Of a stretch of DNA of 64,000 nt, positions 1 to 64,000 are shown piece by piece (within the stretch, counting starts at the first letter, position 1; each line of letters opens with the position of its first letter). Source of the stretch: Neofusicoccum parvum. Taxonomy: Eukaryota; Ascomycota; Dothideomycetes; Botryosphaeriales; Botryosphaeriaceae. Where the stretch lies: assembly GCA_020912385.1 (NCBI GenBank), contig CP087211.1, positions 2,046,001 to 2,110,000 on the forward strand, written 5' to 3'. A model generated the notes under the pieces. That model searched no databases. It was not told the origin of the DNA and was given only the letters and a program-made list of their open reading frames with translations. The translations under genes were made by a program, and so were the position numbers.

Positions 1-3000
1 GAGTGTGTCTACCGACGTGGTAAGGTCCTGGGCCAGGTCTTCGTAGAGAGCTTTAGCGGCCGGGGTGCAACTAGCCCAGTTCCTCTCACCCTTGGCATCT
101 AAAGTGCCAAGGTCACCTGATGCGTGTATCCGGTCGACTTGCTGGATTATGTCTTGAATGGTGATAATAACGCTCGTGACCGTCTCTGTAGGGCCGACTT
201 GGGCTATAAAATTATCGATGGTTCCTTGCGAAACAGCAGAGTTATCATCGCTCCATTCCAAGCACCATGCGATAAAACGGTCTCGCTGGATCTGGAGCCG
301 TTGATGAAGAGCGTTCATCTCTGGTACGTCTACCAGCTTCGCTTGCTTGATGTCTCGCTTCGTGTCAGAGTATAGCTCAGTGAGTGTATGTGGATGGCCG
401 GCACTCTCGAAGTTGAACCTGGACTGGGGTTCAGGGCGAGATGAACCTTTTCTTCCATCGTCAAGGCAGGAATGAACTTCTTCTGAGCTGCTGATGGCCT
501 TGCCGTCCTCGACCAACCGCTTCGTAAGCACATGGCTCTCACTCAGACAATGATGACCATTCATGATACAGGTGGTACAGATGTCGTAGTCACCTTGGTC
601 ACAAAGGCTGCAGTGGTAGTGCTCGTTGAAAATAGGCCCGTCGCAAACGTTGCATTCGATGACCCAATCGCCATCAGAACGACCGGCCGGTGGAGCGGCT
701 AGTTGTTTGCCTGCCTCGCTCAACTCCTCTTTCAGCTCTGGAACATCAGAAATAGACGGAAGGCGGGCCTTCGGTTGTGAAACTTGATAGTCGCGAGATA
801 TCCGGTATATCAAATCCCGGTCTTCAAAAGGATGCTTTCCAGAGAAACGATCAAACAGCCCTTCATTCATGAGTTTGTTACCAAGATTAACAGCTTCTTC
901 TCGAGTGTTGATGTCTTGAAAAGTGTCGAGTATCCACTTTGTCAGGTCATTACCAGTGAAGCAGTTGGATTGGATGTTGGATTGCCCTTTCTGGGATATG
1001 ATCGGGATGCCTTGCTTGCCTTGCAGGTCATTGGCGACTTTGGCGATGTAGTATTGCGTACTGGTATATGACGGTGTGATTGCAGCTGATTTACTACTTT
1101 TGTTGGGGCCCCCGAGGCTCTCGCTAGAAGTCGGACTTTCCACTGAGGGCGCGATACGTGCAAAATCAGTTTGAGTATTGCTCTCACCCAGACCAGTTGG
1201 TGATTCAGAACGTGGAAAAATGTTCGATTCGAGTTCCGGAGGAGGGTTTGTTGACGCGTTTATGTCATTGGCACTCATTCTTCTTTCTGTTGATTCCTTA
1301 ACTCGTACTGCTTTGCTCTCCTCATCCAAAGCACAGTGAGCTTGTACTTCAGGCTTGAAAAAGCAGACTGAGCAGTGATAGTGAGTGGAGCAGTATGCGC
1401 AGGCACAGATTGGCCCTGATTCCAGACATTCCTGAAAGCGATACGAGTTAGTGTCACTTTTCCGTGTCGCGAGGAGGGGTTTGTTTGAGGGCTCACATTG
1501 CAGATCCAGCCAAGACAAGTCGTACACTGTCTGAAAGATCCAACATAGCTTCCAGACTGAAAGTGCGGACAAGAATTCGGGGCTACAAAGTCTCTTGACC
1601 CACGACGCTGATCCTCCGTAATCTCACTCTCGCTCCCAGATTCGAAAATCGACTCATCGTCTGCAAATCCGTTGCTGAGTCTTGCACGTACGGAGTGTAT
1701 GCTTTTTGCTGAGCCTGAATCCTCTGCATTTGAACCATGGTCGTCATTTCCCTCATCGCCGGCGATTGTTGGCAAAGCAAATAAAGCCAGCTGCTCTTGG
1801 TGCTTTCCTAGATGTTTCTCCAGATCTCCCACACATATATCCTCTCTATCGCAAAAGCTGCAATTGGTTTTGCTGTCCATACTTGGCTTTCTCACACAAA
1901 CAGTGACCAAATGTTGCAACTTGTCGACAGTGTCGAAGTGAAGATGAGAACCTTTGATATGTATTTCGAAATCCGTCTGTGAGTTGAACTGACCCTGACA
2001 CCCTTCGATACAGTGCCACACCCGCCGATGAAGCTGAAGCTCGTGTTGAAACCATTCATGACGTCGTTGAAAAAGTCGATGCGGGCTGGAGCAAGAAGGG
2101 AACGTGCACGTATACGGTTGCAAGTCTTTGAAGACGTGTTTCTTCCAGGAACGCCTACTACCGACGGAGATAATCATGAAGCAAAACGGATATGGAAACG
2201 GGTTGCCATCTCGAGCTTCCTTCGGCATTGGCGGAACTTTGAGTTCTTGAAAGCCGCCTGCAGAAGTTGCGAATGACGTTTGGGTGAATCCGGATTCAGA
2301 CTGCTGATCCTCCTCAAGATCAAGGCAAAAGTTGTCTGCCTTTACTTCCTGCGGGATTGATGACGCTACTGTGCTTTGCGGTACGATCTCGGTTTTGCTG
2401 TCTTGATTGGCTTCCGGAGCTGCACTTTGACTAGATTGGAGGACTACTTCCGGGACTTCTGTGACTAAGCCATCGGAGAGTTTCTTGTTGTGAGACTCGC
2501 GGTATCTGAAGTACTCGCGCCTTCTGGAAATGGCTTTTCCAAGAATTACCGCCACCCGCTCTGAGATCCTCGGAAACTTATCACCAACATGCTTCACATC
2601 AAAGTCCTCGAAATGTGATGTGTCAATCCTTGCTGAGTTCATGTACTGGTCATGTGGTGCCGGGTTCCGTATAGCCATTGAAAGCCGCAACAGGAAAGTA
2701 ATAGTGTCGTGTAAGCTGATCATTAATTGGCGTAGCTCCGTTTCTCCTTGGGAGTGTCCATCCTCACTTTCGCTGTCTGTGACGTCCGAATCGGAATCCG
2801 GTTCTGTTTTCCGCTTATCCCAAGGAATGCGCTCTCCTCGAATGATTTGTATGGCTTGTTAGTGATGTTAGCTGATTTGAGCTCGTATTAAGGAAAAGCT
2901 CACTTACCTCTGCTTATTACATCATTCAAGTCCTCTAGGAGTGTCTGTACCTTCTTCTTAATGTGCGATGCATCTCTCAACCGGTAGTCCAACGATGATT

Positions 3001-3226
3001 GACCCTTGCGATGGGCACCGATGTTACCAGCCCATATACGAAAACGGCCCAGCTCGTCCGTTACCTCGGATAACTCCACCTGACCGGAATCCTGGTTCTG
3101 TGGGCTTCTCACATGACTGTGAAAGTCATTGAAGGATCGGAGGCATATCGAAACATGTGAGGCTATGGTGGAACCCGAAGCCTCCGTAAGAGACGGGCTC
3201 ACGCCGTCAACAGCGGTAATGGCCAT
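1..3226 (-). CDS. multi-domain zinc-finger/DEP/ZZ protein, 3' end outside the window
   Basis: Large gene read leftwards from ATG 3224-3226, open to the window edge (at least 1,036 codons). Two introns fit GT-AG rules and keep frame: 2855-2907 and 1432-1496. The N-terminal ~110 residues look like a helical fungal domain. An acidic stretch and a block typical of fungal NLR-like proteins follow (around RNPAPHDQY). C2H2-like fingers lie at roughly residues 355-480 (CTFPSC...HEWFQH, CIEGCQGQF). A Cys-rich patch sits around residues 550-580 (CTTCLGWIC, CAYC). A DEP-like domain is coded around 1050-800 (GIPIISQKG, CFTGNDL, HPFED). A ZZ-type finger lies around 680-570 (CNVCDGPIF, HYHCSLCDQGDYDICTTC). 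The remaining C-terminus is helical and may be HeLo-like. Families of this kind are linked to fungal self/non-self recognition; a role here is inference. It diverges from the gene at 3624 with 397 bp between the two starts. Confidence 0.72.
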
Positions 3227-3623
3227 CTCTGCTGCGTTCTTATCAAAGGCTCGCTCCTATCCTCTGTTCGAATGATATCGAGATGTACCGCGAAGCTATG
3301 ATGAAGTAGAGTGGTAGGTCTGTTGGGATATCGGAGTCTGCTTCCGGTATTCTACAACAAAGGCTCTTGAGAATGATAGACAAGGCTGAAAACTGAACTG
3401 CGTACGGTACTCTGCCGCATATTGCCGCCTAGCTACCCCGCTCAGGTGGGGTTCTGTTCCGCAATTACAGGGGTCCGATTGGTGAGAAGCATGGGTACTT
3501 TCAGCCCCCATCTTGGCAATCTTACCTCGTTGCGCACCCGAAGGCAACTGGACTCATCCCAACACTCATTCCGGAAACCGCCATCGTCTTGACCGACACC
3601 ATACATGCAAAAGCACGGACAAA

Positions 3624-5373
3624 ATGTCTGGCGTCGAGGTAGTGGGCCTTGTTCTGGGGACATTGCCGCTACTTATTGAGGCGATCAAAGCCTACGCTGA
3701 CGGTGTCTCTACTGTCGAGAGATACCTCAAGTACGAAGTGCCTCTTAGGAACCTGCACAGGGCGCTGGGCGCGGAGTACGTGATCTATCAAAACACTTGT
3801 GAGGAGCTACTCAACGGCCTTGTGGAAAACAACGACGAGCGGACAGCGTTGCTGGAGCAGCCTGGGGGACCTGGATGGAGAAAGCCAGCACTCGAGCGTA
3901 AGCTTAACCAGCGCCTATCGAGAGCATACACTGCCTACGTTGAAACTATGGAAGATATGGAATTTGCGGTTTCCGAGATCAAAAAGCTGCTGAAATTGGG
4001 TTCTGATGGAAAGGTACGTGGAATCTCGGCATGGCAGCGGTGCCTGTTACTCGACTGACAATCACCAATAGGTTCAGCTCAAAGCTCCAAACAAGTTCAT
4101 AAAAGAATACCATAGGCTAAAGTTCAGCCTGAAAAAGTCGGAGTATGACGAATTGCTGTCCCAGATACAGCAGCGGAATGCGAGATTGCGGACTTTGACG
4201 CAGCAAACATTGACTTTGGAGCCATCACGATTAAAACGCCAGCTTCCTGATTTCGACCTCATCCGGGACTATGCCGCCTCTGTCTACAAGAACATTTGCG
4301 CCAGCCTCAAGTGTGACTGTCGAACATCTCATGGCATCAATTTGCGGCTGGAAGGTATCAAAAACTGCTCTTCAACTGTCAACCTTCCTCCGTTCCGAAT
4401 TGTACTCTCATACAGCTCAAAACTACCGATTACATACTGTACGCCATGGTCAATGGAGGCAGTTGATGTACGGCCTTTACAGAAAGAACCTGTTGTCCCA
4501 AGCCAACAACAAGTTCCTTCCGCCGGCACAAAACCAGTAAAGAGGGTCAGCTTCCAGAGTGTCCAAATCCAAACAGTCTCCGGGTCATCTTTAACGCCAG
4601 AACTGATTCATTTACCGAGCCCTACCCAGATCGTGAATTTATGTCATGCAATCTGTCACCTCAAAGGGGCCTGCGCCGGAAGCTGCTTGGGATTTCTCGA
4701 GGACACACTTACACGGCAACGACTCGGTCTGTACCAGCAGAAGAAGCCATTCTCTGCAACAACATCACCGTCGATCCTCTCCCTCCACAGCGTCCTGACT
4801 TCCGGAACAGTAGGGCGGCAACGATTCTCCACTAGTCACAGGCTGCGTCTTGCAGTCTTACTTTCATCGAACCTCCTCCAGTTGTACAGGACTCCTTGGC
4901 TGACCGAGGTGTGGAGCCATAATGACATCTCTTTTCTTGAAGGCACGGGAGAAGACTTCCTGAAAGATCCTTTTATTTCCAAAACCTCTGGGGAGCACGA
5001 CAGCACCGGTGTGGCTGACAGTGAGACTTCACAGTGGGATGGGGTAGTTCTCTGTCAACCACCTGTTGCACTAGGGGTTTTATTGATTGAGCTTTGTCTT
5101 GGGAGACCGTTCGAAGAGCTTCGGGTAAAAGGGAGATCCGGGAATGGTGGTTCAACTTTTGCATCGGACTTTGTATCCGCAAACCAGCTACTGGATGAGG
5201 TTGCGAGTCAGTCAGGAGATCGATACTCTGATGCTGTGAGGAGGTGCATCCGATGCGCGTTTGATGTGAGGAAAATTGACCTGGAAGATAACCTGTTCAG
5301 GCAAGCCGTCTACGAGGGCGTCGTTGCGCCTTTGGAGGAGGATTTGAAAAATTTTAAAGGGCTTGCCGTGTAA
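3624..5373 (+). CDS. DUF7580-like fungal protein
   Basis: Two exons, 3624-4013 and 4072-5373, with a 58-bp intron (GTACGT...AATAG) that restores frame, giving 563 residues. The start (MSGVEVVGLVLG) is the typical opening of fungal DUF7580 proteins: a hydrophobic first helix (LVLGTLPLLIEAIKAY) followed by a helical N-terminal half. The C-terminal half carries the family's degenerate kinase-like features, such as LRLAVLLSSNLLQLYRTPWL and PPVALGVLLIELCLGRPF, without visible kinase catalytic residues. The function of the family is not established; members often sit beside NLR/HET-type genes. The gene is divergent from the zinc-finger/DEP/ZZ gene, so the two probably share an intergenic promoter. 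The upstream ATG at 3513 was not used because it lies outside the family match. Confidence 0.75.
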
Positions 5374-6566
5374 ACCGTGAGCCAATAACACGTCGGACAT
5401 ATTTCAAGAATAGATATTTTCTGAGGGAAGCGTATTTGTACCATGACTTAGCACCGCTTGTATTTCACAAAAGGAGAATGTTTGTCACGAGCTTAGGCAA
5501 TCATACTCAGTGTTCTTAGATCTTAATACTAGTGTCAATTATAGCAGATATCCAATTGAATTCCAAAATTTAACATCAACATCATCTTCGTGTTGCATGC
5601 GTGAGCTTCCAGATGAGAGTATGATACGAAGAGATGTTGGAAAAGCGCTCCAGTACTGTCTGACAACCTTTTTTCTAGAAAGGAGTAGCTCGGCCTCCAG
5701 ATCCTTGTTCTTTTCGTAAAGAGCTCTGGCTCCGGCTTTGAGTTCGTAAATCTCCTCTCTAAGGGCGAGTTTCTCTTACTTCAGAAGCCGTTCGTCTCCG
5801 CTCTCCGTACAGTCATCATCCGTAGGAGCTTCGTTAAAGGAACATATTTATTAGCAGCTGAATGACACTTCCGGGGCGTTCAGCAGAACGTCCAACATCC
5901 TGACCGTCGTTGCTTAACAAAATGATGCAACTTGATCTCTCCGGCTCGTGACGGGGAACTCGGATCTCTACCTCCACAATGAGATCCCCTCTTACGTTCG
6001 AATTCCTTGATTTCGGCATACTAAATCCGGGAAATGTGTATGTCCAGCAATCTGGCGTTCATTTTGGCCCTTTGGCAAGGAGCCTCCTACCGCAGATGGT
6101 CCGGATCTCCTTTCTCCATCCACCAATCGCTTCTCCCACTATGATTTCTATTGTAGTGCACAGATCATTTCGGGGCTACACTACAGTCACAAAATCGGCG
6201 AATTGAAAGGGATTAAGCTTATCTTCAGCCAGGTGGGTTTTTTTAGTGCCGCATCCTACATCAGCGGTCACGCAGACGTTCTGATCAGTGCTCACCATCG
6301 CCTGATGACTGCAAATCTGGAGCCGCTCTCCATCAAGACCAATCATGCCTCTATTTATTCAGCCCAGTCGATGATATTATCAACACTCGTCTACACAAAC
6401 CTTTGCATTAATACTGAAACAAGCCGGTGAAGCCTCTCGTTCTCCTCAGGCGTCCAACCACCCGCAGAGCTACGCCTCCCCCAAGTCCTCTAAGACAGCT
6501 TTTCCGGCATCTATTCAATCTCCTGGACGGTAGTGAAATTAATTCAACGCCGTACTGCACACTTGT
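5374..6566. other. intergenic region with a possible coiled-coil remnant
   Basis: I see no intact gene here. On the minus strand around 5830-5640 a short reading frame codes a charged heptad-like stretch (LREEIYELKAGARALYEKN) preceded by an in-frame stop. It could be the relic of a basic-zipper or coiled-coil gene, but nothing around it supports a gene. The rest is unremarkable. It probably holds the 3' ends of the DUF7580-like gene and the ABC transporter gene. Confidence 0.3.
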
Positions 6567-9500
6567 TCAACGACGCCTCCACGTTTTGACCTTGGTGATG
6601 TACGTCAAGACAATGACGGCGGTGTAATTGAACGCAATAAACCCAATAAAAATGCCCACATTCCTGTGCCGGTGAGCGAAATCGTACCCGTACTGGATGT
6701 ACTGCTTTTCGTCAGTAACGCCATCTCAAAGTCCGCCCGCGGCGTAAAGTACTTACGTATGACTGCCCATTCTTGTAGCGGCAGTACTGACAGTCGAACG
6801 TCGCGTCAGGGTTGAGGATGTAGCCGGTCGCGGTGCGCAGGAAGTCGCCCGCGTACTGCGCGCACGTGGTACCATTGGGCGGCTGGAACAAGGAGGTCTC
6901 GGATGCGGAGCAAGAGATTTGGAAGTCGTACAGCGCGTTCACCGTCACGCCTTCGCCCAGGTAGAAGAGCGGCGAGACGTTGTAGTGCCAGCGCCACCCG
7001 GCCGGCGTGGAGGGCTCCGGTGATAGCGTGCCGGCGAAGGTGTTGCAGAACATGAAGAAGAAGAAGCCGTTGTCCATGAAGGTGGCGTTGAGGCTGGGCA
7101 TCAGCGACGCGCATAGCTGCGCCAGGCTATGCGCGAATATCGAGAACAGCTCGTACATGAGGAAGCTGTATCCCGACCGCGACGGCTCGGTGAAATAGCC
7201 GACGGGGAAGTACCATAGCAGCCAGTACACCAGACTGGGGATGATGGCGTAGGGAAGCTCGATGACGATGGCCGAGAGCACGAAGCAAACCTAATTGTAC
7301 GTCATGCTGGCTTTCTTGCGCAGAAGGAAGATGTCGCGCAGAGTGGTAAAGCGCGGCTCAACCTGCAGACCCTGCGGGGGGCCAACAATAAGTGACATGA
7401 AGGCGGAGAAGACTCGGTTATACGCTCCTCGCTGGTTGTTGGGAGAGTTGAGGAAGGTTAGGCCGTTGAGCAGCGCGTTGCCGGCGTTCACCATGAGCTT
7501 TGAAATGAAGTAGTCGGGCTCTCTCCAGTAGTATAGCCACATGCGCTGCATTACCGTAATCAGCTGGAAGTGAAGCGGGACCGCTTGCATGCCTTCGGCG
7601 TGCAGGGGCACCCGGGCCTGGAGAGGTGCAGACGTCAGCTTGTCCAACTGCGCTTCCCGCCCTGCACGCTCGTTGCTGGCCTTCCAGATTGCCGCCCAGT
7701 CGTCCTTTGCCGTGTTCCTCGACTCAGCACCGATGATATGCAGGAAATACTCTGCTGGATTCTCGTCTTCGCCGCACGGCGTTCCAGATCTTGCAAAGTA
7801 CGCGAGTGCGGCAGAACACTTTTCACCCAGAGGCCCATCGTATGCGAGGCGGCCGCCTCGCATAAGCAACACCAAATGATCGAAGAGCTCGATCAGCTCT
7901 GCGGCGGGCTGGTGGATTGTGCAAAGAATGGTCTGGCCCGAGTCTGCCAATTTTCGAAGGAGACGGCCGATGGTGAGCGCAGACTGTCCGTCCAGACTAG
8001 ACGAGGGCTCGTCCAAGAACAGAATGTCTGGCCTGGCCGACAACTCGACTCCAATAGTCACTCTTTTCCTCTGCTCGAGGTTCAGGCCGGCTCCCGGTAC
8101 ACCGATCAGCGCGTCTGCGATGTTTTCTATCTCCAGGATATTGATGACCTCTTCGACGTACGCGTCTTTTTCCTGGACCGGTATGCTCTGCGGCCGTCGC
8201 AACCTGGCAGTCATTTGTAGTGCCTCGCGCACTGTTTGTGTGGGTAAGTGAACGTCCTGCTGTTGTACATAACCCATGTATCGACTAAAGGACTTCGGTA
8301 GCGGTGATCCATTGAGGAAGAGATCACCTGACAGAGTTCCTACTTCCATACGGCCGGCTAGAGTGTTCAAGAGCGTCGTCTGAGAAAATGGTTAGGTACT
8401 GGCCTTCGGCTCGCGAGATCGACAGAGACTACACACCTTTCCGGCCCCAGAAACGCCCATCAAGGCCGTCAGCTGCCCTGGCTCAACGAATCCTAGATGA
8501 TGTCAGCCAAGTCGGCATCTATAAGGTCATTATACATATGAAGACAGCCCTACCGCTTAGATCGTCAAGAAGGCGTTTGGTTTCATCATGCACTTTAAGC
8601 TCCAACCCGATATTCTTCCACGCCAAAGTTCGGCCGTCGTGGCTGGACACGGCCTGGGCCTTGACGGCCACGCGGGCAACTGGGGGAACATCGTCGTTCA
8701 TATCCGATTTTTCACTGTCTGAAGCAAGAGAGCTTCTTTCCGAAACACCGGCCCTCGGCTCGGTTTTGTAGAAGACTGTCGCGAGGCGCCCAGCGGGAAG
8801 CTTGTAGCGCTCCATGCCGAAGCTGGCATATCGGGTCAGCGAACAGGCATTGAGTAGATTTAGGAGTGTGAAAAGACTTACGCAGTACATAGTGCGAAAA
8901 AGACAAAGAATGCGGCGTTGATTCCGACGTTCCTCCACAGATTCGAGACGCGGAACCCGTACTGCCCCTCGAGGTATGCACTTCCTGATACGTACGCCTG
9001 TCCTGGCAAGGCCCCCGGTACTGCACACACCTGGCTCGCAATGGAGTTGTAGCTTGCTCCATGTGGGGTGAGATCAGAGTTGCTACAGGCATAGTCCAGA
9101 TCTCCAAATTCGTTCGCCATTACAGATTCAAATGCGTAGTAAAGCGGCTACGAAAGGTTAGCAAACGGTTGACCAAGGCAAGCCTGGAAGAGTAGACCTA
9201 CATTGCAGTATTTGAGCCAGAGTAGCCACACTTGCATCTGCGGACCTGGGACGTAAAGGCCTGTGTAGAGGACGAAGACGTTAAACGTAAGGCCGACAGG
9301 AAGGACTGCGCGGCCCATATTTGGGGACGAGACGGCAATTGCCCGGAAAATCATAGACAACGCTATGTGCAAGATATAAAAAACGAGAAACTAGGTGAGG
9401 AACTTGTCGGTAGAGCGTTGGAATCCGGTGAGAAAGTATTGCGGGATATTGTAGGCAATAGCAACAATCTTCCAAACGGCATCCGTTAGCACGAGACCTA

Positions 9501-9775
9501 AACCATAGCTGATGGGTCGGTAGAATCTGTATCTTTTCTGCCGAATCACAAGCGGCCGTTGCGCAAATATGCCGTTAAATTCGCTCATCGATTGTAGGGC
9601 CGGCACCAGCACAGTTTGATGAGCGACGAGCCTAGCATTAATAGCGACCTTGTCGCTTGGTCCTGGTCGCGGAAAAGGGTGCCGAGAACAAAGCTCTGGA
9701 CAGTGATGCAGATGGTCTCGATCATCCAGGCGCTGGTATCCGTAATGAGGACTCTGAATTGGCGCAGAGAGCACG

Positions 9776-9984
9776 TGTCGAACGGTGCGAGAAAGTAAGA
9801 CGCCGCTGTCTTGTAAATTAAGGCTATCTGAGCTAACTATATACTACGCGTTTGAAAGAACACAGTGGCTCTTTCATTAACCTTGGCTATAGTAAGAAGG
9901 GGAGCAAAGGGGTAGTGTTGAGGCTAGTGTAGCTTTTGTTGAACGAAAGATGAAGCACGTGATTGCGGGCACGTGTGGTTGACA
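9776..9984 (-). repeat. solo LTR of the Copia family (209 bp) inside the ABC transporter gene
   Basis: It begins TGTCGAACGG and ends GTGGTTGACA. It matches in reverse complement the 209-bp LTR of the Copia element at 56332-56540. A perfect 5-bp target duplication GCACG flanks it (9771-9775 and 9985-9989). No internal Copia sequence is present, so this is a solo LTR left by LTR-LTR recombination. It interrupts a coding exon between NBD1 and the first transmembrane domain. Confidence 0.95.
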
Positions 9985-10612
9985 GCACGCTATGACCTGC
10001 CGATAGAGGGGCAACGCGTACACCTGCCTCTTGGGACTAGCCGGCTGCTCCTGGCTTTTTACGGAAGCAATGCCGTCTAGAATCGCTTTATAGTGTCCGC
10101 TGTTTCGGAAAGCCTCTTCGAATTGAATTGGAGTTATCGGAACGCGGTACTGGCAGCCATCGCGGACGTGGCGCAGCTCAGGCTCCGCGGTCATCGAGTT
10201 AAGGAAGTCCGTAATCGTCGTAAGCTCCGGGCAGACAAAACCGAGGCCCTCGAAATACTCTTTCGCTTCGGAGGCTTTGCCATAGAAGATCTGACGCCCC
10301 GCGCTAATAACCAGGACTTTGTCGAAGAGAGGAACCATGGAGTTGCTGCCTTGGTACACGCTCATAGCCGTTGCACATCCGTGCTGGTTGGTGAACTCGC
10401 GCATCACCTGGACGAACTCAAGAGCAGTAGATGAGTCCAACCCGTTGGTTGGATTGTCGAAACAAAGGACACTGTGCGCGGCCATCAGGAATCAGCTGAC
10501 CGCATCGTGCGCTTGCGAGACTCACTCCGGACAAGTGGCCATGGCCTCAGCCAACGACACTCTTCTCCTCTCCCCACCACTTACTCCCCGGATGGCCTCA
10601 TTTCCATCCTTT

Positions 10613-11063
10613 TGTTACGGCGTAGCCTACACAGAACCTGGGTAGAAGGAAAGGAAGGACAAGCGGGGCGCCTACGCGCCCGCAAAAAGAAGATCCACCG
10701 GCGGGAAGTCACATGACTCCCGGTTCAGCCGTTCAAAGCCTTGGCACTCTGAACTCCTGAACCGCAGGAGTTCAGACGTTCAACCGCTTGGCGGAATGAA
10801 CCCATGAACTATCAGATTGTATAGACTCTCCTACGTATATAAACCACACTCATTAGCATAGCTTTGACCTTCGTGGTCAACTTCCTTCAATAATCAATCT
10901 ACACCATTGATTAGTAACACGGCCTTCGCACGCAGTGCTCAGTTACGTGTATTCGTCACTTCGTTCTCTCTCGCCCTCTCTTGTACCCACTCAAGGTAAA
11001 CCCTATACGGCTTACCACCCTCTTTGGTGTTTGGATCCTTAGAGGCAGAGGCCCGCCGTTACA
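10613..11063 (+). repeat. LTR family 1, full-length hybrid copy (451 bp)
   Basis: Runs from TGTTACGGCG to CGCCGTTACA, with a TATA-like box (GTATATAAACC, near 10835) in the 3' half. Left flank CCTTT (10608-10612), right flank CTATT (11064-11068): these do not match each other. CCTTT instead matches 16843-16847 and CTATT matches the reverse complement of 33140-33144. The copy is therefore a recombinant of two LTR1 insertions, with its 5' part from the ABC-gene copy and its 3' part from a copy near 33.1 kb. Confidence 0.9.
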
Positions 11064-11106
11064 CTATTATCGTAGCTTGAGGTTGATTTTTTAGTAAGGT
11101 TATATT

Positions 11107-11142
<36 letters not shown>
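11064..11142. other. degraded LINE 5' remnant plus 35-bp T tract
   Basis: 11069-11100 is a C-to-T-decayed reverse complement of the start of the LINE ORF1 (cgtagcttgaggt corresponds to acctcaagctacg at 11168). It is half of an older LINE copy whose other half is at 33145. The T run (11108-11142) is an expanded form of a 7-T run: TATATTGTTTTTTT at 11101-11114 is one copy of the target duplication of the LINE that follows. The second copy is at 27717-27730 in reverse complement. Confidence 0.75.
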
Positions 11143-11143
<1 letters not shown>

Positions 11144-11147
11144 AAAC

Positions 11148-12644
11148 ATGAACATACCAAAAATCCGACCTCAAGCTACGGCTACGGAAGAAACCCCTAG
11201 GGGCTCTTCCAGGCCTCAAAACCCTAGCAACACCCTTCCCAGCAGCTGCAGCAACGTGGTGGTTGGAATTGAGACTATGGAAAGGGCTGAACAACCCCTC
11301 CCAGTACCCACCTCTACCCGCCCCCAGCAGACACCTAAAAGCCTGCAGCGTGGCCAAATCAGCGTAGAATATGTCCAGAGAGCTGCCACAACAGCAGATG
11401 CCATCCTACAAGCCCTCCAGACAATTGCTGGTAGACCTTCAGCCCTCAACAGCCAGATAAAAAATTTTCTCGGCGCCGCCAAGGAAATCTTCCAGGACCA
11501 CATTACCCTCCGCCAGGAGGCAGCAGCCAAGGAACCAAACCTGAAGGATATCCTAAGGGAAGTCAAGCAGGTCCAGAAAACAGTCAGCCGTATCCAGGCA
11601 GCGCCTACACCAACTAGCCCAAGCTGGGCACACATCGCAGCCCAAACAGCCCCAAAGCCTCCCACCCCGCCCACCACCACAGAAATCACCCTCCACCTTC
11701 CAGATGAAGCAAACAGACAGGAAGTAGCAAATCTCCCAAACGAAGCCATCATTCAAAAGATCCAGGCAGGAAAAGGCCTAGCCTGTAAAAGGGTACTCGC
11801 TGCTAGAAAGCTCCCTAGTGGGGATATCAGGATCTTTGTTCCGGACACACAAACAAGGACAGCCCTTCTCCAGGACCAGGAGTGGACCACTGGACTCGGA
11901 AACGAGGTCCGCCCAAATCAACAACTATACTCAGTACTGGTCCACAACGTCCCTGTCAAGGGAATTAACACCACGGATCCCCAGGCCACCAAGGCCCTAC
12001 AGGAGCAAAACCTGGTCTTGCATCCAGGACTGCACATTAGCAAGCTAGCCTGGCTGAAGAAGAAGCTCCCAGAAGGGAAAACACACTCCGCAATCATCCT
12101 CAGTACCATAGACCCTGAGATAGCCAACCAGATTATAGCTAAAGGACTAATCTGCAACTTTGCCCTACACACAGCAGAGTACTATAGTGCGAACTTTACA
12201 GTAACCCAATGCTTCAAGTGCCAGGCATATGGCCACATTGCCACCCACTGTAGGAAAGAACAAAAGTGCGGTCAGTGTGCAGGCAGCCACGATACAAGAG
12301 AGTGCGGAAAGGAGAAAACGCAGTGTGCAAACTGCTCCCAAAAACATACAGCCTGGAGTAACCTATGCTCAGCGCGCAAGGCCCACCAGGCTAGAGCAAC
12401 TCAAGCTCGACTGGCCGCGCCAGGAAACTACAGGGAACAACCCCAAGCAGCCCAAAAGCCAACACAGAATGGATGGACCCTGGTAGGGTCCCGGAAGAGA
12501 ATAAGGGAAGAGGAACCCAGGAGAAGAAAGCCAGGGCTTAACAGCTCCCAACACGCAGCCGAGGTCGAGAACCAGGAAGACCCCCACATACAGGTGGAAA
12601 TACCTACCACTCTACAGGCAGACACAGAGATGGAAGGAAACTAA
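11148..12644 (+). CDS. LINE ORF1 protein (Gag-like, zinc knuckles), copy 1
   Basis: 498 residues starting MNIPKIRPQ. A Pro/Gln/Thr-rich N-terminal half is followed by an RNA-binding-like middle. Three Cys-His knuckles lie near residues 360-410: CFKCQAYGHIATHC, CGQCAGSHDTREC and CANCSQKHTAW. This is the nucleic-acid-binding ORF1 protein that coats LINE RNA. Its stop overlaps the ORF2 start in TAATG (12642-12646), which suggests ORF2 is translated by termination-reinitiation. The start is supported by copy 2, where element sequence begins just 17 bp upstream of the same ATG. Confidence 0.92.
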   Translation: MNIPKIRPQATATEETPRGSSRPQNPSNTLPSSCSNVVVGIETMERAEQPLPVPTSTRPQQTPKSLQRGQISVEYVQRAATTADAILQALQTIAGRPSALNSQIKNFLGAAKEIFQDHITLRQEAAAKEPNLKDILREVKQVQKTVSRIQAAPTPTSPSWAHIAAQTAPKPPTPPTTTEITLHLPDEANRQEVANLPNEAIIQKIQAGKGLACKRVLAARKLPSGDIRIFVPDTQTRTALLQDQEWTTGLGNEVRPNQQLYSVLVHNVPVKGINTTDPQATKALQEQNLVLHPGLHISKLAWLKKKLPEGKTHSAIILSTIDPEIANQIIAKGLICNFALHTAEYYSANFTVTQCFKCQAYGHIATHCRKEQKCGQCAGSHDTRECGKEKTQCANCSQKHTAWSNLCSARKAHQARATQARLAAPGNYREQPQAAQKPTQNGWTLVGSRKRIREEEPRRRKPGLNSSQHAAEVENQEDPHIQVEIPTTLQADTEMEGN

Positions 12645-15600
12645 TGATAAACACAAGCTACCTCTCGATTTTACAGTACAACGTAAATAAAAGTGCAAAG
12701 GGGGTAATGCTCCCACTCTTTCAGGATATCAGTCCAACAGCCCACCACATCCTCGCAATCCAGGAGCCATGGAGGAACCCAAGGACAAAAACAACAGTAA
12801 AACACCCGGCCTACCACACAATCTTCCCCCAGGAAGGAATAGCAAGGACCTGCTTCTTCGTAAGCAAGGCCATTGCCGTAGAATCTTGGCAGACGACAAT
12901 CCACTCTCCAGACCTCATTACCCTCTCCCTTACCACTGCAACCAACGTTATCCACATCCATAACTACTACAACCCTCCCTCTACCCACACAAGCACGGAA
13001 CTAGGGACCCTATCTATTCTGCCAAGAGCCCTTGCTATGCAGGGGCAACATATCCTTCTCGGAGACTTTAATCTCCACCACCCCCTCTGGGGAGGTATTA
13101 CCTCCCCTACACACTATACTCTTGCGAATCACCTAATCGAAACTGCAACTGCAGTAAACCTAAACCTAGCCCTCCCAAGAGGCACTATCACCAGAAGAAG
13201 AGGTAATAGTGAAAGCACTCTAGATCTCATCTTCACTTCCCAGTGGATAGAGGAAAGAATTATAAACTGTGGAGTTAGCTATGAACTAGAGTCATCATCT
13301 GACCACCTACCTATTCTCACAACACTCGACGTCACCCCAACACCTACACTCCCCCAAACTCCAAGACCTCAATGGAAAAAAGCGGACTGGAAGAAGGTAA
13401 ACATAACACTCCAGATGAAGCTTAGGAGCATCAGAACAAGCCAACCAAGCACTGAGATAGAGCTAGACGCCGCCGTCGAACAGATACAGAAGGCCATTCA
13501 GGACACCATCCAGGAAACCATCCCAGCTGCAAAACCCTCACCCTGGGCATCTATCCAGTGGACAAAAGAGTGCTCAGAGCTAGTCCACCAGGCTAGAGCA
13601 GCTAGAAGAAAATGGACCAATACAGGAAAGGAGGAAGATTGGATTGCGTATCAAACTACCGTCAACAGAAAGAAAAGACAAATTAGAAGAGACAGAACAA
13701 AAGCATGGCGAAGAACAGTAGCAGAAATTACCGCCGACCCCTCAGCAATCTGGAAACTGGCGAAGTGGGCCAGAACTAAAGCACTAGAACCATCAACCCC
13801 GCCGCAATTCCCACCTCTACAAGGGACAGACCAGGTCCTGCGTTATGACAACCCCTCCAAGGTAGAAATCCTCGTAAACCAGTTCTTCCCTCCTCCTGAA
13901 GCCGCCGATCTCTCCGATATCAATGGAACTATCTATCCAGAACCGGTAGAAATAGTCCAGGATCTCACCCAGGAACAAATCCTTAATGCCATCAAGCGGC
14001 TTCCCCCCGATAAGGCGCCAGGCCCAGACAAAATAGTTAATAGATTCCTAAAACAGTGTGCGCACACACTAGTAAAGCCCCTTACCAACGTATTCCAGGG
14101 ATGCCTCACACTCTCCTACCACCCTAGACAGTTCAAGTGCTCAACCACAGTTGTCCTAAAGAAGCCACAAAGAGAAGACTACACCAAAGCTAAGGCATAT
14201 AGACCAATTGCCCTACTCAACACGCTTGGCAAACTACTTGAGAAAATCGTAGCGGATAGGATCTCCCAGGCAACTGAGATGTATAGCCTACTCCCTGACC
14301 TACAAATGGGTGCAAGAAGAAACAGATCTGCTGTAGTAGCACTTAACCTCCTAACGGAACAAATCCATACAGTCTGGGCACAGGACCAAAGACTGGTGGC
14401 TTCAGTACTTAGCCTGGACATAACCGGGGCATACGACCGGGTCTCCCACAAGAGGCTCCTCCACAATATTAGAATGGCAAGGCTACCAGTCTGGATAGAG
14501 AGATTCACCCGCTCCTTTCTACAGAACCGCACCACACAATTATCCTTTGGAGACTTTACCAGCCCGCCAATTAAAACCTCAAATGGTATCCCACAAGGAT
14601 CCTCATTATCTCCAATTCTCTACCTCTTCTTCGCCTCCAACCTTCTTACCAAGCTACGCAGGGGCAGCACATTTCCCCTAGGATTCGTTGATGACACCAA
14701 CATCCTTACATTTAGTAGATCCACAGAGCAAAACTGCAGAACGCTAGAGGAAGCGAATAAAACATGCATACAATGGGCGGCAACCCACGGATCAACATTT
14801 GCACCCGACAAGTACCACCTTACTCACTTCACAAGAAGGCCAAAGAAATTCAATATGAATGCAAAAATCCGCATCCCAGGATTTGGAGGAAAACCGGAAC
14901 CAACAGTAAAGATCCTAGGAATTCACGTAGACAGCAAACTACGATGGGGACCCCACATAAAGGAAACTGCCACAAAGGCTGCTAAACAGTATACCTCTCT
15001 ATCCAGGCTTGCAGCATCCACCTGGGGGGCCTCTTTCGCGAAAGCTCGACATATCTACACAGCAGTAGTCAGGCCAGTCCTCACCTACGGCTGTGGGGTG
15101 TGGCATACCCCAGAGGGAACCCCAGGATGGCGTAAAACGGCAAGCAAACCACTAGAAAAGATCCAGAACACGTGCCTCCGCAACATCTCTGGAGCGTATA
15201 AATCCACCAACACCAAAGTCCTAGAACATGAAACAGGAATCCCCCCTCTCCCACTATATCTGGATGAACTTGCCCTCACCCAGGCACTCCGCGCCAAGGA
15301 GAATCCGGTAGCTAAAGTAACAGAGAGGACATGCCAGGACATCAAGGACATAGCCAAAGCGGTGCTAAAGGCTAAGGGCGCAGCTGGCCCAGCCAGGAGA
15401 GTACGACTTCACAAGAGAATCAACTCCCTTATAGAAAGCAGCAAACCCAACACCAGGAAGCTCCCTGAGAAAGCCAGAATCCACATGGCATTTAAGGAAA
15501 TATGGAGGGAGCAATGGACCACGCATATCAATCAAGAAAGAAGAAACAAGCCAGTAGCCCTGAACACGGATTGGACCCCAAGGCTTAGAGACCTACACAA

Positions 15601-16000
15601 GGAGCTATCTAAACCACTCAGCACAATCGCCATCCTACTACGTACAGAGAATATTGGACTGGAGGACTTTCTCTTCAGACGCAAGGTACCGGGACACCCC
15701 AGCCCAGCCTGCCCGTGTGGGTGGCAGAGGCAGACCCCAAAGCACATCCTTCTCTTCTGCCACCACTTCCAGCAGGGAAGGGCACAAATGCTACAAGAGG
15801 CGGGAACTACAGACTACCACTCCCTCCTCTCCACAAAGAAGGGGATTAAGGCAGCGACAGTATGGTTCCTGCGCACGGGGCTTCTAAACCAGTTCAGCCT
15901 AGCCAGGGAAATGTTCCAGGAGGACCACCAGGAGGATCACCAGGAAGACCATCAGGAGGACCACCAGGAGGACTACCAGGAGGACTGGTACGAAGACTGA
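12644..16000 (+). CDS. LINE ORF2 endonuclease/reverse transcriptase, copy 1
   Basis: 1,118 residues. An APE-type endonuclease (EEP) domain fills the first ~230 residues (LQYNVNKSAKG, IQEPWRNP, LLGDFNLHHPLWGG, SSDHLPIL). Reverse transcriptase follows at about residues 430-760 (DKAPGPDKI, YRPIALLNTLGKLLEK, LGFVDDTNIL). A Cys-His motif lies near the C-terminus (CPCGWQRQTPKHILLFCHHF). No RNase H domain is visible, unlike the LINE relics at 40.6 and 59.8 kb. The C-terminus ends in a tandem QEDH repeat coded by a 12-bp unit repeated about five times (around 15915-15985). The enzyme nicks target DNA and primes reverse transcription there. Confidence 0.94.
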   Translation: MINTSYLSILQYNVNKSAKGVMLPLFQDISPTAHHILAIQEPWRNPRTKTTVKHPAYHTIFPQEGIARTCFFVSKAIAVESWQTTIHSPDLITLSLTTATNVIHIHNYYNPPSTHTSTELGTLSILPRALAMQGQHILLGDFNLHHPLWGGITSPTHYTLANHLIETATAVNLNLALPRGTITRRRGNSESTLDLIFTSQWIEERIINCGVSYELESSSDHLPILTTLDVTPTPTLPQTPRPQWKKADWKKVNITLQMKLRSIRTSQPSTEIELDAAVEQIQKAIQDTIQETIPAAKPSPWASIQWTKECSELVHQARAARRKWTNTGKEEDWIAYQTTVNRKKRQIRRDRTKAWRRTVAEITADPSAIWKLAKWARTKALEPSTPPQFPPLQGTDQVLRYDNPSKVEILVNQFFPPPEAADLSDINGTIYPEPVEIVQDLTQEQILNAIKRLPPDKAPGPDKIVNRFLKQCAHTLVKPLTNVFQGCLTLSYHPRQFKCSTTVVLKKPQREDYTKAKAYRPIALLNTLGKLLEKIVADRISQATEMYSLLPDLQMGARRNRSAVVALNLLTEQIHTVWAQDQRLVASVLSLDITGAYDRVSHKRLLHNIRMARLPVWIERFTRSFLQNRTTQLSFGDFTSPPIKTSNGIPQGSSLSPILYLFFASNLLTKLRRGSTFPLGFVDDTNILTFSRSTEQNCRTLEEANKTCIQWAATHGSTFAPDKYHLTHFTRRPKKFNMNAKIRIPGFGGKPEPTVKILGIHVDSKLRWGPHIKETATKAAKQYTSLSRLAASTWGASFAKARHIYTAVVRPVLTYGCGVWHTPEGTPGWRKTASKPLEKIQNTCLRNISGAYKSTNTKVLEHETGIPPLPLYLDELALTQALRAKENPVAKVTERTCQDIKDIAKAVLKAKGAAGPARRVRLHKRINSLIESSKPNTRKLPEKARIHMAFKEIWREQWTTHINQERRNKPVALNTDWTPRLRDLHKELSKPLSTIAILLRTENIGLEDFLFRRKVPGHPSPACPCGWQRQTPKHILLFCHHFQQGRAQMLQEAGTTDYHSLLSTKKGIKAATVWFLRTGLLNQFSLAREMFQEDHQEDHQEDHQEDHQEDYQEDWYED

Positions 16001-16221
16001 AAGGGTACACTAGCGATTGAATGAAGGGCTGCCACAGCAGCCACTACTGGTAAACAGGAAAAACGGAATAAGGAGAGGAAGACATACCTGAGTAGAGAGG
16101 AGGGGTTTTTGCCTGGTGAACATGGTTTTCCCCCTCATGTAAAATAATTGCAGATAGCCAGCCCCGCATGGACCCGTAAGGGAGCTATATCGGGAAGAAA
16201 TGAATTTATCTATCTATCTAT

Positions 16222-16604
16222 CTATACCACGTGCAGCCCCACAAGGACCCACATTGGATCAGAACAGATCCAACCCTCAAATCCATGAGGGCCATCCAAC
16301 CCTCATATCCACGAGGGCCATCCAACCCTCATATCCACGAGGGACATCCAGATTGTCATAGCTTTCCTACAGTATATAAGCACACTCCCTTAGCTAGATA
16401 CTTGACCCTTCGTGGTCAACTCAAAGTAGCAATCTCACTCATTGCTGGTAACGAGTCTTATCACGTGCATTTCAGTCCTCACGTGAACATCCCACTTCTC
16501 TCCTCGCTTATCCTTACCCACTCTTGTCCTCAAGGTAAACCCTTCGGTTACCCAACTCCTACCCGACGACTCCGAAGTCGTGTAGTAGAAGGCACTCCGT
16601 TACA
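16222..16604 (+). repeat. 3' part of an LTR family 2 copy
   Basis: Starts at CTATACCACGTGCAG, the LINE target duplication, and ends GCACTCCGTTACA at 16604. It matches the 3' portion of the LTR at 33439-33885, including a TATA-like box (ACAGTATATAAGCAC). CTCTC (16605-16609) follows it. The missing 5' part, with the matching LINE duplication and the matching CTCTC, is at 32819-32928 in reverse orientation. Confidence 0.88.
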
Positions 16605-16842
16605 CTCTCCTACGTATATAAACCACACTCATTAGCATAGCTTTGACCTTCGTGGTCAACTTCCTTCGATAATCAATCTATACCATTGATTAGTAACACG
16701 GCCTTCGCACGCAGTGCTCAGTTACGTGTATTCGTCACTTCGTTCTCTCTCGCCCTCTCTTGTACCCACTCAAGGTAAACCCTATACGGCTTACCACCCT
16801 CTTTGGTGTTTGGATCCTTAGAGGCAGAGGCCCGCCGTTACA
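16605..16842 (+). repeat. 3' part of an LTR family 1 copy
   Basis: Differs from the corresponding part of 10613-11063 at only a few positions and ends CGCCGTTACA at 16842. It is followed by CCTTT (16843-16847), the duplication that also precedes 10613. Immediately to the right the ABC transporter NBD1 exon resumes in frame. It is the right boundary of the original LTR1 insertion in the transporter gene. Confidence 0.92.
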
Positions 16843-18416
16843 CCTTTGTTTTGAGAACGTGGTTCAAGCCATAGCACTGGGCCAGGGTGTTGACGGCCGT
16901 GTCGATGGTTGCCTTCGATGCCTTTGCACCCCATATCCCGCGGATGGCGAAGCTGCAGACTTGTTAGCAAGCACCCCGAAATAAGGGGGAGAGACCCCCG
17001 GAACATATTGCAGAGTCTTGGCCACTGTCAGAGTGGGGAGATGGCTGTCTTCCTCGGCTAATCTCGTTGCTCAGCTTGGCTCCAGGCAATGCGAAGGCAT
17101 CGCGTTACGTACCGCAAAATGGGACGCGCACCTGGTCCTGATACTTACCGTTTGCCGGCCGACCGCTGTAGGTGATCTCTCTGGTGGTATCTTTGTACTC
17201 CTCACGCATGTTCGCCAGTGTCTTCAGGAATGTCGTACATCCGGTACCAGGCTTGCCAATAACAAGCAATATCTCGCCGCTGCCAACAACCCCCGAGAAT
17301 CCATGGAGCAGGGTGCGGGAAGAGTCTGGCTGGAAGTAGGACCGTGGGTTCATCATGTTTACCCATGATCTCATTGTAGTCCAGACTGTTGGGGCAACGT
17401 CGACCTGGAGAAAAAAGTCAGGAAGAGAGACAATGGCCGTTGGTAGCGGATACGTACACCTCGTCCACTACCCTCCACGAAAAGCTGCTCGAAAAGCACA
17501 GAGGATCTACTGCTTGAAGTCGAGCCATGGCTAGCCAGGAACGCCCTGACAGTCTCGCTGATGCTCTCTCCGTGTTACTCCATAGCCGGCGATGTCGTGA
17601 AAAAACTGTAAGTTGCTCCAAAGCAAATCTTAAATACTGCTGAAAACTGGATTACCAACTAGAAACCCCCTGGCTCGAAGCTGTAGTAGAGGTGGCGTCA
17701 TCCATACTTCCCGTTCGGGGTGTCGTTCGTTGGTTCGGAGACTATACTGGAAACGGCAAGCGAATTTCCCGGATCCAAAAGGACCTTCCGGAGTCCTAAA
17801 GGGGAATTTTAAAGCCGTAAGGCAACTTAACTTCTATAGTAGAGTCGCTAAGTATCGCGGCCTTAAAGCCTTCCTTCCAATCCACCGCCTGATGATGATG
17901 GTGCCCTAGTAGGCGATGAACTTGCGGAACGGAACCCATCTGGGCGGGAGCGTGTACACGTCGCCCCCGTCGTGGATCTGCGTGCGGTTCAGTCAGCATC
18001 ACGGTTGATGGCAAACACGCGGCTGCAGACTCACGGCCAGGTACTGGAATAGGTTCATCTTCCCTCTCTCGTGGAGCATTACATCGTGCCAGTAGCCGTA
18101 CCAGTTCTCGAAGTAGACGCGGTCGAGCTGGTAGTCCATCCCAGCGTCGGACGCTGACAGCACGACCGTCATCTCCTCGGGCGAGTCCGCGTCGATGCGG
18201 AACTGGTGGATGGTGCCGGCGTTAACGGTGAACCCGCAGTCCTCGGGCATGTAGCGGCGGTACTCACCCTCGACCGTGATGCCGAGGATGCCCGACTCGA
18301 CACGGAAGTACTCGGTCTGGTACTTGTGGATGTGCGGATACGGTGTTGCAGGACGCCTTGGCAGCTCCACCTGCTTATTCAGCATAGATAACGAATCGCC
18401 GATCGCTATAATCTTA

Positions 18417-20735
18417 ACGTGTTTCACCAGTAACCTGCGCACCCCAGTGACCTGCGCACCCCACCAAACCCAAGACGCGTCTTCGCGCAAAAACAAACAT
18501 GGCGCCACCACAACTTTCTCAATCACTCTAAAAAGAAGCGAGATTAACTCTTACCTCTTAAGCCTTATAATAGAACCCAAATCAAAGTCGACGCGCTATA
18601 GCACGGTTATACGGTGTTCTAGAATCAACCCTACGGACGCGTCTCTATAGTATCTAAGCTAAACACGAGTTGCCTTCACTCAAGCGAAAGCTACAGCTAT
18701 CTAAAGAGTAGGCTTTAATTAAGTAAGTCCTTAGCCTCGATCGATAAGGATTTCCTCCCTAGATAATCGACGTATAAAGAATAGTAGACTCTTTACTCGC
18801 TGCGCGCGGCCAGAATCCCTCACCTTAACTAGTAGGTAAGAACTAGGTATCTCGCTTTATCGACAACCAGCCTAAGCTTAAAACGAAATGGAATTGAAAG
18901 TTCCACTTATAACGCGCTAAATATAAGGATCTAGGCACGATTAACGCGTAGTTTACGCGTATTTAAGAGACGTGTTAGTTGTACGGCATCCTTAACGACG
19001 ACATCTATAATTTTGACGAGATAGGATTTATAATAGGTGTAGTTATAACGTCTAAAGTCGTTATAAGCTCTAATACTATTAGCTAAGTAGTTACTATACA
19101 GCTAGGGAACCGTGAGTAGACTATAGCGATCGAGGGTATTAACGCGTCTAGCTAGACGATTCCACCGTTCATTATCCTAGTAGGGAAGGTCCACTAGTTA
19201 AACTAGTATCGAGAATTACCGGCTGACTGGGTAATTACTATAAGCGATAATGGTTAGACGATAGACCAGCTTGGATTTAAATAGATCAAGCACTTTAATA
19301 CGTACATAGAGTTCTATATAAAGGGAGCCTACTGTCTCCTCATCCTCGATAGCTATAGTAGTCATACAACGCTAGAATTCGACAACTACTATAGCGTAAA
19401 TAATTTAATCACGCTCTATATACCTACGTATATATCTCATCTTCTCTAACCGCTTAATATAAGCTACTTCTCCCCTCTTAAGCGCTTATACGGCCAAGAA
19501 GTTCAGAAACTCGTCCGCTAAGGAATCTATTATATTAATAAGAATGACTTCCTCTCTATATACTCGAAGACACGCCTATTAGTCTTTACAGATTAAAACA
19601 TTAGAAGCGGTTTCCAGGCTATAGGACTTATACTATATAACCTATAACGCGTGTTATCGTCGCTTACCGTTACTAAAACGCCCTCCCCACCAGGTATAGC
19701 TAGCGGACAAGCACCCTAATAGACTTTAGAAACACCTCGTACTCTAGCTCAGCTAGAGAAGTAGGCTCGGCTTATACGGGATCTTATTAAGCGTTAATCA
19801 CAGAGCCCAACAAACTAAGCATTCAGCCAACTTATAAAGGGATATTAGATAGCGATAAATTCAGTATTACAGCGTAGCTTCCTAGGTAGAGGAGGATAGG
19901 GACCAGCCCCGCCAGAATAATAAAAGTCGGGGTTATAAAGATCTAAGGTCACGTAGCCTCACGCTCAACCAGACCCACCCGCTTAGAACGCTAAGGCTGT
20001 CTAAGCGGATCCTACCTACTAAGCCATCCTACTCAGTCATAATAACCGCTTAGGAAGACCACGCACCTCTAAGCATAATACGACTATTAAGTATATAGAT
20101 TATATAGAACTCTCCTATGTATATAAACCACGCTTACTAGTATAGCTTTAACCCTTCGTAGTCAACTTCGATAATCAATCTACACTATTAATTAGTAATA
20201 CGGCCTTCGCACGCAGTACTTAGTCACGTATATTCATTTATACTTATTCTCTCCCCCTACCTTATACCCACTTAAGGTAAACCCTACACGGCTTACCACC
20301 CTCTTTAGTGTTTGGATCCTTAGAGGCAGAGGCCCGCCGTTACATTCAGCTATAATACTTATAAAGGAGAATTCGGAGCTTCGTATAGCTAATTAACAGC
20401 GAAAACAAAAGCAGCAATACTGAAGAAGATATATTATATAGGGAGACACTCTACAGGCTTAGTAGAGGCAGTTCTTAGTTCACAGGATAGAAAATAGAGA
20501 GGAAGAGGCTGATTAACGAGAAGCGATAGCTATACGATAACGTACGCCGCCGACGTGTAGTAATTATCACTTATAAGGCTATACGATACGGCGATGTCCT
20601 AGTAATCAAAGAGTAGTTAGATAGCTATTTTACTTGAATTTAAGGCGTTGTGGTAGAATATTTGCACGAAGACGCGTCTTGGGTTTAGTAGGATGCGCAG
20701 GTCACTGGGGTGCGTAGGTTACTGGTGAAACACGT
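18417..20735. mobile_element. Fot1/Pogo-type DNA transposon, RIP-degraded
   Basis: Ends are long inverted repeats of about 70 bp: ACGTGTTTCACCAGTAACC at the left, its reverse complement at the right, and a GCGCACCCC repeat inside. A TA dinucleotide sits on each side (18415-18416 and 20736-20737), as expected for Tc1/mariner-Pogo insertion. A decayed plus-strand transposase can be traced at 19.3-19.6 kb with blocks resembling LLILDSYSSHTTLEF and SYFSPLKRLYGQEVQKL, the D-rich core and a motif typical of Fot1 DDE enzymes, broken by stops. About 1.8 kb remains after subtracting the LTR nested within it. It lies inside the solo LTR 18344-20864. Confidence 0.85.
19865..20344 (+). repeat. solo LTR of family 1, RIP-degraded, inside the Fot1 transposon
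   Basis: Starts TATTACAGCGTAG (a decayed TGTTACGGCGTAG) and ends CGCCGTTACA at 20344, flanked by a perfect TTCAG duplication (19860-19864 and 20345-20349). It aligns with the 451-bp LTR at 10613 with many C-to-T and G-to-A differences. It is the innermost layer of the nest in cupin copy A. Confidence 0.85.
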
Positions 20736-21133
20736 TATTAATAGATTTATGAACTTATTAAGATGGACATAACGCCGCGTAATTACCTCCTTGGCGTTAT
20801 GTATATAATATCGTTTCGGTAGCTTGTCAATACAGCAAGGATTTTCGCACTAAGGTCGCCAACATACGGGCCCTTGCGCCGCTGCGGGCTGTCGATCAGC
20901 TTCCGCAGCACGGGCCCACGACGTCGTGCCGGTACGTCTGCCGGAACATGAAGCAGCGGCCCGGCGGCGGCTCGAGGAGCTCGGTTTTCAGAAGCCCACC
21001 GAACCTGTGCACTTGCGAGGTGGTCAGCGTTCTCACAGCATGTAAGGTGAGCAGCTGGGCGCAATGTTTACTTGACCGACACGGTCTCGCCGGCAGACTC
21101 GTGGTATGGAACGAAATGGTGGATGAGAGGCAT

Positions 21134-21663
21134 GTTGGGCAGTCCCGGAAATGTTTGGCTCCCGGGTCGAGTTTGCCTGCTCGCATCCTTTATGCTACGA
21201 CTATAACGCACCCTGGTCAGTCATCGCGTTGCTGGTGGCGTGATCTCTGGAGCACTGCGCGAAAATGGAGGAGAGATAAGAGTTCCTGGCGAAGAACATA
21301 TGCTGCCCGATTAGGGTTCTTGCTCCTTTCGTAAGTTTCTTGGTTAACAAAGACACACCGACGGGTGTCCACCGAGCATCCAAAACGACCAGATAGGAAG
21401 CATGTGCAAACCGCCCGGCCGGAGAAAGTCGTCAGGGCAGACTTGCCCAATTGGGACTACGTCTCCGCATAGATCCTCCGCTGGTCCTGAACCCTTCCGG
21501 AGTACCAAAACAGCGAATTGTGACCATCACGGGGTGTTTCGGAATTCTAAGCCTGTGCAGAAATGGCGATGCAAGCAGAGATAAATGGACTCTGCCGTCT
21601 TCAAGCAAAGCCGCCAGCAGTGAGGGACGCAGCAGTACCGACAACACTGTATTCCGCGCCACC
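21134..21663. promoter_or_regulatory. bidirectional promoter region between cupin copy A and the PKS
   Basis: 530 bp between the divergent starts at 21133 (minus) and 21664 (plus). It holds no convincing ORF or repeat. As the only space upstream of the PKS it must contain the PKS promoter. I do not identify specific factor-binding sites. Confidence 0.5.
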
Positions 21664-24600
21664 ATGGTTGCCACAATCGAGACGCCTAGCCCTTTGACGC
21701 CACCCAATGGCGTGGACGGTGGCTCGGCATTTTCGTCTCCGTACCAGGTGCAGAGTCCGGCGACGGAACTGAGTGAGAGCGTAAGCCAAATCCCTCCCTG
21801 GCCAGGCCCTCGCTAGAGTGACTTCGCTGACGGGATACATCAGGCATCCTCGGAAGATGTCGCAGTGATTGGCATGGCCTGCCGTGTTGCCGGAGACAAC
21901 AACACACCCGATCAGCTCTGGGAATCCATCGTGGCCAAGAAAGATGCCTCAAGTGACATCCCGCCGATGCGATGGGAGCCATACCAGCATAGAGACGCGC
22001 GAAATGCCAAAGAGCTGTTGCGAACTACGTCTAAAGGGTATTTCGTTAAGAATATCGAGAACTTCGACGCGGCATTCTTCGGTATCTCGCCTAAGGAAGC
22101 AGAGCAAATGGACCCTCAGCAGCGCATCTCCCTCGAAGTAGCATGGGAGGCGCTTGAAAACGCCGGAATCGACCCGCGCAGCCTCTCGGGCTCCGATACG
22201 GCCGTTTTTATAGGCGTTAATTCGGACGACTATTCTAAGCTGCTCCTCGAGGACCTACCTAACGTCGAGGCATGGATGGGCATCGGCACGGCCTACTGCG
22301 GCGTCCCTAATCGGATTTCGTACCACCTGGACCTGATGGGCCCTAGCACAGCTGTCGACGCGGCCTGCGCATCGTCGCTGGTTGCAATCCACCACGGGCG
22401 ACAGGCGATTCTGCAGGGCGAGTCGAAGGTTGCCATCGTTGGCGGCGTCAATGCTTTGTGCGGGCCCGGGCTTACCAGGGTGCTCGACAAGGCTGGAGCT
22501 ATTTCGTCCGACGGCAACTGCCTCTCGTTCGACGACAACGCCCATGGATACGGTAGAGGGGAGGGCGCCGCGGTAGTGGTCCTTAAGCGCCTGCGGAGCG
22601 CTATTGCCGACGGAGACAACATCATCGCCTTGCTCAAGGGCAGCGCAGTCGCACAGGACGGCAAGACCAACGGCATCATGGCGCCGAACGCGAAGGCACA
22701 GGAGCTCGTCGCGAGGCAAGCGCTCGAGCGGGCGAAGGTCGATCCCCTCACGGTCGGATACGTCGAGGCGCACGCGACGTCGACGCCGCTCGGCGACCCC
22801 ACCGAGGTGTCGGCCATCGCGGCCGTGTACGGCCACGGCGCCGGGAGGCCGGCCGACGGCCCCGTGAGCGTCGGGTCCGTGAAGCCCAACGTCGGCCACC
22901 TGGAGGCGGGCGCCGGCGCCGTGGGCTTCATCAAAGCCGTCATGGCCATGGAGAAAGGCAAAATCCCGCCGCAGGCCAACCTGGCCAAGCTCAACTCCAA
23001 GATCGACTGGGTGAACTCGGGCGTCCGCGTCCTCACCGACGAGGCCGACTGGCCCGAGCCCGAGGGCGCGCCTCGCCGCGCCGCCGTGTGCTCGTATGGC
23101 TACGGCGGGACCGTGTCGCACGCCGTCATCGAGCAGGCTCCGCGGCCCCTTCTGGCCGCCGCCGGCGAGCAGGATGGCCCGGCTGGCCCCGTGATTATCG
23201 TGCTGTCCGCGCCGCAGGAGAGGCGGCTGCCGGAGCAAGCGGCCTCATACGAGGCATGGTTCTCGTCGGCGGCAGGCCGGGGTGAGCACATGGCACCCAC
23301 GGCAAACACGCTGGCCACGCGCCGGTTCCAGCACGATTACCGCGCGGCCATCGTCGTTGATTCCCATGACGACGCGGCGGCAGCCCTCAAAGCATTCGCC
23401 GGGGGTGCGCCGACCGAGTGGACCAGCCAGTCCAGGGTTCTTGCGTCTGACGTCAGAAGAGATGCTGTCTGGGTGTTCTCTGGGCACGGGGCTCAGTGGG
23501 AGAAGATGGGACAGGAACTCCTTCGGAACCCTGTTTTCTATCGCGCCGTGTCCGGGCTTGATGCCATTGTGCAGGAGGAGCTTGGATTTTCCGCAATCGA
23601 AGCTCTTAAGACCGGCGATATCGAGGCTTCGGAGAAGGTGCAGGTCTTAACGTATATCGTCCAGATCGGCATTGCCGCCATCCTTCGCTCGAAGGGACTA
23701 AAACCTCAGGCCATCATCGGGCATTCCGTTGGCGAAATTGCCGCATCTGTCGTAGCGGGCTGCTTGAAGCCCGAAGAGGGCGCGCTTATTGTCACGCGGC
23801 GGGCGAAGCTGTACGCCCAGGTCAAGGGCCTTGGTGCTATGATCATGGTCAATCTACCGTACGGTGAAGTTGGGGCAGAGCTTGGCCAACGTACCGATCT
23901 CGTAGCCGCCATCGACTCTTCTCCTTCCTCATGTGTGGTCAGTGGAGAGGCTGCGGCAGTTGCCACCTACGGCGAAAGTCTTCGGGCGAGGGGGGTGAAG
24001 ATCTTCCAGGTGAAGACGGATATCGCGTTCCACTGTCCGATGCTAGACCGTCTTGTAGACCCCTTAGCTAAGGCACTTGAAGGGGCCATAGATCCTCGTC
24101 CCGCCGTGGTGCCGCTGTACTCTACCTCGGACCAGAACTCTCGCTCCGTTGGCCTGCGGGATACCGGCTACTGGATTCGGAACATGGTACAGCCGGTGCT
24201 CCTCACATCGGCCATCTCTGCGGCGGCCGACGATGGACTCCGCCTCTTCGTCGAAGTGTCAACGCACCCAATCATCTCGCATTCGATCAACGAAACACTC
24301 ATGGACCGGGGCCTCGAGGACTTTGCGGTCGTGCCGACGATGAGACGCAACAAGCCGACCGAGAAGAGCATTCTGCACGCAATCGCGCAGGTGTACACCA
24401 AAGGCGGCCAGGTGGACTTCAAGATGCAATTTGGGCGGCGCTGGTCCCCGGCGGCGCCAGGCACCGTCTGGAAGCACAAGCCGATCTGGCGCAAGGTCGA
24501 GAGCGTGCCGCTCAGCGCCGGCACCGGCCTTATGCACGACGTCGACAAGCATACGCTGCTGGGGCAGCGGACCGCTGTGGCCGGCACCAGCACCGTCGTC

Positions 24601-27159
24601 TACACAACGAAGCTGGACAACAATACGAAGCCGTTCCCGGGGAGCCACCCGCTGCACGGCACCGAAATCGTGCCCGCCGCAGTGCTTGTGAACACCTTCC
24701 ACCACGCCACCGGGGCGTCGACGCTCTCCAACATCACGCTGCGCGTGCCAGTCGCCATCAACGCGCCGCGCGAAGTCCAGGTGGTTGTGCAGGACGACAC
24801 GGCCAGAATTGTGTCGCGGCTGCAGCAGAGCGACTCGGGCGACGGCCATTCGTGGGTGACGCATACGACAGCCGGACAGTGGACGGGCGAGAAGGCTGCG
24901 GTGCAGCCGCCGAAGCTGGATGTGGAGGCAGTCAAGAAGCGTATCGGAGCCACGTTGGCGTCCAACTTCTCCATCGATTACCTCGACAAGGTCGGCGTGT
25001 CGGCCATGGGTTTCCCCTGGGCTGTCACGGAGCACTACGGCAATCTCAAGGAGATGGTTGCTCGGGTCGATGTTGCTCCCGACGTCCCCGCCGATGCGGC
25101 ACTGCCTTGGGACCCTACGTCGTGGGCTTCCATCCTCGATGCTGCCACTTCAGTGGGATCGACCATCTTCTTCGACAACCCCGAGCTGCGCATGCCTGCC
25201 CAGATCGAGAAGGTGCACTTCTTCACCGAGTACGGCACGCCGCCGCCTAAGACCGGATACCTGTACGTCGAGGAGGCATCCGAGCGCGGGGCACCTGCGG
25301 TTCACGTCAGCGTGTGCAGCGAGGACGGACAGGTGCTGGCCAAGTTCGAGTCGATGCGCTTCTCGGAGATCGAGGGCACTCCAGGCGTGAGCGGCAGCGT
25401 CGAGAGCCTCGTCCACCAACTCGCCTGGGAGCCTGCGCCCTTCTCCAACAAACCCGCCTCGTGGGACGGCGTCGTCCTGGTCTCGGACGACGCCGCCACG
25501 CTCGCCAAGTACAGCAGCCAGCTCAAGAACCAGACCAAGAAGCTCACCCAGCTGTCCCGCGCATCCGACATCGCCAACGCCCCCATCGCCCCCAACACCG
25601 CCATCGTCTACTGCCCCAGCCCGGTCTCCGCCCTCGCCGACGTGCCCGCCAAGTCCGAAGCCTTCATCGCCGAGCTGCTCACCCTGACCAAGCACGTCGT
25701 CCGCGAGCACGCCTCGCTCGCCAACACCAAGGTGTTCACGCTCACGGCGAGCGTTGCCGCCGCCGAGACCGCCACGGCGCTGGCCCACGCCCCGCTGCAC
25801 GGGCTGGGCCGCATCATCGCGTCGGAGCACCCGGACCAGTGGGGCGCCCTGATCGATGTCGACGACGAGCACTCGCCCTTCCCCACGCTGGCGCTGAAGT
25901 ACGTGCAAGACCAGGACGTGGTCCGCATGGCGGACGGGCTCCCGCGCGTCGCACGCCTGCGGCCGCTGCCGCGCGAGCGCCTGTACGGCGCGGCCGAGGC
26001 GGCGACGCGCACGCTGCTCCCGCGGCCCCAGGGCACGTACGTCGTCACCGGCGGGCTGGGCGCGCTGGGCCTGGAGGTCGCCTCCTTCCTCGTCGAGAAG
26101 GGCGCGCGGCGCATCGTCCTGCTCTCCCGCCGCGGCCTGCCGCCGCGCCGCGAGTGGAGGCGCCTCGACACCGCGTCCCCGCTCTTCGCGGCGGTCTCGC
26201 GCATCCAGGCGCTCGAGCAGGCGGGCGCCACGGTCTCAGCGCTGGCGCTCGACGTCGGCGCGCCGGACGCGGCGGAGCGGCTGCTCGCCGCGCTGGACGT
26301 CGCCGGCCTGCCCCCTGTGCTGGGCGTCGTGCATGCCGCCGGCGTGCTCGAGGACCAGCTGGTGCTTGACACCACGCCCGACTCGTTCGCGCGCGTGCTG
26401 GCGCCCAAGGTGGCGGGCGCGCTGGGGCTGGCGGCGGCGTTCCCGCCGGGCACGCTGGACTGGCTGGTGCTGTTCAGCAGCTGCGGGCAGCTGTTCGGGT
26501 TCCCGGGGCAGAGCAGCTACGCCAGCGGGAACGCGTTCCTGGACGCGCTGGCGGCGCACCGGCGCGCGCAGGGCGACAACGCCGTCGCGGTGCAGTGGAC
26601 CAGCTGGCGCGGGCTGGGCATGGCCGCCAGCACCGACTTCATCGACGCCGAGCTCGAGAGCAAGGGCATCACCGACGTCTCGGTCGAGGAGGCCTTCCGC
26701 GCGTGGGAGCACCTCGCCCGCTACGACGTCGACCACGGCGTCGTGCTGCGCAGCCGCGCCTTCGACGCCGGCGAGCCGCTGCCCGCGCCCATCCTTGAGC
26801 ACATCGCCGTGCGCCGCGCCGGCTCCTCCGCGGCGGCGGCCGGGGCCGCCGCTGCTGATGCGGCTGCAGGCAGCGATGGCGAGGCCAGGCCGGCGGGCGG
26901 GCCCGAGCTGAAGGCCTGGCTCGAAGCCCGCATCTGCGAGAGCGTCGCGTCGGTGTTGATGCTGGGCGCCGACGAGGTTGACTCGCGCGCCGCCATCGCC
27001 GACCTGGGCGTCGACAGCGTCATGACCGTCACCCTGCGCAGGAAGCTGCAGTCCACCCTGAAGGTCAAGATCCCGCCCACCCTGACCTGGAGCCACCCCA
27101 CCGTCAGCCACCTCGTCGGCTGGTTTGCCGAGAAGCTGACCGCCGCCGACGCGAAGTGA
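21664..27159 (+). CDS. 6-methylsalicylic-acid-synthase-type polyketide synthase
   Basis: Partially reducing iterative type I PKS. Exon 1 is 21664-21780 and exon 2 is 21844-27159, with a 63-bp GTAAG...CAG intron in phase 0, giving 1,810 residues. 6-MSA synthases are about 1,770-1,800 residues and commonly have one short intron near the start. Domains: KS with active-site Cys214 ([14 protein letters not shown]); AT with Ser667 ([12 protein letters not shown]); DH/thioester-hydrolase with His974 ([10 protein letters not shown]); KR with NADPH motif near residues 1439-1448 ([10 protein letters not shown]); ACP with Ser1764 (DLGVDSVM). There is no ER, methyltransferase or terminal thioesterase, as usual for this class, which joins one acetyl and three malonyl units and reduces once. 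No stop or frameshift is visible. The predicted product is 6-methylsalicylic acid, the entry metabolite of patulin, terreic acid and yanuthone pathways; which one applies here is open. Confidence 0.93.
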
Positions 27160-27730
27160 GCGGGTTGCTGGCGGTCAGATGCATATGCTGGTGCTTTTTT
27201 TCCTTGCTGTCGTCCTGGCGGGTTGGCTTTACTTTTACTATACGAAATCAAGTCAGTTGTATAAAAGCGAAGTCCGAGTGTCTGGCTCCTGAGCCCACTG
27301 CAGTCCTGAAGGTGCGAGCCGCCTGCCCTGAGCAGGCGAGCAGCATGCGAGAACCGTGCGAGTCACGTGACCATCGCTTAGCTCAGCTCTCGGCCCACCG
27401 CGGCCATACCGAATCCCTTAAGGATTCGTCTGTCAATTGAAGCCATCGGCTTGTGTGCCATCTCTGAACTCCCTATTCCCCTCTAGTCCTCATACTACTT
27501 CTCTCGTTCTTTATCCTTATGCCTCTTATTCTTAAGATAAACCCTTTAGTTATTTAACTTCTACTCGACGACTTTGAAGTCGTGTAGAAGAAGGCCCGCT
27601 AACGTGGTTTATTAGCGAGCCGCGTATATCAGCGACCTATATACTTTTCCTTAATACTACTACTCTTTATCTTCCGTACGCATTTTCTCTATAGCTAAGT
27701 ATACGAATTGAGAAAGAAAAAAACAATATA
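27160..27730. other. PKS 3' flank with a decayed LTR2 fragment and LINE target duplication
   Basis: The first ~330 bp hold the PKS terminator region; no gene is seen. About 27490-27610 is a RIP-altered 3' portion of LTR family 2, recognisable by the block around ACTCGACGACTTTGAAGTCG. An AT-rich stretch follows. AAAAAAACAATATA (27717-27730) is the reverse complement of the LINE duplication TATATTGTTTTTTT at 11101-11114. Confidence 0.6.
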
Positions 27731-27948
27731 GATAGATAGATAAATTCATTTCTTCCCGATATAGCTCCCTTACGGGTCCATGCGGGGCTGGCTATCTGCA
27801 ATTATTTTACATGAGGGGGAAAACCATGTTCACCAGGCAAAAACCCCTCCTCTCTACTCAGGTATGTCTTCCTCTCCTTATTCCGTTTTTCCTGTTTACC
27901 AGTAGTGGCTGCTGTGGCAGCCCTTCATTCAATCGCTAGTGTACCCTT

Positions 27949-30900
27949 TCAGTCTTCGTACCAGTCCTCCTGGTAGTCCTCCTGGTGGTCCTCCTGATGG
28001 TCTTCCTGGTGATCCTCCTGGTGGTCCTCCTGGAACATTTCCCTGGCTAGGCTGAACTGGTTTAGAAGCCCCGTGCGCAGGAACCATACTGTCGCTGCCT
28101 TAATCCCCTTCTTTGTGGAGAGGAGGGAGTGGTAGTCTGTAGTTCCCGCCTCTTGTAGCATTTGTGCCCTTCCCTGCTGGAAGTGGTGGCAGAAGAGAAG
28201 GATGTGCTTTGGGGTCTGCCTCTGCCACCCACACGGGCAGGCTGGGCTGGGGTGTCCCGGTACCTTGCGTCTGAAGAGAAAGTCCTCCAGTCCAATATTC
28301 TCTGTACGTAGTAGGATGGCGATTGTGCTGAGTGGTTTAGATAGCTCCTTGTGTAGGTCTCTAAGCCTTGGGGTCCAATCCGTGTTCAGGGCTACTGGCT
28401 TGTTTCTTCTTTCTTGATTGATATGCGTGGTCCATTGCTCCCTCCATATTTCCTTAAATGCCATGTGGATTCTGGCTTTCTCAGGGAGCTTCCTGGTGTT
28501 GGGTTTGCTGCTTTCTATAAGGGAGTTGATTCTCTTGTGAAGTCGTACTCTCCTGGCTGGGCCAGCTGCGCCCTTAGCCTTTAGCACCGCTTTGGCTATG
28601 TCCTTGATGTCCTGGCATGTCCTCTCTGTTACTTTAGCTACCGGATTCTCCTTGGCGCGGAGTGCCTGGGTGAGGGCAAGTTCATCCAGATATAGTGGGA
28701 GAGGGGGGATTCCTGTTTCATGTTCTAGGACTTTGGTGTTGGTGGATTTATACGCTCCAGAGATGTTGCGGAGGCACGTGTTCTGGATCTTTTCTAGTGG
28801 TTTGCTTGCCGTTTTACGCCATCCTGGGGTTCCCTCTGGGGTATGCCACACCCCACAGCCGTAGGTGAGGACTGGCCTGACTACTGCTGTGTAGATATGT
28901 CGAGCTTTCGCGAAAGAGGCCCCCCAGGTGGATGCTGCAAGCCTGGATAGAGAGGTATACTGTTTAGCAGCCTTTGTGGCAGTTTCCTTTATGTGGGGTC
29001 CCCATCGTAGTTTGCTGTCTACGTGAATTCCTAGGATCTTTACTGTTGGTTCCGGTTTTCCTCCAAATCCTGGGATGCGGATTTTTGCATTCATATTGAA
29101 TTTCTTTGGCCTTCTTGTGAAGTGAGTAAGGTGGTACTTGTCGGGTGCAAATGTTGATCCGTGGGTTGCCGCCCATTGTATGCATGTTTTATTCGCTTCC
29201 TCTAGCGTTCTGCAGTTTTGCTCTGTGGATCTACTAAATGTAAGGATGTTGGTGTCATCAACGAATCCTAGGGGAAATGTGCTGCCCCTGCGTAGCTTGG
29301 TAAGAAGGTTGGAGGCGAAGAAGAGGTAGAGAATTGGAGATAATGAGGATCCTTGTGGGATACCATTTGAGGTTTTAATTGGCGGGCTGGTAAAGTCTCC
29401 AAAGGATAATTGTGTGGTGCGGTTCTGTAGAAAGGAGCGGGTGAATCTCTCTATCCAGACTGGTAGCCTTGCCATTCTAATATTGTGGAGGAGCCTCTTG
29501 TGGGAGACCCGGTCGTATGCCCCGGTTATGTCCAGGCTAAGTACTGAAGCCACCAGTCTTTGGTCCTGTGCCCAGACTGTATGGATTTGTTCCGTTAGGA
29601 GGTTAAGTGCTACTACAGCAGATCTGTTTCTTCTTGCACCCATTTGTAGGTCAGGGAGTAGGCTATACATCTCAGTTGCCTGGGAGATCCTATCCGCTAC
29701 GATTTTCTCAAGTAGTTTGCCAAGCGTGTTGAGTAGGGCAATTGGTCTATATGCCTTAGCTTTGGTGTAGTCTTCTCTTTGTGGCTTCTTTAGGACAACT
29801 GTGGTTGAGCACTTGAACTGTCTAGGGTGGTAGGAGAGTGTGAGGCATCCCTGGAATACGTTGGTAAGGGGCTTTACTAGTGTGTGCGCACACTGTTTTA
29901 GGAATCTATTAACTATTTTGTCTGGGCCTGGCGCCTTATCGGGGGGAAGCCGCTTGATGGCATTAAGGATTTGTTCCTGGGTGAGATCCTGGACTATTTC
30001 TACCGGTTCTGGATAGATAGTTCCATTGATATCGGAGAGATCGGCGGCTTCAGGAGGAGGGAAGAACTGGTTTACGAGGATTTCTACCTTGGAGGGGTTG
30101 TCATAACGCAGGACCTGGTCTGTCCCTTGTAGAGGTGGGAATTGCGGCGGGGTTGATGGTTCTAGTGCTTTAGTTCTGGCCCACTTCGCCAGTTTCCAGA
30201 TTGCTGAGGGGTCGGCGGTAATTTCTGCTACTGTTCTTCGCCATGCTTTTGTTCTGTCTCTTCTAATTTGTCTTTTCTTTCTGTTGACGGTAGTTTGATA
30301 CGCAATCCAATCTTCCTCCTTTCCTGTATTGGTCCATTTTCTTCTAGCTGCTCTAGCCTGGTGGACTAGCTCTGAGCACTCTTTTGTCCACTGGATAGAT
30401 GCCCAGGGTGAGGGTTTTGCAGCTGGGATGGTTTCCTGGATGGTGTCCTGAATGGCCTTCTGTATCTGTTCGACGGCGGCGTCTAGCTCTATCTCAGTGC
30501 TTGGTTGGCTTGTTCTGATGCTCCTAAGCTTCATCTGGAGTGTTATGTTTACCTTCTTCCAGTCCGCTTTTTTCCATTGAGGTCTTGGAGTTTGGGGGAG
30601 TGTAGGTGTTGGGGTGACGTCGAGTGTTGTGAGAATAGGTAGGTGGTCAGATGATGACTCTAGTTCATAGCTAACTCCACAGTTTATAATTCTTTCCTCT
30701 ATCCACTGGGAAGTGAAGATGAGATCTAGAGTGCTTTCACTATTACCTCTTCTTCTGGTGATAGTGCCTCTTGGGAGGGCTAGGTTTAGGTTTACTGCAG
30801 TTGCAGTTTCGATTAGGTGATTCGCAAGAGTATAGTGTGTAGGGGAGGTAATACCTCCCCAGAGGGGGTGGTGGAGATTAAAGTCTCCGAGAAGGATATG

Positions 30901-31305
30901 TTGCCCCTGCATAGCAAGGGCTCTTGGCAGAATAGATAGGGTCCCTAGTTCCGTGCTTGTGTGGGTAGAGGGAGGGTTGTAGTAGTTATGGATGTGGATA
31001 ACGTTGGTTGCAGTGGTAAGGGAGAGGGTAATGAGGTCTGGAGAGTGGATTGTCGTCTGCCAAGATTCTACGGCAATGGCCTTGCTTACGAAGAAGCAGG
31101 TCCTTGCTATTCCTTCCTGGGGGAAGATTGTGTGGTAGGCCGGGTGTTTTACTGTTGTTTTTGTCCTTGGGTTCCTCCATGGCTCCTGGATTGCGAGGAT
31201 GTGGTGGGCTGTTGGACTGATATCCTGAAAGAGTGGGAGCATTACCCCCTTTGCACTTTTATTTACGTTGTACTGTAAAATCGAGAGGTAGCTTGTGTTT
31301 ATCAT
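27949..31305 (-). CDS. LINE ORF2 endonuclease/reverse transcriptase, copy 2
   Basis: 1,118 residues with the same translation as the ORF2 at 12644-16000: endonuclease domain (GDFNLHHPLWGG), reverse transcriptase (FVDDTNIL), C-terminal Cys-His motif and QEDH repeat. Overlapping antisense frames also match copy 1, so the DNA itself is near-identical. It lies directly downstream of and convergent with the PKS, so readthrough could produce antisense RNA to the PKS 3' end; that is speculation. Confidence 0.94.
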   Translation of the reverse strand: MINTSYLSILQYNVNKSAKGVMLPLFQDISPTAHHILAIQEPWRNPRTKTTVKHPAYHTIFPQEGIARTCFFVSKAIAVESWQTTIHSPDLITLSLTTATNVIHIHNYYNPPSTHTSTELGTLSILPRALAMQGQHILLGDFNLHHPLWGGITSPTHYTLANHLIETATAVNLNLALPRGTITRRRGNSESTLDLIFTSQWIEERIINCGVSYELESSSDHLPILTTLDVTPTPTLPQTPRPQWKKADWKKVNITLQMKLRSIRTSQPSTEIELDAAVEQIQKAIQDTIQETIPAAKPSPWASIQWTKECSELVHQARAARRKWTNTGKEEDWIAYQTTVNRKKRQIRRDRTKAWRRTVAEITADPSAIWKLAKWARTKALEPSTPPQFPPLQGTDQVLRYDNPSKVEILVNQFFPPPEAADLSDINGTIYPEPVEIVQDLTQEQILNAIKRLPPDKAPGPDKIVNRFLKQCAHTLVKPLTNVFQGCLTLSYHPRQFKCSTTVVLKKPQREDYTKAKAYRPIALLNTLGKLLEKIVADRISQATEMYSLLPDLQMGARRNRSAVVALNLLTEQIHTVWAQDQRLVASVLSLDITGAYDRVSHKRLLHNIRMARLPVWIERFTRSFLQNRTTQLSFGDFTSPPIKTSNGIPQGSSLSPILYLFFASNLLTKLRRGSTFPLGFVDDTNILTFSRSTEQNCRTLEEANKTCIQWAATHGSTFAPDKYHLTHFTRRPKKFNMNAKIRIPGFGGKPEPTVKILGIHVDSKLRWGPHIKETATKAAKQYTSLSRLAASTWGASFAKARHIYTAVVRPVLTYGCGVWHTPEGTPGWRKTASKPLEKIQNTCLRNISGAYKSTNTKVLEHETGIPPLPLYLDELALTQALRAKENPVAKVTERTCQDIKDIAKAVLKAKGAAGPARRVRLHKRINSLIESSKPNTRKLPEKARIHMAFKEIWREQWTTHINQERRNKPVALNTDWTPRLRDLHKELSKPLSTIAILLRTENIGLEDFLFRRKVPGHPSPACPCGWQRQTPKHILLFCHHFQQGRAQMLQEAGTTDYHSLLSTKKGIKAATVWFLRTGLLNQFSLAREMFQEDHQEDHQEDHQEDHQEDYQEDWYED

Positions 31306-32801
31306 TAGTTTCCTTCCATCTCTGTGTCTGCCTGTAGAGTGGTAGGTATTTCCACCTGTATGTGGGGGTCTTCCTGGTTCTCGACCTCGGCTGCGTGTTG
31401 GGAGCTGTTAAGCCCTGGCTTTCTTCTCCTGGGTTCCTCTTCCCTTATTCTCTTCCGGGACCCTACCAGGGTCCATCCATTCTGTGTTGGCTTTTGGGCT
31501 GCTTGGGGTTGTTCCCTGTAGTTTCCTGGCGCGGCCAGTCGAGCTTGAGTTGCTCTAGCCTGGTGGGCCTTGCGCGCTGAGCATAGGTTACTCCAGGCTG
31601 TATGTTTTTGGGAGCAGTTTGCACACTGCGTTTTCTCCTTTCCGCACTCTCTTGTATCGTGGCTGCCTGCACACTGACCGCACTTTTGTTCTTTCCTACA
31701 GTGGGTGGCAATGTGGCCATATGCCTGGCACTTGAAGCATTGGGTTACTGTAAAGTTCGCACTATAGTACTCTGCTGTGTGTAGGGCAAAGTTGCAGATT
31801 AGTCCTTTAGCTATAATCTGGTTGGCTATCTCAGGGTCTATGGTACTGAGGATGATTGCGGAGTGTGTTTTCCCTTCTGGGAGCTTCTTCTTCAGCCAGG
31901 CTAGCTTGCTAATGTGCAGTCCTGGATGCAAGACCAGGTTTTGCTCCTGTAGGGCCTTGGTGGCCTGGGGATCCGTGGTGTTAATTCCCTTGACAGGGAC
32001 GTTGTGGACCAGTACTGAGTATAGTTGTTGATTTGGGCGGACCTCGTTTCCGAGTCCAGTGGTCCACTCCTGGTCCTGGAGAAGGGCTGTCCTTGTTTGT
32101 GTGTCCGGAACAAAGATCCTGATATCCCCACTAGGGAGCTTTCTAGCAGCGAGTACCCTTTTACAGGCTAGGCCTTTTCCTGCCTGGATCTTTTGAATGA
32201 TGGCTTCGTTTGGGAGATTTGCTACTTCCTGTCTGTTTGCTTCATCTGGAAGGTGGAGGGTGATTTCTGTGGTGGTGGGCGGGGTGGGAGGCTTTGGGGC
32301 TGTTTGGGCTGCGATGTGTGCCCAGCTTGGGCTAGTTGGTGTAGGCGCTGCCTGGATACGGCTGACTGTTTTCTGGACCTGCTTGACTTCCCTTAGGATA
32401 TCCTTCAGGTTTGGTTCCTTGGCTGCTGCCTCCTGGCGGAGGGTAATGTGGTCCTGGAAGATTTCCTTGGCGGCGCCGAGAAAATTTTTTATCTGGCTGT
32501 TGAGGGCTGAAGGTCTACCAGCAATTGTCTGGAGGGCTTGTAGGATGGCATCTGCTGTTGTGGCAGCTCTCTGGACATATTCTACGCTGATTTGGCCACG
32601 CTGCAGGCTTTTAGGTGTCTGCTGGGGGCGGGTAGAGGTGGGTACTGGGAGGGGTTGTTCAGCCCTTTCCATAGTCTCAATTCCAACCACCACGTTGCTG
32701 CAGCTGCTGGGAAGGGTGTTGCTAGGGTTTTGAGGCCTGGAAGAGCCCCTAGGGGTTTCTTCCGTAGCCGTAGCTTGAGGTCGGATTTTTGGTATGTTCA
32801 T
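31305..32801 (-). CDS. LINE ORF1 protein, copy 2
   Basis: 498 residues, same translation as copy 1, with three Cys-His knuckles near the C-terminal third. The frame stays open upstream to an ATG at 32895-32897, but those extra 32 codons lie in LTR2 host sequence plus 17 bp of LINE leader, outside the family ORF. The ATG at 32799-32801 is therefore the start. Stop and ORF2 start overlap in TAATG as in copy 1. Confidence 0.92.
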   Translation of the reverse strand: MNIPKIRPQATATEETPRGSSRPQNPSNTLPSSCSNVVVGIETMERAEQPLPVPTSTRPQQTPKSLQRGQISVEYVQRAATTADAILQALQTIAGRPSALNSQIKNFLGAAKEIFQDHITLRQEAAAKEPNLKDILREVKQVQKTVSRIQAAPTPTSPSWAHIAAQTAPKPPTPPTTTEITLHLPDEANRQEVANLPNEAIIQKIQAGKGLACKRVLAARKLPSGDIRIFVPDTQTRTALLQDQEWTTGLGNEVRPNQQLYSVLVHNVPVKGINTTDPQATKALQEQNLVLHPGLHISKLAWLKKKLPEGKTHSAIILSTIDPEIANQIIAKGLICNFALHTAEYYSANFTVTQCFKCQAYGHIATHCRKEQKCGQCAGSHDTRECGKEKTQCANCSQKHTAWSNLCSARKAHQARATQARLAAPGNYREQPQAAQKPTQNGWTLVGSRKRIREEEPRRRKPGLNSSQHAAEVENQEDPHIQVEIPTTLQADTEMEGN

Positions 32802-32818
32802 GTTTTTTTGCCCCGCTT

Positions 32819-32923
32819 CTGCACGTGGTATAGCACGTGATGTCTTCCTTGGCGTTTGTTCCTGCGCCCGTTGTCCGCGCTTCTCGTCTTTCCTCATCTC
32901 TTATCGGACTGGGGTTCGTAACA
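32819..32923 (-). repeat. 5' part of an LTR family 2 copy
   Basis: On the minus strand it starts TGTTACGAACCCCAGTCC (32923) and runs to the LINE duplication CTATACCACGTGCAG. It resembles the start of the family 2 LTR at 33439. GAGAG (32924-32928) flanks it, the reverse complement of the CTCTC at 16605-16609. It is the missing left half of the LTR2 copy whose right half is at 16222-16604. Confidence 0.82.
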
Positions 32924-33139
32924 GAGAGTCTATACAATCTGATAGTTCATGGGTTCATTCCGCCAAGCGGTTGAACGTCTGAACTCCTGCGGTTCAGGAG
33001 TTCAGAGTGCCAAGGCTTTGAACGGCTGAACCGGGAGTCACGTGACTTCCTGCCGGTGGATCTTCTTTGCGGGCGCGTAGGCGCCCCGCTTATCCTTCCT
33101 TTCCTTCTACCCAGGTTCTGTGTAGGCTGCGCCGTAACA
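32924..33139 (-). repeat. 5' part of an LTR family 1 copy
   Basis: On the minus strand it runs from TGTTACGGCG (33139) to GACTCTC (32924) and matches 10613-10830 with a handful of differences. It is flanked on the right by AATAG (33140-33144), the reverse complement of CTATT at 11064-11068. With 16605-16842 it makes one complete LTR1, split by LTR2 and the LINE. Confidence 0.88.
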
Positions 33140-33144
33140 AATAG

Positions 33145-33302
33145 GAGAAGGCCCTAGAAACTCTCCTAGACCTTATAAACCTTATAGTAGTACTCCTAAT
33201 AGCTATAGTAGCGCCGTAGTAGAAGAAGAGAACTAGGAAGGGGGAGAAAATCTCTTCTATACCACCCCTAATAATCACCTATAACACCTTCCTAAGACTA
33301 AT
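33145..33302 (+). repeat. RIP-degraded LINE ORF1 5' remnant
   Basis: Plus-strand sequence aligns with the start of the LINE ORF1 (copy 1 about 11180-11270) with many C-to-T and G-to-A changes. It is the continuation of the remnant at 11069-11100: joined across the two AATAG/CTATT sites they form one older LINE copy, into which LTR1 and later a fresh LINE inserted. Confidence 0.65.
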
Positions 33303-33932
33303 TATCAGGGCTCAACCTTAGGATAATTACTGAAAGGTTTATTGCGCTACGTACGTTAAGCTAAGACTTAAGGAGAGAAGAAAAGAAAGTAGAAGAAGAG
33401 AATAACTTAAATATAAGAAGTACTTAGTATTATATAACTATTACGAACGCAGTCCGACTGGAAGTAGGAACTGTAGAAGACAAGGGAGCGACCGATAGGC
33501 AAACACGGAGCAAAGAAGAACGCACGTGCCCGAAAGCCACGTGCGCCCCACACTGGATATCTTAATATCTAACCCTCATAAATCCACCCCCCTCAGATCC
33601 ATGAGGGTCAGATCCAGACAGGATATATCTAGATTATCATAGCTTTCCTACAGTATATAAGCACACTTACTTAGCTAGACACTTGACCCTCTATAGTCAA
33701 CTCAAAGTAGCAATCTCACTCATTACTGGTAACGAGTCTTATCACGTGCATTCTCGTCCTCACGTAAATATCCTACTTCTCTCCTCGCTTATCCTTACCC
33801 ACTCTTATCCTCAAGGTAAACCCTTCGGTTACCTAACTCCTACCCGACGACTCTGAAGTCGAGTAGCAGAAGGCACTCCATTATAATAACCTACTAATAA
33901 TCCTCTAAGGCTTCTCTTAAGGCTCTAGTGTT
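33303..33932 (+). repeat. LTR family 4 remnant interrupted by an LTR family 2 copy
   Basis: 33303-33438 and 33891 to about 33932 match the family 4 LTR at 34469-34651 (TATCAGGGCTCAACC...; TCCTCTAAGGCTTCTC). The middle is the LTR2 insertion at 33439-33885. The right end is divergent and I find no target duplication for it. Confidence 0.6.
33439..33885 (+). repeat. solo LTR of family 2 (447 bp)
   Basis: Begins TATTACGAACGC (decayed TGTTACGAACGC) and ends ACTCCATTATA, with a perfect ATAAC duplication on both sides (33434-33438 and 33886-33890). A TATA-like ACAGTATATAAGCAC lies near 33650. It serves as the reference copy of family 2 in this window. Confidence 0.85.
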
Positions 33933-34268
33933 ATGGTTTGTACCCATGATGGTGCCTTGGAGGATCCGCGGCGATCACGTATAGCGCTAGTATTCGCTTA
34001 TATAGAGTCGCTGGGAACGCGTATCCTTTCCTCCCCAGCTTAACCTTCATATAGACGGAATCCAACTCTTCAGCGCTCACCCTAGGGTTGAACCATCACA
34101 AAATAAATAATAAATATACCTTTAATAAACGGCACGCTTATCCGTACCCTTTAAAGACGGTATAACTAGATTAATAGAACTCTTCTATAGTATATAAATT
34201 GTTGAACAATGAGGGTTCACAGCAGCGGTATAGAGACAGTCTATGATAAGTCGTTTAATTCTTCTACC
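33933..34268. other. AT-rich repeat-derived spacer
   Basis: No gene is seen. It contains stretches resembling decayed LTR sequence (for example around 34180-34215, TCTATAGTATATAAATTG) but no clear boundaries. Confidence 0.35.
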
Positions 34269-34872
34269 TGTTAGCCGTACACGGAAGATATACGTGTGCG
34301 TCACGTGCTACACTAAACCCCAATTGGCTCTCGCCAATCTGGTCCTTTTCGGACCTTTAGTTTCCCAACTAGATTGCTTCTCTAGGAAACCAACTCGCTC
34401 TACAGCTGAAATCCACCCAGGTGTAGTAGCCCTTAGGCTGTTTGTTCAACATAAATATACTTACTTAGTATCAGGGCTCAACCTCAGGATGATCACTGAA
34501 AGGTTTATTACGCTATGTACGTTAAGCTAAGACTTAAGGAGAGAAGAAAAGAAAGTAGAAGAAGAGAACAACTTAAATACAAGAAGTACTTAGCATCACA
34601 TGACCTGCTAATGATCCTCTGAGGCTTCTCTCAAGGCTCCAGACTCTAACACTTAGCTAGATACTTAACCCTCTATGGTTAACTTCGCAATCTAACTTAT
34701 ATAATAGAATTTAGACTCTATTGGTAATACGGCCTTCGTACGTAGTACCTAGTTACGTGTATTCGTCTATACTGTTCTCACCCCCTACCTTATACCCACT
34801 CAAGGTAAACCCTACACGGCTTACCACCCTCTTTGGTGTTCGGATCCTTAGAGGCAGAGGCCCGCTGTTACA
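34269..34872 (+). repeat. LTR related to family 1, containing a nested family 4 solo LTR
   Basis: Starts TGTTAGCCGTAC and ends CCCGCTGTTACA. Its 3' 200 bp are close to family 1 (GGCCTTCGTACG, GGATCCTTAGAGGCAGAGGC). Flanks are CTACC (34264-34268) and TTACC (34873-34877), one C/T mismatch apart, which would fit a decayed 5-bp duplication. About 416 bp without the inner insertion. Confidence 0.65.
34469..34651 (+). repeat. solo LTR of family 4 (183 bp)
   Basis: Runs TATCAGGGCTC...GACTCTAACA with a perfect CTTAG duplication on both sides (34464-34468 and 34652-34656). Another copy of the same length lies at 55698-55880 with its own CCTAC duplication. Nested in the LTR at 34269-34872. Confidence 0.88.
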
Positions 34873-34877
34873 TTACC

Positions 34878-35782
34878 TACCTTAAGCACCATGCATTCGC
34901 TCTCCCCTTACACTACTCTCTCATCACAGAAACCCCATGCACAAAAGACCTGCAATTCTCACCTTATTTTTTCGACTTCAATTTTCTAACTTTTCTTTGC
35001 GCTCTCTATAGTCAGAAAGCTTTGCAGCACATAGCACCCAGTGAGGTGCAACAATATGTACGTATCCAATAGCCCTAGAGCAGAGCAAAAGTAATTGAAG
35101 AGCAAGAGGACGAACATGGAGCTACGTTGATGAAGAATTGTAAACACCCCCCTAATTCCTTGTCTGTGATTTGAGCGAAGAAATCGATTCAGGGGTATTT
35201 TTGCAGTCGCTTAGCCGTCCCACATCCATCTTACGCGTGACGGGAGAGGGTGGATAGAGGACGTGGCTTCTTCCTCACGATCACATTCATCGGAGGTTGG
35301 GTCAGAAGGATCCCTTTGCCCCATGGAGCAATCGGAGTTATCCCGCGGGGAGCGGAAGATACGAGCGGACGTCGATCAAACAAGCTGCCGCTAGTGGTGG
35401 GTCGGGCACACAAACTCGCATTTGAAGGATCAGACTAGCCGGGTCAGGCAACCAAACTGCTGTAGCCACAGGGGAGACCCTGGCATCACTGCGCTTCGCC
35501 GCTGCTGCCCCCAGCAGTAGACTACAATCCTTCCGCGCCGGCCCGCAGCAAACCGATCTGGCAATTTGTGCAACACTGCCCGTATCAGGCCGTTTTCACC
35601 CGGAACTTTCTCCTCTTGCCCGCCAAGAGAGATCGTACGACTGTAGGGAGACCATCGTCCAGCATCACGACCCAGACGAATTCATGTATCGAGAGCAGCG
35701 CGGCAATGGTAGCACATACAAAGATTGTGCGCCGTCGCCTCAACTCTGGCTACCCAAGTCACGAATCCCTTAAACAAACACC
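34878..35782. other. intergenic region upstream of cupin copy B
   Basis: About 900 bp without a convincing gene. Short open frames here have no recognisable content. The last few hundred bp must contain the cupin B promoter. Confidence 0.4.
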
Positions 35783-36815
35783 ATGCCGCTCTTCCGTCCA
35801 TTTGTGCCCTACCACAACTCGGCTGGTCAGACGAAGACCGTCAAGTATGTGCGCTGACAACGCCGCCTTTGCGCCAGCCGCTTACGCCCCCCTACAGGTT
35901 CGGCGGGATTCTGACAACCGAGTTCCTGGAGCCGCCGCCGGGCCGGTGCTTCTTATTCCGGCAGACGTACAAGCACAACGTCGAAGGGCCGATCCCGGAG
36001 AACCTGCGGCGGCTGATCGACTCACCGATGCGGCCCAAGGGCCCGCCGCCGCACTTCCACCAGTTCCAGACCGAGTACTTCAAGGTCGAGACGGGCGTCA
36101 TGGGCATCGTGTGCAACGGCGAGCACCGCAAGGTCTACCCGGAGGACGGCGAGATCTCGGTCAAGGCCGGCAGCGTGCACAACTTCCACATCCACCCGGA
36201 TTCGCCCGGCGAGATGATCATCTACCTCAGCGCCTCCGACAGCGGCCTCGACTACCAGCTCGACCGCGTCTTCTTCGAGAACTGGTACGGCTACTGGCAC
36301 GACGCCCTCCTGCACGAGGGCAAGTTGAACTTCATCCAGTATCTCGCGGTAAAGCTGCCTGCTGAATCCTTTTTTCCCGGCTGTGCGCTGATGCAGCCGT
36401 GCAGATCATGGATGGCGGCGACGCCTACTCGGTGCCGCCGAAGTGGGTGCCCTTCCGGCGCTTCATCGGGTACTGGGGCAGTGTGGCCCTTGGTCGTTGG
36501 CTCGGAGGGTTGCTTGGGTACAAGCCGTTCTTCAAGGAGTACACGACCGACTGGGACTACGCGGTGGCTAAGATGAAGGGCTCGTGGTTCCAGCGCCACT
36601 TGGTCGAGGAGTCGTACAGGAAGGCCAAGTCCTGGGAGGAGCAGGTCGCGCTCGACCAGGGGAAGCCATTCAATGCCGAGTTCGAGCAGTGGACCGTCGA
36701 CCTGAGCGAGCAGGCAAACGGTGTGAGCACCACGATCAACGGTGGACTCGTCAATGGTAACGGCCAGGCTAATGGGCTGAAGGCCCGCGTTCCCAAGCCC
36801 CAGGCTACGGATTAG
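35783..36815 (+). CDS. cupin-domain protein, copy B (PatJ-like), intact
   Basis: Three exons: 35783-35844, 35898-36348 and 36405-36815, with GT-AG introns of 53 and 56 bp, giving 307 residues. The first cupin motif is [17 protein letters not shown] (H-x-H-x4-E) and the second is around [11 protein letters not shown], so a metal-binding RmlC-like fold is likely. Downstream are [18 protein letters not shown] and, in exon 3, [17 protein letters not shown]. From memory it resembles PatJ, the dioxygenase-like cupin of patulin clusters; its reaction is not settled by sequence. The low-complexity tail ([17 protein letters not shown]) is probably disordered. It is the intact paralogue of the broken gene at 17.9-21.1 kb, with the same 62-nt first exon and the same final intron position. 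Confidence 0.85.
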
Positions 36816-36989
36816 CTTAAATCAGTCTTCCGGTCGACTAGAATCTACAAGTTGTCTTATCGAAACCAAGAAACTGCAGTGCACCAGTTCGATGATGCCA
36901 ATACCCACATCAGCCGTGGCGCTTTGTGTGACTTTGACAGATGTTAAGTCGCCGGCATGATCCAGTCTGCCGTGGCGTCTGCGGGCTTA

Positions 36990-37303
36990 ACCCCAGGCCT
37001 CCCACCAAGTAGGTTAAACAAGCTTAGGTAAATCTAAACACCAAAATGTAGTTAATTTAGTCGCAGCTTAACCTGGTTATATTTCTTAGCATCTTAAATT
37101 AGTTGAAACCAGTTCTATCTAATACCTCTACTTCTCGCATCTTTTAACTAGATATAAGTAATCTGCTCCTCGTCTACGAACTAGAAATACATTTCAGCTG
37201 ATTTACTTAGTAGAAGCTAAGATTAAGTAGGTAGAAACAAAATACAACTCAAACTACAAGACTGTCTCACTAGTAGTTTGTCTTACTTGGTGGGACTCCT
37301 AGG
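36990..37303. mobile_element. MITE-like inverted-repeat element
   Basis: AT-rich ~310-bp segment with imperfect terminal inverted repeats. The left end reads CCAGGCCTCCCACCAAGTA (near 36993-37011) and the right end is the reverse complement of AGGAGTCCCACCAAGTAAG (near 37284-37302). TTA/TTAA-like bases sit outside each end. It contains no coding capacity. It lies between cupin B and the P450 and may affect their promoter spacing. Confidence 0.55.
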
Positions 37304-37555
37304 CTTACCTTAAGGGGCAGTCGGAGTGATGGAGCGAATCCTTCGGAGAAGAAGTTCACAGTTTCGGAAGGATTTGGCGTTCCTTATGACATCCGATCTA
37401 TCCTATTCTAGCCCGGAGATGTTACCGCAAAGAGTGGAATCTAGAAGAGTGATTAGTCGGCATGGCGCTCTGGCCATATAACATCGACGCTGATGATTGT
37501 CAGATGCCACCAAGCTGAGTTGATGCATACGTTCCTGTCCCAAACTCCTGCCAGC

Positions 37556-39382
37556 ATGCTCACTCCGGCGTCCATATCGATATGGGTAGCAGTGCTAGCC
37601 GGGGTGCTGCTCTGCACCCACAAGTTGTTGAGACTGGGTCAACGAGACCCGAATATGCCACCGGGTACGCTGCCGTATCGAGGTGCAGAGCAATTGAGAG
37701 ATGCTGAACGGCGACAGGCCCCCCAACAAAACCCATAGTCGGCAACGAGCATCAGATCCCGAAGTTTAACGCACACTTCACGTGAGTTTCGGTATCGAGT
37801 ACTCCGGCCGCACCCTAACAGCTGCAGTTTTACAGAGTGGGCGAAGCAGTATGGCGGCATCTTCACGCTCAAGCGCTTCACCAACACTACGATTGTCATC
37901 TCCGACCCGTACATGATCAAGGAGCTCCTTGACAGGAGGAGCAGTGTGTACAGCCACCGCCCAGCCTCCCACGTCGGGCAGCTCATCACCCGGGGCGACC
38001 ACCTGCTGCTCATGCAGTATGGAGACGAGTGGAGGAGCTTCCGAAAGCTCATCCACCAGTACTTCATGGAGCCCATGTGCGAGAAGCAGCACATCCGCCT
38101 GCAGAACGCCGAGGCCACGCAGCTGGTGTACGACTTCATGGTGACGCCGCAAAACCACATGGAGCACCCCAAGCGCTACAGCAACAGCATCACCAACTCG
38201 CTCGGTACGTTTGCCAGCCCCCGCGCAACCCCCTTCCCCCCAACTGACGGCCCCGCAGTGTTCGGAATCCGGACAAAGGTGATCCGCAGCGAGTACATGA
38301 CGCGGCTCTACGCGCTGATGGAGCAATGGAGCGAGATCCTCGAAGTCGGCGCGACGCCGCCCATCGACTCGTTCCCGCTGCTCCAGCTGGTGCCGGAGCG
38401 GCTGTTCGGGCGGTGGAAGTCGCGGGCGGTCCACGTGGGCGAGCTCATGACGGGGCTCTACACCGAGGCGCTGGACCAGGTGCGGCGGCGGCGCGAGCGC
38501 GGCCTGAACCGCGGCTCGTTCATGGACCGCGTGCTGGACCAGAACGAGAAGACGGGCCTGGGGCCGAGCCAGCTGCGCTTCCTCGGCGGCGTGCTCATGG
38601 AGGGTGGCTCCGACACGTCGTCGTCCCTCATCCTCGCCATGGTGCAGGCCATGATCGAGTTCCCCGAGGTCCAGAAGAGGTGCGCGGCGGAGGACGCCCG
38701 TGCTGGTGATCTGACGTGCCACCGCTGACTCCTGACAGGGCGCAGGCCGAGATCGACGCCGTCGTGGGCGAGGACCGGTCGCCCACCTGGGCCGATTTCC
38801 CCCGGCTGCCGTACATCAACATGATGATCAAAGAAGGCCACCGCTGGCGGCCCGTCACGCCGCTGGGCGTGCCGCACGCCGCGGCCGAGGGTAAGACTCC
38901 CACGACGCTCCTTCTAACTCCCACCATCCGCTGACGCCGGCACAGACGGCTGGATTGGCGGCTACTTCATCCCCAAGGGCTCGACGGTCGTGCTCAACGT
39001 GTGGGCGATGCACCACGACGAGCGGCGGTGGGAGCGGCCCGAAGCCTTCGTCCCCGAGCGCTTCGCCACGCACCCCAAGCTGGCGTCGCAGTACACGGGC
39101 GACGGGCCTGCGCGCGACCACTTCGGCTATGGCGCCGGCCGCCGCGTCTGCCCCGGCATCCACCTGGCCGAACGCAACTTGTTCGTCGCCATGGCCAAGC
39201 TGCTGTGGGCCTTTGACTTCCGCAAGCCGCCGGGCGTCGACGCAAAGGTCGAGTCCAGCATCGGCTTCTTGCAGTGCGTGCGCGACTACGGGTGCGACAT
39301 CTCCATCAGGTCGGAGAAGCGGGCGGAGACGATCAGGACGGAGTTCCGGGAGGCGGGCGAGGTTTTTGCCAATTATGACTAG
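37556..39382 (+). CDS. cytochrome P450 (CYP619-like)
   Basis: Six exons: 37556-37664, 37718-37781, 37828-38204, 38259-38679, 38739-38890 and 38946-39382. They join in frame to 519 residues. An N-terminal membrane anchor (ISIWVAVLAGVLLC) is followed by a Pro-rich hinge (PNMPPG). The I-helix reads EGGSDTSSS, the ExxR is KEGHRW, the PERF-type motif FVPERF, and the heme loop FGYGAGRRVCPGIHLAE carries the axial Cys. It would be an ER-bound mono-oxygenase. Next to a 6-MSA synthase and a 6-MSA-decarboxylase relic, the likely substrate class is m-cresol or m-hydroxybenzyl alcohol, as for the CYP619 enzymes of patulin clusters; the assignment is inference. All splice sites are canonical and no lesion is visible. 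Confidence 0.88.
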
Positions 39383-40663
39383 GCGTTTGGAACTACGAGC
39401 AATCTTTTCCCACTCTGTGTCGTGACTTGCGTGCATGGGTTAGTGTTAGTAGTACAGCGGCGGAGATGCCAGGTCAGTGGCGAAATAGGATCTCACTGAA
39501 AATTGCATTGCTACCGATGCTCAACAGAACTTGCATCCTTAGACTACAAAGAAGCCACGGCTTTGGAGCCTCTAAAAAATGCCGCCAGACGAGGAAATAG
39601 GCGCAACGCTGCCCCAGCGTTGACTGACTGCACGAAAGCCCCGTCCCTGTTCTCATACTCATCCAGCAGCCTGTTCATCGTCCTGATAGCCGGTGTCGGC
39701 GCATACGGGTAGTCGCTTCCAAACAGCACGTGTCCTGGCTCCGGCGAAGCCCTTTGACAGATCCAACGTCAGCGCGCTCGCCGACAGCGCCGTGTCGAAG
39801 TAGAAGCTCCGGGCGTCTTCGATCAAGCCGTCCGTTACAGCCGTGTCGGAGAGATCTCCCGCCGCCGACGGGACGTAGGGCAGCATCGCGGCAGGCCGCA
39901 GCGCCAGGTACGGCAGCGTGCCGCCTGCGTGCGACAGGATGATCTTGACGTTGCGGTGGTTGCGCACGGTACCCGATGTGATGAGATCGACGGCGGCGCG
40001 GGTCGTTTCGTGGGGTAAGTCGATCATCGGCTGCGGGAGGGCCGGGTTCACCATCGACGTGTCGACCGGGTGGGTTGGGTGCATAAATACCACGGCGCCC
40101 CGCGCGTCGAGCAGATCCCAGGTCGCGCCGAAGTCTGGGTGCCCGAAATAGTGGTTGTCGTCGCCGTATCTCGTGTATAGGATGACGTCGTCGGCATGCA
40201 GCGAGTCTAGAGCGTGCACTATCTCTTCGTGCGCGGAGCTGGGGTCTAGTAGCGACGGGACGGTGGCGAAAAACCCGTAGCGCGAGGGATGGGTGGAGCG
40301 TATGCCGGCAGCATACTTGTTTGCCTGCCGGCAGAAGCGGGCCTGTTTTGCGAGCGGCAGGATGCCTGCACCCGGCGCTGTGATGGACAGCAATGTGAAC
40401 GCGATGTTTTCCTCGTCGTTGATTTGTTCGTCTTTTTCTAGTCGGGGATCATCCACCCCGATGGATCGCCGCCGCCTTCCTGCAATGCTGCGTGTATTAT
40501 CGGTACTGTCAACCACATTTGCCCGCAATCACGTGTTTTACCTCCTTGTTCTACACGCGTTTTACTACTTGCCTTGTTACTACACCATACACCTGCTCAC
40601 CTCGACTTCCTTTCCTTCTACCCAGGTTCTGTGTAGGCCTCGAACCCATTGCTTAGACCAAGA

Positions 40664-41941
40664 ATGTCGGCGGACGAAGACGATGGGGGCGGTTACACTA
40701 CCGTCAGCGCGTCGCGTCGCGCTACGCGTCGAGGGACCCAACAAACCGACTATCGCGCCCTCCACACCGGCAAACCAACAAGACAGCGCAGGGCTCGCGC
40801 GACCTCCGCATCCGACCTGCCTAGCGACTCGACTCTGGACGACGTGATTGGCCTGCTCAATGTTATCGTCACGCAGAACGACCGGCTTACCGAGCGCAAC
40901 GAAGAGCTCGCGGAGCAGGTGGCCAGGAACGAAGACGAGATCAGGCGCCTACGTAGCGTGCTCGAGACGTCTGAGGAAACGCAGGCCAAGATGGAAGAGC
41001 GTATGGGGAAGATGGAGAAGCAGATTGCCGCGCTGGTGGAGTCGACGCGCAGGAATCTGAGCTCACAGTCCCAGATCAACGCCACGTATGCAAACGTGCT
41101 CCGAGGAGGACCGCCGACACCTGCGAACAGCAGTCCATCGTCCACCGCCGCTGTCCCAGTACGCGCGAACCATGCGACCGCATCTACGACTCGAACGATG
41201 CCGCCCGCGATCGAGCTCGATCTCACGAATGCCAACGTCGATAATATAAGCCCCGGGGATATCCGCGCGCGTCTGCAGACGGCGCTGGAGAGTCAGGAGG
41301 CCACAAAGGAGGTCAAGTGCTGTGGGATCACGAAGAACCCGAGCGATGCGGCCAAGGTGCGCGCTTTCTTCCGGACGGAAGAGGACGAAGAGCTCGTCAG
41401 GTCGAACCTCGGATGGCTGGAGACGGCCTTCTGGGGAGCGAGGATTCGGGGTCGGCAGTAGCACCCGGTCAAAGTAGACAACGTCAACAAGCGGGCAGTT
41501 CTGAACGATGACCGCACCATAGTGCGCGCCGATGCTGGCCAGATAATCGGCGCTGAGAACGACGTCGAAGTAGCACAAGTCCGCTGGCTGAGCAAGCCAA
41601 GCGGCCGCCTCTATGGGTCGGCGGTGGTCTATCTTGCCAAGAAGAGCGAGGCGGACGCACTCCTCGCCAGGAGGGTGATCGATGTAGGCGGAGAGGCGGC
41701 GTATACTAACGTGTTCGAGCACCGTCCGCGGCCGAGACGCTGCTTCAAGTGCTAGAGCTACGACCACTTACAGTTCCGCTGCCGAGGGGAAGAAAGATGC
41801 GCAAAGTGCGCGGGCATTGGCCACCGAGAAGACGGCTGCTCGTCGACAATAGTAAAGTGCGCTACTTGCAGCGGCCCGTATAGATCAGACGATAGAGGCT
41901 GCCCGGAGTACGGCAAGCTCTTACGCGAAATACTCCGCTAG
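40664..41941 (+). pseudogene. LINE ORF1 relic (coiled coil and zinc knuckles)
   Basis: Starts MSADEDDGGGYT. A coiled coil lies around residues 75-150 (RNEDEIRRLRSVLETSEE, KMEERMGKMEKQIAAL). Cys-His knuckles follow near 41745-41905 (CFKC, CRGEERCAKCAGIGHREDGC). TAG stops interrupt it at 41459-41461 and within the first knuckle (near 41752). The role would be RNA binding in the LINE ribonucleoprotein. Confidence 0.8.
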
Positions 41942-41945
41942 CGGA

Positions 41946-44900
41946 ATGAGTAGGCCGCTAAAAGTAATTCACGCGAACCTGGGAAAGAGCGGAACAGCGC
42001 AGTATAGCCTACTAAACAACGAAGACCTCAGAGATTTTAGCGTTATTTTTATCTCGGAGCCGAGCTGCTTTCGCGAGCTAGACGGCGAGACCGTAGCAGC
42101 ACCTATCACTCATTCATATTGGAAACAACTACTGCCGTCGACACCGCGGCACGGTCGTTATCCCGTTCGTTCAATGTTATGGATCCGTAAAGATACGTAA
42201 GCCAGGCAGATCGTAGTGCTCTCTACCGACATCGCAGCTGCAGTCGTTACGCTATAGGACCGGATCGTGTTCGTAGCAGCCGTGTACGTCGCCAGCAAGG
42301 AAAGCGTGGACGACCCGGAACTCACCAGTACGCTCGAGTACCTGCGAGCGGCGATTATATAAGTAGGAAGCCAGGCCAACGGAGCGCTAGAGCTCCTCAT
42401 CTACGGTGACTTTAACAGACACGACCAGCTATAGGAAGACGATCAGGTATACAGCTCGCCGCGTAACGGGGAAGGCGCGCCGATAATCGACTTTATAGAG
42501 GACTTCCACCTACAAAGCCTATTACCTCGAGGCACGGTTACGTACGAGTCGGCCGGACATAGCTCTATAATCGATCTTGTCCTAGCATCGGCCCGACTAA
42601 CGGAAGAGATGAGCGATTACGGGCCGGCCAGCATAGTATATAGGCATGATCATTTGGCTATCGAGGCCTATTTTGAGACTGACGTGCCTCGCCAGGAACT
42701 AGAAGCGCAGTATACGTTCCGTAGCGCCAACTGGGAGGCCGTTAGAAACGGGATGAGAAAGAAGCTTATCGAGGAGCCACCTCTAGATGCCTAAGATATT
42801 AAAGGCTTAACCAACTACCTCTCTGAAACAGTCTCGGCAGCCATCTAGCGCTGTATCCCCAAAGCGAGGCCGTCACCATACGTGAAGAAGTGGTGGACGG
42901 CGGACCTCAGTCAGCTACGGAGGTCGTTTACCTACTTTAGAAACCAAGCGAGAGGACGGCGAAGGTGGAGAGAGCCGGATACCTGGCTTAAAGCATAGGT
43001 AAGAGAAGCGGCGAAGAGACTCTACGATATAATAAGGCGCCAGAGGCGGAGGTATTAGAAAGTCTTTCTAGCGGAGCCGACCAACATCTAGAAAGCGGCC
43101 AAGTACCTTAATGGACCGGGAAGTAGCGGCTTCGCTCATATTACACGTCTTCAGTACCAGGATGGCTACGTAGAGTCTAGCGAGGAGATCTCGGAGACGC
43201 TGATTAGGAACTTCTTCCCGAAGCTCCCTGAAGTACGGGGGGACGCACAGGCCGAGGCGGTCTAGGACGTTGGTGAGCAGCTCGAACACGCACTAATAAT
43301 AATAGAAGAAGTAAAGGAGGCCGTCTTCTAGGCTAGTCCATTCAAAGCACCGGGAGTAGACGGAATTCCGGCAGTCGTATAGCGCGAGCTTTGGCCGGTA
43401 ATTGGCAAGTATATCTTCCAGCTATTTAACGAATCGCTACTATAAGGCCGCCTGCCTAGCCGTTGGAGCATCGCGAGGATCATTCCGCTGCGTAAGGTAG
43501 GAAAGCCAGTAGAGGTACTGTAAGGATATAGGCTAATCTCGCTATTAGCGACGCTAGGAAAAGCGCTAGAGTTAGTAGTAGCAGAGAGGATCTCTGCTCT
43601 AGTAGAGGAGTACTTCCTCCTATCTAAGAACCACTTTAGTGGTAGAAAGCAACGGTCTATAGTGTAGGCGCTAACGGTCCTACAGTAGCGTATCTACGAC
43701 GTATAGTGGGAAGGTAAGGTTCTCTCGCTCCTATCGTTCGACGTTAAGGGTGCCTATAACAGCGTCTCCTACGACGTGCTCCTCCAGCGACTCAGACAAA
43801 GAAGGATCCCGGAAGTACTAGTCAAGTAGGTGGAAGCATTCTGCTCTAATAGGAGCGCCTCGGTGGTGGTAAACGGCAAGACGTCCGGGGTTATAGACCT
43901 ACCGTAGGCAGGGCTTCCGTAGGGGTCGTCTCTCTTACCGATACTATTCCTTTTCTTCAACGCCGACTTGGTGCAGTCCGTAACCAATAGGAGTAAAGGA
44001 GCTATCGCGTTTATTGATGACTATAGCGCCTAGGCGACGGGATCGTCTATAAGCGAGAACGTAGTAAAGCTCTAAAGAACAGTAGTAGCTCGAGCTAAAG
44101 AGTGGGAAGCGATAAGCGGTACAACGTTTAAAGTAGAGAAGACAATACTCATCCACTTTATACGGAACGAGTAGAGACGGTCTGACCAGCCAATAGTAGT
44201 TAAGGGAAGAGAGGTACACCTAAAGACAGAAGTAAAGATTCTAGGTATTGTCTTCGACCAGGAACTCCGGTTCAAGGCCCACGCCGGGAGGATCGTAAAG
44301 AGGGGTGTTCAGGTAGCCCTAGCGCTAAAGCGACTATAGGGCCTCCGGCCGAGTAGCGTGCGCCAGCTTTTCTCCGCCATAGTAGCCCTGGCGGTGGATT
44401 ATACGGCTCTAGTATGGGCGCCGGCCATGACTGCACCACTACTAAAATCGCTCGAGACAGTGTAGAGAATCGCGGGTAGAGCAATCACCGGAGTATTTAG
44501 GACGGTGGCGCTGCCTATTCTCGAAGCTAAGATAGCGATTCTACCTATTAAGATCCGCCTCGACCAATAACTACTTCGTTTTTAGGTTAGCTGCCATACG
44601 CTACCGTAGAAACACCCGTTCTGGAAGCTGAAGCGTGCGATTGACCCGACCAATAAGAGGTTCGTGTCCCCGCTACAGCGGATAATACTGATGGCCAGAG
44701 ATATTAACGTTGAGCGCCTCGAGACCATCCACCCATTTATAAGAATACCGTGGGCCGATAGGCCGATCGTTTAGATTCAGTCTCTAGAAGCGGTAAAGCT
44801 CTAAGCTAGCTCTCCTCTAGAATTAGAGGTCGCCATCTTTACAGGTAGCGCGTAAAGAAACGGTAAGCTTGGTACCGGCGTCTTTTACGTGGATAGTAGG

Positions 44901-45809
44901 GGCACGACCATCGTCGCTCACTCATGCCTAGTCGGTAAAGCTAAGTCGGTAGACAGATTATCCGTAGAGCTCCACGTAGTCCGCCAAGCAGTAGAGCTGA
45001 TACATAGCACGTAGTCGACCGCGATGGTGGCGGAATACCCTGAAGTAGCCAAGGTAAAGCACGCGATCTATAGTAATAGCAAGACAGCCCTCTATCTCCT
45101 CCGTAAGCCTCGACAAATGCCGCACTAGGAAGTTATAAGAAGCGTTCTCCACTTATTAGACCAGATCAGATGTAATAAGGGGCCGCCTATCAAGTTCAGG
45201 TGGGCACCGGCGCACGAAGGGATAGTAGGCAACGAGAAGGCGTACAGCTTGGTACTATAAGCTATAGAGAGCAACTAGGAGCCTCCTTTAAGCAGACTAC
45301 TACGGTCTTCAGCCATGGCCCGGTGCAAGGAAGTCACCTCGAGACAGTAGAGGAAAACATTTAAAGCGTCCAAGGTCGGCGAGTCGATCCGCAAGCTTAA
45401 CCGCGCGTTAGCGCACTTTCACACTAAGAAGCTCTATGACCAGCTAAACCATAAGCAGGCAGCAGTAATTGCATAGTTAAGAACGTCGAAAGCGAGCCTA
45501 AATGAGCCATTATACAAAATCAAGCGAGTAGATTCACTCTTATATGGGTGCGGAGTAGAAAAAGAAACAGTTAAGCACTTCCTACTCGAATGTCCACGCT
45601 GGATGGATCTCCGTGCGAGATTATAGATCGACCTGGGAAGTAGGTTCGGAGATATCGCGTTCATGCTAGGCGGATGGTCGGGCACAAGAAAGCCCGACGG
45701 TAGGTATACAGATGGGCTACCGGAGAAGTAGCGGGCAGACATGCGCGCAGTTAAAGTAACAGTAGTATTTACTCTAGCCACGGGAAGACTAATCGCATCT
45801 AAAGACTAA
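41946..45809 (+). pseudogene. LINE ORF2 relic (endonuclease, reverse transcriptase, RNase H)
   Basis: ATG at 41946 (MSRPLKVIHANLGKSG). Endonuclease traces include VIFISEPSC and LLIYGDFNRHD. Reverse transcriptase traces at 43.3-44.1 kb include SLLATLGKALE, LSFDVKGAYNSVS and AIAFIDDYSA. RNase H traces near 44.8-45.3 kb include FRWAPAHEGIVGNE. A Cys-His C-terminus (YGCGVEKETVKHFLLECPRW) follows. Several dozen in-frame TAG codons interrupt it, in positions where Trp or Gln is expected. Confidence 0.85.
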
Positions 45810-46402
45810 GAGCTTAATTCTTCTTAAAGCAAATCAATCCCTTCTCCAGCCAGCCGTCACGCCGCTATAGGGACTAACAGCACTCAGGAAGTGTTCTCGA
45901 AGGGGATGATATGAGGGGTACAAGGAGGACAGCTCTATTTTCACATTTCCTTCGTTTTGTCCTGCGTTTTATTTAGTGTTATCTGCTAGTGCTTTTTTCC
46001 GTCTATTTTCAAATTGTTGAATAGGAGGGAGGAATGGTTTCTTTACATTTAGCGTGCTAGGCTTTGAATGAACCGGGACCTCAGTGTAGATTAGCGTCGA
46101 TTAGCGTTACTTGTCCCTGTGGTCTACTAAGGCCGACGGGGTGTATAAATCATCATCATTATCATCATCACCATACACCTACCCCTGCACAAGTCATTCA
46201 TCCTAGTTATGCGTATTTCCGTAAATCCGATCATTACACCTATAGTAAGATTCTGTAGTAATAATAAGAAAACTAGCGGTGTCTTACTTTCTCGCGCCGT
46301 TCGACAGGTACAAATACGACAGCGGCGGTGGATCTACTACTTACCCTGCACATAGAAGGGTGGGACGAAGTGGTGGTGGACGTCGACGCGCTGGCCAGTC
46401 AT

Positions 46403-46958
46403 GGCTACCCTCGGAAATGGTCGGAACGGATGCTGTGCCGGGTAGTTAATTACAGGCTAAATATAGTTTTCTAGATCTCCTAAAGCCTAAGCTCCAGAGA
46501 CTCCTCTAGGTTAGGAGGGTCGAGGTCAAGCTCCGTAAGCTTCTCTAGCTCCGATCGCCTCCATGTCCTCCTTTTGGAAGTCCAATGCGACTGCCCGATT
46601 GGTAGCCGGAGACGCTAATCCTTCGGCAGAAACTAGTAGATAACTAGTATAGCCGGATCGCGATCTACGTATCGTAATCTATACACCGTTATAAGAATAA
46701 GCTAGTTATTATAAAAGTTTAGTAATATAGTAGTATACCGTGTTGGCCGAGGAGATAATTGGTAATACCCGGAGCTAAAAGGAGTTCTCGGAGTTTCGCT
46801 ACCTTATTTAGAAGTTCGTATTTTTAAACGCCTCGTAGATGAGGGCCGCAGCTAAATAATATTCAAGCATGAATCTCGGATGAGTAGCCGCCTCTTTTAT
46901 TGAATTAGCTGCTTTAACCAAAGCAAATACACACTTGATCCTCTTTCCAAGTGTCCTC
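46403..46958. promoter_or_regulatory. shared upstream region of the decarboxylase relic and the SDR
   Basis: 556 bp between divergent starts. The middle (about 46440-46820) is AT-rich and TAG/CTA-rich, like RIP-altered repeat DNA, but I cannot assign it to a family. No gene is seen. Confidence 0.4.
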
Positions 46959-48116
46959 ATGCCTCTAATCGCAGATCCAGCCATTCCTAAAGGGTCGACC
47001 GTGCTCATTACGGGCTCTAACGGCTTCATTGGCTCTAACATCGCAGACCAGTTTCTGAAACTCGGCTACAAGGTGCGGGGAACGACCCGCAACCCTCAGC
47101 AGAATAAGTGGGTCAGCGATCTGTTCGATCGCTGCTATGGCACCGGCAACTTCGAGCTGGTAGCTGTTCCAGATATGGAAGCGGATGAGGCGTACGACGA
47201 AGTAATGAAAGGTGCGTCCACTCTCGTTTGCAATCGACAAGCGTGCACAACTCTAATTGCACCTGATTGCACTGCAGGCGTTTCCGCCGTTGTGCACACG
47301 GCGACAAATTTCACCTTTAGCCCCAACCCACACGAGGTCGTGCCGAGCACCATCAAGGGAACGATGAACGCGCTCACAGCGGCGGCTAAGGAGCCGAGCG
47401 TGAAGCGCTTTGTGTTGACCTCGTCGTCGGCCTCGGCGCTCATCCCCAAGCCCAACAACCCGGTCGTCGTGACAGCCGACACCTGGAACGACGAGGCCGT
47501 CGACTTTGCGTTCCGCCCCGCGCCCTACGAGCCAGAGCGAGCGTATCTTGTTTACGCTGCGAGCAAGACGCTGGCCGAGAAGGAGGCGTGGAAGTTCGTG
47601 CGCGAGAAGAAGCCCGGCTTCACGCTGAACGCAGTTTTGCCCGACCTCAACTTCGGCGCGAGTCTCGATTCCACAACTCAGGGCCACCCTTCGACGTCCG
47701 GCTGGCTCGTCGACCTGTTGAACGGCAACCCGGCGCCGCTGGCTGGCTTGCCGGCACGTACGTTGAAACGCTCACCCGCAGCTACTCTGTTACCTTGCAG
47801 CTGATCGAAATGATTGCCAGAATACTTTGTCGACGTGCAAGATGACGCGTTGCTCCATGTTGCTGCCGCGGTGCACCCAGGCGTGGAGTCGGAACGCATA
47901 TTCGCCTTCGCTGAGCCCGTCAACGGCGACTCCATTCTGGCTGTTCTGCGAAAGCTGTATCCACACCGCAGCTTTCCCGCCGACTTCCAGGGAGAAAAGG
48001 ATTTGAGCGATATCGTGCCCCGCAAGCGGGCAGAGGCCCTGCTGCGAGACATGGGCAAGGAAGGATGGACGAGCCTGGAGGAGAGCATTAGGAGGAACAC
48101 TAAGGATGTTGCGTAG
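46959..48116 (+). CDS. extended SDR, NADPH-dependent ketone/aldehyde reductase
   Basis: Three exons: 46959-47211, 47278-47757 and 47821-48116, with GT-AG introns of 66 and 63 bp, giving 342 residues. Rossmann motif TGSNGFIG near residue 20, active-site YAASK near 187-191, and the usual VVHTATNF and SSSASALIP blocks of the dihydroflavonol-reductase-like family (fungal aldehyde and methylglyoxal reductases). The start ATG 46959 is preferred over an upstream TTG. Its place beside the 6-MSA cluster suggests it could reduce an aldehyde intermediate, but such SDRs are common outside clusters and the cluster border is not defined. No lesions seen. Confidence 0.85.
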
Positions 48117-49080
48117 TACCAGGCGCCCCGACGAGCCATACGCCTCGCCCGTAAGGCCCCGGCGAGGGGCCGGCTTATAGTCGGCAAGACCCTAGCTAGT
48201 TAACTAATTCCTATAAGGAATCGTCTGGTATTTTTACTATATAACGATCTTTCATACACAACCGAACCGACTCCTCAACCCACTTTGACTCCCCGGTTCT
48301 ACGTTTTGCTGCCTCTAGCCCCCTGTCCATCACCAGCCTCACACCATAGTTTAAAGTTACTCCTCCAATCGCAGTAGAACCGGCGGCGCTTCTAGATGCC
48401 AATCGGATTAAAAGAGCCCCACCGTCAGCTCAATGCAATGCAAAAGACCCGACCCAAAAAGCTACAGCGTGAACTATGTTGCGAATTCCTTGAATCGATG
48501 CAAAAATGTCGATTTTGGTGTTCCTGCTCGGGCCCACGTTTGCTAAGCATCGCGATTCAATCTAAGAAGAGCGCCTGAAGTGTCTCATCCTTGGCTCCAG
48601 TAACGAGAGATGCCCGAGTCTTGCAAACATGCTTGGGCTGCTCTAAGCGGTAGGCGCGGCATGCCAGCGAGACCGGCAAAGAAGACGACGGGTCGTCGGT
48701 GAAACGCGTATTAGATGTATGCTCTTCAAGGCTGTGAAATTCAGATAGGGTCCCTCCTACCGCGGCCTGCTTATCGCTGGGGAAGCGGGACGTCGAGCGG
48801 TTTACCCCCTGCGTTTGAGATGGGCGCTAGACCGACGCGTTGATTTGATATCCTTTTCCTGGCTCTACAAGGAGAGAGGGACGGGGTGCAGACAATGGTG
48901 GGAACTATTAATTCAATAGCCCCCCGATGCCCGCATCTACGGTGACTCGCGCCTCGGCGGCAGGCTTGGTCACCCCCACCAAATGACTCGGGCGGGTGCT
49001 GATCTTCACCAGCTCCATCAAGTTATATACACGGCGGCCTACTGTCCGGGCAGCAGGCAGGCTGCATCGCTGTTTGTGCC
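48117..49080. other. intergenic region upstream of the Zn2Cys6 regulator
   Basis: No gene, RNA or clear repeat is seen. The stretch near 48140-48260 is AT-rich. It must contain the regulator's promoter. Confidence 0.4.
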
Positions 49081-51238
49081 ATGTTCACCACCTTCCACGG
49101 CGTCTCTCCGCACGACAAGAAGGATAAAGCACCTGACAGTCGCCCGAAGCGCACGCAGGTGCATCGCGCATGCGACTGGTGCAAGCTGATGCGCACCAAG
49201 TGCGACATCCACCGCCCGTGCGCCAGCTGCCAGCAGGCCGGCCGCGAATGCGTCACCAACGGCCAGAAACACTTCCGCAGCGTTGCTGCCGCCGCAAAGT
49301 GAGCCACACCACCTCCACCACCACTGCCAGACACCGGCTGAACTGCTGCCCAGGGAAGTCGAGCGGCTGCTGGCGCGCGTACGCGAGCTCGAGGGCCGCC
49401 CCAAGCAGCTCTCGAGCCCCACTGCAGCCGGCACAGGCTGGCGCGCATCGCCCGTCGGCCCGTCGGCGGCGCCCAGCTTCTACACCTTGTCGTCGCTGCC
49501 CTTCTTTCTCGACCGCATGAGCCTCTTCCTCGAGAAGGCCCTGCACCTGCATCAGCCGCAGCTCGACCTCGCCACCGACGCCGCGCCCGCCCTCGACGTC
49601 GGCTTTCTACGCCGCGCCCAGGAGGAGCATGTACTCGGCCTGTTCTGGCAAACGCACTACTTCAGCCACCCCATCCTCGACGAGGTCGAGTTCCGCCGCG
49701 TCTTCCAGGCCCTGTGGGCCGCCGCCGACGCTGCTCCCGATGCGCTGCGCCGCGCCTCGCCGCTGGTCGACATCGTCCTGGCCCTTTGCCTACAGCTGGG
49801 CTCCTCCAGCATCCGCACCGGCGGCAGCCCGCAGCCCCTGTCCACGCTGGCCGGCTTGCAGTACTTCCAGCGCTGCCAGGACACGATGGGCAAGACGGCC
49901 GAAACGTCCACGACCACGGTGCAGTGCCACATACTTAGTATCGTCTACCTCCGCGAGGCCGGCCTGCTCAACCGCGCCCAGATTATGACCGGCGCCGCTA
50001 TCATGATGGTCATCATCCTCCGCTTCTACGAGGAGCCCCCGCAGGGCAATCCCAAGCCGCAGCCCCAGCAGGAGCTTGTCCGTCGCGCGTGGTGGAGTGT
50101 ATATATTCTAGACGCCCAGCTAGGTATAGACGTTGGCCACCCGCCTGTTATCGACCCTATATACTCGACCTGCCGCCTACCATCAGACGCGCTAGAGCTC
50201 GCCCAGTCACTAGGCCCGCACTATGTATTTAACGACGGGTGTAGTAAAACCTGGCTCGGCTTTCACAGCCAGACCATAAGCCTCGTTAATACTATTCGTG
50301 ACGTTCTAGCCGCCTTCTACGACAAGTGCGACGCCCTATGCTCCGGCGGCGTCGATGGCTTCTACCGCGACGCTGCCGCCCGCGAGAAATGCGCCCGTTT
50401 CCTTACCGAGCAGGTAAAGAAGCTGGCCGGCTGGGCTAAGCAGGTCCCCGACGCCTATCGCATACCCCGTCAAGGCGGTGGCGCCGCTTTCTCCACGGAC
50501 CGCAGCTTACTCGACCTTGGCCATGACGTTCCTATCCACTGGCAGCGCCAGCGCCTACTACTCGAGCTTCAATACCACTACTATACGCTTAGCCTATTCC
50601 GCTCCTTTATCTGCTTCGCTCCCACGCCTGAAATATCGATGCCGCTCTGCGATAGCAAGGCTACGGCCAGCCTTAACCACGCTATTACCCTAACTAATAT
50701 GGTTCGACAGGCTCTCACGACCTCGGACGTCCTTAACGGCGTGAACCAGGTCTTCTACTGGCAGAAGAACGCTCTTTTTACTATGCTCGGCTTCGCCTAT
50801 ACCTTTCCCGTTAGTCATTCGGTCGTGGCGACGCGCAAGGCTATCGACACGGCCATAGCGGTCGTGGAAATTTACAGGGACGTGGTGCCCGAGGCCGCCG
50901 CCGTCTCCGCCACGGCCCAGACCCTTGCCCAGAATGTCAGCGCCATCATCAGCGCATTCGGCACCGGCACTGACGCGGCCAGAGCCGCGCCGGCCGACGA
51001 CTCCGGGCCCAGCACGTCGCACTCGCCCACGGCCAAAGAAGGCTCATCCAGCGCGGCTTCGATAGCCGACGAGCCCTTCGATCTGCAGTTCCTCCAGAAG
51101 GTGGGCGAAGGTACGCATTGGGGCGATATAGACGCGCTGTGGGCAAGCCTGAAGCACGAAGGCGCAGGCGGCGTTGAGTCATGGGTGCCGTTGGACGAGG
51201 CATTTGCATTGAAAGAAAGCGAGGGTGGTTCAGCGTAG
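49081..51238 (+). CDS. Zn2Cys6 transcription factor with fungal-specific TF domain
   Basis: Exons 49081-49298 and 49354-51238 with a 55-bp intron, giving 700 residues. The binuclear zinc cluster has six Cys at residues 31, 34, 41, 47, 50 and 57 (CDWCKLMRTKC, CASCQQAGREC), preceded by basic residues. Right after the intron a short leucine-rich coiled coil (EVERLLARVRELEG) would mediate dimerisation. The middle region (HYFSHPILDEVEFRRVF, RAWWSVYILDAQLGIDVGHPP) is the fungal_trans domain. A Ser/Ala-rich acidic tail follows. It may regulate the neighbouring dehydrogenase or be the regulator of the 6-MSA cluster; the sequence does not decide. Codons are GC-rich and the frame is intact. Confidence 0.87.
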
Positions 51239-54200
51239 TTTGATTTACGAGCGTCTTGGCTTATCTTTCTGTTCTACTAGTCTGGTACTTTGGGTTATTA
51301 GTTATCGGCTCCTCGTCCTGTCTTCTATTTCCAAGGGCACTTTCACAATCCTTCTCCTCTAGTCGCGCTCCCGGCTGAGCTTCGGTGCCCTATGTCCCAC
51401 AAAACGTCGATGAAACACACAGTACTAGTAGAAGTCATCCACCGCCATACTTCCCCGAGCTCCGCCTCGCGATCTACGGGAAACTTCTCCCAGACAAACC
51501 AAACCCCGCCCACCCTATGGCCTAGAAGGCCTCGCTTCGCCACGACGGAGCTTGGGACAGCATTGCCGTTCTGCTCGCCAGCCGAGGCATCTACGCCAAG
51601 GCATAACCGGTGCTATACGGCCGCGTCCCCGCCGCCTGCACATCTTTATCTCCGTCCCGCTCTCCGCGTACGTCCTCGACGAAACCGTCGCCAATGCCGC
51701 CCTCTTAGTCGCATGCGGCTAGCCCAATCCGGGACGGTGGGGCCGATGACGACGACTACACCTCCAGTATCGTATTTACAGGGGAGGTCCGAGTGGGGCT
51801 GCCACTTCATTGCCCGTCTAATCACCGCTGTGTAGAGGCGATTGTGGGGCATCACGGTCCAGTTAGAATGCTCTCCCTTTCCGCGCCACGTAGCCGATTT
51901 GGGTTGGCTGCACTGAACGCAGGCTGAGTTTTACAGTTTCGAAGGTCGTATCGCTTCGCCGAAGGTTGAATCTAAAGCCCACCTTTACCTTCATACCTAT
52001 GGTTTTTGAGTGCTCGTCGAGGCCGCTCTGAAAGCTTTCAACCTATATTCTGAACAGCTACTTGGGGAGAGAGAGAGAGACAGAGAGGACTTCTATCGAA
52101 AAGAGCGAAAATCCGCTATTTGATCGGTATTTACTAGAGGTTGCTACCGGAACCGGCTCCCCAGTCTTCTACGACAGCCCGTATTTGGGTGGATCCCCTT
52201 CGTCTAGTTTTCTTTTTCTTTTCTCATTTTTCTTTTTGGCCAATCTACTTGGAGTTGTCTGAATAGGTTCCAGGCCAAACCAAAGCCAAGAGTTCAACCA
52301 AAAGTCGAACGAAGCTATGGGCCGCGGAGTCATCTCGTATATTTGTCTCAGGCCGGAGCGCCCGAGTGCTACCCCGATCGGATACGAGCACATAGTAACA
52401 AATGTAGCAAGGGTCCAGTCACGCTCGAGCAGGGCCGCTCCTAAACTCCTCCAGGCCGCGGAATTTCCGCCCGGCTCAGTGACGGCGGGGGAGGCCTCCC
52501 CCTTCCCCCGCCGGCTAATACGCTGGGGGTGGGGAAGTACTGCAGCAACGGTGGGCCACGCAGCTGCGCGAACGGCTCGGGCAGACGGCGGGCCAAATCG
52601 ATGGTGGTAGTCGCAGGGTGTGGCACGATACTATCGAAAGTGGCATTGGAACCGGCGGTGCTTCCGTTGCTACCAGACCCGCCATAGCCGTTGGCCCACT
52701 CGACGGGCAGGCGGATCTCGGCTAAGGGGGGTCGAATTGCCTAGGGTAGGGCGGACGGGCGGATCTCCAACCGAGCAGTTAGCTTACCCGCGGTGCCAGC
52801 CGTCCCAACTCTTACTCTCGTGGATGACCGAAGCCTCATGATCCTATGCGCCGATCCGCTCGTACGAAGCGCAGACACCAAGATGAACTATGCGAGTTCC
52901 TCCGCCACCGCTAACGCACAGCAGAGACGGATCTGGTCACCGAAACGGACAAGGCCGTCGAGGATTTCATCTGCAAGTCGCCAGTGTCATCTACAATCCC
53001 TTTCGGGACGCGCTGTACATGGCGGCGGCATGGTGCACAGCATCAAGAGCGTGGGCAGCTCCGCGCTCAATTTTGCGTCCGTCGCCTGGGTCTCTGCTGG
53101 GCCAGTCATTTCCCTCCCGCCCCTTCACAACACCATGCTGCATTCCTCGACGTGATGACTTGCATGTGCCGTCGCCTTTGTGCCCCTACACATGGGATGT
53201 CTCGGCCAGTCAGCTCATCCTTGGGCATCGTGGTAGACACCAACCACGGAAATTGGGACGTAACTCTGGATGGGCGCCGATACATGGCAGTGATGGCGGT
53301 GCCGAGCGGTGAGCCGAAGGGTTCTAGTCACATGTCGTTGGGGAGCTGGTCTAATAGGTGGCCGTTGGCGGTCTTTAGGCCTTTCTTTTTGCTGACTTCG
53401 GTATCGACGCAGTCCAAAAGGTTGGAAGACGTCAAATAAAACGCCTGGGAATTGTAGGTGTTATTTTTGTTATCTAAAAAAAAAGAAACCCCTCATTCAC
53501 ATAAGGAATGGAAGCTCCACGGCTGCCTTGCTGACCGACTCCATCTTGCACCTCTCTCGACTTCGAGGACGCCAAGGAGCAGGGAGTCTGAGGGCATAAG
53601 GTAGAGGTCTATTGGGCGGTGGAAGAGGGAGTAGGGGCATGTGGTTAGTAGCTGTCTTTATCTCTCACTCTCTTTTCTTAGGGGAAAGGGGAGTTGTCGG
53701 GACAGAGAATAGTAAGTAAGTGTTGTCAGTGGTGTCATGTATGTGGATTAGGGGTGTTAGGCGCTAGCGCATGTGAGAGATGAAAGAAATTTAAACTAAA
53801 GAACGTATGGATTTAGAAATGACGACCGGAGTCAAGAGAGAAACTCCGACCTACTCGGCACTACATCCCTCAACTTCTCCTAGATTTGCTTCACCAGAGC
53901 CCTCACCGAATCTGTTTTCTATTGACTCATATTTCTTGAAGAATGATGCTGTTTATCTACGAGAAATTTAAAAGGTGCGCTTAGGCGTGAAAGGGTATAT
54001 TTAGGGGTTTTCGGCAAAAAAAGAGGTGGATTCGGTAATTTTCCTAGACCGCCCCCCCGGGCGGATCAACACATCATCTGGGCGAAGATGAGCTTTACCA
54101 CGGCTGATGATGTTCCAAGTCAACTGATGGTGGGCGCGTCGGCTCACATGCATGCGTGGCTGCCAGGCGTGTTAACGGTGGTGAGCACTGCAGAATGCGG

Positions 54201-54423
54201 CCGGGAGTAGCTGTCTATAGATGTTGGCCTTAAGTGGACAATACTGCAGCGACTCCGCGAGCAGCCCAAACAGGCGGCGGAGGCGGCGGAGTGACGGCGG
54301 TGCGATGGCGTATAAGAGACGGCGGCGCACGAGAGACCCAAAGCCGGGCCAAGCAAGCAAGCGAGCAAGCGAGCAACCAACGAACCAATCAACCAATCAA
54401 CCAATCAACCAACAACCACCGAC
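51239..54423. other. 3.2-kb gene-poor region with decayed sequence
   Basis: No intact gene. Decayed coding traces are at 51430-51720 (separate entry). Overlapping open frames at 52.8-53.4 kb show no recognisable domain in any frame. There is a GA-rich tract near 52060-52090, and CAAC/CAAT repeats at about 54370-54415 form the leader of the dehydrogenase gene. Confidence 0.4.
51430..51720 (+). pseudogene. F-box-associated-like fragment
   Basis: In one frame the sequence reads PELRLAIYGKLLPDKPNPAH, then after stops LLASRGIYAKA and VLYG. This spacing matches fungal proteins beginning LPxELRLxIYxxLL...LLxSRxIYxEAxPxLYG. Stops and frame changes show it is a relic. The assignment rests on short motifs only. 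Confidence 0.35.
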
Positions 54424-55590
54424 ATGGCCAACCCCCCACAGAACTGCCGCTGGGCCTTCCTCGGGCTGTCGGCGATCGCGGTCAAGTTCCTCAAGGACCT
54501 GCTGCTGGCGCGGGCGGACGAGGCGCAACTGACGCACTCGCTCACGTGCGTGGGCACGACAGGCGGCGAGGCGCGGGCGCGGGCGTGGCTGGCCGAGCAG
54601 CGGGTGCCGGAGGCGGGCGAGGTGCGCGTGTACACGTCGTACGCGGAGCTGCTGCTGCACGGCGACTTCGACGTCGTCTACATCTCGACGCCGCTGGGGC
54701 TGCACTTCGGCAACGCGCGCGACGCGCTGCGGGCGGGGCGGCACGTGCTGCTGGAGAAGCCGGCGGTGGTGGCAGCGGCGCAGTGGCGGGCGCTGGGCGA
54801 CGAGGCGCGGCGGGCGGGCGTGGTGCTGATGGAGGCCATGTGGACGCGGTATCAGCCGGCGGTGCGCGCCTTCGAGGAGACGGTGCGGCCGCAGCTGGGC
54901 GCGGTGCGGCGCATCGTGGCCGACTTCTCGCTGCCGGTGCTGGGTGACCCGGCGCTGCCTCGCGAGAGCCGCTTCCAGGACTGGCGCACCGGCGCGGGCA
55001 GCCTGTACGACCTGGGCGTGTACCCACTGGCCTGGGTCGACATGGCCCTCGGGCCGCCCGACGCCGCATCGCCCGGCACGCCGCTGGCCCGCGTCGTGCA
55101 CGCCCACACGCAGCCGCACCAGGGCCCCCACGGCCCCGTCGACGATGTCACCACCCTGGTGCTGCGCCGCGACGACCCGCCGTGCACCGCCATCGTCACC
55201 ACCTCGCTGTCGCTGCCGGGCTCGGCCGTCCCGCCACACGACGCCCGCCTGGTCGTGCCCAAGAACGCCCCCGCCGTGCGTGTGCAGGGCGCCCTGGCCG
55301 AGGCCGCCGTGCCCTTCCCGCCCATCCGCTGCGACGTCGTGCGCCTCGAGCACTACGCCCCGCCGCGCGTCGGCGCCGACGGCTTCGAGCTGCACGATGA
55401 GGTGCGCCGCCCGCTGCACGGCTGGGGCCTGCGGTACCAGGCCGACGTCATCGCCCGCGCCGTGCTGGCCGGCGAGAAGGGCCTCGTCATCGGCGAGCAC
55501 TCGACCCATCGCATCCTCAGCTGGCTCGACCAGGCCCGCGACCTCGCCCAGATCCGTTTACCGCCCGGGCTAGAGCTTATAGATTTATAG
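54424..55590 (+). CDS. Gfo/Idh/MocA-type dehydrogenase (D-xylose/dihydrodiol dehydrogenase-like)
   Basis: Single exon, 388 residues, very GC-rich. The N-terminal Rossmann segment is WAFLGLSAIAVKFLKDLL, a variant of the family's GxGxIA. Then come DVVYISTPLGLHFGNA, the catalytic HVLLEKPAV (EKP lysine near residue 119) and GSLYDLGVYPLAWVDMAL of the C-terminal domain. The family oxidises sugars or trans-dihydrodiols with NADP+. No evidence ties it to the polyketide cluster beyond distance. The start ATG follows a CAAC/CAAT repeat leader; no upstream in-frame alternative is better. Confidence 0.85.
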   Translation: MANPPQNCRWAFLGLSAIAVKFLKDLLLARADEAQLTHSLTCVGTTGGEARARAWLAEQRVPEAGEVRVYTSYAELLLHGDFDVVYISTPLGLHFGNARDALRAGRHVLLEKPAVVAAAQWRALGDEARRAGVVLMEAMWTRYQPAVRAFEETVRPQLGAVRRIVADFSLPVLGDPALPRESRFQDWRTGAGSLYDLGVYPLAWVDMALGPPDAASPGTPLARVVHAHTQPHQGPHGPVDDVTTLVLRRDDPPCTAIVTTSLSLPGSAVPPHDARLVVPKNAPAVRVQGALAEAAVPFPPIRCDVVRLEHYAPPRVGADGFELHDEVRRPLHGWGLRYQADVIARAVLAGEKGLVIGEHSTHRILSWLDQARDLAQIRLPPGLELIDL

Positions 55591-55697
55591 TTATTAGATA
55601 GCTTTCACTAGATCTATAATTTTACTCTTTTTTATCTAGTACTATAGATTGGCGAGTAGGGTGTCCACTCACGCTGAAAAAACGACCCCGACCCTAC

Positions 55698-55880
55698 TGT
55701 TAGAGTCTGGAGCCTTGAGAGAAGCCTTAGAGGATCATTAGTAGGTTATATAATATCAAGTACTTCTTATATTTAAGTTGTTCTCTTCTTCTACTTTCTT
55801 TTCTTCTCTCCTTAAGTCTTAGCTTAATGTACGTAGCGCAATAAATCTTTCAGCGATCATTCTAAGGTTGAGCCCTAATA
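55698..55880 (-). repeat. solo LTR of family 4 (183 bp)
   Basis: TGTTAGAGTCTGGAG at the left to GAGCCCTAATA at the right: the reverse complement of the copy at 34469-34651 and the same length. A perfect CCTAC duplication is on both sides (55693-55697 and 55881-55885). Confidence 0.88.
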
Positions 55881-56540
55881 CCTACTTATAAGAAAAGTAG
55901 AGTGACCTACCTTATACTTTAACTCTAATCTAAAGGTACGAAGATATCCTAACTAAAAAATATAAATATACTTTAAGATATATATTCTAATCTACTATAC
56001 TCTTCTAAATCTACTATAACGGAGTGCCTTCTACTACACGACTTTAGAGTCGTCGGGTAGGAGTTAGGTAACTAAAGGGTTTACCTTAAGAATAAGAGTG
56101 GGTAAGGATAAGTGAAGAGAGAAGTAGGATGTTTATATAAGAACTAGAATATACGTGATAAGACTTATTACTAGTAATAGGTAAGATTACTACTTTAAGT
56201 TAACTATAGAGGGTTAAGTGTCTAGCTAAGTAAGTGTACTTATATACTATAGGAAAGCTATAATAATCTAGATATATTCTATCTAGATCTGACCCTTATA
56301 GATCTAAGGGGGGTGGATTTATAAGGGTTAGTGTCAATCACACGTGCCCGCAATCACGTGCTTCATCTTTCGTTCAACAAAAGCTACACTAGCCTCAACA
56401 CTACCCCTTTGCTCCCCTTCTTACTATAGCCAAGGTTAATGAAAGAGCCACTGTGTTCTTTCAAACGCATAGTATATAGTTAGCTCAGATAGCCTTAATT
56501 TACAAGACAGCGGCGTCTTACTTTCTCGCACCGTTCGACA

Positions 56541-56551
56541 GTTATGAGCCC
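56541..56551 (+). other. Copia primer-binding site (half-tRNA type)
   Basis: GTTATGAGCCC immediately after the 5' LTR. It is complementary to the anticodon stem-loop of initiator tRNA-Met (GGGCUCAUAAC), the half-tRNA primer known for Copia-type elements. The tRNA match is from memory. Confidence 0.6.
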
Positions 56552-56706
56552 GGAAGCGCATACCACGCGCTAATAAGCACTCTTTCAAGCAAACCTTCTA
56601 CAACAAGTCTTTCTCTACTATAACTGCGATGAGCAAGCAGTTTTACTACTTACTTTTCCAAGTAACTACACGCAACAGCACGCGGTAGTTTACTTCAGCC
56701 CTTACC

Positions 56707-57490
56707 ATGGCAGAACTTCCAAAAAAGACCGTCATTTTATCCAAAGCATCAGATTGGGATAAATGGCTCTACTTGGTGCAAAGCCGCGCCAAAACAACAC
56801 GCATTTGGGACCTTGTGGATCCATCAAAGGCAATTAAGCCTACACAGCTTTCAGAACCACAATTCCCGGAACTGGCTGAACCAAGAGAAGGCCAAGCTAT
56901 TACCCCAGAGGCCTATGAGGCCTACAGGTCTCAGTCAGTACGATACCGAGACCTTTTTACACGATTCGAACGTCAAGAGAAGGCCCTTTAAGAGCCTACA
57001 ACCAAGACAAGTGGATTTCCCACTTTGCATGCACCAAAACAGACTTCACTTTCGTGTTCACCCACCCGAACAAATCAGACATCCTATACCTCATTCAATT
57101 CGTCATCAACATGATTTAAACACGCTATGAGAGGACTGTAGCGTTCTTTAGAACAGATGGAGAACGTACAATTGGATGGGAAGTCAAAGAATTCCTTAAA
57201 AGTAAAGGAATCACCTTGGAGACCTCCTCTCCAGGCACACCCGAGCAAAATGGACATGCTGAGCGCTCAGGGGGTGTACTCCTTACCAAAGCAAGAGCCC
57301 TACGTATTGGTGCAGTTATTCCTGAGTCCATTTGGCCAGAAATCATCAAGACAGCCGGTCCTATCATGCCACACAACAGGAAGATGGTCCAGGTCAGAGG
57401 ACTGTCCAAGACCAAGGGGGTGAATCAGATAATAGCTCTGATCACGTGCTACAGCAACCAACACAACAGCACTCAGATCACGCTCTAGAT
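56707..57490 (+). pseudogene. Copia gag start joined to an integrase fragment
   Basis: The gag-like N-terminus (MAELPKKTVILSKASDWDKW) is open for 94 codons and then stops. Further on, in other frames, come integrase core pieces (FRTDGERTIGWEVKEFL, SSPGTPEQNGHAERSGG, the conserved end of the catalytic core). The gag C-terminus, protease and integrase N-terminus are missing, so an internal deletion plus frameshifts inactivated this part. Confidence 0.75.
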
Positions 57491-59563
57491 CAACCCTCAG
57501 AGCAGCAAACAGACCAGTCAACCAAAGAAAATCAACAAATTCCCACTCCAGGCCCTTCAGAGCAAGAAAACGATTCAGATGGCCAACCGCATGAAATCCA
57601 GTCACCTAACCAAGAAGTGGAAGATAACACGTTCCGTCTTCCACGCCTTCTTCCCGTACAATACGACACCCCGCCTGCGCCTGGCGCAGCGCGAGGTAAT
57701 AGAGCACCAAGAGGGAACCTGATATCTGCAGAATTCAGCCAGGAAAACGTCGTTCAGGACCAACAGCACCAAGGAGGACCAAGACGCTCTACACGAAGAC
57801 AAGCGTACGCTTCAGTACTCACAGAGACGCAAGGAGGAACCAACGCATCATTCTACCATGCATTTACAGCAGCACTTAGCCTTCCAGGGCCCCAACCCAA
57901 TGAGAAAGCAAGGATTCACAGAGATCAACTTTCACCTGAGCCAAAGTCCTTCAAACAGATGCTCAAACACCCAGAAGCTCCAGGATTCCTTCAGGCATTG
58001 AAGTTTGAAATTCGCAGCCTCGTTGACTATAAAACCTGGAAACTGGTCAAGCGTCATGCTGCTACACAAGCCAACAAACGAGTTATTCCACTCACATGGG
58101 TATTCAAGTATAAATTCGACACTGAAGGATACCTTATCAAGCACAAGGCAAGACTCTGTGTTCGAGGAGACTTGCAAGTCACGGAACAAGACACCTACGC
58201 AGCTACATTAGCTGCCCGAACCTTTCGAAGCCTTACCGCAATTATGGCCGCTTTTGACCTTGAATCAAGACAATTAGACGCAGTCAATGCCTTTGTTAAC
58301 AGCCCGATTGACGAGGAAACTTACTGTGAGCTCCCAGAAGGAATGTACCTTCTCGAAGAATATCAGGGGCTTGAATCAGGTCTCATCCTTCAACTTCTAA
58401 GAGCTCTATACGGACTCAAGCAATCCCCTGCCCTTTGGAGCAATCATCTCTCAGCAACGCTTCAAGAACTTGGACTCTCACCTGTACCAGGAGTCAATTG
58501 CCTTTTCGCCAACGAGTTCATGCTCCTATTCTTCTATGTGGATGACATTGCAGTCATCTATGCTAAGCAGAATGAGCACAAAGTGGAGGAACTCCAACGC
58601 AAACTCCAGGACACTTATCAACTCCGCATTCTTGGTGAACTCGAATGGTTCCTAGCAATCAGGATCATTAGAGACAGACCTCAAAGAAAGCTTTGGCTTT
58701 GTCAGGATTCTTATATTGAGAAGATTGCAGCCAAGTTCAATATTCAAGGAAAGCTCCCACCAACGCCTCTTCCAGTTGAGGACCTCCAGGCCTCCCAGGA
58801 ACAGGCCTCAGCACAGGATATTCACACCTACCAACAGAAGATTGGGTCAATCAACTTTGCAGCAGTCGTCACGCGCCCAGACATTGCACAAGCAGCCTCA
58901 AAGCTTGCAGAATACCTGCAGAACCCCTCTCAAAGACATCAACAGCTGGCCACACGGGTAATTCAGTACCTCTCAGCAACCAAATATCTTGCAATTGAGT
59001 TCAATGCTCTACAGACGGAACCAAAGAACATCTTCCTAGCCTGCAGCGATGCCTCATTTGCAAACGACCTAGACACAAGAAGATCCGCCCAAGGCTACGT
59101 CTTTCAGCTCTTTGGTGGCCCTATTGACTGGAAAGCAAGCAAGCAAAAGACTGTCACTACCTCAAGCACTGAAGCCGAGTTTCTTTCCCTTTCAACCACA
59201 GCAAAGGAGCTTCTATGGTGGGAAAGACTCTTTCAGCATATACGCTTCAATCCAGATCATCACTTGTTCATACAATGTGATAACAGGCAAACAATACGCC
59301 TTCTTGACGAATCCACACCTAAGCTTACCACCAAGTTGCGCCATGTGGACATCCATCAGCACTGGCTACGCCAGGAGATTCAGAATAAGCGTATCAGGCT
59401 TCAGTGGACTCCTTCGGCTGAAATGGTAGCAGATGGCTTAACCAAGCCTCTTCCTCCTCAAAGATTCAAGCAATTTGTCAAGCAATTGAACCTTACAGAC
59501 ATCAGAGAGCTTATTCAGCCCTCAGGCATCACCGCCACCGACAATATTCCTGAAGAGAATTGA
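57332..59563 (+). CDS. Copia reverse transcriptase/RNase H polyprotein fragment
   Basis: 743 codons without a stop; the first ~120 codons are Gln-rich linker, and the ATG is not necessarily a natural start. Reverse transcriptase blocks: LTWVFKYKFDTEGYLIKHKARL, the DAVNAFVNSPIDEE segment and active-site FYVDDIAVIY near residue 405. RNase H at the C-terminus: ACSDASFAND, TVTTSSTEAEFLSLS and LRHVDIHQHWLRQE. The frame differs from the upstream integrase remnant, so the polyprotein is broken. The Copia LTR at the 3' side carries the LINE insertion. Confidence 0.85.
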   Translation: MARNHQDSRSYHATQQEDGPGQRTVQDQGGESDNSSDHVLQQPTQQHSDHALDQPSEQQTDQSTKENQQIPTPGPSEQENDSDGQPHEIQSPNQEVEDNTFRLPRLLPVQYDTPPAPGAARGNRAPRGNLISAEFSQENVVQDQQHQGGPRRSTRRQAYASVLTETQGGTNASFYHAFTAALSLPGPQPNEKARIHRDQLSPEPKSFKQMLKHPEAPGFLQALKFEIRSLVDYKTWKLVKRHAATQANKRVIPLTWVFKYKFDTEGYLIKHKARLCVRGDLQVTEQDTYAATLAARTFRSLTAIMAAFDLESRQLDAVNAFVNSPIDEETYCELPEGMYLLEEYQGLESGLILQLLRALYGLKQSPALWSNHLSATLQELGLSPVPGVNCLFANEFMLLFFYVDDIAVIYAKQNEHKVEELQRKLQDTYQLRILGELEWFLAIRIIRDRPQRKLWLCQDSYIEKIAAKFNIQGKLPPTPLPVEDLQASQEQASAQDIHTYQQKIGSINFAAVVTRPDIAQAASKLAEYLQNPSQRHQQLATRVIQYLSATKYLAIEFNALQTEPKNIFLACSDASFANDLDTRRSAQGYVFQLFGGPIDWKASKQKTVTTSSTEAEFLSLSTTAKELLWWERLFQHIRFNPDHHLFIQCDNRQTIRLLDESTPKLTTKLRHVDIHQHWLRQEIQNKRIRLQWTPSAEMVADGLTKPLPPQRFKQFVKQLNLTDIRELIQPSGITATDNIPEEN

Positions 59564-59803
59564 ACTCGAGCAATACTCCCTAAATTGGACCCTTTCCTTG
59601 CGCATTTCCTTCCCACTAAATCTACAGCAAAAAGTACACAAGTCAGCATATCAGTTCAGCCCTATTACCAGCAACTTCTTCTGTCAGAACAAGCACCGGA
59701 CTGCTTATTCTGAAGGGGGTGTGTCAACCACACGTGCCCGCAATCACGTGCTTCATCTTTCGTTCAACAAAAGCTACACTAGCCTCAACACTACCCCTTT
59801 GCT

Positions 59804-60501
59804 GGCAAAGGGCGAGTCAAGAAATTATCAGAGCTATCCTCTACCTCCTTCGCCAGATTCGGCAGAACAACGGACCGCCGGTTGAGTTCAGGTGGGTACC
59901 AGCGCACCAGGGTATCGCAGGAAACGAAAGGGCAAATCAACTGGCACTGCAAGCTACAGCAAGTACCCAAGAGCCCCCGCATAGTGTAGTACTACGGTCC
60001 CTAGCGCTTTCAAAATGCAAAGCCGCAACTATGAAGAAGTGGACGGAATCCTTTAAGACCGCTAAAGGAGGTGAGGCCTCCCGTAAGCTCGACCAGGCAC
60101 TCGCTCAGTTTCATACGAAACGGCTTTACAATCAGCTTAGCTACAAAGAGGCTTCTGTAATCGCCCAGCTTCGAACCTCTAAGGCAAATCTCAACGAACC
60201 ACTATATAAGATTAGGTGTGCGCAGTCAGCAGCGTGCGCCTGTGGAGCAGAAAAAGAGACAGTCAAGCATTTCCTTCTCGAGTGCCCGCGCTGGCTGGAT
60301 CTTCGGGTAGAGCTACAGAACGGGCTTGGAGATAGGTTCGGTGACCTTGCGTATATGTTAGGAGGCTGGTCAGGAACAAAACTACCGAATGGGAAATACA
60401 AGGACGGACCTCCGGACAAGTGGCGGGCGGACCCGCGTACGATCAAAGCAACGGCAGCTTTCGCTTTGGCTACCGGAAGGCTTAACACAACTAGGGATTA
60501 G
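59804..60501 (+). pseudogene. LINE ORF2 C-terminal fragment (RNase H end and Cys-His motif)
   Basis: Open to TAG at 60501. RNase H end: VEFRWVPAHQGIAGNERANQ. C-terminal Cys-His motif: CACGAEKETVKHFLLECPRW. The 5' end is cut by incomplete reverse transcription, so there is no native start. The open frame upstream of 59804 is Copia LTR sequence. Confidence 0.85.
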
Positions 60502-60873
60502 GAGACTGCGACGGCTACTCACTCCTCTATCCTTCTACCAGTTAGTTGTCACGCTGATATAGGGACTGACAACGCTCGGGAACTAGTCTCGACGAGGCCT
60601 GGCATGAAGGACTAAAGCAGTCAACCCCTCCTACCTCCCCTTAACATTCAGCAGTCTTAGCTTCATCAGTTTTACCTTTCCTCCCTTTCCTTTCTTTCTT
60701 TTCTGTTCTTCCTGTCTTACGCTCGTTTCAAGAAGGGTAGCGACTTCAATAATGTGTGGGCCTTGGATGAACCGGGATCCCAATGTAGCTTAAAGCAGAT
60801 TTAGCGATATTGTCCCTATGGCCCGCGGAGGCCGACGGGGTGTATGAATACTACTACTACTACTACTACTACT
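59804..60873 (+). mobile_element. 5'-truncated Tad-like LINE (RNase H family) in the Copia 3' LTR
   Basis: It is flanked by a perfect 14-bp duplication ACTACCCCTTTGCT (59790-59803 and 60874-60887). It keeps only the ORF2 C-terminus and 3' UTR, ending GGGGTGTATGAA and a (TAC)n tail. It belongs to the same family as the LINE at 40595-46168 but is little RIP-altered. Confidence 0.92.
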
Positions 60874-61116
60874 ACTACCCCTTTGCTCCCCTTCTTACTA
60901 TAGCCAAGGTTAATGAAAGAGCCACTGTGTTCTTTCAAACGCATAGTATATAGTTAGCTCAGATAGCCTTAATTTACAAGACAGCGGCGTCTTACTTTCT
61001 CGCACCGTTCGACAGTTAGATATTGAGATATCCAGCGTGGAGCGTATATGGCTTTTAGGTATATACGTTCTTCTTCGCCCTGTGTTTACCTACTAGTCGT
61101 TCCCTTGTCTTCTATA

Positions 61117-63360
61117 TTTTATTTATTTATTTATTTTATTTATTTGTGTTTAACGTCCGTGTAGAGTCTAAGACTATTACAGACAGGACTACGTCCGTTC
61201 TATATAAGGGGCTAGGTACATTTCAATTTTCCAAGATGAACGAGGCTCCAACCGGAGGGATAACCAATATACTAGGGAAGAAAGGGGTTTTATAGAAGAG
61301 GTATTATAGGAAGTATTAGGAGATTACATAGGAGAGGAGTAGAAGTACGTGTTTATAGTGTCTCGCCAGACGGGTTATCTAGATACCACTTCCGGGTAGA
61401 TATCCTTGTTTTCGCTAGGAATTCTAGGGTTTTAGATATTCCTATCGGGGCGTCTAGTAGGTTTACTAGGTCTGGATTACTATTATTTAGTTGCCGTTTA
61501 AGTTCCTCCCGAGGGAGGTAATATTCGCGGCATCTAAGTAATAGGTGGCGTGGCGTTTGAATCGAGTTACCTGAACACTTACACCGCTCGTTATCTGCTC
61601 GGTTAAAGCGGTATAAATAGGACTTAAAGTAGCCGTGTCCTAACTTTAGTTGGATAAAGGCTGAGGCAATTTCCCGCTCTATAGGGGGGATATTAATCCT
61701 CTTACTTATTTTCCAGCTAAAAGTGTTTATATAGCTAGAGGGTTTCGAGTTCTCCTTGACTTTTAATATCCTCTCTTCCCACCGTTGTTTAATACTAAGT
61801 CTAATTTGCATACGATAGTACGCTAGACTAGTAGTACTATTCTTAGGTGGGAGTTTAGAGGCATATTTAGCTAGGGAATCTACTAGTTCATTGCCATAGA
61901 TATTCTCGTGGCCGGGCGCCCACTCTAGGGTAATAGTATTCCCCTTTTCCCTTAACTTATTAGCGGCTAGTATAGCCCTATTAAGTTGTTCTTGTCCGGG
62001 TTCTCCGGTAAGGGAATTAAGCCTTAAGAGTGCGGCTTGGTTATCCGTATATACTCTTATATCTTTAGAATAGTGTCGGATTTGGTGATGAGGAGTTGTG
62101 AGGTCAGAAAGAGAGTAGATTCTGCCTGTCTCTTGAAGGACAGGTGAGTAGGTCTGCTTTATATACATGAATGAGAGCATAGCATAACCGAGGATAATCG
62201 TTATCCGCGAGTGAGTGCTAATGAGGGGTTGGGCATCAATGAGAGGAGTTTCCATGTTTCCGTGAATGATAGAAGATTCGAGATGAACGACATACCTAAG
62301 GAAGCAAGGCAGTAAAGTCTGACAAATAGTAGTCTTTTTTAACGGCGAGTTCTAGGGCGTTGGTTATTCCCTCTAGCTCCCCATTATAGACTAGTTGTTG
62401 AGAACCTAGGTTCTTAACGACTGGTTGAAATTCTTCAAGATTTTGACCGTTTTTTAGTACTAGGGCTCCTACGCCTACCCCTTTTCCTTTCGGGTTAACG
62501 GAGGCGTCGGAGTAGCTAGTAACTAAATTAGGGGGGGGATCTAGATGTAGTTTAACGTGGTTCAGTGCCTCGTTTACTTTATCTAGCTTACTAATCTTAA
62601 CCGTATAGGGGAGGCTATCCCACGGCTTATACTTAAAGGATTCTACCCGTTCTAGCTCCGTAGGAGCTATACTAGTAATAGCTTGCTTTATCCTTTCTAG
62701 TTGCGTATAGGTGCCTCCCTCTAGGTCTTCTAGATTAATACTCTCGAGTCTTCTCTTAACGGGGTGGTCCGTCGAGAGGAGTTCCATCCTATATACGTAG
62801 TTTAATAAACTAGTATCTAGACGGAGGTCGGGTGGGATTAACGCGCTTTCTAGTTCTAGAGGAATGATTGGAGAGGTTTTAAAGGCACCTAGAATCTTAC
62901 GGGTAGCTAGATTCTGAAGGACTTGCATTTGCCTTTTAATTCGACTCTGGTTTTTCCAATAGACTTGGCTACCGTAGTCTCCGGCGGTAGTTACGCAGGC
63001 TAAGTATAGTTGCCGAATAGCGTGTGGGGAGAGTCCCCGCTCTATATTAGCCAGCCTAGATAGGCGTAAGAAGGCGGATCGAGCTTGACTTATTCTAATA
63101 GAGGTATGCTCTTTAAAAGTAAGTCCGGGATCAAAGTAGATTCCTAGCTAGCGGACTAGAGGCTTAGGTTCTACCTTATTACCGTCGGGTAATAATAAAG
63201 GGAACTTCTTAGTCTCTTTCGAATTCGAGAAGTGTATTAACTCGGTCTTTTTTAGGTCGAATTCTACCGCGTTTAAGGCGCCTAGTTCGTAGAGTTTAGC
63301 GGACTCCCTTTCTAGTATCTTAATATTCTTTTTCCAGCTAGTAGAACTAGTAGATAGAGA
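61117..63360 (-). mobile_element. 5'-truncated LINE (third family) with reverse transcriptase end and RNase H
   Basis: Minus strand. The 3' tail is (AAAT)n (61117 to about 61150) next to the motif CGGACGTTAAACAC. Coding relics: a reverse transcriptase end from about 63350 (ending before 62296) and RNase H at 62255-61353. An in-frame TAG is seen near 63150 where Trp is expected. The 5' side is cut off by the LTR at 63361. Confidence 0.8.
61353..63350 (-). pseudogene. LINE ORF2 relic (RT thumb, RNase H, Cys-His)
   Basis: Two main open stretches, 62928-62296 and 62255-61353, separated by a stop and frame change. RT-thumb/tether-type sequence: QVLQNLATRKILGAFKTSP. RNase H: SYSDASVNPKGKGVG, then VYTDNQAALLRLNS and LEWAPGHENIYGNELVDSLA. 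Cys-His motif: CKCSGNSIQTPRHLLLRC. Distinct in sequence from the LINEs at 11 and 40 kb. Confidence 0.8.
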
Positions 63361-63432
63361 TGTAACGGCGGGCCTCTGCCTCTAAGGATCAAACACCAAA
63401 GAGGGTGGTAAGCCGTGTAGGGTTTACCTTGA
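63361..63432 (-). repeat. fragment of LTR family 1
   Basis: TGTAACGGCGGGCCTCTGCC through GGGTTTACCTT: the reverse complement of the last ~72 bp of the family 1 LTR. It is cut at 63433 by another LINE tail that begins (TCAA)n on the minus strand. Confidence 0.85.
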
Positions 63433-64000
63433 TTGATTGATTGATTGATTGCTATTTAACGTCCGGCGGGTCCACGCGTGGGTTGGCGGTATGCCTATCA
63501 CCGTGTGCCCTTAGGCCTCCCATGGGGCATAGGACGTGCCACTCTACCTACAGTCTACGCTAAGGGGTGACATATCTGGGACGTCGCGTCTCTGTAGGCT
63601 GGATATCGCAGTAAGGCGTTCTCTACCTCCTGCTCGGCTTTAGGGTGTGAAGGAGTGTTTGGGCCTCTATGGGCGACTATACATAGGAAAGAAAGAGAGA
63701 TAAAATATGAAAGAGGGAGTCAATTTAGATATGGTGGTGATGGTCTGAAGAGACTAGGTTGACAGTGTGTCTGCCTGCTGGTTCCGGGCGCTAATATCTG
63801 TAAAGAAGCGAGATTCTTCTACGAACTTTGCGAAGAGGATAGCCCCTTTTGGCGTGGCTAGAGTCATAGGGATAATATCCCTCGGCTTGCCTCGAAGGCA
63901 GTTTGTTCGTTTACGGGCGTGTCTACAGAATGCAAAGTGTATCGTTGTTTTTGGCCGCCCACAGCGGCAGAGGTTATCTTGTTCAGTGTGGCGGAAACGT
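63433..64000 (-). mobile_element. 3' part of a further LINE, running off the right edge
   Basis: Minus strand. A (TCAA)n tail at the LTR1 junction is preceded by a ~300-bp 3' UTR. ACGTTAAATAGC next to the tail resembles the 3' end of the LINE at 61117. The coding C-terminus ends at 63754-63756. Confidence 0.75.
63754..64000 (-). CDS. LINE ORF2 C-terminus (partial)
   Basis: Open from the window edge to TAG at 63754-63756, about 81 codons. It carries a Cys-His motif CRCGRPKTTIHFAFC followed by a basic stretch and ends QQADTLST. The match to LINE C-terminal zinc motifs (C-x-C-x(7-8)-H-x(3-4)-C) is the basis of the call. Confidence 0.6.
   Translation of the reverse strand, partial: RFRHTEQDNLCRCGRPKTTIHFAFCRHARKRTNCLRGKPRDIIPMTLATPKGAILFAKFVEESRFFTDISARNQQADTLST

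Follow-up and report, generated by a model that had tools for sequence, protein, structure and literature searches.

Crossed target-site duplications around a polyketide synthase segment of Neofusicoccum parvum, read as exchanges between inverted retroelements

In the 64,000-nucleotide stretch of Neofusicoccum parvum DNA analysed here (the window), a segment carrying a polyketide synthase (PKS) gene lies between mobile elements whose target-site duplications are crossed: a full-length LTR1 and both LINE copies each pair duplications that do not belong together, as the initial annotation had recognised, and the crossed matches are exact. Nested insertions followed by exchanges between the LTR1 copies and between the LINE copies, with the assembly order correct as given, probably explain the locus (we put this at roughly 0.83). 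The evidence supports a PKS segment that now stands in its original orientation with its LTR1 and LINE flanks swapped. A single assembly can in this way record a rearrangement that has undone itself, the gene order being that of an unmoved segment and the duplications pointing to at least two exchanges.

Layout of the locus and its duplications

The blocks, genes and LINE copies of the locus are as follows.

6712..10612, minus strand: left flank (L), the later part of a broken ABC transporter gene, with ABC2_membrane and ABC_tran Pfam matches
11064..11114, minus strand: Q, a short piece of an old repeat, the reverse complement of which is followed by R in paralogs
11144..16221, plus strand: LINE copy A, with endonuclease and reverse transcriptase
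16844..17467, minus strand: N-terminal portion of the broken transporter, with its first nucleotide-binding domain (ABC_tran), at the left end of P
16848..27716, no strand: segment P between the mobile elements, holding the cupin, the PKS and the transporter N-terminal part
17999..18550, minus strand: gene for a Cupin_2 protein within P, from its domain match
21817..27159, plus strand: PKS within P, an open frame of 1780 amino acids with domains KS-AT-DH-KR-ACP
27728..32805, minus strand: LINE copy B, inverted relative to copy A, from sequence identity
33140..33302, plus strand: right flank (R), an old repeat fragment that begins with the AATAG duplication and is continuous with Q in paralogs

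The broken transporter would be a full-size, PDR-like protein. Its exon in L (10525-10608, minus strand) meets the CCTTT duplication and aligns with residues 296-317 of CDR1 (E 0.00056), and the ABC_tran match of 17105-17467 in P scores 24.6 bits, slightly below the curated cut-off of 25. In relatives, the PKS goes by the name of 6-methylsalicylic acid synthase. LINE copy A has one frame without a Pfam match (11145-12644) and one encoding the endonuclease and reverse transcriptase (12542-16000). An Rfam search of the window at gathering level returned no match.

The five duplications named in the initial annotation all proved exact and correctly placed; they are listed here together with the LTR elements.

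10608..10612, plus strand: CCTTT, left half of the LTR1b duplication, exact match to its partner at 16843-16847
10613..11063, plus strand: full-length, solo-LTR-like LTR1 of 451 bp with TG..CA ends, from its sequence
11064..11068, plus strand: CTATT, LTR1a duplication, exact match to the reverse complement of 33140-33144
11101..11114, plus strand: TATATTGTTTTTTT, 5' duplication of the LINE originally between P and Q, exact match
16222..16236, plus strand: CTATACCACGTGCAG, 3' duplication of the LINE once inserted in LTR2, exact match
16222..16604, plus strand: 3' part of LTR2, continuous with the 5' part in copies L074 and L075
16605..16609, plus strand: CTCTC, LTR2 duplication inside LTR1b, exact match to the reverse complement of 32924-32928
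16605..16842, plus strand: 3' part of the split LTR1, from alignment to the full copy
16843..16847, plus strand: CCTTT, right half of the LTR1b duplication, exact match
27717..27730, minus strand: TATATTGTTTTTTT, 3' duplication partner of 11101-11114, exact match
32806..32923, minus strand: 5' part of LTR2 and a short filler at the LINE 5' junction, from sequence comparison
32819..32833, minus strand: CTATACCACGTGCAG, 5' duplication partner of 16222-16236, exact match
32924..32928, minus strand: CTCTC partner of 16605-16609, exact match
32924..33139, minus strand: 5' part of the split LTR1, with CTATT on its outer side, from alignment to the full copy

LINE copies A and B are 100% identical over 5078 bp, so that a crossover point between them is invisible. 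For the 5' flank of each, the best match (15 and 14 bp) lies in the 3' flank of its partner in the pair, the runners-up being 7 bp long and an 11-bp stretch of T; when the 3' flanks were shuffled, all 27 x 29 flank pairs together gave 0.525 one-way matches of at least 10 bp in each shuffle. The LINE itself has a CTAT tail, to which the opening bases of both duplications (CTAT, TAT) could also belong, leaving unambiguous cores of ~11 bp. Copies A and B further share substitutions at LINE positions 2787 and 2940 that are absent from all of the other near-identical copies compared that span these positions (7/7 and 9/9), as might be expected of copies that exchange sequence or of parent and daughter; taken with the 5078-bp identity, these private substitutions would fit homogenisation and a parent–daughter origin equally well.

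The full-length LTR1 at 10613-11063 has mismatched flanks (CCTTT and CTATT), and we infer that it is the product of an LTR1 x LTR1 exchange. A second LTR1 has been cut in two; its halves, when joined, align end to end with the full copy, with eight differing columns. In this LTR1, as in LTR2, the two halves lie on opposite strands and complement each other to make one element. CTCTC had earlier been placed among the crossed duplications: the match is exact, but the duplication belongs to LTR2, the halves of which were carried apart, and not to an exchanged element.

The 5-bp matches of LTR1 are weaker evidence than those of the LINEs, since a mismatch alone is common in the family: exact in-place duplications are seen in 21 of 35 copies, and 14, including both copies in the window, are without. 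This count includes the window pair and excludes L020, by flanks and place an apparent duplicate of L019, which was itself scored as unmatched though its flanks (TTCTT, CTCTT) differ by a single base; 20 of the 35 copies were hand-picked among the matches listed (100 of 117 and 100 of 178 places) as having 5' and 3' ends ~430–490 bp apart. Among these copies, a reciprocal double match occurs in the window pair only. In 12 other copies the eight differing columns form no consistent haplotypes, and an LTR1 exchange is therefore not demonstrable by chimeric sequence. Two more 5-bp coincidences were seen across contigs (CTTAC between L010 and L021, CCTGC between L033 and L010), more than the ~0.18 expected by arithmetic; they are not reciprocal and so were not called exchanges.

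Ancestral joins and the proposed history

Uninterrupted counterparts of three of the four ancestral joins (Q-R, L-P and LTR2) were found in paralogs or other copies, where they appear to represent empty sites. Q (11064-11114) runs into R (33140 onwards) with an overlap of exactly 5 bp in all four paralogs fetched (L069-L072), these being four of at least 12, among the matches listed, that begin at the first base of R. For L-P, a PDB search with the 36-amino-acid P exon (16844-16951) gave only the repeat protein Hax3, which we took as chance, and a paralog within the genome was therefore used. In this transporter paralog, on C4, the two exons adjoin on the same strand, one codon apart and without a stop: the L exon is matched over residues 2-28 at 96% (C4:401988-402068) and the P exon over all 36 residues at 61% (C4:402072-402179), the latter being the only genome match to the P exon outside the window. 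L074 and L075, two other copies of LTR2, are unbroken where the LINE lies here; of the third copy fetched, L073, only 64 bases at the start of the 3' half aligned in place. The fourth join, P-Q, is read from its 14-bp duplication, half of which is a run of T and which may indicate that the two once adjoined; comparison of the end of P with paralogs upstream of Q gave weak, scattered matches that were not convincing.

We propose that nested insertions built up the locus and that homologous recombination between inverted copies of mobile elements later rearranged it. The order before rearrangement would have been L - LTR1b (LTR2 (LINE 1)) - P - LINE 2 (inverted) - Q (inverted) - LTR1a (inverted) - R. 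P would be inverted by a crossover of the two oppositely oriented LINEs, whilst a crossover between the 5' parts of the inverted LTR1 copies would invert everything between them; after both, P would be restored and every LTR1 and LINE would hold half of its own duplication and half of its partner's. Moving the blocks accordingly, one LTR1 x LTR1 and one LINE x LINE exchange, in either sequence, yield the observed order, in agreement with the account first given of this locus. One-way gene conversion was rejected, because copying of a single flank would fail to yield both products.

It had also been claimed that the PKS segment was inverted twice and is back in its starting orientation, and that the order of the two events cannot be told. 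The orientation stands; the number is a minimum, since crossed duplications require that each kind of exchange took place an odd number of times, not exactly once. The duplications indeed do not fix the order, but there is a weak lean towards the LTR1 exchange having come first, as only ~216 bp of LTR1 would have been left for exchange once LTR2 had landed. The nature of the exchanges as crossovers within this lineage, their number and their order are what we infer from the arrangement.

Alternative explanations and comparable systems

The inverted arms are collinear on both sides (LTR1, a short heterology, LINE), and the same end state would result from a single recombination event in which hairpin-paired arms underwent one crossover in LTR1 and one in the LINE, since this consists of the same two exchanges. 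In such an event the short middle pieces would swap and P would be inverted in no intermediate. It requires, however, two close reciprocal crossovers flanking heterology at one time, and single LINE x LINE exchanges appear to have occurred at two other sites (see below), so that independent exchanges seem to happen in this genome; we regard the single event as unlikely. An error of assembly is also improbable. One misjoin at the 5-kb LINEs, identical throughout their 5078 bp, could mimic the LINE exchange, in which case the LTR1 exchange alone would be real and P would be inverted. Against this, an assembly of 44.0 Mb in 18 contigs suggests long reads, which would span a 5-kb repeat, the two short LTR1 copies are distinguished by eight columns, and at the C18 pair described below a misjoin would need reads shorter than an identical end of ~300 bp. 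That the elements stand in place as inserted, their matches arising by accident or target preference, is hardly credible: the LTR1 matches are just 5 bp long and 14 of the 35 family copies have inexact flanks, but the LINEs match over 15 and 14 bp in the right places, Q-R and L-P are continuous in paralogs and the halves of the split LTR1 and LTR2 are complementary pieces on opposite strands.

Inversion with exchanged duplications, our preferred reading, is of a kind already known, as for Galileo in Drosophila. The report on inversion 2z3 of Drosophila buzzatii describes ectopic recombination between two inverted copies of Galileo, exchanged target site duplications and secondary nested insertions (PMC2775673). 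All of these would have counterparts here, where inverted homologous copies are found at the segment ends and their duplications are exchanged. For 2z3 a DNA transposon produced one inversion, and non-inverted chromosomes were sequenced for comparison; at the PKS locus, by contrast, two types of retroelement would each have exchanged around one segment, which is again in its place, and the empty sites are those of paralogs and other copies only. On Saccharomyces chromosome XIV, a 24-kb flip/flop region is reported to re-invert between homogenised, near-identical inverted repeats of 4-5 kb (PMC9731477). The PKS segment likewise sits between near-identical inverted repeats, but in yeast the repeats consist of host genes and the region is known in both orientations, whereas ours are LINEs and LTRs, a single orientation is known and the history is read from the duplications.

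Alternative transposition needs the ends of cut-and-paste transposons. We rejected it for this locus, where the elements are a LINE with endonuclease and reverse transcriptase and the 451-bp TG..CA LTR1, whose family keeps exact 5-bp duplications in place in 21 of 35 copies. Inversions that arise through it, caused by transposon ends, are reported from maize (PMC8225341), whereas LINE and solo-LTR-like copies are found here. Among titles and the beginnings of abstracts in the open-licence literature on fungal inversions (Neofusicoccum included) or retroelement inversions with exchanged duplications, no fungal case was recognised.

Crossed LINE pairs elsewhere in the genome

Both ends were in hand for 26 LINE copies, of which 11 have an in-place duplication, nine have no match and six form three reciprocally crossed inverted pairs. 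The first is that of the PKS locus; the copies of the second, on C2, are separated by 0.75 kb, and those of the third, on C18, by 517 kb. Nine of the in-place cases came from a fixed rule and two were added by hand (C12:2135648, 12 bp; C12:2046749, from its flanks), the rule having missed them because of tail length and a base that was cut off. Every family count is a minimum, as the genome searches scored the best 40 of 60, 217, 159 and 116 candidates. For each of the C2 and C18 pairs, one of the two joins was found uninterrupted in another sequence (L050 for C18); at the other C18 join, the 5' flank of C18d matches itself only and the 3' flank of C18b has one other, partial match. The recombinant copy on C18 differs from copy A at 86 positions over its last 2.2 kb and at none in the last ~300 bp; the crossed pair joins copies ~4.5% different outside this end.

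With six of the 17 resolvable copies in crossed pairs, these figures suggest that inverted young LINEs often cross over in this genome, and such crossing over can be counted without recourse to any relative. This is relevant to the reshuffling of metabolite clusters in fungi and to the frequency with which reversed inversions escape comparisons of gene order. It is conceivable, though less likely than not, that young inverted LINEs are live flip points, at which the PKS segment and the 517-kb stretch of C18 turn back and forth at a rate that lets the two orientations coexist in populations. Were this so, the orientation of gene clusters and the landscape of crossing over would be polymorphic, and the duplications of each LINE would keep a parity record.

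Three further crossed LINE matches were non-reciprocal: one is between C1 and C12, where the copies share flank sequence, and two are 10-bp matches to C9:2446809.

The PKS segment and its crossed duplications

The initial annotation proposed that five target-site duplications at this locus have their two halves on opposite sides of the PKS segment or ABC site, and that the PKS-bearing segment (P, 16848-27716) has been inverted by exchange between LINEs and by exchange between LTR1 elements. All five duplications are exact. The two LINEs (A, 11144-16221, plus strand; B, 27728-32805, minus strand) are inverted relative to one another and are each 5078 bp in length, with 0 differences between them. 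They have two substitutions in common that are absent from the other near-identical copies compared where these cover the sites (7/7 and 9/9), and are either parent and daughter or alike through conversion. A short filler at 32806-32818 (AAGCGGGGC and an A run) separates the duplication from the 5' end of LINE B; additional bases at this junction are present in some other LINE copies too.

The LTR1 at 10613-11063 is a whole copy. The second LTR1 is split into a 5' part (32924-33139) and a 3' part (16605-16842) that align end to end with the whole element when CTCTC is counted once. LTR2 is also split, at the LINE site, with its 5' part on the right and its 3' part on the left. In two of the three other LTR2 copies fetched (L074 and L075), the sequence runs uninterrupted through this site, with 325-351 bases of the 3' half covered; in the third (L073), the stretch of the 3' half that aligns in place is limited to its first 64 bases.

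Ancestral joins and the exchange model

If an LTR1 once lay between Q (11064-11114) and R (from 33140), the uninserted sequence should read from the reverse complement of Q into R. Scoring of 40 of 116 candidates identified at least 12 other genomic places matching R from its first base. In all four of the best places, whose edges were fetched, the reverse complement of Q (91-94% identity) passes directly into R (91-96%), with an overlap of exactly the five duplication bases. Q is similar to the LINE 5' end (78% across 41 bases, E 1.6e-4), and for this reason Q and R together may represent a decayed relative of the LINE.

The CCTTT pair is located within a broken ABC transporter gene beside the cluster (6712-10612 and 16844-17467), interrupted by the LTR1 insertion. 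The exon piece on the left flank (L), running downward from 10608 on the minus strand, matches CDR1 residues 296-317. The exons on the two sides were searched separately, with no joined query, and match a transporter paralog at C4:402 kb unevenly, the P-side exon at 61% identity along its full 36 residues, the L-side one at 96% over residues 2-28. In the paralog the two lie on one strand, separated by a single codon in the place of L residue 1; L and P were therefore neighbours in their present relative orientation. This bears out the proposal that P has returned to its starting orientation, and its position too is the original one. For the join of the right end of P to Q, the site of the second LINE insertion, the one piece of evidence is the duplication TATATTGTTTTTTT, which is partly a T run; matches of the P end to the four Q-R paralogs are weak and scattered.

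In a block model, the inferred ancestral order, with one LINE crossover and one LTR1 crossover, yields exactly the present order whichever comes first. The two kinds of inversion are supported, but not the claim of exactly one of each: any further exchange uncrosses the same flanks, so the duplications prove only an odd number per kind. The order of events had been considered impossible to tell and either sequence does fit the model, but there is a weak lean towards the LTR1 exchange having come first, since the pairable LTR1 sequence measured 451 bp before LTR2 landed and only the first ~216 bp (97% identical) afterwards. A wrong join by the assembler at the two identical LINEs would produce the same appearance as the LINE exchange; the assembly (44.0 Mb in 18 contigs, with the window at C6:2046001-2110000) has a contiguity that suggests it was made from long reads.

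At the ends of inversions, PMC2775673 takes exchanged duplications together with chimeric element copies as the sign of ectopic recombination, and repeated flipping between inverted repeats is already known in yeast (PMC9731477), so the rearrangement is of a known kind. What is unusual here is that two types of retroelement acted upon one segment, that the inversions are hidden by their net result and that the crossed-duplication test is workable on a single assembly.

Crossed pairs across the genome

An exact 5-bp duplication in place is found at 21 of 35 LTR1-family copies. The 14 without one include both window copies and one copy with a single-base mismatch, and a lone mismatched LTR therefore says little; the only reciprocal crossed pair among the 14 is that in the window. 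Three family copies on contigs C5, C6 and C18 (L010, L021, L033) have 5-bp flanks that match from one contig to another (CTTAC, CCTGC); these may be remnants of interchromosomal exchange or may be chance matches.

For the LINE, 26 copies had both ends in hand (27 5' flanks, 29 3' flanks). Duplications of 12-17 bp are in place in 11 (nine by a fixed rule, two added by inspection) and six are reciprocally crossed, forming three pairs; comparison of all 27 x 29 flanks revealed no match, in place or crossed, for the remaining nine. Each crossed pair is inverted, with both copies on the same contig.

Reciprocally crossed LINE pairs
LINE A and LINE B, at the window locus
C2:3800424-3805497 (+) and C2:3806245-3808656 (-), 17 and 13 bp in common
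C18:768172-773249 (+) and C18:249415-251625 (-), 12 and 13 bp in common

When the 3' flanks were shuffled, one-way matches arose at a rate of 0.525 per shuffle across all flank pairs; three one-way rows were observed. A two-way match is far less likely to arise by chance than a one-way match, and three two-way pairs were seen.

On C2, one pair of swapped flanks corresponds to two stretches of an LTR1-like element that overlap (LTR1 positions 223-304 and 298-441; 77-79% identity). The C2 copies (L008, L046, L044) stand tail to tail, enclosing a 0.75-kb piece that resembles a solo LTR2 with an LTR1-like end next to it. On C18, one swapped join is uninterrupted in another sequence, L050 (81% and 86%). 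Across the final 2.2 kb the full-length C18 LINE shows 86 differences from copy A, with the last ~300 bp free of them, and is a recombinant. Its partner shows 4 differences across the whole 2.2 kb; it lacks the diverged tail expected from a clean reciprocal crossover, and some one-way conversion must therefore be supposed. The C18 copies (L047, L049, L076) lie 517 kb apart on an 876-kb contig, with signs of a large inversion.

Genes and other elements in the window

The PKS shares 99% identity with a Neofusicoccum ribis protein and 78% with an N. parvum protein, its matches being named Type I Iterative PKS / 6-methylsalicylic acid synthase and 6-MSAS. Matches to a PKS, cupin, P450, amidohydrolase, epimerase, transcription factor and oxidoreductase span 17999-55590, which looks like a 6-methylsalicylate-type cluster; a second cupin match is weak and below the cut-off. 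The terremutin cluster of N. parvum (PMC8948911) includes genes of the PKS, P450, transcription factor and MFS transporter types.

A further element at 56323-61018 matches RVT_2 and RNase H and carries 145-bp repeats, identical to each other, at 56400 and 60874. It is presumably of Copia type, and an inverted partial copy lies at 9776-9984.
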